36,531 bases of DNA from Clostridiaceae bacterium BRH_c20a (GTDB taxonomy: Bacteria; Bacillota; Peptococcia; Peptococcales; BICA1-8), in assembly GCA_000961765.1 (NCBI GenBank), contig LADT01000043.1:1-36531 (forward strand), in the 5' to 3' direction. Numbering within the stretch: the stretch's first letter is position 1; each line of letters opens with the position of its first letter. This document shows positions 1 through 36,531 of this stretch, one piece after another. The position numbers and the translations under genes were made by a program. The notes beneath the pieces were generated by a model. That model saw only the letters and a list, made by a program, of their open reading frames with translations, ran no database searches and was not told the DNA's origin.

Positions 1-567
1 TTAATGTTCATTTTAGCATTTACAATCGTCTTTACCTTAGCAGGTGGGGCAGCAGGGCTAATGGCAGGATTTTTAACTAAGTATGGGAGATATTTCGAAT
101 TTGTAGGTGGTACTCTGGTAATAATTCTTGGACTTAATTTGGTTGGAATTATAAAATTAAGCTTCATAAATAGCTGCAATATGCCGGGAGATAAGGCTAA
201 ATTCGGTTCGGGGTATCTTTCATCATTTGTAGTTGGTATTATATTTGCTGTTGCTTGCTCCCATTGTATTGGTCCAGTACTTTATTCAATTTTGATTATG
301 GCTGGTTCCCTCGGTTCTGTAACAAATGGAATGTTAGTAATGTTTTTATTCTCTATAGGTTTAGCAATACCTTATATAGTTGCTGGATTGTATATGGATA
401 AAATCATTAAATTGATTCATAAAACCCATAAAGTTTCTAAAACACTTAATATTGTTACAGGAGCAATAATTATTGCCCTTGGTATCCTGATTTTAACTGG
501 AAATTTTAATCTACTAACCACTTTTACAGCTAAGCTGATACCCTTTAAACTTCCAGTAGGTATGTAA
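1..567 (+). CDS. CcdA/DsbD-type membrane thiol-redox protein, 5' partial
   Basis: The frame is open at the left window edge, so the N-terminus is missing; about 187 residues are visible from the first ATG, against roughly 220-240 for the family. The protein is almost wholly hydrophobic, with about five membrane segments and a Gly-rich first hairpin. It carries the family-type segment ACSHCIGPVL near residue 84, where relatives usually have a Trp-Thr-Pro-Cys form. CcdA proteins pass reducing equivalents from cytoplasmic thioredoxin across the membrane to extracytoplasmic thiols, for cytochrome c maturation or disulfide reduction. The CSHC pair is unusual and might itself be redox active. An intrinsic terminator follows directly. 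The family is fairly certain; the exact partner is not. Confidence 0.8.
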   Translation, partial: LMFILAFTIVFTLAGGAAGLMAGFLTKYGRYFEFVGGTLVIILGLNLVGIIKLSFINSCNMPGDKAKFGSGYLSSFVVGIIFAVACSHCIGPVLYSILIMAGSLGSVTNGMLVMFLFSIGLAIPYIVAGLYMDKIIKLIHKTHKVSKTLNIVTGAIIIALGILILTGNFNLLTTFTAKLIPFKLPVGM

Positions 568-587
568 TAGCATAATTGTTTACTACT

Positions 588-618
588 AAAAATCGCCTTT
601 CAATGGCGATTTTTTCCT
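588..618 (+). terminator. Intrinsic terminator after the ccdA-like gene
   Basis: A 10-bp perfect stem (588-597 with 605-614) closes a 7-nt loop and runs into a T-rich tail. Confidence 0.85.
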
Positions 619-672
619 TTTTAGCTCTGCTTTCCATGCAGAATCCTAAAATATTTTCTAACCATAAGATAT

Positions 673-690
673 TATAGGGGATACCCTATA
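673..690. promoter_or_regulatory. Perfect dyad TATAGGG-N4-CCCTATA, candidate operator
   Basis: The two 7-nt arms are exact inverted complements around GATA and lie 21 nt before an ATG with a good ribosome site (712). GC-tract dyads of this kind resemble CsoR/RcnR-type metal-sensor operators. That reading is inference, since no such regulator is in the window. Confidence 0.4.
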
Positions 691-711
691 ACCGAAAATG
701 AAAGGGGGAAA

Positions 712-927
712 ATGACTATAATGAATATGCAGAATAACTTAGTAAACACCATACAGCATTGTGAAGCCTGTGCAAATGATACGCCCCCAATAGTTATAAC
801 CAGATTTTTAGTTATGCATCTTATTATAATCATTCATTGGCATTTTCCCATTTTCATGGTTCTCAGTATCTTGGTTCATTTTGTTTTCTCTATTATGTTC
901 TGGTGCAACAATATTATTGTCCGATGA
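712..927 (+). pseudogene. Possible truncated small Cys-containing gene
   Basis: An AAGGGGG ribosome site precedes ATG 712. The first 25-30 residues, containing the segment TIQHCEACAND, look coding and loosely recall four-helix copper-binding (DUF326-type) proteins. From about 808 onward the frame runs antisense through the RsgI-like gene on the other strand and becomes hydrophobic nonsense. The likely reading is a gene start whose remainder was deleted. Identity is weak. Confidence 0.3.
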
Positions 928-1759
928 AGTTGTTTCATTATCATAATGCATATTATTAGTATTTTGATGTGAAGACATTCTCTCGGTATTATTTGGCACC
1001 ATATTAGAGTGCATATCAAATATTTCTTCAGGAGATGCCCCATTTTCTTTTAAAATGTTACGGATATGACCGTGTTGAATTTGTTCCATTTTTATGCTAA
1101 ATCCTTTAGAACTACTTGACAGATAAATGTGATATTGGCTTGCAGTTAGATTTAATTCATTTGCCTTTATAAGAAAGTCTTTATCATGCCGCTCCATCAT
1201 CATTAAACCTTGATACTCTTCAACAGCTAATCCTTCTAAAATAACCTTTTTTAATTTATCCTCTGATATATAATAGATTAGTACTTTTCTCCAAATCTAC
1301 CAGATCTATTAATAGAATATTATTTTCATCTTCTGTTATTAGACCACTTTTCTTTGCCTCTAGGGCTAGAACAGACATGGCCTCATATATATCTTTCCCT
1401 TTAAGGTCATGCTGTTTTAAATCTTCTAAAGAGCTAGTATAGTTAGTTTTTATTACCCTATTATTGTCGTCAGTCCATATTTCCAAGCTTCCGGTAGTTA
1501 GCCCCATACTTAAATAAGCTGCAGCAGCTTCTTTTGTAAAAAATGGATTTAAAAGTCCTGTGAAAAACACCAATAAAATTGCGGCAGCAACAGCCATTCC
1601 CCAAGGCTTTCTTAAACCGGTTTTAGCTGACTGATAATGTATAATCTGACCAATTTTATGTGATGGTTTTTTAGGTATTTTGATAAAATGCCCGTCCGCA
1701 CTATATCCTACCGTATAATTATTATCTATAGACATGATAATTAGTTGATTATTTTTCAA
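808..1759 (-). pseudogene. RsgI-like anti-sigma factor, frameshifted
   Basis: The first part (1759 down to about 1270, TTG start after a TAGGAGTGAG site) has an RsgI N-terminal domain (residues ~5-45), one membrane helix (~55-72) and an extracytoplasmic part. RsgI proteins bind SigI through the N-terminal domain and sense envelope signals outside. The first frame stops at 1256. Shifting one base at the TATATATC run near 1264-1275 restores a continuous product through a segment reading EDKLKKVILEGLAVEEY and on to residue ~310. The tail is very hydrophilic (Asn, His, Met and Glu rich). It could be a true pseudogene, a sequencing error in a TA run, or slippage. The upstream sigI is only a stub, which favours decay. 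Confidence 0.75.
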
Positions 1760-1878
1760 ATGGACTCACTCCTATCTATATAAAATTTGGAAAATTTCTT
1801 TAATGGAGTAAGCTCTGGTTCGATAAGTATTAAAGTAAGAGCAATAATATATTTCCTGCCTCTCTCTAGAACGTATTT
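1756..1878 (-). pseudogene. sigI: C-terminal stub of RNA polymerase sigma-I factor
   Basis: In the frame just upstream of the RsgI-like gene about 40 codons remain, beginning VLERGRKYIIALTLIL. This matches the conserved C-terminal region of SigI, where an ERGRKYIIA-type segment is typical. Its TGA stop overlaps the TTG start of the RsgI-like gene (TTGA), the coupling expected of a sigI-rsgI operon. The rest of sigI is absent: a different small gene (1866-2077) abuts the stub. The sigma/anti-sigma pair is therefore no longer functional here. Confidence 0.65.
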
Positions 1879-2077
1879 TTTTCTTGTTTAACCTTTAAGG
1901 TATCTACCATGCTCTGCATATTCGAGTTATTCTCCTGTTGGGACAATTCAATTGGGATTCCATAGAATCTTTAATTTTAGGCATAAGATTTTCCGCGGTG
2001 TCTGCATTGGCAACCCCTACCAAAGATAATCCCAGCGCAACCGTTGTAATAGTGTTAAATAAACGTTTTTTTACCAT
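1866..2077 (-). pseudogene. Small secreted peptide gene, frameshifted near 1950
   Basis: An AGGAGG site lies 8 nt before ATG 2077. The product begins MVKKRLFNTITTVALGLSLVGVANA, a clear signal peptide with an ANA cleavage site. The first frame ends at 1904 in an Arg- and Cys-rich tail that looks out of frame. The alternative frame from about 1950 gives a hydrophilic tail (LSQQENNSNMQSMVDTLKV) ending at 1866. A mature peptide of about 45 residues is inferred. The longer frame upstream of 2077 was not used because it lacks a ribosome site. No family is recognised. Confidence 0.5.
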
Positions 2078-2330
2078 TTTCTTAATTCCTCCTAGTAGTA
2101 TTAATGAGCGGTAAATCTTTTGTAGTTCCGCTTGTAACAAGTTATTCGGACTTAACTTAAAAATTTGGGGAGGTAGGTGATATCTTTTTTTAAATAAATT
2201 TAAAGAATTACATCTTACTGGAGAGGTTAGAGGCAAAAGAAGTGATAAAAGTGTTAATGAAATAAATAAATTGCTAATCTGGTTAAATAATAGTATAAAA
2301 AAACACATTAAAAATATTGGAGGGAAGGAA

Positions 2331-2669
2331 ATGGCAAAGAATGTATTTAAATTAATATGTTTATTTATAATCCTCAGTTTACTTTTGGTAGCTTGTGTAC
2401 CTCAGCGTCGTCCAGTCCAAGATGAGACTAACTACTATAATGACAACATGATGGACAATATGACCAGAACTCACGAATTTCGTAATGGAATGGTTGAAAT
2501 GATGAAAACACCAGAGATGCGCCAAGCTATGGTGGAAATGATGAAAACGCCAGAAATGCGACAAGCTATGGTGGAAATGATGAAGACTCCTGAAATGAGG
2601 CAGGCCATGGTTGAAGTTATGAAGACACCGGAAATGCAGAGTGTTTTGGAAGAGATATTCAAAGAATAG
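2331..2669 (+). CDS. Lipoprotein with four 13-residue Met-rich repeats
   Basis: GGAGGG lies 6 nt before ATG 2331. The 112-residue product has a hydrophobic leader ending in LLVAC, a lipobox with the modified Cys near residue 22, so it should be anchored on the outer face of the membrane. From residue 54 it holds four tandem copies of a 13-residue unit, MVEMMKTPEMRQA and variants, that would form amphipathic helices with many Met residues. Met-rich extracytoplasmic proteins sometimes bind copper or act as a Met sink for oxidants; neither role is shown here. The gene is intact although its neighbours are broken. Confidence 0.75.
   Translation: MAKNVFKLICLFIILSLLLVACVPQRRPVQDETNYYNDNMMDNMTRTHEFRNGMVEMMKTPEMRQAMVEMMKTPEMRQAMVEMMKTPEMRQAMVEVMKTPEMQSVLEEIFKE
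2490..2645 (+). repeat. Four tandem 39-bp coding repeats
   Basis: Four consecutive in-frame 39-nt units encode the Met-rich 13-mer of the lipoprotein. The copies differ mainly at silent positions, except the last, which changes its end to QSV. Divergence at silent sites with a conserved peptide suggests selection on the protein sequence. Confidence 0.9.
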
Positions 2670-2702
2670 ATAATTAAGATTACCTTGCCTTAGAAAACCT
2701 AA

Positions 2703-2937
2703 TCTGAAACCCTAAATACTAATATTTTTGATGAGATTGTTCATATTGCTGATGAGGATGCTATTTAATACATCTAAACAGCTAGCTAAAAAAGAGGGTA
2801 TCTTATGTGGTATTTCAGCAGGTGCCGCTGTATATGTTGCCCTTCAAAAAGCAAAAGAACTAAAGCCAAATCAAAAGGTATTAGCTATTATTCCAGATAC
2901 AGGAGAAAGGTATTTAACAACAGGGTTAATAACTTAA
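2703..2937 (+). pseudogene. cysK: 3' remnant of cysteine synthase (cysK)
   Basis: Frame 3 from 2703 reads like the CysK segment preceding the active-site lid (LNTNIFDEIVHIADEDA). After a one-base shift near 2763, frame 1 continues with QLAKKEGILCGISAGAAVYVA and ends with the family C-terminus IIPDTGERYLTTGL. CysK is a PLP enzyme that makes cysteine from O-acetylserine. Only about 75 of roughly 310 residues remain and the Schiff-base lysine region is gone, so it is non-functional. Confidence 0.85.
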
Positions 2938-2969
2938 CATACTAACTGGTTAGTTAATATAAATTTTAA

Positions 2970-3005
2970 AAGGCTGCATTCCTAATTGAAGTGCAGCCTT
3001 ATTTC
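2970..3005 (+). terminator. Intrinsic terminator after the cysK remnant
   Basis: A 9-bp perfect stem AAGGCTGCA/TGCAGCCTT (2970-2978 with 2992-3000) is followed by ATTTCTT. Confidence 0.75.
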
Positions 3006-3051
3006 TTAATCATTGAGATTGCAAATGAGGAAGATTATTCACTAATGGTTT

Positions 3052-3167
3052 CTATTGCCTAGCTTTTTCTAGAGCTATTTTACAGCATTCTTGTAACTTG
3101 CCGAACTATTAGTAACACCTGCAAAGTCATCTATGGCATCAATATCCTCCAGCTTGATAATTTGTAC
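3052..3167 (-). pseudogene. C-terminal remnant of an FMN-binding domain protein
   Basis: On the minus strand from 3167 the frame reads LEDIDAIDDFAGVTNSSASYKNAVK, close to the FMN-binding domain motif (DAISGATxTS) of the RnfG/NosR type. The Thr/Ser that would carry FMN is in the segment GVTNSSA. A one-base shift after NAVK gives the usual ending IALEKARQ followed by a stop at 3052. The upstream part is absent and a stop precedes the fragment. This is a decayed redox gene. Confidence 0.55.
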
Positions 3168-3398
3168 TTATTTTTATAAAACTGTGTATATTTTGAGAAA
3201 AATTTAAAATTTATTTGTGGCATTGGCTTAGAAATGGTTAGAAATTATTTAATTTTTAGTAAGTTAATTAAGTTTCATAGAATATCCACATATTGCTCTA
3301 AACTTTAACAAATTTTTAATATATAAATAAACATAGATAACTTTAAGGAGGGTAAAGCTTTACTCTTAAATGTAGGAAAATTCTCGGAGGTATTTGGT
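3168..3398. promoter_or_regulatory. Leader of the M23 peptidase gene, with a 12-bp palindrome
   Basis: This stretch is AT-rich and non-coding. At 3345-3352 there is a ribosome-site-like AAGGAGGG not followed by a usable start. It overlaps the perfect palindrome GTAAAGCTTTAC (3352-3363), which can extend with wobble pairs to about 16 bp. The position, about 35 nt before the start codon, would suit an operator or an RNA hairpin that affects translation. No clear promoter hexamers were found. Confidence 0.35.
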
Positions 3399-4742
3399 TT
3401 GAACAAGAAAAGAAATCGGATTATTGTATGTACTCTATTGATTATATTTGCGATGGTATTATTTTTGCAAAGCAGTTATGCTACTGCCTTGGGTATCTAT
3501 ATGGATGAAGAACTAGTAGGAATCACTGATGATCAAATCTATGTAGAAAGCCTTATTAAAAATATAATTGCTGGACATAATTCTTACTCATCTAAGGGCC
3601 TAAATCATAATAATCTAAAAATTGAATTTAAGAAAATGCAAAAAGGCTCCCTTACTCCTCAGGAAAAGCTAAAGGAAATTTTGGAGCAAAAGTTATCGGT
3701 TGTATCAGGGGCTGCAATAGTTGTTAATGGAGTACAGGAAGTAGTATTAATTAATTCGGATGAAGCAGAAGGTGTTTTGGCTAAAATTAAAGAAAGCGCT
3801 ATTCCAAGTGATATTTTTGAAACTGTTAATAAAATTAAAATAAATGAAACGGTACAAATTACTTTTGTAGAAGTGCCTATTGAGAAAATATCAACAGTAG
3901 AAACCGCTTACCAATTATTAAGATTGGAAACAGAAGAGTATAACACTTATATCGTAAAAGAAGGAGATAGTTTATGGAAAGTAGCTAGTGATAATAATTT
4001 AGAAGTAGGAGATTTAAAACAGCTCAATACAGAACTAAAATCAGACGTAATCAAACCAGGGCAAAGGCTATCCGTGATTAGTATGGAACCCAAAATTAAT
4101 GTAGAAGTTGAAGGCATTGAAAAAAGAGTAGAAGATATCCCGTTTGAGGTTAGGTATGTTAATGATAATAGTATTGATGCAGGAGCCACTAAAATTAAGC
4201 AGGAAGGTATAAAGGGTAAGCAGGAAGTTACTTATTTTACAAAACTACTTAACGGATTAATAGTAGAGAAGAACGTAATCGCGAAAAAGGAACTTGAAGA
4301 GCCTGTTACAAAGATTATACTTAGAGGAACCCGGCGTGTTTCTAGGGACAGAGTTAAAGGGCAATACCCTTGGCCGGTACAAGGGAAAATTACATCCCTT
4401 TTCGGCAATCGAAAGTCCCCTTTTAGTAAAAAACAGGAATTTCACAGGGGAATAGATATCGCCGCTCCTACGGGTACTCCGATAAAAGCTATAGCTGAAG
4501 GAACTATAACTTATGCGGGATGGAGGGGTAATTATGGTAATCATGTGGAAATTGACCATGGACAAGGGTTTGTTACCAGATACTCTCACGCTTCAAAGGT
4601 TAATGTAAAAGTAGGGCAAAAAGTTTCACAAGGGCAAGTTATTGCCTTAGTGGGAAGTACGGGAAGAAGTACGGGCCCCCATGTTGATTTAGAAACTATT
4701 GTTAATGGTCAACCTCGTAACCCATTGGAATACATTCGATAG
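3399..4742 (+). CDS. M23 peptidoglycan peptidase with LysM and G5 domains
   Basis: TTG start, 8 nt after GGAGG; 447 residues. Layout: membrane anchor or signal (~9-30), a long N-terminal region, LysM (~185-227, YIVKEGDSLWKVA), G5 (~229-306), and M23 LytM-like domain (~335-447). LysM and G5 bind cell-wall glycans, so the protein should act on or scaffold peptidoglycan outside the membrane, as in related sporulation or cell-separation peptidases. Zinc site: H349 and D353 (HRGID) are present, and H397 (YSH) and H428 (GPH) are where catalytic His residues are expected. The last ligand, normally the second His of HxH, is Asp430 (HVD). Either Asp replaces it or the domain has become a non-catalytic activator. 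The gene is intact and appears monocistronic. Confidence 0.9.
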   Translation: MNKKRNRIIVCTLLIIFAMVLFLQSSYATALGIYMDEELVGITDDQIYVESLIKNIIAGHNSYSSKGLNHNNLKIEFKKMQKGSLTPQEKLKEILEQKLSVVSGAAIVVNGVQEVVLINSDEAEGVLAKIKESAIPSDIFETVNKIKINETVQITFVEVPIEKISTVETAYQLLRLETEEYNTYIVKEGDSLWKVASDNNLEVGDLKQLNTELKSDVIKPGQRLSVISMEPKINVEVEGIEKRVEDIPFEVRYVNDNSIDAGATKIKQEGIKGKQEVTYFTKLLNGLIVEKNVIAKKELEEPVTKIILRGTRRVSRDRVKGQYPWPVQGKITSLFGNRKSPFSKKQEFHRGIDIAAPTGTPIKAIAEGTITYAGWRGNYGNHVEIDHGQGFVTRYSHASKVNVKVGQKVSQGQVIALVGSTGRSTGPHVDLETIVNGQPRNPLEYIR

Positions 4743-4790
4743 AAAAAACTTATTTCATTAGGATCATATATTTGTTTTGTTATCTTTTGA

Positions 4791-4802
4791 TAATGATCAT
4801 TA
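4791..4802. promoter_or_regulatory. 12-bp palindrome TAATGATCATTA, Fur-box-like
   Basis: A perfect 12-bp palindrome lies 24 nt before the start of the 64-residue gene. With its left flank it reads TTGATAATGATCATTA, similar to a Fur box (GATAATGATAATC type). Iron regulation is only a suggestion. Confidence 0.35.
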
Positions 4803-4826
4803 AATATAAATTTAGGAGGGATTTAA

Positions 4827-5021
4827 ATGACAAATACTCAATTCAAAAAATTAAAAAAAGAGCGTGGTAGACTATTGGATGCTTGGAGAACTGCCGATAC
4901 CGTACAGAAAAATTCAATTCTAATACGTATTATTGATATTGATGAAGAGATAGAGCGCTATCATAAAAATTATGAAGCTTCTACTAAAAGACAATATATA
5001 ATAACAAAGGGAAGTAAATAA
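4827..5021 (+). CDS. Small charged conserved-type protein, unknown function
   Basis: AGGAGG lies 7 nt before ATG 4827 and a strong terminator follows, so this is probably a real single-gene unit. The 64-residue product has no membrane segment or signal. It is rich in Lys, Arg and Glu and looks like two helices that could form a helical hairpin or coiled coil (KKLKKERGRLLDAW then IIDIDEEIERYHKNY). I do not recognise the family. A nearby Fur-like palindrome may control it. Confidence 0.6.
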   Translation: MTNTQFKKLKKERGRLLDAWRTADTVQKNSILIRIIDIDEEIERYHKNYEASTKRQYIITKGSK

Positions 5022-5076
5022 TTATTCTTGGATATATGTATAAAGTAGAAATATTATTATGATGAAAAAAAGAGAT

Positions 5077-5110
5077 AGTTCTGATTATTAAAATAATCAG
5101 GGCTTTTTTA
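5077..5110 (+). terminator. Intrinsic terminator, possibly bidirectional
   Basis: CTGATTATT/AATAATCAG (5081-5089 with 5092-5100) extends by four outer pairs, two of them wobble, and is followed by a T run. It lies between convergent genes. Confidence 0.8.
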
Positions 5111-5436
5111 TTTTTTTGATACCTCAACGCCAATCTGAACAATTGACATATGAAGAGATGCCATGAGCGTATCGAAGTAGGTTATCGGGTCAATAAATGC
5201 AAGCTTTCCGTCCTTTATCATGCGTTCTTGTTCTTCTGTCAATGAGGATAGTATTTCCTTCTTAACCTTTTCGTCTGCAACCAGGCCTTTTTCTCGTATT
5301 TCATAGGCGTTAGGACATCTTACCAAAGTCTCCATTAAGCCCTTGAACTCTTCACTCTCAACAAATGCATTGAAAGCATATTCATTAATATTCCGCCAAC
5401 AATCTCAAACACTAAACCTCGATTAAATCTGTCCAT
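5108..5436 (-). pseudogene. Hypothetical soluble protein, frameshifted
   Basis: On the minus strand GGAGGTG lies just before ATG 5436 (start MDRFNRGLVFEIVGG). That frame soon diverges. Moving one base near 5385-5390 gives INEYAFNAFVESEEFKGL, joined without a stop to the open frame that ends at 5108. The combined product is about 110 residues, acidic, without membrane segments. The short 75-residue frame starting at 5335 has no ribosome site of its own. No family is recognised. The single-base lesion matches the pattern of its neighbours. Confidence 0.55.
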
Positions 5437-5520
5437 TGATGCACCTCCATAATGACAAATCATACTTAGGTTACTAATCATTAAATAATCGTATACATTT
5501 ATTTATAAGCTGCCTCTGAG

Positions 5521-5606
5521 TTATTGGAATAGTAACCATAAAGGAACGCCACCGTGAGAGGCGTGTGTCTTATGGCGTACGGGTTCAAGTCCCGTTTCTT
5601 GCACCA
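5521..5606 (+). pseudogene. tRNA-Leu-like remnant (3' half preserved)
   Basis: The 3' half is tRNA-like: T-stem ACGGG (5579-5583), loop TTCAAGT, matching CCCGT (5591-5595), 7-nt acceptor strand TTCTTGC, discriminator A and encoded CCA (5604-5606). Upstream, GTGTCTTATGGC resembles the long variable arm of tRNA-Leu and GGAAT resembles its D arm. A matching 5' acceptor strand and a regular anticodon arm are not found, so the gene is probably broken. A related 35-bp copy lies at 33636-33670. Confidence 0.5.
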
Positions 5607-5645
5607 TATATTTATGATTCACTCTAAGTCATTGCCGCTGAAGAA

Positions 5646-6351
5646 TTATTCATTACCCATCCCCAAAGATATATATTTGACACAATTTTTAATAATATTT
5701 GTAAATTCTTTATCCTTATGATAAACCAAATAAATATTTCTAACCAAATTAAGGTCCTTAATTTTTAGGGTGGCAACTACATTTAGTTGCTTTTCTAATT
5801 TAAGGGAACTTATTGGAAACTACAGAAATACCTAAATTTGCTGAAACTGCTTTTTTTATAGCCTCTTCGCAATTAAACTGCATGGCAACATTTATTTTAA
5901 TATTCTTTTTAATGACTGCGTTTTCAAACACTTCTCTAGAACTAGAGCCTCTTTCTCTTAAAATAAATGTCTCATTACATAAATCTAAAATAGATACTTC
6001 TTGTTTTTTGGCTAACGGATGATTAGGTGAGACTATTAAGACTAACTCATCTTTAGCAATAGGTTTGGATATTAAGTCTAAATCTAGGTCGAGCCCTTCC
6101 CCAACTACAGCAAAATCAAACTCATTATTAAGTAGCCTTTGAATAATAAAATTAGAGCAACCAATCTGAAGTTTTATTTCTACCTTTGGATAGTCAGTCT
6201 TAAAAGAACCAAGTAATTCAGGAAGTAAATATATACCTGCCGTTGTACCAGTACCTATTAAAACTTGTCCAATGTTAAAGTCACTTATATCACTAATCAT
6301 TAAATTAGCCTCTCGAGCTAGCTTAAATATTTCAGAGAAGTAGGGATAACC
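5646..6351 (-). pseudogene. LysR-family regulator lacking its HTH, frameshifted
   Basis: The main frame (6300-5800 from its first ATG, open from 6351) is a LysR effector-binding domain, with IGTGTTAGIYLLPELLGSF, a VGEG turn and an SANLGISVVS end-of-domain segment. It breaks after the SNKFP segment near 5800. The next frame continues SLKLEKQLNVVATLKI to a natural C-terminus at 5646. Upstream of 6351 an in-frame TAG appears and the winged helix-turn-helix (about 70 residues) is missing. LysR proteins regulate transcription upon binding small effectors; this one cannot bind DNA as it stands. It points away from reductase module 1, where a divergent regulator might once have sat. Confidence 0.8.
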
Positions 6352-6354
6352 CTA
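6341..6354. promoter_or_regulatory. Dyad TAGGG-ATAA-CCCTA
   Basis: Exact 5-nt arms around a 4-nt AT spacer lie at the broken 5' end of the LysR remnant, about 150 nt before the gene at 6506. The form AGGG-N4-CCCT recurs at 673-690, 15297-15316 and 28403-28414. It could be an operator or chance. Confidence 0.3.
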
Positions 6355-6419
6355 TTTTATAAAAATTAAATACAAATTTTCCCCCATTGTAAAGATAAAG
6401 TATTTTTATATACAATTTC

Positions 6420-6443
6420 TTCAAGTGCTTATATTTGCTTGAA
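6420..6443. promoter_or_regulatory. Inverted repeat TTCAAG-N12-CTTGAA before the 6506 operon
   Basis: Six-base arms (6420-6425, 6438-6443) with partial inner pairing (TGC/GC) lie about 65 nt before the start at 6506. The place suits an operator or leader hairpin. No convincing -35/-10 pair was identified nearby. Confidence 0.3.
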
Positions 6444-6505
6444 TAAAAGTACTTACAGATTATTTGCTTTGTCTTAATTACTATTTTTATGGGAGGTGAA
6501 AAAAC

Positions 6506-7132
6506 ATTGGCAGAAGGGTAGTTGTTTTTATTCCCGCATTTCTTATTCTTTTCTCAATGGTTCTTTTAGGGTTGGGGATATTTAACGAAGGAAGTCTAAC
6601 CAAACCTACTGAAACCGGTCAATTGGAAAGTCCAAAGGATTCTTTATCTGAAAACCCACAGTACAAGCAGGAACCTTTTAATGGTCCGGAAAACTGGATT
6701 CCCCCTTTTGAAAATGAAAATTTAAACACAAATACTTTTACTGGTGTATCAGAAACTAATACAAACGATGGGGTAAAGCAAGGAGTTAGGAAGTCCCTTG
6801 ATAATTCTCCAAAGTTTGATAGTACAACCGAAAAGTCTAAAACCAATTCTACAACCAATTCACCAAAAACTACTCAAGAACGGGTTGTTCTTAAAATGAC
6901 TAGTGAAAATATTATCTTAGTACAAAAAGCGCTAAATAAAGCCGGTTTTTACAACGGCGAATATGACGGAATATTGGATGAGGAATTTTTAGAAAAAATT
7001 AAAGAATTTCAAAGATATGTGGAAATAGAGCCTGACGGTATAGTTGATAATCAAATGATTAAATTTCTAGACATTTACTCAGGAGGCTGCGAATCTGCAT
7101 ATGCACTAAAAATAAATATCACAAAAAAATAG
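6506..7132 (+). CDS. Membrane-anchored peptidoglycan-binding (PG_binding_1) protein, ATT start
   Basis: GGGAGGTG (6491-6498) lies 7 nt before ATT 6506. That start gives GRRVVVFIPAFLILFSMVLLGLG, a complete N-terminal anchor or signal. The frame has a stop at 6497 and no ATG, GTG or TTG before ATG 6557, which would begin inside the membrane helix. The rare ATT start is therefore preferred (208 residues). Then follow a disordered Pro/Asn/Thr-rich linker (~30-115) and a C-terminal peptidoglycan-binding domain (~125-180), with the repeat logic LVQKALNKAGFYNGEYDGI and IKEFQRYVEIEPDGIVD. It probably links the membrane to the cell wall. It lies 55 nt before module 1 and may share its transcript; a functional link is unproven. 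Confidence 0.75.
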   Translation: MGRRVVVFIPAFLILFSMVLLGLGIFNEGSLTKPTETGQLESPKDSLSENPQYKQEPFNGPENWIPPFENENLNTNTFTGVSETNTNDGVKQGVRKSLDNSPKFDSTTEKSKTNSTTNSPKTTQERVVLKMTSENIILVQKALNKAGFYNGEYDGILDEEFLEKIKEFQRYVEIEPDGIVDNQMIKFLDIYSGGCESAYALKINITKK

Positions 7133-7187
7133 ATTAAGTAGGTAAATTTTAAGATTATTATCCAGAGACAAACAAGGAGGTGCCAGG

Positions 7188-7850
7188 ATGGAGATATCCA
7201 GAAGAACGTTCTTAATTTCATTAAATGGTCTTATGGTAAGTTGTGCAGCTTTGACTACTGCACCCTTAACGGCAGCAGCTTCAGAAAATAAACGATGGGG
7301 AATGGCTGTTGATGTTAGAAAATGTGTAGGGTGTATGGCCTGCCGGGCTGCCTGCAAGTCAGAAAACAATGTACCCCTCGGCTCCCACCGAACATGGGTT
7401 GAAGAACAAGAAAAGGGTTTATACCCCCAAGCTATTCAGTTTTATTTACCAGCACTTTGTAATCATTGCAAAAAACCTTCCTGTGTGAAAGTATGTCCAG
7501 TTAAAGCAACATATCAGAGACCTGACGGAGTAGTTGCAGTAAAAGACTCCAGTTGTATCGGTTGTGGGGCGTGTATACAGGCTTGTCCGTATGGAGCAAG
7601 GTTTGTTGATCCAATTAAAAAGGTTGTCAACAAATGCAGTTTCTGCCTGCATCGTATCGAAAAAGGTTTAAGTGTTGCCTGCGCTGAAAACTGTGTTGGT
7701 AGGGCAAGAGTTTTCGGTGATTTGAATGATCCAAACAGTCAAGTCAGAAAAATAATTGATTCCCATACTGTTATGACTATCAAACAGGAAAGCGGTAACG
7801 GACCGATGATATTTTATGTTGGACTTGATACTATGATGGGAGGTGTCTAA
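7188..7850 (+). CDS. Module 1 B subunit: four-cluster ferredoxin (TtrB/PsrB-like)
   Basis: AAGGAGGTG lies before ATG 7188; 220 residues. The Tat signal is canonical (SRRTFLISLNG, cleavage after TAAA). Four Cys clusters follow in order: CVGCMACRAAC, CNHCKKPSCVKVC, CIGCGACIQAC and CSFC...CAENC. These would carry four [4Fe-4S] clusters that move electrons from the NrfD quinol site to the molybdenum subunit outside the membrane. It lacks the ~25-residue insertion between the third and fourth motifs that is present in the B subunits of modules 2 and 3. It is 2 nt from the C gene, so the two are cotranscribed. Best match is the tetrathionate, selenate or polysulfide reductase B type. Confidence 0.9.
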   Translation: MEISRRTFLISLNGLMVSCAALTTAPLTAAASENKRWGMAVDVRKCVGCMACRAACKSENNVPLGSHRTWVEEQEKGLYPQAIQFYLPALCNHCKKPSCVKVCPVKATYQRPDGVVAVKDSSCIGCGACIQACPYGARFVDPIKKVVNKCSFCLHRIEKGLSVACAENCVGRARVFGDLNDPNSQVRKIIDSHTVMTIKQESGNGPMIFYVGLDTMMGGV

Positions 7851-7852
7851 GG

Positions 7853-8896
7853 ATGAATCTACCTAATGAAACGGTTAAATGGGGTTTGAGTGTTGTAACT
7901 TATGAAACATTGGCAGCCATTGCGGCAGGTATAGCCTTTGTTGCATTAGTTTTAATCCTGATGGGAATAAAGGAAAATAAAATAGAAGAATTAAGGTTTC
8001 CATGGAAGGTTTCATGGTTGTTTATGACCGGAATTCTCCTTGCAGTTCCAGTTATTTTAGGTCTTCATTTGGAACAACCTTTGAGGAGTATTTTTATCTT
8101 CCTCAGGGCTAACCCTACTTCCCCTATGCCATATGGGGTTATAATCCTTAGTTTGTGGCTGTTAACAGCCCTATATGGGATTTATTTAATTAAGAAGAAT
8201 AGTTTAAGCGAGAAAAATATAAAAGGGCTAAGTATATTGGCTGCAATATGTGGTATTTTGTTTGTTACTTACCTCGGGTTTTTACTAAGTGTAATGAATG
8301 GAATAAAACTATGGTATTCGCCACTTAAACCGGTTCAATATATAGTTAGTATTTTTGGAGTAGGCAGCGCAGTAATCTTCATCGCTTATAAATTGGCTGA
8401 ATACAGGGATGCAAAAACCATAGGGCGTTTAGCCTTCCTCATGATGTTGGGAGTGGCTGCCAACATAATAGTAAAGGCAGTAAATCTTCTCCATGGAATC
8501 TACTATAGCAATACTCCTGGGTTTTCTTCAATGGGGATGGGTTTTACCCATATTGGTCTGGAATGGCTTTTGGGGTTATTGCTGCCAGTGGGTTTATTAA
8601 GTTATGGCGGAGGATTAAAGGGTAAGATCCCTGTATTGAATCTTTCGGCGGTATTAATAATAATAGGTTCATTTTTTGAAAAATACAATCTAATTATCGG
8701 CGGACAATTAATTTCCCGAACCGGGTATATATTACAGCCGGACAAACAGCATATCTGGGGGACTGAAGCATTTCAAGCTTTAGGAGGTATTGCATTAGCT
8801 GTTTTCTTTTTACTGATGCTCTTTATGATTGTTCCGCCCAAGAACTATGAAGATGAATATATGGGCAGTGTCTCAGGCAATAGTTTAAATCAATAA
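7853..8896 (+). CDS. Module 1 C subunit: NrfD/TtrC-type quinol anchor
   Basis: 347 residues, ATG 7853 after an AGGTGTCTAAGG ribosome site. Around nine hydrophobic helices cover the length. The first lies just after the N-terminal VKWGLSVVTYETLAAIAAG and the last near 315-333 (FLLMLFMIVPPKNYE). NrfD-family proteins oxidise menaquinol and pass electrons to the ferredoxin subunit. It is clearly more distant from the module 2 and 3 anchors than they are from each other: it lacks their WGLWV and D-x-GH-x-x-RFW segments. The context (B-C-A order, catalytic gene 20 nt downstream) supports a TtrC-like role. Confidence 0.85.
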   Translation: MNLPNETVKWGLSVVTYETLAAIAAGIAFVALVLILMGIKENKIEELRFPWKVSWLFMTGILLAVPVILGLHLEQPLRSIFIFLRANPTSPMPYGVIILSLWLLTALYGIYLIKKNSLSEKNIKGLSILAAICGILFVTYLGFLLSVMNGIKLWYSPLKPVQYIVSIFGVGSAVIFIAYKLAEYRDAKTIGRLAFLMMLGVAANIIVKAVNLLHGIYYSNTPGFSSMGMGFTHIGLEWLLGLLLPVGLLSYGGGLKGKIPVLNLSAVLIIIGSFFEKYNLIIGGQLISRTGYILQPDKQHIWGTEAFQALGGIALAVFFLLMLFMIVPPKNYEDEYMGSVSGNSLNQ

Positions 8897-8915
8897 ACGA
8901 AAGGATGTGAGTATA

Positions 8916-11900
8916 GTGAGTAATGAACAATCCCGTAAGGATTTTTTAAAGAAAATGGGAGCTGCAGGTGCCTTAGCTGTTTTTGGTTTGAGTAATGCAG
9001 GTAAACTGGTCGAAGCTGTTACTCCTTCTCCTAAAAATGAACAAGAACTGGAGACAGAATTGGATGAAAATACTAGGGTTGTAAATACAACCTGTTTAGG
9101 TTGTGATGCCAGGTGTGGAGTTCGTGTTCAAACAAATGATGAGCAAATTACAAGGATTCAAGGAAGCCCATACAGTCCACAAAATATGGGATATGAACCA
9201 TTACCTTATAATACACCTGTCGCAGAGAGCTTAAAAACTGCTGGCCAGGCTTGTTTAAAAGGAACATCCGGAGCCCATTATAATTATGATCCGTTAAGAA
9301 TAGTTACCCCACTTAAGCGTAATGGCCCTAGAGGGTCGGATCAATGGAAGCCCATCTCTTGGGAGCAGCTAATAGATGAGGTAGTTGAAGGTGGAGAATT
9401 ATTTAGTGAAATTGGAGAAAATCGGTATATTGAAGGGTTTAGAAAAGTTCGTTCTACTGAGTTAATAGATCCGCAGCAACCCGAACTGGGGCCTAAATCA
9501 AACCAGCTATCCATGATTTATGGGGGGGGTGGGGGACAGGAGCCTCGTCCCGCCTTTTGTAAAAGGTGGCTTAGGTCTTATGGTAGCGTGAATTACTCAG
9601 ATCATAGTGACATTTGTCAATTACCTTGGTATTTTGGGCAGTTGTATGGCACTGATTTTAAAACAGACAATTGTCGTCCTGATTATGATTCTACCCGTTT
9701 TGTACTTGCTATGGGTATAACTATCTTTGAGGGTGCAAAGCCAGGTTTGTTAGGTGTTACCTCTAGAGTTGTTGAGAGAGTAAACAAAGGCGACTTAAAG
9801 GTAGTTTATGTTAATCCTAAAGCTCCCAAAACCCAGTCAGCTAAATGGGTACCCATTCGACCAGGTCGGGATGTTTCCCTTGTTATGGGTATGATTCAAT
9901 GGATAATGGCCAATAAGCGTTATGATCAAAGATTTCTCGAAAATACTAGTAAACAGGCTGCAGAAATAGATGGGGAACACTGCTGGACAGCTTCAACTTA
10001 TCTTGTTGTTCCTGAGTTAAGGCGCTATTTGAGAGCAAAAGACTTAGGAATTGGAGAAGATCAATACGTTGTGGTAGATCCAGTTACTATGGAGTTAACA
10101 ACCCATGATAAGGTTGATACAGGCGCTTTAGAATATAAAGGTACTGTCATTGTCGACGGAAAGGAAGTTCTAGTTAAAACTGGATTCCAAGTATTAAAAG
10201 ATTTAGCAAATGAAAATACTCCAGAAGGTTGGGCTAAACAATGTGATGTTCCATTAGAAACTATAATTGAATTAGCTAGGGAATTTACTAGCTACGGCAA
10301 GCAAGCTGCTACAGATAGTTATCGTGGTATGGACCAAGCCAATGGAAGCTATATGAATTGGGCTATCTTTATGTTAAACTCCTTAATAGGCAACTTCGGG
10401 GTTAAAGGCGGTTTATTAAAAACAGCCGGAGGATTTAACTATATTGCAGGTAAATATGACTTAGCAATGGTCAAGGATGCACCTTCTGGCGGAGGGGTAC
10501 GAATTGACCGAAATGAATTTAATTATGAAGATACATCACTATATAAGATGAAGTTTGCCAAAGGGGAAAATCCTTATCCTGCTAAACTACCCTGGTTTCC
10601 ATTAACTAAAGGGCGGGGGTCATATACCCAGGCGTTAATGGGGATAGACCAACAATATCCTTACCCAGTAAAAATTGTGATTTCCTATTTTATGGATGCA
10701 ATTGGAAACGTTGCAGGTGGACAGAGATACATTGAGACATTTAAAAGCTTAGAAAAAATTCCTCTGCACATTGCTGTTATGACCCAGTATGGGGAGCAAA
10801 CCCGATATGCTGATTATATTGTTCCTGATTACACCTATTTAGATGGTCAGTATTACACAGGAGGTTACCATTGGTCACCTATGAAAGCGACTCCCATAAG
10901 GACCCCTGTTGTTGAGTCAGCCACTAAGGGAATTTGCTTTGAAAAGTTCATGATCGATGTGGCCAAAGTTCTTGATATGCCAGGGTATGGCAGTAAAGCT
11001 GTAAATATAAAAGATGGTGGGGTTGCCAGATTAGAATCATCTGATGATTTTGCAGCCTATGCTTGTGCAAATCTAGCAATTAACGAAAAATTACCTGAGG
11101 CAAAGCCCGAAGAAGTTGCCTTTGTGGAGAAAAACTATCCTTGCTCCCAAAGGTTTAAGGAAGTCCTATCTGCATCTGATTGGAAAAGAGTATGCTATCT
11201 GTTAGCAAGAGGTGGGATTTTTGAGCCTAAGGAAAGCATATTTAATGAAAAGGGACACCATAAACATACCCCTTCACTGATGTTAGTTTTCTATAATGAA
11301 AAATTAGCAAATACAATTAATGCGGCCACAGGGAAACCGTACCATGACCTTCCTAGGCAGCAATTAATGGGTAGGGATTTTTATGATCGTTCTTTGGATC
11401 AATTGGCAGGAGATCAATATGCCTTTAATCTAGTCAGTCCTAGACATTCTGGTATGGCATTTGCCCGAAGTCAAAACTTTTACTGGATGATTGAGATTAT
11501 GCCAGAAAATTTTGTAGAAATAAATATTGAAGATGCTAAAACCTTGAATATTAATGATGGTGATAATGTTAAAGTATCTTCCCCTTATCTCCAAGACGGT
11601 AGTATCGGTAAAGCTAAGGTCTCCAATTTGATTTCTCGGGGTGTAGTATTTATTTATCATAGCTGGGGTAGATATAATTCACCAGGGTCACGGGAATGGT
11701 TTGTCAAAGATGGGGCGGACAAGGCGGTACAAGGATTTCCATTAGGCAAAGAGCGTAGTAATATACTATTTGGTCCAGGGTTGGTAAAAAATGGTGTAGT
11801 AGAAGGTGAGAAGGTAAAAGCTGATGCAAGACGTGGAAAAGGAATTTCCGGAAATGAACTAGGTTCAGTTTGGGAGTGGGATGGTAAAACCATTATTAGC

Positions 11901-11966
11901 TCTGACATAGTTTCCGGTGGTGGCAACTATTACTATCATAAGGTGTCTATTGAAAAAGTAAAATAA
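8916..11966 (+). CDS. Module 1 A subunit: long molybdopterin reductase (TtrA-like)
   Basis: Start GTG 8916 is chosen over GTG 8907 because AAGGATGTGAG is then properly spaced; 1016 residues. The Tat signal is SRKDFLKKMG, with Lys replacing the second Arg. The FS0 [4Fe-4S] motif CLGCDARC, with its fourth Cys in QACLKG, is complete. A Cys in SDHSDICQL (residue ~234) sits where the molybdenum ligand is expected, as in TtrA, ArrA and PsrA. The segment GPRGSDQWKPISWEQLIDEVVEGG and the ~1000-residue length are typical of tetrathionate-reductase-like (and SrdA-like) subunits rather than the ~760-residue PhsA/PsrA. The C-terminal dinucleotide-binding domain (~835-1010) is complete. It reduces an oxyanion outside the membrane; the substrate is not settled. 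Intrinsic terminator downstream. Confidence 0.88.
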   Translation: MSNEQSRKDFLKKMGAAGALAVFGLSNAGKLVEAVTPSPKNEQELETELDENTRVVNTTCLGCDARCGVRVQTNDEQITRIQGSPYSPQNMGYEPLPYNTPVAESLKTAGQACLKGTSGAHYNYDPLRIVTPLKRNGPRGSDQWKPISWEQLIDEVVEGGELFSEIGENRYIEGFRKVRSTELIDPQQPELGPKSNQLSMIYGGGGGQEPRPAFCKRWLRSYGSVNYSDHSDICQLPWYFGQLYGTDFKTDNCRPDYDSTRFVLAMGITIFEGAKPGLLGVTSRVVERVNKGDLKVVYVNPKAPKTQSAKWVPIRPGRDVSLVMGMIQWIMANKRYDQRFLENTSKQAAEIDGEHCWTASTYLVVPELRRYLRAKDLGIGEDQYVVVDPVTMELTTHDKVDTGALEYKGTVIVDGKEVLVKTGFQVLKDLANENTPEGWAKQCDVPLETIIELAREFTSYGKQAATDSYRGMDQANGSYMNWAIFMLNSLIGNFGVKGGLLKTAGGFNYIAGKYDLAMVKDAPSGGGVRIDRNEFNYEDTSLYKMKFAKGENPYPAKLPWFPLTKGRGSYTQALMGIDQQYPYPVKIVISYFMDAIGNVAGGQRYIETFKSLEKIPLHIAVMTQYGEQTRYADYIVPDYTYLDGQYYTGGYHWSPMKATPIRTPVVESATKGICFEKFMIDVAKVLDMPGYGSKAVNIKDGGVARLESSDDFAAYACANLAINEKLPEAKPEEVAFVEKNYPCSQRFKEVLSASDWKRVCYLLARGGIFEPKESIFNEKGHHKHTPSLMLVFYNEKLANTINAATGKPYHDLPRQQLMGRDFYDRSLDQLAGDQYAFNLVSPRHSGMAFARSQNFYWMIEIMPENFVEINIEDAKTLNINDGDNVKVSSPYLQDGSIGKAKVSNLISRGVVFIYHSWGRYNSPGSREWFVKDGADKAVQGFPLGKERSNILFGPGLVKNGVVEGEKVKADARRGKGISGNELGSVWEWDGKTIISSDIVSGGGNYYYHKVSIEKVK

Positions 11967-11982
11967 AGTTTAATTAAAGACG

Positions 11983-12012
11983 AAAAAGGCTTTCTAAATG
12001 AAAGCCTTTTTT
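11983..12012 (+). terminator. Intrinsic terminator after module 1
   Basis: A perfect 12-bp stem AAAAAGGCTTTC/GAAAGCCTTTTT with 5-nt loop has T tracts on both strands, so it can also stop the convergent sensor operon. Confidence 0.9.
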
Positions 12013-12020
12013 GGCCTTAA

Positions 12021-12096
12021 AGTATAAGTTTAAGGTGGCATAAGTGCAACATCGGCTTCCGCAGTCGCAAAAGGCTTGGCGCAAGCCGTGTTTTCT
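12021..12096. repeat. Structured repeat, copy 1 (hairpin AACATCGGCTT...AAGCCGTGTT)
   Basis: Arms at 12048-12058 and ~12083-12092 pair with one bulged base. The internal segment reads AAAGGCTTGGCG. A second copy occurs at 20841-20891 after module 2. Shared blocks are AAGTATAAG, GCAACATCGGCT, AAAGGCT(T/C)GGCG and AAGC(C/T)GTG; the arms differ by substitutions that keep pairing. It lies between convergent operons. Confidence 0.6.
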
Positions 12097-12100
12097 AATT

Positions 12101-12760
12101 TTAACTAATATATCCATTTTTAATAGCAAACTTTATTAAATCTGCAAGTCTTTTATTTCCCGTTTTTTCTTTAAGTTTTAATTTATGTTTTTCTACAGTC
12201 TTAATACTTATATTCAAAATATCAGAAATTTCCTTATCGGTATGTCCTTTAACAACAAGTTTTAGTACTTCAATCTCACGGTTTGATAGGTTCGCTCCGG
12301 AATAATCATCTGAATTTTTAGTAATTGAAAACTGACCGGCTAAATTGGAACGTAAAGTCTGACCTGCCAAGAAAGGGTCTACAGCTACTTCGCCGTTATA
12401 AACACGGCTAATGGCTTTAAATAATTCATTTTCACCTGTGTTTTTTAATATATAACCATTGGCACCTACTACTAGGGCTTTATTTAAAAAAGGAGGTTCA
12501 TCATGCATAGTTAAAATAATTATTTTAACTTTTGGAAATCTTGCTTTAATTTGGGGAATAACCTTAAGCCCATCTAATTTAGGCATGCTTATATCCAACA
12601 ACAGTACATCAGGTTCCTTATTTTCAAGGATAGTTAATACTTCTTCTCCATTGCTGGCCTCACCAATAACATTAAATACTTGTTGGTCTTTGAATAGAGA
12701 AATTAAACCTTTACGAAATATTTCGTGGTCATCAGCAATTACTACTTTTATTTTTGCCAC
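12101..12760 (-). CDS. Sensor unit 1 response regulator, NarL/FixJ type
   Basis: 219 residues. The receiver domain (~3-120) has the acidic pocket ADDHE and phospho-acceptor D56 (LLLDISMP), a switch Thr in ILTMH and Lys in YILKNTG. The LuxR-type helix-turn-helix (~155-215) contains LSNREIEVLKLVVKGHTDKEI and ISIKTVEKHK. It is the third gene of the minus-strand unit, 18 nt after the kinase gene. Its likely targets are the divergent promoter at 15144-15434 and perhaps module 1. The family is certain; the target is inferred from position. Confidence 0.9.
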   Translation of the reverse strand: MAKIKVVIADDHEIFRKGLISLFKDQQVFNVIGEASNGEEVLTILENKEPDVLLLDISMPKLDGLKVIPQIKARFPKVKIIILTMHDEPPFLNKALVVGANGYILKNTGENELFKAISRVYNGEVAVDPFLAGQTLRSNLAGQFSITKNSDDYSGANLSNREIEVLKLVVKGHTDKEISDILNISIKTVEKHKLKLKEKTGNKRLADLIKFAIKNGYIS

Positions 12761-12778
12761 TGAAAGCCCCCTCTCTTT

Positions 12779-14212
12779 TTAGGTTAAAGGTATTGTAAGA
12801 TAAACAGCTGTACCTTGACCAATTTCGGATTCTATTATTAAATTTCCCCCTGCAAGCTCCGCCCTTTCCATCATTCCATATAATCCTAAGGAAGAAATTG
12901 AGCCGGTTACTTTGTTTCCTATATTAAAGACTTTCTCCTCATTAAAACCCTGTCCGTTATCCTCAATTATAATCATAAGACGTTTTGGATTCTTTTTGAT
13001 AGTTACTTCTACCTGATCGGCCTCAGAGTGCTTGGCGATATTTGTAAGAGACTCTTGAATGATTCTATAAATGACAATACTAATCTCACCATCAAAATTA
13101 TCATTCTCTGAGAGGTCGCTCTGATAGTTAATAGTTATCTTATAATAGGTAGCAAAATTATCAATATAATTTTTGATAGCCATATCTAGACCTATTTTAT
13201 CAATGGTGCTGGGTCTTAATTCCCAGGCTAATCGTTTCAAATCAGAACTGGCCATCAAAACTATTTCTTTAAGTTCGTGGGATAAATATTTGCTTCTGTT
13301 CAAATCGGTCTCCTCGTGTATTCTGTCTAATCCTAGGCTAATTGCTGCCAGGCATTGGTTGGCTTCGTCATGTAATTCCCTGGATACTCGAGCCCTTTCC
13401 TCCTCTTGGGCAGTTATTATTTTTTGCAATAATTTTTTTCCTGTCTTTTGGGCATTTTCCATTTGGCCTGTTATCTCTTTTAGATTTCGGGCCATTTTAT
13501 TAAAAGTTTCCAATAAAGTGGTTATTTCTTTATCAAACCACCAGTTTACCTCCAGCTTACTGTCATAGTTTCCACTGCCAATTTTTGTGGCGAAGGTGAC
13601 CAATTGTTTGATTGGGTAAGTTAATAACTTTGTCAATAAATAAGCAAAAAAGATAGTTAGTATTATTATAATTGAAGTACTTTGAATAATTTTATGAGAA
13701 ACTTCTTCTAGACCGATGGTACGGTATTTTTCCGAGATACCTATACGTAAAGTTCCACCAAAACCTTTAGCAATAGGTGCTGCAATATCCCATATAATCC
13801 CCTCTTCGGTTTTTAGTTCTCTTAAATTACTTTTACTTCCTTCATAATTGTTAACCTCTAATAAGCCTTTAGGAACTCCAGTTGAAAAACTTGATAAAAC
13901 CAGGTTATTATCTTTATCCAGAATAAAATAATACCTTATATTAGGATCATCTTTTGTTAATTTTTCCATAATAATATTTAGTTGATAAACATTATTGGTT
14001 AAAATAGGTTCTGTTATCATTTGGGCTACATTGGTTGAAACGGAGTTGCCGTGCTGGATTAGCTGTTTTTCTAGTAGAGAACTTGTTTTTTCCCTTACTT
14101 CCCAATTAATCAAGAAAGCAAGAAATAAAATTAACATTATAACAATTCCTAAGATTTTTGCTTGAATAGAAATATGTCGGTGGATTCTTAAAATATTATA
14201 AATTATTTTCAT
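12779..14212 (-). CDS. Sensor unit 1 histidine kinase, NarX/HisKA_3 type
   Basis: 477 residues. TM1 (~20-36), an extracytoplasmic Cache-like domain (~40-175, with YYFILDKDNNLVLSSFSTG and WDIAAPIA), TM2 (~179-196), HAMP (~197-250) and a short coiled coil precede the kinase core. The phospho-acceptor is H281 in SRELHDEANQC, and a GHKL ATPase (~380-475) has IIEDNGQGF and GLYGMMERAELAGG. It overlaps the upstream lipoprotein gene by 17 nt, so the two are translationally coupled. The expected job is to read the binding lipoprotein's ligand state and phosphorylate the adjacent regulator. In TtrS the binding domain is fused to the kinase; here it is a separate protein, as in AioX/AioS. Confidence 0.9.
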   Translation of the reverse strand: MKIIYNILRIHRHISIQAKILGIVIMLILFLAFLINWEVREKTSSLLEKQLIQHGNSVSTNVAQMITEPILTNNVYQLNIIMEKLTKDDPNIRYYFILDKDNNLVLSSFSTGVPKGLLEVNNYEGSKSNLRELKTEEGIIWDIAAPIAKGFGGTLRIGISEKYRTIGLEEVSHKIIQSTSIIIILTIFFAYLLTKLLTYPIKQLVTFATKIGSGNYDSKLEVNWWFDKEITTLLETFNKMARNLKEITGQMENAQKTGKKLLQKIITAQEEERARVSRELHDEANQCLAAISLGLDRIHEETDLNRSKYLSHELKEIVLMASSDLKRLAWELRPSTIDKIGLDMAIKNYIDNFATYYKITINYQSDLSENDNFDGEISIVIYRIIQESLTNIAKHSEADQVEVTIKKNPKRLMIIIEDNGQGFNEEKVFNIGNKVTGSISSLGLYGMMERAELAGGNLIIESEIGQGTAVYLTIPLT

Positions 14213-15143
14213 ATTTTTCTCTTACCTCATTAATTAATTGATATACATTTTCGTAACTTTTCTCTGGCTGGGGTTCTACCTTATATCCTTCGATATCAAA
14301 TTTTGCAAAAATATTTCTAAAATTTTCGTTCTCATTTACACTGAGAAATAGCTTTATAAATTCCTCCTTCAAGTTTTCATCAAGGTTGCTACGGGCAACG
14401 ATTGGCGAGTTCATGAATTTGGGGGATTTCTCTATGATACGAATATTTTTGGAAATCTCAGGGTTATTTTTAATTACTTTATAAAAAACTGTACTGTCTA
14501 TTGCCGCTCCATCGGCTAAACCATTAAGGACGGCGTAAATAGAATTATCATGGCTATAGCTAAAGAAAAACCTTGAAAAAAAATCATGGGGGTTACTACC
14601 ATATCCTGTAATTCGGTATGCGGGATAATAATATCCAGTAGTAGACATTGGATCGCTAAAGGCAAAACGTTTATCTTTCAGTTGGGCAAATTCCTTTATT
14701 TCGCTGGTTTCTTTAACAATGATATATGATTGGTAATTGTAATCCCCATAAATTTTCGGAACAACCAATAATTCTATATTAAAATCTTCTTTAGCTAATA
14801 AGTAGCTTGAGGAGCAAATAAGAGCAACATCAACTAAATTTAATGAAAGCAGGTAATTTATTTCTGCATAGTTTTGCCTTTGGACAACTTCTACTTTTCT
14901 TCCCAGTTGATTTTCTATAAACTTAACCAAAGCCCAGTAATATTCAATATTAGATTCCGGAGATATGCCGGTGGCTAGAGCAATCCTAAAGGGTTTTGTA
15001 TCTTGTTCTGTTTTTGAAACAATCTCCGTGTTATTAATAACAATATCCAATTCTTTATTATTGGATTTTGTACATGAAGAAATTAACAACATAACCAACA
15101 TCATTACAAATAATAAAAGGAAAATTGGTTTTTGTTTATTCAT
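14196..15143 (-). CDS. Sensor unit 1 PhnD-like periplasmic-binding lipoprotein
   Basis: 315 residues. The leader ends in LMLLISSC (lipid-modified C24), so it is tethered outside the membrane. The body is a PhnD/phosphonate-type binding fold: FRIALATGISPESNIEYY, LVKFIENQLGRKVEVVQRQNY and a central DPMSTTGYYYPAYRI hinge segment. No transporter genes are near; instead it is coupled to a kinase. PhnD-like proteins paired with kinases (AioX, ArxX/ArrX, and the TtrS sensor domain) bind arsenite, arsenate or tetrathionate. It is therefore read as the ligand sensor of a three-component system. The ligand is unknown. Confidence 0.85.
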   Translation of the reverse strand: MNKQKPIFLLLFVMMLVMLLISSCTKSNNKELDIVINNTEIVSKTEQDTKPFRIALATGISPESNIEYYWALVKFIENQLGRKVEVVQRQNYAEINYLLSLNLVDVALICSSSYLLAKEDFNIELLVVPKIYGDYNYQSYIIVKETSEIKEFAQLKDKRFAFSDPMSTTGYYYPAYRITGYGSNPHDFFSRFFFSYSHDNSIYAVLNGLADGAAIDSTVFYKVIKNNPEISKNIRIIEKSPKFMNSPIVARSNLDENLKEEFIKLFLSVNENENFRNIFAKFDIEGYKVEPQPEKSYENVYQLINEVREKYENNL

Positions 15144-15247
15144 AAAATATCCCCTTCATTCAAAAGTTTAATTAAAAATGGGATATAAAAAATTTTGTTT
15201 AAATAATACGCTATGTTATCGCTAAAAACCTTTAAAATATTTACTAA

Positions 15248-15261
15248 TTGTTCATAAACAA
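15248..15261. promoter_or_regulatory. FNR/CRP-type dyad TTGTT-N4-AACAA
   Basis: A perfect 5-nt inverted repeat with 4-nt spacer sits in the divergent region between sensor unit 1 and module 2. It matches the TTGT-N6-ACAA core of CRP/FNR-family sites. Oxygen- or redox-dependent control would suit a respiratory operon, but the regulator is not in the window. Confidence 0.4.
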
Positions 15262-15296
15262 ATTTTTAGGGTAAATACTTAAAAATTAACAATTGC

Positions 15297-15316
15297 AATC
15301 AGGGATTACCCTGATT
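15297..15316. promoter_or_regulatory. 20-bp dyad AATCAGGG-ATTA-CCCTGATT
   Basis: The 8-nt arms are exact complements around ATTA, followed on the plus strand by a T run. It could be a terminator, but it lies upstream of the likely module 2 promoter and downstream of no gene. An operator for the NarL-type regulator or another factor is more plausible. Confidence 0.5.
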
Positions 15317-15343
15317 TTTTTTATGCCAAAATTCAGTATTAAT

Positions 15344-15377
15344 CCGAATTTTCGGACCCATAAGTAACCTATATAAT
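15344..15377 (+). promoter_or_regulatory. Candidate activator-dependent promoter of module 2
   Basis: A perfect -10 TATAAT (15372-15377) lies 17 nt after a poor -35 (TTTTCG, 15349-15354). The dyad CCGAA-TT-TTCGG (15344-15355) overlaps the -35, as expected where an activator substitutes for it. The start codon is 57 nt downstream. The rest of the 290-nt divergent region (15144-15434) is AT-rich and holds the FNR-like and AGGG-N4-CCCT dyads listed separately. Confidence 0.45.
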
Positions 15378-15434
15378 TAACATAAGTTTTAGTATTAAGT
15401 ATTCTTTAACCTTAAATTAAATGGAGGTGAACTA

Positions 15435-16304
15435 ATGAGTTCAAAATCAGATGAGCAAAAAATGGATAGAAGATCATTAATTAAGGCAGGAGTTACTGTC
15501 GGTTCAGGAGTATTACTGGCCTCAGCTATTAAGACTTCAACTTCTGTTGCTGATGTTGTTGGAGGTAAAAGCACTCAAATAAAAGATTTACCAAAGGGCA
15601 TGGCTGACGATGAGTTTTCCCGTATGCAAACAGAGTTACTTAAGGCTCTTGCTAAGCCGGAAACTGAAAATCATTGGATTATGGTTATTGACCAAAGAAA
15701 ATGCGTGGGTTGTATTTCTTGTACTGTTGCATGTAAAGCAGAGAATGCCTTACCGCCAGGAGCAGTATATCGACCTGTAATTGAGCATGAAATAGGTACA
15801 TTCCCTAATGTGCGAAGGTCTTTTTTACCTAGACCTTGTATGCACTGTGAAAATCCCCCTTGTGTTTCTGTATGCCCGGTTAATGCAACCTACAAGCGTC
15901 CTGATGGTATTGTTTCCATTAATTATGAGCGTTGCATCGGTTGCAGGTATTGTTTAAATGCATGTCCTTATGGTGCTAGACAATTTGACTGGGGTGAGTA
16001 TTATACAGAAAATACCCCAGAAATTCAGCCATATGAAAAAGTTGCCAACTATGAATATGGTATAGGAAGGGTTAGGGAAAAAGGAAATTCTCCAATAGGG
16101 AATGCCAGGAAATGTCATTTCTGCGTACATCGCATTAAAAAAGGAATGCTACCCACATGCGTGACAACCTGTATGGGTCGTGCTACCTATTTTGGGGACT
16201 TAAATGATAAGAAGAGTCTAGTGCATGAATTAATAGGTTCTGCTAGAGTTATGCGCCTGAAAGAAGAATTAGGAACAAAGCCTAGTGTTTATTATCTTGT
16301 GTAA
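15435..16304 (+). CDS. Module 2 B subunit: four-cluster ferredoxin
   Basis: GGAGGTG lies 7 nt before ATG 15435; 289 residues. The Tat signal is [13 protein letters not shown]. The cluster motifs are [35 protein letters not shown] and CHFC...CVTTC. Between motifs 3 and 4 is an insertion (FDWGEYY ... [12 protein letters not shown]) shared almost position for position with the module 3 B subunit and absent from module 1. It is also the longest of the three, with an extra ~40 residues between signal and first cluster. It feeds electrons to the catalytic subunit; the C gene follows 22 nt downstream. Confidence 0.9.
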
Positions 16305-16326
16305 ATATATTCTTAGGAGGTGAAAA

Positions 16327-17610
16327 GTGTTGCGTAAAGCATATTATTCAATATTAGTTGTTCTTTCATTAGTTGGAGTTTGGGCGACTTTTACCCGTTT
16401 AAGTGAAGGGTTAAAGGTAACTGGTTTGACAACATATTCAACTTGGGGTTTATGGGTTGTTTTTTATATTTTCTTTATTGGTCTTTCAGCAGGTTCCTTT
16501 TTATTATCAACTATGGTGTATGTTTTTAATATGAAGCAATTTGAAAGAATTGGTAAAGCAGCCCTCTTGTCTGCATTTTTCTCCTTATTGGCGGGTATGG
16601 TGTTTATTCTTATAGACTTAGGTCATCCGGCTAGATTTTGGCATACCCTTATCTATCGTCAAGCCAATTCAGTATTATCTTGGGAAATTCAGTTATATTT
16701 AGTATATCTTTTACTAATAGTTGGCGAACTATGGCTGCTATTACGCGAACAATTAAGTAGGCTCGCAAATGCCGCCGATGGTTTTAAAGCCACGCTATAT
16801 AAAGTCTTAACCTTAGGTTACTCTGTTCCCAGTGAGGAAAAAGTCTTAGAAGAACATAGGGCTAAAGCAGCAAAGTGGCTGAAGGTATTGGGGATAATTG
16901 GCATACCCACAGCTATTGGTGTACACGGAGGTACAGGCTCAATTTTTGGTGTAGTAGCTGCTAAGCACTATTGGAACTCTGGTTTAACCCCTATTATTTT
17001 CTTAGTGTCCGCTTTAGTTTCTGGTGCCGCTTTAATGCTTTTGGTTTATGCTTTTATGGGACCAGAAAACGGGGAAAAGAAATCTTTATTAAACCAGCTA
17101 GGCAGTTTATTAATTCTTTTTATCTCAGTTGATTTGCTATTAGTAGTCTCAGAGTTTTTGGTAGGATTATATAGTGTTATCCCTGATGCCAAAGAACCTC
17201 TATTAAACATTATTGCAGGACCTAATTGGTATATATTCTGGCTAGGACAAATAGGTTTAGGTGCTGTAATACCTATAGCACTTTTAGCCAATAAAAATAA
17301 AACTACTTATACTTCAGGTTTGGCAGGGTTATTTGTAGTAATGGGAATTGTAGCAGTTAGATGGAATCTAATCATTCCTGCTTATACAACTCCCCATTTA
17401 GAAGGCTTGAATAATGCCTATGTTGATGCAAGGCTAGTTTATGAATATGCTCCTAGCACTATAGAATGGTTGAGCAGTTTAGGATTAATAGGCTTGTTTG
17501 TATTAGCGTTTTCAATAGCGTGTAATTTACTGCCTGTTTTTAAAAACGAGGAGGTGGAATTAAATTATGACAGACAATCACAAGGCTTGTCCACATCTAT
17601 CCAGGCGTGA
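16327..17610 (+). CDS. Module 2 C subunit: NrfD-type membrane anchor
   Basis: GTG start after TAGGAGGTG; 427 residues, around ten hydrophobic helices. The N-terminal part has WGLWVVFYIFFIGLSAGSF and ILIDLGHPARFWH, typical of PsrC/NrfD proteins; the acidic and His residues of the latter are near the quinol site in PsrC. A cytoplasmic-type loop (~140-185) is charged. HGGTGSIFGVVAAKHYWN and RWNLIIPAY are further conserved segments. It oxidises menaquinol and transfers electrons to the B subunit. Its end overlaps the start of the catalytic gene by 44 nt, indicating coupled translation. Confidence 0.9.
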   Translation: MLRKAYYSILVVLSLVGVWATFTRLSEGLKVTGLTTYSTWGLWVVFYIFFIGLSAGSFLLSTMVYVFNMKQFERIGKAALLSAFFSLLAGMVFILIDLGHPARFWHTLIYRQANSVLSWEIQLYLVYLLLIVGELWLLLREQLSRLANAADGFKATLYKVLTLGYSVPSEEKVLEEHRAKAAKWLKVLGIIGIPTAIGVHGGTGSIFGVVAAKHYWNSGLTPIIFLVSALVSGAALMLLVYAFMGPENGEKKSLLNQLGSLLILFISVDLLLVVSEFLVGLYSVIPDAKEPLLNIIAGPNWYIFWLGQIGLGAVIPIALLANKNKTTYTSGLAGLFVVMGIVAVRWNLIIPAYTTPHLEGLNNAYVDARLVYEYAPSTIEWLSSLGLIGLFVLAFSIACNLLPVFKNEEVELNYDRQSQGLSTSIQA

Positions 17611-20600
17611 TTTTCTAAAATCCTCTGCATTTCTAGGAAGTACTTCCTTTCTAGCAACTACATTAGCAGGTGCGGAAAGATCTTATGCAAATGCAGTTAA
17701 AAGTGAAGATGGTACTTATCCTTTAATTCAGCCAGAAAATATTCTTTACAGCGCTTGTCTACAGTGTACTGTTGCTTGCAGTATTAAGGTTAAGCTAATA
17801 GACGGAGTTGCAGTTAAGATTGATGGTAACCCATATAGTACTATGACATTGGCTAAAAATATCCCTTATGCTACCAAACCTCATGATGCTGTAACCATTG
17901 ATGGTAAACTATGTCCTAAAGGGCAAGCTGGTATCCAGCATGCTTATGATCCATATAGGTTACGCAGGGTATTAAAGCGTAAAGGGCCTAGAGGTTCAAA
18001 TGAATGGGAAGTAATACCATTTGATCAGGCTATCACTGAAGTTGTTGAGGGTGGCAAACTGTTTTCCCATATTGGTGAAGACACGGATATACCAGGCTTA
18101 AAAGACATAATTATTTTAAAGGATGCGACAGTTGCCAAAGCTATGAAAGATGATGTTGATAAAATCCGCAAAAAGGAAATGACAGTTGCTGAATTTAAGG
18201 AAAAACATAAAAACAATTTGCATTATTTAATTGATCCAAACCATCCTGATAAGGGGCCAAAGAATAACCAGTTCCTTTATCAAGTAGGCAGGATTCATAA
18301 TGGTAGAAAAGAGTTTACTCAGCGTTGGGTTAAAGATTCTATGGGTAGTGTAAACTGGATTGAAAAGACTACTTTATGTGGACAGACAAGTAACAAGTCC
18401 TGGACTTTTTCAACAATGGGTTATACTAGTGGAAAATGGGGTGGTGGAGGTCATAAGAGCCCCCGTCCTGATCATTGGAATAACGAATTTTTATTAGTTT
18501 TTGGTACCATTATTTTTGAGGCTGCTTATGGTCCTGTCCAGCAAAGTGAGCCTATAACTGAAGGAATAAATTCCGGTAGACTGAAAATAGCGGTAGTTGA
18601 CCCCAGAATGACCAAGGTTGCTTCTAAGGCCTGGAAATGGCTTCCTGTTAAGCCAGGAACAGACGGTGCTTTTGCCTTAGCTATGATTAGATGGATGTTG
18701 GAAAATGATCGATATGACAAAAAATATCTAGCAAATGCTACTAAAGCTGCTGCAAATGCTGATGGAGAGCTAGGATATTCTAATGCAACCTATTTAGTTA
18801 AAATTGTTGATGGAGATAGAGCTGAAAAGCATCTACGGGCAAGTGAAATTGGCATAGGTACTGAGGAGCAATTTGTAGTTATGCAAAATGGTCAGCCAGT
18901 AGCGGTAACACCGGAAGACAAGGTTGATGCCATTGAGGGAGAACTATTTGCAGATACAGAAATCGAAGGTATAAAGGTAAAAAGTCCGCTACAAATAATT
19001 AAAGAAGAGGCTTTTTCTAAGACGTTAGAGCAATGGTCTGAAGTTACAGGTATTGAAGTAAAAGATATTATAGAAGTTACTAAGGAATTTACATCCTATG
19101 GCAGAAAAGCTGGTGTTGAATTTTACCGAGGCCCTATTAAGCATACTAATGGCTGGTATAATGCCCATGCTTTAATAATATTAAACTTTTTAGTTGGAAA
19201 TCCTGATTGGAAGGGTGGTACTTCTAAACCAGGTGGCGGTTGGAATTATATGGGGGCTAATGCAGGACAGCCGTATGATTTTAAAAAATTACATCCAAAT
19301 AAAGTTAATAATTTTGGTATTCCAATTACTAGAGAAGGTTGGAACTATGAAGAGTCAACATTGTTTGAGGGATATCCAGCTAAAAGACCGTGGTATCCTT
19401 TCAGTGGCAATGTAGCACAAGAAACATGGGCATCTGCTAATGATGAATATCCCTATGGAATAAAAGCGGCCCTAATATCCTCCCATACACCAATGTATTC
19501 AATACCAGGTGGGCAAGCTCAGCTTAAAACATTATTAGATCCCAAAAAAGTACCATTATTAATTTCCTGTGATATTATTGTGGGGGACACCAGTCAATAT
19601 TCTGATTATATTTTCCCAGATATCACTTATTTGGAAAGATGGGCTACTCCAGGTGCTGGCCACCATGATCGGGTTAAAAATAGCCAGATTAGACAACCGG
19701 TAATTGAGCCGTTAACAGAGACTGTTGAGGTATTTGGAGAGAAGATGCCGGCATCTTTGGAGGCTTTAATGATGGCTATAGCTGAAAAGCTAAATTCATC
19801 TGGTTTTGGTAAGGACGCTTTTGGTCAAGGCATGGATTTAGTCCGGATGGAAGATTATTATTTAAAGAATGTGGCTAATGTCACCTTTGATAAAGGCTTA
19901 AATATGCCTGAGGATGTCCAAGATGATGAAATGAAGCTTTTCAGGGAAAGTCGCCGCCATTTAACACCAGCAATATTTGATGAAGAGAAATGGAAAAAGG
20001 CTCTTAAACCTGAGGAATGGAAAAAGGTAGTATATGCTTTGAATAGAGGAGGTAGATTTGAGTCTCACGAGGAAACGTATGATGGAGAGACTATTAAAAA
20101 GCGCCTAGGTGGTATGAGTAGATTGTATCTTGAAGAAGTTGCAACTACTAGACATGCAGTCAGTGGAAAGTATTTCTATGGATATCCTATATACCAAACA
20201 GTTCTAGACTCTATGGGTAAGGAGGTAAATGATAAACGGGAATTTAAGCTAATTACTTTTAAAGAGGTATGGGGTACTCAATCGAGAACTATTAGTAACT
20301 ACTGGTCCCAAGTGAGTATTATGCCGGAAAATGGAGTGTTGATGAACAGTATAGATGCCCAGAAGTTAGGAATTAAAAACGGAGACATGGTCCAAATCCA
20401 ATCAGCTAGTAACCCAGAAGGCATACATTTACTTGATTTAGGAAAATCAAGACCTGTTATAGGTAAAGCCAAGGTAGTTGAAGGCATAAGGCCAGGGGTT
20501 GTAGGAATATCTACCCACTTTGGTCACTGGGGCTATGGTTCTAATGATATTGTTGTAGATGGTGCCATAATCAAAGGTGAAGCTAAAAGGGGTGCTGGGG

Positions 20601-20716
20601 TCCATCCTAATCCATTATTTAGATTAGATGATAATCTTCGGGGGACAACATTAAGTGAGCCTATCGGCGGCAGTGCTTCCTTTTACGATACAGAGGTAAC
20701 CATTATACCTCTTTAA
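17567..20716 (+). CDS. Module 2 A subunit: long molybdopterin reductase
   Basis: GAGGAGGTGG lies before ATG 17567; 1049 residues. The Tat signal is canonical (LSRRDFLKSSAF). The FS0 cluster motif is complete (CLQCTVAC, fourth Cys in KLCPKG). The molybdenum ligand is probably Cys271 in TTLCGQTSN. The block LKRKGPRGSNEW...ITEVVEGGKLFSHIGE parallels module 1, so both A subunits belong to the long, TtrA/SrdA-like branch. An extra charged segment of ~35 residues (~185-220, Lys-rich) separates it from module 1. The C-terminal domain ends with STHFGHWGYGS and GSASFYDTEV. Substrate candidates are tetrathionate, selenate or another oxyanion; sequence inspection cannot choose. Confidence 0.88.
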   Translation: MTDNHKACPHLSRRDFLKSSAFLGSTSFLATTLAGAERSYANAVKSEDGTYPLIQPENILYSACLQCTVACSIKVKLIDGVAVKIDGNPYSTMTLAKNIPYATKPHDAVTIDGKLCPKGQAGIQHAYDPYRLRRVLKRKGPRGSNEWEVIPFDQAITEVVEGGKLFSHIGEDTDIPGLKDIIILKDATVAKAMKDDVDKIRKKEMTVAEFKEKHKNNLHYLIDPNHPDKGPKNNQFLYQVGRIHNGRKEFTQRWVKDSMGSVNWIEKTTLCGQTSNKSWTFSTMGYTSGKWGGGGHKSPRPDHWNNEFLLVFGTIIFEAAYGPVQQSEPITEGINSGRLKIAVVDPRMTKVASKAWKWLPVKPGTDGAFALAMIRWMLENDRYDKKYLANATKAAANADGELGYSNATYLVKIVDGDRAEKHLRASEIGIGTEEQFVVMQNGQPVAVTPEDKVDAIEGELFADTEIEGIKVKSPLQIIKEEAFSKTLEQWSEVTGIEVKDIIEVTKEFTSYGRKAGVEFYRGPIKHTNGWYNAHALIILNFLVGNPDWKGGTSKPGGGWNYMGANAGQPYDFKKLHPNKVNNFGIPITREGWNYEESTLFEGYPAKRPWYPFSGNVAQETWASANDEYPYGIKAALISSHTPMYSIPGGQAQLKTLLDPKKVPLLISCDIIVGDTSQYSDYIFPDITYLERWATPGAGHHDRVKNSQIRQPVIEPLTETVEVFGEKMPASLEALMMAIAEKLNSSGFGKDAFGQGMDLVRMEDYYLKNVANVTFDKGLNMPEDVQDDEMKLFRESRRHLTPAIFDEEKWKKALKPEEWKKVVYALNRGGRFESHEETYDGETIKKRLGGMSRLYLEEVATTRHAVSGKYFYGYPIYQTVLDSMGKEVNDKREFKLITFKEVWGTQSRTISNYWSQVSIMPENGVLMNSIDAQKLGIKNGDMVQIQSASNPEGIHLLDLGKSRPVIGKAKVVEGIRPGVVGISTHFGHWGYGSNDIVVDGAIIKGEAKRGAGVHPNPLFRLDDNLRGTTLSEPIGGSASFYDTEVTIIPL

Positions 20717-20779
20717 GAATGGTTAAAAAAGTTAAACATAGCAATTTAATTAGACCATATATTATTAAGGTTTGCCATT

Positions 20780-20807
20780 AATAAGGGTGTCATTAGGCAC
20801 CCTTATT
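20780..20807 (+). terminator. Hairpin after module 2 (weak terminator)
   Basis: A perfect 10-bp stem AATAAGGGTG/CACCCTTATT closes an 8-nt loop. Only a weak T tail follows, so it may slow rather than fully stop transcription, or act as a 3'-end stabiliser. Confidence 0.5.
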
Positions 20808-20840
20808 AGTACTTATCAAGTATAACTTTTACAAGGTAAT

Positions 20841-20891
20841 AAGTATAAGAGCAACATCGGCTCAAAGGCTCGGCGTAAGCTGTGTGTTTCT
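20841..20891. repeat. Structured repeat, copy 2 (after module 2)
   Basis: This is a shorter version of the element at 12021-12096, sharing AAGTATAAG, GCAACATCGGCT, AAAGGCTCGGCG and the AAGCTGTG arm. The C-to-T change in the right arm keeps a G·U pair, so a hairpin is conserved. It lies between the module 2 catalytic gene and sensor unit 2, 92 nt before the latter's start. Confidence 0.6.
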
Positions 20892-20982
20892 GATAAATTG
20901 TGCCAATATTTCATGTATAAGGAATAAAAATTGTTAGCTTTATACTGTATAATAAATATAAATATTCTTTATGGGGGAAGTC

Positions 20983-21918
20983 ATGGGAAAATACTTTAGA
21001 AAAAAATCTGTTTATATCATTCTAATATTCTTAATAGTATTTATTTTTTCGGGGTGTAACAGTCAAGAGCGGGAATATAAGGAAATAAAACTATCAGATC
21101 AAACTGATACAACCTATACCCAAGAAAGTATAGAAGATAAAATTACTATTGCGATAAATGTTGGTCTTTCTCCCCTAAAAAGTTTAAATATATATGAGGA
21201 ATTTATTACTTTACTAGAAGATAGGATGGAAGAAGAAATTGATTTAGTGCAAAAAAAGAGTTCCGCCGAAATTATAAGCTTGATGAAGGATGGCAAGGTT
21301 GATATTGCTTTTATAGACTCAGGGGGCTATCTCCGGGCTAGAGAGGAGAATGCAGGGCAACTTTTAGTCATCCCAGTAATAAATGGTGAACAAATGCATC
21401 AGTCCCACATTTTAATCAATAAGGATGACAGTATTACAGATTTTAGCCATTTAAAGGGAAAGAAAATTGCTTTTACAGACCCGTGGAGTATTGAGGGAAC
21501 CGTATATCCCATGGCTTTGATTAAAGATTTAGGAGAAACTCCGGAGACCTTTTTTTCTAACTATTTTTATAGCTTTTGTTATGATAAAGCTATATCAGCA
21601 CTGCTTTCTAAAACAGTAGATGCTGTTTCCATTGATGGTAATATATTAGATTTATTAATTAAAAGAGAAATAATAAATAAAGGTTATTTTAAAATAATTA
21701 ATAGTTCTAATAAGCTTCCCAATGCACCTATCATTGTTCGAAATGACTTGGCTCAAGAAACTAAGGACAATTTAAAACAGGTTTTCACTAACCTGGGCAC
21801 CGAAAGTGAGGAGAAAAAGGTGATGTCTAATATGAATATAGACAGGTTTGTAATTGTCGAAGAAAGTTTATTTGAACCAATACAAAGTATGAATGAAAAG
21901 GTTTTTAATTATGATTAA
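20983..21918 (+). CDS. Sensor unit 2 PhnD-like periplasmic-binding lipoprotein
   Basis: ATG 20983 is preferred over ATG 20971, because GGGGGAAG lies just before it; 311 residues. The leader ends FLIVFIFSGC (lipidated C25). The binding domain has ITIAINVGLSPLKSLNIYEEF, MEEEIDLVQKKSSAEIISL and FTDPWSIEGTVYPMAL, parallel to FSDPMSTTGYYYPAY in unit 1, so the two are paralogues with different pocket residues. Likely the ligand sensor for the kinase downstream (overlap 8 or 26 nt by start choice). Confidence 0.85.
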   Translation: MGKYFRKKSVYIILIFLIVFIFSGCNSQEREYKEIKLSDQTDTTYTQESIEDKITIAINVGLSPLKSLNIYEEFITLLEDRMEEEIDLVQKKSSAEIISLMKDGKVDIAFIDSGGYLRAREENAGQLLVIPVINGEQMHQSHILINKDDSITDFSHLKGKKIAFTDPWSIEGTVYPMALIKDLGETPETFFSNYFYSFCYDKAISALLSKTVDAVSIDGNILDLLIKREIINKGYFKIINSSNKLPNAPIIVRNDLAQETKDNLKQVFTNLGTESEEKKVMSNMNIDRFVIVEESLFEPIQSMNEKVFNYD

Positions 21919-23365
21919 GGGTGGCTTATCTAAAATATTTAATTTTCAATTGTTGGGTTCGGCAAGCTTAAGGACTAAATTAATGGGTATACATTTATTT
22001 ATGGCCTTGATATTTTCAGTTTGGATAACCTATTATACTCAATCAATACTGCAGGTATCATTCCATAGGCAATTAGAGCAACAAGGGATAGCTATCTCTA
22101 GGGACATAGCAAGTAGAAGTGTAGACTATGTGTTAACAGAAAATATTTTCGAGCTAAAAAGTACTATTCATGATACTACCATCAATAATAATAGTGTTAG
22201 ATATATTTTTTTTATTAACCAAGATAACAAAGTTTTGACCCATTCTTTTACTAAAGGTTTACCAGTAGGTTTACTAGATGCCAACTGGGTAAATGGCCAA
22301 GATTCCCGTGTACAGCTATTAAAAACTGAGGAAGGTTTAGTGTGGGATATAGCAACCCCTATTGCTGGTGGACAGGCAGGTATCGTAAGGGTTGGATTAA
22401 TTACTACCGGCTTGCATTCCCTAGTTAAAAGTATAAGTAGTAATGTGTTGATAAGTTTAATAATGGTTGCTGTTTTTTCTACCCTTATTGCATATAGTCT
22501 TCAAAAGGTTATAACTGACCCTATTATAAATTTAGTGCAGGCAACTCAGGCAGTTGCCGCCGGGAATTTCTCCTATAGGGTAGAAGCCAGTTCAATAGCT
22601 AGTGGTGAGGTAGGAGTACTGGTCAAATCATTTAATAAAATGGCTGAAAAGTTAGAAAAATCCCATCAGGAAATTGAAGAAGTTGAAAAAATGAGAAGGC
22701 TTTTGTTGGAAAAGGTTGTTTCTATACAGGAAGAGGAAAGGAAACGCATAGCTATGGAGCTGCACGATGAAGCTGGCCAATCACTAACAGGGTTGAAATT
22801 TACTTTAAAATCCTTAGAGAATTCTTCGGAAGAACCTAATTTGAAAAAATCTCTTAAGGAAATTCACCAGCAGGTGAGTAATACCTTGTCTTCAATACAT
22901 GAAATAATTGTGGAGTTAAGACCAAAATTACTGGATGAGCTTGGCTTTACTGGAGCTGTTAAAAGATATTTAAAAGAATATCAAGCACGTTATGGAATAA
23001 ATGTAAATGCAGACCTAAAAATACTAGACTCCATTCAAATAATGCCGGAAGCTGCTACAACAATATTTCGTATTATTCAAGAGGCCCTTACTAACACTGC
23101 TAAATATGCGAAGGCTAGAGAGATAAATTTAAGTTTTCAAAAGCAGCAAGGGAACTTATTAATTGTTATTGAGGATGATGGTTTAGGATTTGACCCGGCT
23201 TTAATTAACGAACACAGTGAAAATCCGAACAAATTAGGGATCTTTGGCATGAAGGAAAGGGCTGCATTAATTGGTGGAACTTTTATTATTGACACGGCAC
23301 AGGAAGAGGGAGTAACTATTCTATTAAGATTGCCATTAGAAAGGGTGACCTCAATAAATGAATAA
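21893..23365 (+). CDS. Sensor unit 2 histidine kinase, NarX/HisKA_3 type
   Basis: 490 residues from ATG 21893; ATG 21911 is an alternative. TM1 (~31-47), an extracytoplasmic domain (~50-180, with WDIATPIAGG matching the unit 1 kinase), TM2 (~184-203), HAMP (~205-258), HisKA_3 with H291 in AMELHDEAGQS, and a GHKL ATPase with IEDDGLGFD and GIFGMKERAALIGG. It is the clear paralogue of the unit 1 kinase. The 3' end overlaps the regulator gene by 8 nt. It transmits the lipoprotein signal to the next gene's product. Confidence 0.9.
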   Translation: MKRFLIMIKGGLSKIFNFQLLGSASLRTKLMGIHLFMALIFSVWITYYTQSILQVSFHRQLEQQGIAISRDIASRSVDYVLTENIFELKSTIHDTTINNNSVRYIFFINQDNKVLTHSFTKGLPVGLLDANWVNGQDSRVQLLKTEEGLVWDIATPIAGGQAGIVRVGLITTGLHSLVKSISSNVLISLIMVAVFSTLIAYSLQKVITDPIINLVQATQAVAAGNFSYRVEASSIASGEVGVLVKSFNKMAEKLEKSHQEIEEVEKMRRLLLEKVVSIQEEERKRIAMELHDEAGQSLTGLKFTLKSLENSSEEPNLKKSLKEIHQQVSNTLSSIHEIIVELRPKLLDELGFTGAVKRYLKEYQARYGINVNADLKILDSIQIMPEAATTIFRIIQEALTNTAKYAKAREINLSFQKQQGNLLIVIEDDGLGFDPALINEHSENPNKLGIFGMKERAALIGGTFIIDTAQEEGVTILLRLPLERVTSINE

Positions 23366-24026
23366 AATCAAAATTGTAATTGCTGATGACCACAATGTTG
23401 TGCGAAAGGGTTTAAAACTATTACTAGAAAATGAACAGGATATTTGTGTAATAGGTGAGGCTGAAAACGGCCAAGAAGCTATTAACATTTGTAGAGACAA
23501 TAATCCTGATATTCTTTTATTAGATTTACAAATGCCAAAGATGGATGGGCTGGAAACATTGACTGAGGTAAAAAAAATACTTCCTCAATTAAAGGTGTTA
23601 ATTCTAACAATGCATGAGGACGAAGAGATCCTTATAGAGGCAATGCGAAATAATGCTAATGGATACATTCTCAAAAAAGCTCCCGAGGACCAGTTGCTGC
23701 AGGCCATAAGGTCTATAAGCCGCGGAGAAGTTTTCTTAGATGGCGTAAATACTAAAGCATTTATAAGAGCCGTTTTTGAAGAAAGAAGTAGTCATTCTGA
23801 ACAGAAAGGACAGGCGGCCAGTGGTAAAAAGCTTTCCCAAAGGGAAAATGAAGTTTTAAAATTAGTGGCTCAAGGTTTTACTGATAAGGAGATAGCTGAT
23901 AATTTAAATATTTCTATTAAAACGGTAGAAAGTCATAAGCACAGGATTAAGGAAAAGTTAGGACTCAAAAGACTAGCCGAGCTTATTAGATATGCTATAG
24001 AAAATAATCTGCTAAATGAGGAATAG
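23358..24026 (+). CDS. Sensor unit 2 response regulator, NarL/FixJ type
   Basis: 222 residues. The receiver has ADDHN, phospho-acceptor D56 (LLLDLQMP), ILTMH and YILKKAP. The LuxR-type DNA-binding domain reads LSQRENEVLKLVAQGFTDKEI and SIKTVESHKHRIKEKLGL. It is only 40 nt upstream of module 3, so sensor unit and module 3 may form one transcript with positive feedback. Compared with unit 1 it has a charged linker (~135-152, SSHSEQKGQ). Confidence 0.9.
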   Translation: MNKIKIVIADDHNVVRKGLKLLLENEQDICVIGEAENGQEAINICRDNNPDILLLDLQMPKMDGLETLTEVKKILPQLKVLILTMHEDEEILIEAMRNNANGYILKKAPEDQLLQAIRSISRGEVFLDGVNTKAFIRAVFEERSSHSEQKGQAASGKKLSQRENEVLKLVAQGFTDKEIADNLNISIKTVESHKHRIKEKLGLKRLAELIRYAIENNLLNEE

Positions 24027-24066
24027 GCTTCCTTAAACAAAAATTAGTGTTTTTTGGGGGGTTAAT

Positions 24067-24837
24067 GTGAATCAGGATAAAATAGATAGAAGAAAAGCTA
24101 TTTTAGGATTAGGTCTAACTGGAATGGGAATGGCATTCGGGGAGTTATTGCGGGTGTCCCTTAATGAAAGTGATAAATGGACTAAATATCCATCTTCCAA
24201 AAAGCAGCAGTATGCTATGCTTATTAATCTGGATTTGTGTATTGGATGTAATTCCTGTACCATTGCCTGTAAACAAGAAAATCATACTCCCCCGGGTGTG
24301 CAATATAATATTGTACTCAAAAAGAGAGAGGGAACTTATCCCCAGTGTAAAGAGCGTTATCTGCCCAGACCCTGCATGCATTGTGAAAAGCCTCCTTGTG
24401 TAAAAGTATGTCCGGTAGGTGCAACCAAAAAAAGAAAAGATGGTATTGTAGATATTGATTACAACAAATGCATAGGCTGCCGTTACTGTTTAACTGCTTG
24501 TCCATATGGTGCTAGAGCTTATGATTTTGGTGAAAATTATTATACTCCTCCTAATAGCTTTGAAAAAGCCCGGAGTTATGAGTATGGAAATGAGTGGGTT
24601 AGGGAAAAAGGCAAATCTCCTATAAATAATGTACGTAAATGTCATTTTTGTTTACACAGAATTAAAAAAGGCCTTGAACCTGCCTGTGTTCAGAGCTGTA
24701 TGGCACAGGCTAGGACTTTTGCTGATATAAATCAAGTTGGCAATGCAATTACTACAAATATAGCTAATGAGAACTTTTGGCGTCTAAAAGATGAATTAGG
24801 GACTTTTCCCAGTGTCCTCTATGTCGGCAAGTTTTAA
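24067..24837 (+). CDS. Module 3 B subunit: four-cluster ferredoxin
   Basis: GTG 24067, because the ATG two bases earlier is followed at once by TGA; 256 residues. The leader is DRRKAILGLGLTGMG, Tat-like but short. The motifs are [35 protein letters not shown] and CHFC...CVQSC. The insertion between motifs 3 and 4 (FGENYY ... YEYGNEWVREKG) closely matches module 2, indicating a recent common origin of these two B subunits. It passes electrons from the NrfD anchor to the 763-residue catalytic subunit. Confidence 0.9.
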   Translation: MNQDKIDRRKAILGLGLTGMGMAFGELLRVSLNESDKWTKYPSSKKQQYAMLINLDLCIGCNSCTIACKQENHTPPGVQYNIVLKKREGTYPQCKERYLPRPCMHCEKPPCVKVCPVGATKKRKDGIVDIDYNKCIGCRYCLTACPYGARAYDFGENYYTPPNSFEKARSYEYGNEWVREKGKSPINNVRKCHFCLHRIKKGLEPACVQSCMAQARTFADINQVGNAITTNIANENFWRLKDELGTFPSVLYVGKF

Positions 24838-24849
24838 GGGGGTATTATT

Positions 24850-26064
24850 TTGACTAATAGGCCTGTTTATTATTTATGGTCTTTTCTCCTAATTTTATTT
24901 ACTGTGATAGGATTTTTGATATTATATTTTAGAACTACCCAAGGACTAATAATCACCAACCTAAATAATATTATTGGCTGGGGACTTTGGGTATCTTTTT
25001 ATATTTTTTTTATCGGCTTAAGCATGGGGTGTTATTTGATTTTTTCCCTAGGATATGTATTAGATTTTAAGAAATTTAAAAGCCTTGGTCCGTTAGCCCT
25101 TTATTCTGCACTTATTTGTTTAATAACAGGTTTTTTATTTATTCTCATAGATATTGGTCATATGGGGCGGTTTTGGACTGTTTTTATCAACAGAAACACT
25201 ACTTCTATCCTATCCTGGGAGCTGCATTTATATGTAGTATATTTATTAATCATCATTATTCAACTATGGTTTTTATTAAGAAAAGATATTCTTAACCATT
25301 TATATAAGAGTAGGAAGGAAAGCTTTTTTACTAAGATCCTTTTACAAAACAGGGAACTGTCATCTTTTAATTGGGAAAGGGATAGTACAATAATTAAAAA
25401 CATTGGCTATATTGGTATTCCTTTAGCTATCGCAGTCCATGGCGGTACAGGTGCAATATTCGCCGTAATTAAAGCCCGCAGTTTTTGGAATACAGGGTTA
25501 TTTCCCATCGTTTTTTTAGTTTCTGCTTCAGTTTCAGGGGTAGCCCTGCAAATTTTTTTATTAACTCTTTTCAAGAGAGGGAAAAAGAATTTAATCAAAA
25601 GCCTATATAATGTATTGTTAATCCTAATATTATTTGATTTAGTACTTTTTTTATCTCAGTTTATAGTCGGCATTTACAGTGATTTGCCTGGGCAGACATC
25701 CATACTTCAGATTCTAACAACCGGTTCTTTTTCAAAATTATTTTGGCTAGGGCAGATAGGAGTGGGAATTTTTATACCATTATTAATATTCTTTCTTGAC
25801 TTTAATAAATATACCCTAGCTTATATGGTTGGGGCTTTATCTTCTTTGATAGGGGTTTTTGTGACCCGCATGAATTTAGTAATTCCACAACTAACTATAC
25901 CTGTTTTAAATGGATTAGTAGAAGCTTATGAAAGTGCTAGGGTAACTAATGTATATATACCTAGTACAATTGAATGGATTTTTAGCTTTGGTATTCTATT
26001 GTTTAGCACGCTTATTTTTCTTTACGGTTTATACCTTTTACCGATATTTTCTGATGCTTCTTAA
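24850..26064 (+). CDS. Module 3 C subunit: NrfD-type membrane anchor
   Basis: TTG start 12 nt after the B gene, behind AAGGGGGT; 404 residues, around ten helices. IGWGLWVSFYIFFIGLSMGCY, FILIDIGHMGRFW and AVHGGTGAIFAVIKARSFWN correspond segment by segment to the module 2 anchor. His in the GHxxRFW block is kept; Pro-Ala is replaced by Met-Gly. Function as for the module 2 anchor: menaquinol oxidation at the membrane. Spacing to the catalytic gene is 38 nt. Confidence 0.9.
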   Translation: MTNRPVYYLWSFLLILFTVIGFLILYFRTTQGLIITNLNNIIGWGLWVSFYIFFIGLSMGCYLIFSLGYVLDFKKFKSLGPLALYSALICLITGFLFILIDIGHMGRFWTVFINRNTTSILSWELHLYVVYLLIIIIQLWFLLRKDILNHLYKSRKESFFTKILLQNRELSSFNWERDSTIIKNIGYIGIPLAIAVHGGTGAIFAVIKARSFWNTGLFPIVFLVSASVSGVALQIFLLTLFKRGKKNLIKSLYNVLLILILFDLVLFLSQFIVGIYSDLPGQTSILQILTTGSFSKLFWLGQIGVGIFIPLLIFFLDFNKYTLAYMVGALSSLIGVFVTRMNLVIPQLTIPVLNGLVEAYESARVTNVYIPSTIEWIFSFGILLFSTLIFLYGLYLLPIFSDAS

Positions 26065-26102
26065 GGATAAACCTATTAAAAAATTGAATGGGGTGTTCTT
26101 TA

Positions 26103-28394
26103 ATGGACAACATCTATAAAAGAAAAGTAAGTAGAAGAAATTTTTTAAAGACCTCCTCGTTAATAGGTGGAGGCTTGACCATTAATTTTTTAAAAGGTGA
26201 AAAAGTCAGAGCCAATGAGGACCAACCCCTATTGAGTCCTCAAGGAACATGGGTCTACACCTGTTGCCATATGTGTGGTGGGGGAACAGGAATAAAAGTA
26301 CAAGTTGTCGATGGCGTTGCCTATAAAATAGAACCTAATGCTTATAATCCATTGGGAGTATGTAATATATCTCAAGATTATGAAAAAGAAGCCTCAAAAG
26401 GTAGTGCTGTGTGTCCTAAAGGTAATGCAGGCCTTATGTCCTTATATGACCCCGACAGAGTAAAAAAGCCCTTGCTGAGGACTAACAAGCAAAAAGGAAA
26501 AGGAGTAGACCCTAAATGGCAGGAAATTTCCTGGGAGAAAGCCTTTGAATTAATTACCCAGCGGCTTAAAAAACTACAAGACCAGAGTACACCTGAGAGG
26601 TTGATTACTTTTTCTGAAAGTACTATTGCTAAAGATATACAGCAGGATTTTGGCAATTTGTTTGGCACACCTAATGTCAGTTTCCATACAAATCTCTGCA
26701 GTGCCTCTAGAAAAGCGGCAGCTTTAAGCATAACAGGGGAAGCAGAACCCTTAGGTGATTATGCTAATACAAACTATATGTTGATTTTTGGTTGGAATCC
26801 TCTAGGTGCAACAAAATGGTCCCATTTGCCTAAAATAATAACTAAAGGGATAAAAAATGGGGCAAAGCTTGTTGTTATTGATCCTTGGTGTAATGAAACA
26901 GCAAGTAAAGCTCACCAATGGATAGCCATTAAGCCAGGCGCCGATGGAGCATTAGCACTTGCTATTGGACATATCCTTATTAGAGAAGGATTATATAATA
27001 AGGAATTTGTGGATAATTGGACTGCGGGCTTTAATGAATATGCCCAATATGTAAAAGATAAGACACCGGAATGGGCTGCGCTAATAACTGGTGTGCCTAT
27101 CGAAACAATTAATCAATTGGCTAGAGAATTAGCTGATGCCCATGCGGCAATTGTCGATACTTGGGCAGGGCCTGGTCATCACTCAAATGCAGTTGATAAT
27201 ATGCGGGCTATTTTTATGCTCAACCTATTACTAGGGACTATTGATAAACCAGGAGGACTGTTACTGCCGAGAAAATCCATCCTTAATAAGGGTCCTCTTA
27301 AACTCAAGAAAATATCAAAGAGTCGCTTTGATGGTTTGGATAATTATCCTTTAGGCCATAGTTCCGGGGTTTATGTAGAAACTATGGAAAAATTAAGAGA
27401 AGGAAATGGTCCTTATCCCTTAGAGGTTGGTATTGCTACAATGACTAACTTGGTGTTCTCAGTACCGGGAACGGAGCAGGTAATTGAAGCCATAAAAAAG
27501 CTGGACTTTTTTGTAGTAATAGATAATTATTTAAGTGAAACTGCTTTGTTGGCAGATATAGTATTACCAGGAACTACTTATTTAGAGAGATATGGATTGG
27601 TAAGCAGGGGGATAACCTGGCCTATGGTGGCTTTGAGGCAGCCTGTAGTAGAACCTACCTTTGGGCAGTACCCGGAGTACGATATTTTTATACAATTAGG
27701 TCGTAGATTAAGGCTTAAAGATGCTGAAGAAATGGAGCCTTTTGCCAATCTAACCTATGAAGAATATCTTGATTTTAATCTATATTATTCTCTTGGTTTT
27801 GGACTAGAACAGCTTAAAAAAATGCCCGGGGCGGTTTGGCAAGACCCTAAAGGAACAGTGTTTCAGAAATATAAAGAAGGGCTTAATACCCCCACAGCTC
27901 GTTTTCAGTTTACTCTTAATAGCTATAATGGGAAAAAAATTTATGATATTTATGGTCAGGATGCCGGAGGGCTTCCTGTTTATAGAGAAAAAAAATGGCA
28001 GCCTGATGAGGAATATCCACTATATTTAATATCCTGGAAACAAGCTAACCATACCCATAGTAGAACCTTTAATAATCCTTATTTAATGGATATAAAAAAT
28101 TACAATCCTTTATATATGAATATTACAACAGCCCAGGATTTAGGTATTAATGACGGCGATAGCGTTTGGGTGGAATCTCCCTACAGTAAAGATAAGGCTA
28201 TAGTTAAGGTAATAGATGGTATTCATCCCCAGGTAGTTGGTTGGCAATGGGGGTATGGACACTGGGGATTTGGAAAGGTGGCTCAAGGTAAAGGAACTAA
28301 TGCTAGTCAGTTTAATTTTCTGCAAGCTGAGCCTATTAGTGGTCAAGCCTTACACAAGGAAGTTTGTGTGAGAGTGTATAAAGCCTCAATTTGA
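26103..28394 (+). CDS. Module 3 A subunit: short (PsrA/PhsA-size) molybdopterin reductase, altered FS0 motif
   Basis: ATG 26103 is chosen over ATG 26088 because GGGGTG is correctly spaced; 763 residues. The Tat signal is canonical (VSRRNFLKTSS). The proximal-cluster motif is odd: C54, C55, C58 and then Thr62 where the third Cys of CxxCxxxC is expected. C104 (AVCPKG) is the usual last ligand, and C87 is an extra Cys. The molybdenum ligand is probably Cys199 (HTNLCSASR). YDPDRVKKPLLR, GPGHHSNAVDNMRAIFML and KPGADGALALAIGH are standard family blocks, and the C-terminal domain ends with HWGFGKV. Size and blocks place it near polysulfide/thiosulfate reductases, with arsenate reductase (ArrA) a further possibility. 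It is only distantly related to the module 1 and 2 A subunits. Confidence 0.87.
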   Translation: MDNIYKRKVSRRNFLKTSSLIGGGLTINFLKGEKVRANEDQPLLSPQGTWVYTCCHMCGGGTGIKVQVVDGVAYKIEPNAYNPLGVCNISQDYEKEASKGSAVCPKGNAGLMSLYDPDRVKKPLLRTNKQKGKGVDPKWQEISWEKAFELITQRLKKLQDQSTPERLITFSESTIAKDIQQDFGNLFGTPNVSFHTNLCSASRKAAALSITGEAEPLGDYANTNYMLIFGWNPLGATKWSHLPKIITKGIKNGAKLVVIDPWCNETASKAHQWIAIKPGADGALALAIGHILIREGLYNKEFVDNWTAGFNEYAQYVKDKTPEWAALITGVPIETINQLARELADAHAAIVDTWAGPGHHSNAVDNMRAIFMLNLLLGTIDKPGGLLLPRKSILNKGPLKLKKISKSRFDGLDNYPLGHSSGVYVETMEKLREGNGPYPLEVGIATMTNLVFSVPGTEQVIEAIKKLDFFVVIDNYLSETALLADIVLPGTTYLERYGLVSRGITWPMVALRQPVVEPTFGQYPEYDIFIQLGRRLRLKDAEEMEPFANLTYEEYLDFNLYYSLGFGLEQLKKMPGAVWQDPKGTVFQKYKEGLNTPTARFQFTLNSYNGKKIYDIYGQDAGGLPVYREKKWQPDEEYPLYLISWKQANHTHSRTFNNPYLMDIKNYNPLYMNITTAQDLGINDGDSVWVESPYSKDKAIVKVIDGIHPQVVGWQWGYGHWGFGKVAQGKGTNASQFNFLQAEPISGQALHKEVCVRVYKASI

Positions 28395-28402
28395 AGTTAG
28401 TA

Positions 28403-28414
28403 AGGGTTTTCCCT
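28403..28414. promoter_or_regulatory. Dyad AGGG-TTTT-CCCT upstream of tatA
   Basis: Four-base exact arms with a 4-nt T spacer lie 8 nt after the module 3 stop and 110 nt before tatA. It has the same frame as the dyads at 673, 6341 and 15297, but a different spacer. Confidence 0.25.
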
Positions 28415-28524
28415 ATATTTATTTGAGTTGAAATAGAGGATTGTCCTAATTGATTAATACTAATATTTATTATTAAATTATGATAGAAGAAATATTAATA
28501 AAACTTTATTAAGGGGGAGATTAT

Positions 28525-28719
28525 TTGTTTGGAATATTACCTAATATTGGCTTACCTGAATTGTTATTGATTTTGGCCCTTGCCTTAATAATTTTTGGTC
28601 CAGGCAAATTACCGGAAGTAGGAAAAGCAATGGGTAAAAGTATAAAGGAATTTAAAGGTGCTGTAAGTTCAACCCAAAAGGAAATCTTAGATTCAGTAGA
28701 TGAAAAAGAAAAAGCATAA
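28525..28719 (+). CDS. tatA: Twin-arginine translocase subunit TatA
   Basis: TTG start after AAGGGGGAG; 64 residues. A short N-terminal membrane helix ([21 protein letters not shown]) with the FGPxxLP hinge leads into the amphipathic helix ([15 protein letters not shown]) and a charged tail. TatA forms the pore for folded, cofactor-loaded exports such as the Tat-signalled A and B subunits upstream. No tatC is in this window, so the receptor must be elsewhere. Placing tatA at the end of a Tat-dependent respiratory cluster is common. Confidence 0.93.
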
Positions 28720-28740
28720 TTAAAGCAAAAGAACATACAC

Positions 28741-28890
28741 CTCCCTCATATATTCTCCGAGGCTGTATTTCCTAAGGATTATTCTATGGAATACAGCCCT
28801 GAGTAAAAAACAATTTTACTCACGGGGTATAGCTGGAAACGGTTATACCTCCCCTTTCTTGGAAAGGAGAATAAGTGATAGGCTTAGTCT
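28741..28890 (+). promoter_or_regulatory. Molybdenum-cofactor (Moco/Tuco family) riboswitch aptamer
   Basis: Closing stem TATTCTCC (28751-28758) with GGAGAATA (28866-28873). Stem GGCTGTATTTCC/GGAATACAGCC (28761-28798). Hairpin GAGTAAAA/TTTTACTC (28801-28821). Stem GGTATA/TATACC around GGAAACGG (28826-28849), and CTTTC/GAAAG near 28854-28866. The multistem layout and the GGAAACGG and GGAAAGGAG segments agree with the Moco RNA motif. The extra hairpin suggests Moco rather than the tungsten form. It precedes mobA/moeA-like genes, the expected target. A short alternative pairing GATAG/CTATC (28877-28893) overlaps the terminator's left arm. Confidence 0.8.
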
Positions 28891-28924
28891 ATCCTTATCT
28901 CTATTTCTGAGATAAGGATTTTTT
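28891..28924 (+). terminator. Riboswitch expression-platform terminator
   Basis: A perfect 11-bp stem ATCCTTATCTC/GAGATAAGGAT with 7-nt loop and a TTTTT tail lies 20 nt before the mobA start. Cofactor binding upstream would favour this stop. Confidence 0.88.
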
Positions 28925-28943
28925 GTTGGAAAGAGGGACCAAA

Positions 28944-29208
28944 ATGGAGCTGGGATTAATTGTTCTTGCCGGTGGAAAAAGCAGTCGTATGGGTAAAGAT
29001 AAAGCTTTTCTACAATTTAGTAACGGCACAATGCCTGAGATTATAATTAAAAAAACCAAAGAGTGCGGCTTTAAAGAAATTCTCTTAGTTCCAAATGATA
29101 AAGAAAATGAAGGTTACTGATAATATTTTCTTTAATATAAACACGCCCGAAGATTTTAATAAAGGTAAAGAGTACCATGAAGGGAGCATAGAACTATGGA
29201 AAAGATAA
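28944..29208 (+). pseudogene. mobA: mobA remnant with large internal deletion
   Basis: From ATG 28944 the frame is a perfect MobA N-terminus, LIVLAGGKSSRMGKDKAFL, the GTP-binding loop. After 58 codons the frame reaches a stop. In another frame the DNA continues directly with the MobA C-terminus, NIFFNINTPEDFNKGKEY, ending at 29208. Roughly 100 or more codons are gone along with the frame. MobA attaches GMP to molybdopterin to make the dinucleotide form that DMSO-reductase-family enzymes need. It overlaps the next gene start by 13 nt. Clearly non-functional as read. Confidence 0.85.
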
Positions 29209-29991
29209 GAGTAGAAGATGCTGTGGGAATGGTATTATGTCATGATATTACAAAAATAGTACCTAATGAATTTAAGGGCAGGGCTTTTAAAAAAGGAAAT
29301 TAACGGAATAGATGATATTATGTTTGCAACCTCCCATAATAACAGATCTATAAAAGAGGGAGAAAAAGTAGCAGGCACCAGAATAATACCATTAGTAATT
29401 GATGAAAAACCAATAAAACATATTGAGAATCTCTGTTCCAAAGAGAGTTTGGTTGAGATCACAGCGTATAAGCCATATAAAGTTGGGGTAGTCACAACAG
29501 GAAATGAAGTATTTTATGGAAGGATACAAGATGCCTTTGGACCTGTTTTAAGAAAGAAGCTACAGCCATATGGCAGTGAGATAATTACCCAAGTCATGGT
29601 TCCCGACTCAAAAGAGCTTATTAAAAAATCCATTGAAAAGCTTATAGAACAAGGTGCAGAAGTTATCCTTACCACTGGTGGTATGTCAGTGGACCCTGAT
29701 GATGTTACTCCGTCTGCGATTAAGGAATTAGGGACAAATATTGTGACCTATGGAGCACCGGTATTACCAGGAGCAATGTTCTTAATGGGATACTTAAATG
29801 ATATTCCTATTATGGGTCTGCCGGGGTGTGTTATGTATGAAAAAACCACAATATTTGATTTAATATTACCCCGGGTATTAACAGGAGAAATAATCAGCAA
29901 AGCTGATTTTATAGAATTAGGTCATGGAGGACTCTGTTTAGAGTGTAAACCATGTACTTTTCCCCATTGCAGCTTTGGAAAAGGGGTATGA
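29196..29991 (+). pseudogene. moeA-like molybdopterin biosynthesis gene, internally deleted
   Basis: ATG 29196 follows GAAGGGAG; the frame gives EKIRVEDAVGMVLCHDITKI and GRAFKKG, then stops at 29301. From about 29266 another frame carries the rest: NGIDDIMFATSHNNRSIKEG, the molybdopterin-binding fold with VGVVTTGNEVFYGRI and LTTGGMSVDPDDVTPSAI, and a Cys-rich end LCLECKPCTFPHCSFG. About 60-70 residues between the two parts are missing and the frame is shifted. MoeA-type proteins insert molybdate into molybdopterin. The downstream 241-codon frame could in theory make a partial protein, but it has no ribosome site. Confidence 0.8.
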
Positions 29992-30047
29992 AAATGAATT
30001 GAATTAATTCAAAAGGCAAATAACATATTAAGTAAGGAGAAATAATA

Positions 30048-30911
30048 ATGAAGGTATTAGTAACAGGTGCTTCTGGCAATGTGGGAAGCTTTGTAGTAAA
30101 AGAATTATTAAGAATGGGTGAAAAAGTAGTAACCGCAGGGACAGATACTAAAAAGCTTGAAAACATGTTTGGTGACAAAGTTAATGTAGTTAAATTTGAT
30201 TTTACCGAGGAAATGACATTTGAGGATGCTTTGAATGACGTAGATAGAGTATTTCTAATGAGACCACCTCATATTGGTAAACCACAGGATTTATATCCTT
30301 TTATTGATGCTTTGAAACTTTTCGATATTAAGCTAGTCTCCTTTTTATCATTAATGGGTGTTGAAAATAACACAATACCTCCTCATTATAAAATAGAAAA
30401 ATACATTGAAAAAGTTGGAATTCCTTATGCACATATACGTCCAGGATTCTTTATGCAGAATCTATCTGGTATACATTCAATAGAAATTAAAGAACAGGAT
30501 AAGATTTTTATACCAGCAGGAAAAAGCAAGACAAGCTTCATAGATGCTGCAGATATCGGACTTTCCATCGCTACATTACTGCATGAGTTTGAGATATATA
30601 AAAATACTGCTCACACTATTACAGGGCCTGAAGCTCTAGATTATTACCAGATAGCAGAAATATTAAGCAAGGTTACAGGAAGAAAAATTACATATAGTAA
30701 GCCGGGATATCTGAAATATCGAAGCTATTATATAAAAGAACGTAGACTAAATAAGGGATTTGTAAATGTGACTGTAGCTCTTTATTTTATGACAAGAATG
30801 GGTACTGCAAAAGAAGTGACAGACGAGTTTTATAAACTAACAGGAAAAAAACCGAGAACATTTGAAGAGTTTGCAAGAGAAAATATAGAATTTTTTATAA
30901 AGCAAAAATGA
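30048..30911 (+). CDS. NmrA-like NAD(P)-binding protein (atypical SDR)
   Basis: AAGGAGAAA lies 8 nt before ATG 30048; 287 residues, complete. The N-terminal VLVTGASGNVGSFVVKELL is a Rossmann fold with the GxxGxxG pattern. It has MRPPHIG and SLMGVENNTIPPHYKIEKYI segments, the HIRPGFFMQNL motif and a C-terminal helical part (GKKPRTFEEFARENIEFF), as in NmrA/azoreductase-like SDRs. Members act as redox sensors or quinone/azo reductases; the substrate cannot be told. The usual catalytic Tyr-x3-Lys appears as HYKIEKY. It has no link to the molybdenum genes and probably its own transcript. Confidence 0.85.
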   Translation: MKVLVTGASGNVGSFVVKELLRMGEKVVTAGTDTKKLENMFGDKVNVVKFDFTEEMTFEDALNDVDRVFLMRPPHIGKPQDLYPFIDALKLFDIKLVSFLSLMGVENNTIPPHYKIEKYIEKVGIPYAHIRPGFFMQNLSGIHSIEIKEQDKIFIPAGKSKTSFIDAADIGLSIATLLHEFEIYKNTAHTITGPEALDYYQIAEILSKVTGRKITYSKPGYLKYRSYYIKERRLNKGFVNVTVALYFMTRMGTAKEVTDEFYKLTGKKPRTFEEFARENIEFFIKQK

Positions 30912-31019
30912 CACATTTTAGAGCAGGTTGGACATAAGAAGAGAAAATGAACCTTTGCCGAGAAACATGGTATTGTAAAAGTTGATTATGCGACTATCCT
31001 TGCCACTCTAGCCACTAAT

Positions 31020-31056
31020 ACACCCCTTTGGCAAATTATACCATGGGGGTGTTTTG
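31020..31056 (+). terminator. Intrinsic terminator after the NmrA-like gene
   Basis: ACACCCC (31020-31026) pairs with GGGGTGT (31046-31052), with further inner pairs (TTTGG/CCATG, one mismatch) and a TTTT tail. Confidence 0.75.
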
Positions 31057-31133
31057 TGTCAATATCCCCGTCCCCTTATAATCCTACCTTTCATCCGTGG
31101 AGTATAGATAGAAAAAAGCAGTAAGGTTTTTTA

Positions 31134-31211
31134 TTGAGTATATTAATTATTGTTTATATCATTGCTTATGCAGTAATTAGTTTTATAAGCAGTATAATAG
31201 CTGTCAGCTGA
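31134..31211 (+). CDS. Possible 25-residue single-helix membrane peptide
   Basis: TTG 31134 is 7 nt after GTAAGG and gives a 25-codon frame, ILIIVYIIAYAVISFISSII in its core, ending at TGA 31211. The whole peptide is one membrane helix. Such short frames also arise by chance in AT-rich DNA, and no relatives are known to me. Confidence 0.2.
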   Translation: MSILIIVYIIAYAVISFISSIIAVS

Positions 31212-31235
31212 ATAATTTCTAGGAGATGGATATTT

Positions 31236-31502
31236 ATGGAGGAAAGAACTAGCCATAGTCTAATCATTTTTTCATGTTTAGCATCCTTTTAGATCAATAG
31301 ACAGCTCAATATAATTTATTTCGACAAAATTCCCGAAGGTTTTAGGAAAAACAGTGGCGAATCAATTTAAAAGGGAATTTGGAAATATTTAGATGAATTT
31401 GCCAATAGGGTTGTTTATGAAGAAGTATCCGTATATCTTAAAGGAAAACTTGGTGTTAATGCTATGAAAGTAGATAGACACCTTTATGACCATATGAAAT
31501 AA
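31236..31502 (+). pseudogene. Degenerate gene with two in-frame stops, unidentified
   Basis: TAGGAGAT precedes ATG 31236. One frame runs 88 codons with only two stops (TAG 31290-31292 and TAA near 31377). The last part, YLDEFANRVVYEEVSVYLKG, has normal coding composition. I do not recognise the family. The rest of the 30912-31645 gap holds a terminator, the possible membrane peptide and AT-rich DNA without visible genes. Confidence 0.35.
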
Positions 31503-31669
31503 GGTTCTTTTAATTATCCATGATTGTTATTAATAAATTGACCTTTAAAAAAATTTAAAAGGAATAAAAAACCTTACTACTATTTAAAAAAATGCAGAAA
31601 AATATTGTAAATTATAGGTATTTAATGTAAAATAAAAAAGAACATATGTTTGGGAATGGGGGTGGGCGG

Positions 31670-32491
31670 ATGCAATCCTTTGGCGGACCATGGACCTTGC
31701 TAAAACTTAATGTTCTGGATAAGTATCTAAATTTTTATGTTACTGCAATGCAAAGAAAGCCATTTAGATTATGCTATTTTGATGCCTTTGCGGGAAGTGG
31801 TAATATTGACATTAAAGACATTGGGCCAATTCCTGGTTCAGCACTAAAAGCTATTGATTATCCTTTTGATAAGTACTTTTTTATAGAAAAAAGCGAGGAT
31901 TATGCTCATCGATTAGATCAAAATATTATAGTTAAGAGTAAAAATAAGAATATAAATTATGAAATAATTATTGGCGACTGTAATGAATTATTACAGAAAA
32001 TAAACTCTTTTCAATGGTATAAGAATTATTGGCGGGGAGTTATATTTTTAGACCCTTATGCTATGGAACTAAAATGGGATTCATTGGAATCAATAGCTAA
32101 AACAGAGGCATTTGATGTGTGGTATTTATTTCCTTTATCAGCTATGAACAGACTTATGAGAAGAGATGGAAACATAGAAGAATCCCATAGAGCAATAATA
32201 AATGACTTATTAGGAACAATTGATTGGGAAGAGGAAATATATTATGAATCGCCTCAATTATCGCTTTTTGGTGAACAGGATAGGGAGAGAGTACATGTAA
32301 CTGAAATTGAAAAGTATGTAATCAAACGATTAAAAACAATTTTCCCAGGAGTTTCAGATAAATCAAAACTTCTCAGAAACCCAGTTAATAACTCACCTAT
32401 GTTTATATTGTGTTTTGCAGTAAGTAATCCCAGCCCTAAAGCAATTAAGATTTCTTTAAAAATAGCGGATCATATTTTGACCCATACATAG
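31670..32491 (+). CDS. tcmP: Three-Cys-motif partner protein TcmP
   Basis: ATG 31670 follows GGGGGTGG and gives the family-type start MQSFGGPWTLLKL; ATG 31646 is possible but has no ribosome site. 273 residues. RLCYFDAFAGSGN resembles the glycine-rich SAM loop of Rossmann methyltransferases and IFLDPYAMELKWDSL the DPY-type motif, so a methyltransferase-like fold is likely. VWYLFPLSAMNRLMRRDG follows. TcmP proteins are named for constant pairing with a three-Cys-motif protein, here the next gene (43 nt downstream). The role of the pair is not established; it is often found on mobile or phage-related DNA. Confidence 0.85.
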   Translation: MQSFGGPWTLLKLNVLDKYLNFYVTAMQRKPFRLCYFDAFAGSGNIDIKDIGPIPGSALKAIDYPFDKYFFIEKSEDYAHRLDQNIIVKSKNKNINYEIIIGDCNELLQKINSFQWYKNYWRGVIFLDPYAMELKWDSLESIAKTEAFDVWYLFPLSAMNRLMRRDGNIEESHRAIINDLLGTIDWEEEIYYESPQLSLFGEQDRERVHVTEIEKYVIKRLKTIFPGVSDKSKLLRNPVNNSPMFILCFAVSNPSPKAIKISLKIADHILTHT

Positions 32492-32534
32492 AAAGCAAAA
32501 ATGAATCACATTAAAGTAAAGGAGTGTATGGTTA

Positions 32535-33257
32535 ATGGCATTGAATTCAAAAATTGAATGGACAGAAAGTACTTGGAACCCTGTAACTGGTTGTACGAAG
32601 GTATCAGAAGGTTGTAAAAATTGTTATGCTTTTACTATGGGAAAACGATTGAAACTCATGGGTAATGCAAAATATGCAAATGGTTTTAATGTTACCCTTC
32701 ACTCATATTGTATTGAAGATCCCCTTAAGTGGAAAAAACCATCTATTATTTTTGTAAACTCTATGTCTGACCTTTTTCATGATGAAGTTCCGTTTCGCTT
32801 TATTGAGAGTGTCTTTGATGTTATGAATAAAGCCACATTACATACCTTCCAAATATTAACTAAACGAGCTGATCGTTTAGCGGAATTAGCACCCTATCTA
32901 AATTGGACACCGAATATTTGGCAAGGTGTAACTGTTGAGAACGAGAATTATACTAATAGAATAAATTTTTTAAGAAAAGTACGATCAAAAGTCAGGTTTA
33001 TATCTTTTGAGCCTCTTCTTGGTGAGGTAAGGAATCTAGACTTAAGCGAAATTGATTGGGCTATTGTAGGTGGAGAAAGCGGTCCTAATGCTAGGGAAAT
33101 TAAAACGGACTGGGTCTTATCTATTAAAGAACAATGTGATTCGCAAGGAGTATTATTTTACTTTAAACAATGGGGAGGAACAAATAAAAAGAAGAGTGGA
33201 AGGTTACTATTAGGTCGAACCTGGGATGAAATGCCAAAGGTAGCAAATTTAAATTAA
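32535..33257 (+). CDS. Phage Gp37/Gp68-like (DUF5131) three-Cys-motif protein
   Basis: AAAGGAGTG lies before ATG 32535; 240 residues, complete. WTESTWNPVTGCTKVSEGC with the following KNC forms the C-x6-C-x2-C signature of the family, in the place a radical-SAM cluster motif would have. IIFVNSMSDLFHDEVP, FQILTKRADRL and FISFEPLLG are core strands of a TIM-barrel-like fold; VGGESGPNAREI is the family hallmark near the C-terminus. Some annotations treat the family as radical-SAM-like, but enzymatic activity is unproven. It is translated after tcmP, and the two probably form a two-gene unit. Confidence 0.88.
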   Translation: MALNSKIEWTESTWNPVTGCTKVSEGCKNCYAFTMGKRLKLMGNAKYANGFNVTLHSYCIEDPLKWKKPSIIFVNSMSDLFHDEVPFRFIESVFDVMNKATLHTFQILTKRADRLAELAPYLNWTPNIWQGVTVENENYTNRINFLRKVRSKVRFISFEPLLGEVRNLDLSEIDWAIVGGESGPNAREIKTDWVLSIKEQCDSQGVLFYFKQWGGTNKKKSGRLLLGRTWDEMPKVANLN

Positions 33258-33356
33258 CTGCTTGTTGCGGGTTTTTTTCGAAAAATAACAAGAGAAGCAA
33301 TGTGAGAGAAGCACGGCAGATGGTGTGTGGACGTTCTTAATAATGGAGGGATTAGT

Positions 33357-33548
33357 CTGATTTTAAGTGTAAGCCGCAGAACTGATATTCCTGCTTTTTA
33401 TCCAGACTGGTTTTTCAACCGTTTAAAAGAAGGATATGTTTTAGTGCGTAATCCAATGAATTATCAACAAGTAAGCAAAATTATGGTAAACCCTTCTTTA
33501 ATAGATTGTATTGTTTTTTGGACAAAAGAAGAGACAAATAACTTATAA
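33357..33548 (+). pseudogene. Truncated DUF1848 gene (N-terminal ~60 residues), CTG start
   Basis: GGAGGG (33345-33350) lies 6 nt before CTG 33357, which would give the family start MILSVSRRTDIPAFY. The frame continues FFNRLKEGYVLVRNPMN to CIVFWTKEE and then stops. DUF1848 proteins are about 300 residues with a C-terminal Cys motif, so roughly four fifths is missing. The sequence after the break is unrelated and leads into a tRNA-like remnant, suggesting a deletion or recombination junction near 33530. An upstream GTG frame exists but has no ribosome site. Confidence 0.75.
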
Positions 33549-33635
33549 CATGAAAAAGACTTTTATCAGCGGACGAAAGAGTTTCTATACAAAAACAAAA
33601 ATAACAACTGAAGTATTTTCTTGGCTTCCCTTATT

Positions 33636-33670
33636 GGCGTACGGGATCAAGTCGAGTTTCTCGCACCATA
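33636..33670 (+). pseudogene. tRNA 3'-end remnant, copy 2
   Basis: These 35 bp match 5574-5608 at 31 positions without gaps: GGCGTACGGG, TCAAGTC, GTTTCT and GCACCATA blocks. The layout of T-loop, acceptor strand (TTCTCGC), discriminator and CCA is the same, but the right T-stem strand (CGAGT) no longer pairs with ACGGG. It is a decayed tRNA end or a recombination site. Confidence 0.5.
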
Positions 33671-33682
33671 CGGCTTTATGCA

Positions 33683-33715
33683 AAAGACCTTCGGAGGATA
33701 ATCCCGGAGGTCTTT
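33683..33715 (+). terminator. Strong hairpin after the tRNA remnant
   Basis: AAAGACCTTCGG/CCGGAGGTCTTT forms 12 pairs with one wobble. A second hairpin GGCTTTA/TAAAGCC follows at 33726-33749. Both precede the YIEGIA gene. The T tail is short. Confidence 0.6.
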
Positions 33716-33825
33716 CTCGACATGTGGCTTTAGATGAATAGATAAAGCCTTAAACTAACAGTTGCTGAATACAATTCAAGGCCTAAAGGGAAAATAACTT
33801 GGATAACATTTATAGGGGGATTAAA

Positions 33826-34734
33826 ATGAAGGAAGAATTAATCTCAACAGAATATATTGTTTTAATTATTACAGCAATACTAATGGGGACATTAGCCCGT
33901 TTTTTAAACCTGAAAGAGGACTACAGACAATATCCAACTTTCCCTAATGGTTATCTAATTCATTTATTAACTGGTTTTATTGCAGCTGCATTAGGGGCAG
34001 TAGCCATTCCGGCACTTATGACTAAAAATTTCGTCGCTGTTACATTTTTAGCTCTAGCTATACAACAATTTAGAGACGTCAGAAAAATGGAAGCTAACAG
34101 TCTTGAAGGTTTAGAACAAACGGAATTTGCATATAGAGGAGCAGCATATATTGATGGGATAGCAAAAACCTTTGAAGCTCGTAATTACATTGCTTTAACC
34201 GTATCATTTATAACAGCTTTAACTATACAATTAGTGAATAATAGGATCTGGATAAATGTTGTTAGTGGAATTATCATTGGTCTGATAAGTTTTCTTATTT
34301 TGAAAAGGGTGTCTAAAGGGAAAACAGTTGGTGATATTGCTCAGGTTAAGGCTGGAAAGGTTGAGGTTAAAGGTTCTGAATTATATGTTGATGGTATTTA
34401 TGTATCAAATCAATTAGGGTCAGAAAACGCCCGTAAGTTATTTAAGGAAGAAGGATTAGCTGTAGTTATTTATCCTAATGAGGAACACTTTAGAATTACT
34501 CTTGATAATTACGGATTAAGACAAGCGATGTTATTTGAGGCCACTAGGTCCGTAGGTGTTAAGCGTTACCATTTTACTCGCAAAGATTATGAAGAAGGAA
34601 AGGGAATAATTGCCCTCGTTCCTTTAGTCCCTGACATAGATAGAATGATTGAAGCAGTAAAGAAAACACCCCTCTTAGAAAGTGTTAAGAAAAGCCATGC
34701 ATTAATGAAGACTAACCTAGTAGGGAGGGAATAG
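33826..34734 (+). CDS. YIEGIA-family membrane protein
   Basis: ATG 33826 follows AGGGGGA; the TTG 27 nt earlier lacks a ribosome site. 302 residues. About five membrane helices in the first 165 residues surround the family tag, here YIDGIAKTFEARNY at ~115, with Asp in place of the usual Glu. The soluble C-terminal half (~170-300) holds VGDIAQVKAGKVEVKGSELYVDGI. The family is found in spore-forming Firmicutes and is thought to act in sporulation or the envelope; its biochemical role is unknown. The next gene, 2 nt away, encodes its usual partner. Confidence 0.87.
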   Translation: MKEELISTEYIVLIITAILMGTLARFLNLKEDYRQYPTFPNGYLIHLLTGFIAAALGAVAIPALMTKNFVAVTFLALAIQQFRDVRKMEANSLEGLEQTEFAYRGAAYIDGIAKTFEARNYIALTVSFITALTIQLVNNRIWINVVSGIIIGLISFLILKRVSKGKTVGDIAQVKAGKVEVKGSELYVDGIYVSNQLGSENARKLFKEEGLAVVIYPNEEHFRITLDNYGLRQAMLFEATRSVGVKRYHFTRKDYEEGKGIIALVPLVPDIDRMIEAVKKTPLLESVKKSHALMKTNLVGRE

Positions 34735-34736
34735 TT

Positions 34737-34943
34737 TTGGCTAGAGAAGGATCAATAAAACCTAATTATGAAATCTTAGCTATAGTTACTTTGAATTCAA
34801 AACGTATATTAGGTGGCAAACCATTGTCCCTTTTAGGGGAAAATCAAGAAGAGGCAGCAATCATGACTCAAGATCTAGCTAAAGCAATGAAAGCAGACAT
34901 AGTCCAAATGAAAAATGGTGATTACTTGATAATCAGAGTCTAA
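34737..34943 (+). CDS. Capping complex subunit for YIEGIA
   Basis: TTG start, directly after TAGGGAGGGAA; 68 residues. ILAIVTLNSKRILGGKPLSL and the end IVQMKNGDYLIIRV are small beta-rich segments; no membrane helix or signal. Its tight coupling to the YIEGIA gene and its size match the partner family annotated as a capping subunit. It probably binds the cytoplasmic part of the YIEGIA protein. Confidence 0.8.
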   Translation: MAREGSIKPNYEILAIVTLNSKRILGGKPLSLLGENQEEAAIMTQDLAKAMKADIVQMKNGDYLIIRV

Positions 34944-35181
34944 GTTTATCAATTCCCCCAGGATGGCACTTGGTAAATGTATTTCTAAAGTGTATGATGA
35001 GGTTATGGTATTTCTTAACAGGTATGTTGGGGTATGGGCGGGGAGCGGTGTAGATACTCGGCAAAGGGTGGTAATATTATGATGGATCAGGAAATAGCAT
35101 TAGAGGAGTTGAGGAGCATGTAGCAGAGAGAAAGGTGAATATTAACTGATTTAAGTATACAATATTATATAAAAATTAATA
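34944..35181. other. Intergenic stretch without a convincing gene
   Basis: A 39-codon frame from ATG 34965 (MALGKCISKVYDEVMVFL) has no ribosome site at proper spacing and no recognised family. The remainder is AT-rich. I see no RNA gene or repeat here. Confidence 0.4.
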
Positions 35182-35211
35182 TTGACAAGCATTTGTATTG
35201 TTTTATATAAT
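35182..35211 (+). promoter_or_regulatory. Consensus sigma-A promoter of the citrate synthase gene
   Basis: Perfect -35 TTGACA (35182-35187) and perfect -10 TATAAT (35206-35211) are 18 nt apart. The start codon at 35434 implies a leader of about 215 nt. Confidence 0.75.
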
Positions 35212-35310
35212 AAAAAAGAGGCAACTCCCATAAGTGTTTAAAGTTGGCATACATAAAAATTTTTATTTTTGGTAGAAGCAATAACTAGAATTTTAATATT
35301 TGGAAATAGT

Positions 35311-35340
35311 AAAAATGTATCAGTCATGATACATTTTTTT
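35311..35340 (+). terminator. Intrinsic terminator inside the citrate synthase leader
   Basis: AAAAATGTATCA/TGATACATTTTT is a perfect 12-bp stem with 4-nt loop and a T8 tail. It stands about 100 nt after the promoter and about 95 nt before the start codon, so it could work as an attenuator. Confidence 0.8.
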
Positions 35341-35433
35341 TTACCAAAGGAAATAGCTTAAATTATAAGGAAATATATGTATTAAATTTAAGAAAACTTG
35401 GATAACTGAAAATTTTAAAAGGAGATGACAAAA

Positions 35434-36531
35434 ATGTTTAAAGAAAATAATGTAAAGCAAATAACACAATTGATATTAGAGGCTAAGGAAAAAGCTCATC
35501 AAGAAACCAGTTGGGAACCAATGCCAGAATTCACTCAAAGCCTAAATTGGCCAATTAATTGTACTATTGGTCCTGGTCTTGAAGGAGCTATTGTGTGTGA
35601 TACAAAAATTGGCTATGTAAATGGTTCAAAGGGATGGTTAATTTACCAAGGTTATGATATTTTTGATCTATGTGCCCATTCATCCTTTGAAGAAGTGTCT
35701 TATTTATTATTTCATGGAAAATTACCTACAAAAGATGAGTTAGCATCTTTTAAGCAAAAGCTTAACCTTTATCGAAATATTCCCCAAACTATTAGACAGC
35801 TTGACAGCTTTAATATAGAAGGAATGAGCCCTATGGCTTCTTTACGCCTAGGTAGTGAACTAATGAGGCAGCAGAAAGGTAATCAGATTGAGGAGCACAT
35901 GCAGCTTTTATATCCAGGAATTTCTGCTGATGAGGATTCCATTCCTATGGAGAAAAAGCCTGTAGGAGAAGAAAAAGCTATCTATGAATTTGAAAGTGAT
36001 GAAAATGAATCTACTGAGTTGATAGAGAATTGTTATCAATGTATAGCAGGACTATCTAGTATTATGGGTGCCATTGTTAGATTACGATCAGGCCATCTAC
36101 CATTAGAGCCTGATCCGGATTTAGGTTTTGCCGCCAATTTATTATATATGATGAATGGAAAAAAACCTACACCTTTGGAAGAGCGGGTGTTGGATATTTG
36201 TCTTATTCTTCATGCCGAGCATGGTATAAACGCTAGTACTTTTGCTACTATGGTTGTTGCTTCTACTTTATCGGATATATATTTTTCAGTAGGGGCTGGT
36301 ATTGCCGCTTTAAATGGCCCATTGCATGGTGGAGCTAATCAAAAGGTTATCAGTACTTTAGAAGAAATAAAGTCAGTAGATAATGTTAAATCATGGTACA
36401 AAAAGCTCAGAGCGGAAAATGGCAAAGTAATGGGATTTGGTCATAGAGTTTATAAGGCATATGACCCGAGGGCAAGGATTTTAGAGCCTTTGGCAAAATT
36501 GCTGGCAAATGACAAGCCTCAAATGCAGGAA
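35434..36531 (+). CDS. Citrate synthase, 3' partial
   Basis: AAAAGGAGATG lies before ATG 35434. 366 residues are visible and the frame is open at the window end. YVNGSKGWLIYQGYDIFDL is the family N-terminal motif. The catalytic histidines appear in LHAEHGINAST and ALNGPLHGGANQK, and GFGHRVYKAYDPRA carries the third conserved region. It joins oxaloacetate and acetyl-CoA to give citrate, feeding the TCA cycle or glutamate synthesis. Between ~150 and 185 it has an acidic insertion (SADEDSIPMEKKP ... YEFESDENES) longer than I expect for the family. Its leader contains a terminator, suggesting attenuation. Confidence 0.92.
   Translation, partial: MFKENNVKQITQLILEAKEKAHQETSWEPMPEFTQSLNWPINCTIGPGLEGAIVCDTKIGYVNGSKGWLIYQGYDIFDLCAHSSFEEVSYLLFHGKLPTKDELASFKQKLNLYRNIPQTIRQLDSFNIEGMSPMASLRLGSELMRQQKGNQIEEHMQLLYPGISADEDSIPMEKKPVGEEKAIYEFESDENESTELIENCYQCIAGLSSIMGAIVRLRSGHLPLEPDPDLGFAANLLYMMNGKKPTPLEERVLDICLILHAEHGINASTFATMVVASTLSDIYFSVGAGIAALNGPLHGGANQKVISTLEEIKSVDNVKSWYKKLRAENGKVMGFGHRVYKAYDPRARILEPLAKLLANDKPQMQE

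Follow-up and report, generated by a model that had tools for sequence, protein, structure and literature searches.

The locus described here is probably a selenium-respiration island, in which the selenate reductase operon srdBCA would be controlled through a palindromic box, with one sensor-kinase-regulator unit and one further molybdoenzyme module as its ancestral partners. It lies in a stretch of 36,531 nucleotides from Clostridiaceae bacterium BRH_c20a (contig LADT01000043.1), referred to here as the window. The initial annotation had described three molybdoenzyme modules, each in the order B-C-A, together with two units of lipoprotein, kinase and regulator (XSR). This layout was borne out: each of the 15 genes is an open frame at the coordinates of Table 1, on which ORF translations and Pfam agree. 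The B proteins carried 4Fe-4S dicluster, the C proteins NrfD and the A proteins molybdopterin oxidoreductase domains; the S proteins matched HAMP, HisKA_3 and HATPase, and the R proteins Response_reg and GerE. Both X proteins contained the Phosphonate-bd domain PF12974 (E 2e-56 and 3e-50). The E-values exclude domain assignment by chance. When the translations were read, a Tat-type RRxFL-like signal and a cysteine at the place of the Mo ligand were found in each of A1, A2 and A3, and lipobox-like signals in X1 and X2.

Unit 1 is encoded on the minus strand; it converges on module 1, from which a hairpin (11983-12011) separates it, and points away from module 2. Unit 2 and module 3 form a single plus-strand run, joined as the initial annotation had it, and a gap of 40 bp separates R2 from B3. 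The tatA gene beyond module 3 also has counterparts directly after srdA in Anaerobacillus arseniciselenatis (locus L110) and Mesobacillus selenatarsenatis SF-1 (L115), and after the organism's own arr operon (L051).

Table 1. Features of the three modules, the two XSR units and their surroundings in the window.
Feature	Position	Strand	Assignment and basis
B1	7188-7850	+	Tat-exported 4Fe-4S ferredoxin subunit, module 1, TtrB/DsrO-like; NF011569 TtrB 219 bits, cut-off 416
C1	7853-8896	+	Short NrfD/TtrC-type membrane anchor, module 1; PF03916 6e-24
A1	8907-11966	+	Catalytic subunit, TtrA/SrdA family; long branch near TtrA
R1	12101-12760	-	NarL/FixJ-type response regulator, unit 1; Pfam
S1	12779-14212	-	Membrane histidine kinase (HAMP, HisKA_3), unit 1; Pfam
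X1	14196-15143	-	ArrX/AioX-type lipoprotein sensor; ArrX match 5e-43; pocket Y C Y S T H D
XSR box TCAGGGATTACCCTGA	15299-15314		Exact TNAGG-N6-CCTNA upstream of srdB; also scores as rightward terminator-like hairpin
B2	15435-16304	+	SrdB orthologue; 411-429 bits to L115/L110 (SF-1/Anaerobacillus), synteny
C2	16327-17610	+	SrdC orthologue (NrfD); 550-556 bits
A2	17567-20716	+	SrdA orthologue, predicted catalytic subunit of a respiratory selenate reductase; 67% identical to SrdA of SF-1
X2	20971-21918	+	ArrX/AioX-fold lipoprotein sensor; pocket changed to S D H S E Y D, without Cys106 and His192
S2	21893-23365	+	Membrane histidine kinase (sCache_3_2, HAMP, HisKA_3), unit 2
R2	23358-24026	+	NarL/FixJ-type response regulator, unit 2; orthologous to SF-1/Anaerobacillus srd-locus unit (support 99)
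B3	24067-24837	+	Ferredoxin subunit, module 3; 40 bp after R2
C3	24850-26064	+	NrfD anchor, module 3
A3	26088-28394	+	Catalytic subunit, PsrA/PhsA/SrrA-like; orthologues at the srd loci of SF-1 and A. arseniciselenatis 53% identical
XSR-box-like palindrome TAAGGGTTTTCCCTAT	28401-28416		One mismatch; just after A3, before tatA; weak
tatA	28525-28719	+	TTG start; downstream of module 3

In a scan of named genomes, A2 was closest to proteins of A. arseniciselenatis, SF-1 and Desulfosporosinus. The phylogeny of the A subunits proposed in the initial annotation was run as a tree of 52 rows, SrrA not among them. A2, SF-1 SrdA and the Anaerobacillus protein formed one clade with a support of 100, A2 and SrdA being 67% identical, while A1 fell near TtrA on a long branch and A3 with its srd-locus orthologues. 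The SF-1 match of A2 sits on contig BASE01000031, and the SF-1 genome paper places srdBCA on contig BSSF00031 (PMC4319585). The clade membership and the contig match together identify module 2 (15435-20716), on the evidence of sequence, as the orthologue of srdBCA and hence a predicted respiratory selenate reductase, and support the earlier view of a respiratory oxyanion locus. Module 2 has the srdB-srdC-srdA gene order, as in SF-1, with Tat signals.

Tetrathionate, one of the substrates that had been put forward, gained no specific support. Against the TtrA model NF011567 (cut-off 1750 bits), A1 scored 518 and A2 454 bits, compared with 2075 for TtrA of an E. coli plasmid, and neither module 1 nor module 2 was accepted as a tetrathionate reductase. 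Selenate, not tetrathionate, is the best-supported candidate substrate. By orthology, SrdBCA would be a Tat-exported, quinol-linked enzyme that reduces selenate to selenite.

The survey of other genomes showed the wider srd locus to be conserved. Both L110 and L115 have the genes in the order X2-S2-R2-B3-C3-A3-B2-C2-A2, each of them with its window namesake as best match. The tree of X proteins, with PhnD-like proteins bearing Gly106 (L108, L109) as outgroup, had little resolution alone and joined long branches; the kinase-regulator tree was therefore used, in which S2 and R2 formed a clade with the L110 and L115 pairs (support 99). From this clade and the common gene order it follows that unit 2 and module 3 are ancestral partners of srdBCA. 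The window is, by sequence comparison, a rearranged form of this locus: srdBCA lies upstream of XSR2-BCA3, whereas in SF-1 the orthologues of XSR2 and BCA3 are immediately upstream of srdBCA, and unit 1 and module 1 are additional. No unit 1 was seen at the srd loci of SF-1 and Anaerobacillus. The tie of unit 2 to module 3 thus stands by adjacency, both in the window and in these genomes, with the refinement that by orthology unit 2 also belongs with srdBCA.

At the loci of Desulfosporosinus and Paradesulfitobacterium (L111, L116), a different XSR unit, with the pocket cysteine, precedes srdBCA. An X protein was present at 22 of the 44 SrdA-like loci that had at least 6 kb of upstream sequence. 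X1-type units adjoin ArrA and SrdA as well as other enzymes, and so the substrate cannot be read from the pocket.

Module 1 is, as far as its sequence tells, a distant relative of the tetrathionate reductases. A1 had no close relative (best identity 36-39%). Its module shares the B-C-A order with TtrRS-TtrBCA of the E. coli plasmid (L190) and A1 grouped with TtrA (93, long branch), but the two proteins are only 31% identical and A1 is far under the TtrA cut-off. In TtrS a PhnD-like domain is built into the kinase, whereas in the window it is a separate lipoprotein. Module 3 appears to be PsrA/PhsA/SrrA-like. The best curated model for A3 was PhsA (NF012032, 390 bits, below the cut-off of 694), and its best PDB match was the Thermus structure 2vpw. 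A3 fell into a clade (support 100) with the proteins whose genes immediately precede srdBCA in SF-1 and Anaerobacillus; throughout this clade, unlike the PhsA/PsrA/SrrA lineage, the third cysteine of the N-terminal cluster motif is replaced by threonine (CCxxCGGxTG). The gene order of module 3 is B-C-A, that of phsABC A-B-C. No further A3 homologues were found in the Anaerobacillus order at E 1e-90. Against the ArrA model NF041714 (cut-off 1600), A1, A2 and A3 scored 59, 99 and 255 bits. The genome has a fourth B-C-A operon (L053), with a regulator of a different, longer type.

The nearest solved relatives of X1 and X2 by sequence were ArrX and then AioX, in line with the kinship claimed initially, and we regard both lipoproteins as ArrX/AioX-type on this basis. 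As their neighbours are a kinase and a regulator, a role as ABC transporter components was rejected. The predicted structure of X2 (pLDDT 90) superposed on ArrX with Z 33.3 and an rmsd of 1.5 Å over 250 residues. PhnD scored nearly as high; hence the fold alone does not separate ArrX from PhnD.

The arsenite/phosphate pocket of AioX consists of Y88, C106, Y131, S161, S163, H192 and D210, and is kept in ArrX and ArxX (PMC5908839). At these positions X1 is of the arsenic type, with S163 changed to threonine as in many relatives, and X2 lacks Cys106 and His192; the earlier claim of different pockets thus holds at the level of sequence. Cys106 was found in 47 of 49 molybdoenzyme-linked X proteins of other loci, the two exceptions being the X2 orthologues (L110, L115), so that among 51 enzyme-linked X proteins only X2 and these two lack it. 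Six units with no molybdoenzyme within 10 kb have Ser106. It may be noted that the extra acids of X2, D106 and E163, are a poor fit to a free selenate dianion. The orthologues have the pocket Y-Y-gap-S-S/N-V-D, which is unlike that of X2, and a common ligand may therefore not hold. Because the binding residues did not predict arsenite versus arsenate (PMC5908839), we claim no ligand for X1. For X2, which has lost the cysteine and the histidine and gained two acids, an arsenic ligand is unlikely, and the sensor probably reads another one; that this is a selenium oxyanion can be no more than guessed, from the gene context. Compared with AioXSR, ArxXSR and ArrXSR (PMC5908839), the units share the X fold, the three-gene organization, the ArrR-like regulator class lacking an AAA+ domain and a palindromic box, but are linked to a selenate reductase, not to arsenic enzymes.

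The box TCAGGGATTACCCTGA lies in the divergent intergenic region between X1 and srdB and is the only exact copy in the window. Its arms and spacing match the putative ArrR site of Chrysiogenes, tcaggtttttccctga (PMC5908839), and boxes were also found upstream of srdB in SF-1 (TAAGGGAAAACCCTGA) and Anaerobacillus (TTAGGGTAAACCCTGA). Across 58 XSR loci (1.07 Mb), 13 of the 23 exact copies of TNAGG-N6-CCTNA fell into 54 enzyme-upstream regions (330 bp around and upstream of where the first enzyme gene starts) making up 1.7% of the DNA. The motif was partly chosen from the window, SF-1, Anaerobacillus and Chrysiogenes, and the remaining loci served as the test set. In the same regions the reversed palindrome occurred 0 times, ACC-GGT 0, TGG-CCA 1 and CGG-CCG 1, and the altered spacings N5 and N7 gave 0 and 1. 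Of 28 enzyme regions 11 held the box, where dinucleotide shuffles gave a mean of 0.2, and it was present in 1 of 38 regions upstream of X. Congeneric loci raise these counts of the box somewhat. In the window, none was found upstream of B1, X2 or B3. Genome-wide, with one mismatch allowed, the pattern occurred 108 times and its reverse 129 times; there being no excess, a genome-wide regulon cannot be drawn from it. A sub-threshold Rfam match before srdB (RF02900, 27.9 against 51.4 bits) was taken as chance and a known RNA leader or riboswitch rejected. A scan for sigma-70 promoters gave no more sites than shuffled sequence.

From these features we infer the following scheme of ligands, phosphorelay, DNA binding and transcription units. 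Lipoprotein X would bind an oxyanion outside the membrane and activate kinase S, which would phosphorylate the NarL-type regulator R. The regulator would then bind TCAGG-N6-CCTGA, the palindrome situated some 120 bp before srdB, and switch on srdBCA. Either R1 or R2 could act on this box. R2 is the likelier regulator, since of the two only R2 is conserved together with srdBCA; R1 is encoded nearer the box, and its recognition helix is atypical (KTVEKHK versus KTVESHK/KTVETHK). Unit 1, an additional XSR unit with an arsenic-type pocket, may feed into the srdB box, so that two inputs on one operator are possible, as is action of unit 1 elsewhere. Module 1 has no box and is therefore probably controlled otherwise; for the same reason module 3, in the run XSR2-B3C3A3, may not be box-regulated.

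The initial annotation had divided control between the sensors, unit 1 with its arsenic-type pocket governing modules 1 and 2, and unit 2 governing module 3. The position of unit 1 between the two modules and divergent from srdB, an X1-like XSR unit preceding a TtrA-like module in genome G047 (L054), the short R2-B3 distance and the differing recognition helices of R1 and R2 speak for this division. We consider it unlikely, as B1, X2 and B3 are without an upstream box, as unit 1 converges on module 1 with the hairpin between them, which tells particularly against control of module 1, and as unit 2 is orthologous to the companion of srdBCA in genomes where unit 1 was not seen. Still less probable is that both units are arsenic sensors lying beside oxyanion reductases by happenstance, with module 2, module 1 or both being an 'alternative arsenate reductase' of the TtrA/SrdA family. 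That family does include an archaeal arsenate reductase (PMC7331816), and ArrX is the best solved relative of both sensors. Yet a separate ArrA-type operon of the genome (L051, scoring 1193 bits against ArrA) has an XSR unit and a box of its own, A2 falls in the SrdA clade, and X2 is without the arsenic-pocket cysteine and histidine.

The enriched palindromes might also be merely rho-independent terminators of the preceding genes. A T run follows the box at 15299, which itself scores as an intrinsic terminator, and several boxes elsewhere have long stems and A/T flanks and stand directly after a stop codon (L051, L111, L116, L089). This reading is nevertheless doubtful: palindromes of like composition or altered spacing were not enriched, the pattern is genome-wide no commoner than its reverse, the box in the window and that in L069 stand between divergent genes, where there is no transcript to be ended, and the palindrome matches the independently proposed ArrR box (PMC5908839). 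As many boxes are terminator-like, the element might also act by controlling read-through. A narrower proposal, compatible with the selenium-respiration island, is that module 3 is an SrrA-like respiratory selenite reductase taking the product of SrdBCA. We put it forward tentatively, as a possibility short of an even chance. PhsA, the best model of A3, belongs to the lineage that holds SrrA (PMC7331816), and A3 is linked to srdBCA both in SF-1, a producer of Se(0) from selenate (PMC4319585), and in A. arseniciselenatis, which a published table lists as selenite-positive (PMC11944866); on the other side, the closest other relatives of A3 have no leader, and the B-C-A order and the cluster motif without its third cysteine are unusual.

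XSR units with B-C-A molybdoenzymes, whose functions we infer throughout, are of a known kind; unusual here is the X2 sensor, and the putative operator is open to test. In the literature searched, we found no description of how selenate-respiring bacteria switch on their reductase, and nothing linking AioX-type sensors with selenate reductase. The locus suggests one sensor-and-operator scheme for both arsenic and selenium respiration. It is conceivable, if somewhat less than likely, that XSR is a general switch for chalcogen and metalloid oxyanion respiration acting through TNAGG-N6-CCTNA, and that X2 and its orthologues are a new, Cys-less class of selenium-oxyanion sensors, the first selenate/selenite-sensing two-component system, controlling srdBCA. 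The locus offers parts that can be tested: the enzyme family is a proven one, the two sensors have a solved fold and contrasting pockets, and the box is defined, with a length of 16 bp. With SrdA-type enzymes of several phyla, the XSR family extends beyond the arsenic enzymes, and this bears on genome-based substrate prediction and on selenium or arsenic biosensors.

The entire clade of A3, the catalytic subunit of module 3, carries CCxxCGGxTG at the N-terminal cluster site (near residues 58–66 in the window's A3, encoded at 26088–28394; also in the srd loci of Anaerobacillus arseniciselenatis and Mesobacillus selenatarsenatis SF-1, and in L101–L103). Thr takes the place of the third Cys, and an additional Cys precedes the motif. 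The nearest relatives outside this clade lack a leader and therefore look cytoplasmic.

In the XSR (lipoprotein–kinase–regulator) units of six loci (L077, L079, L082, L083, L084, and L085), the arsenic-pocket residue Cys106 (AioX numbering) is replaced by Ser106. These units group as one clade, and a molybdoenzyme was not found within 10 kb of any of them. The window's own genome has a fourth B-C-A operon, whose partners are a large kinase, a regulator of 446 aa, and a putative binding protein encoded separately; here a different sensor system accompanies the same enzyme family. The same genome holds a truncated X (lipoprotein) gene copy that adjoins the same transporter-like gene as its own arr locus and looks like a decayed duplicate. 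In the draft assembly of SF-1 the frame of the srd-locus regulator gene appears truncated, through either a sequencing error or real loss.

Frame changes and stops disrupt a mobA-like and a MoeA-like gene downstream of tatA, pointing to either pseudogenes or an error in the sequence. Two flanking features read by eye are included in the table.

Coordinates of flanking and related features
Feature	Location	Positions	Remark
LysR effector-domain fragment	window	5800–6300	upstream of locus; by eye
mobA-like and molybdopterin-binding (MoeA-like) genes	window	28944–29991	downstream of tatA
TcmP and phage Gp37-like gene pair (apparent)	window	31646–33257	downstream of locus; by eye
Fourth B-C-A operon	L053 (G000:C16)	5459–15497	43% to A2
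Truncated X gene copy	L052 (G000:C25)	8227–8850	
SF-1 srd-locus regulator gene	L115	2814–3281	

Among the TtrA-like homologues of A1, an in-frame TGA was observed in L197 (genome G334), and also in G402, G274, G379, and G417. In L197 it lies at the position of the Mo-ligand Cys, which suggests that these homologues include selenocysteine-containing TtrA-like enzymes.
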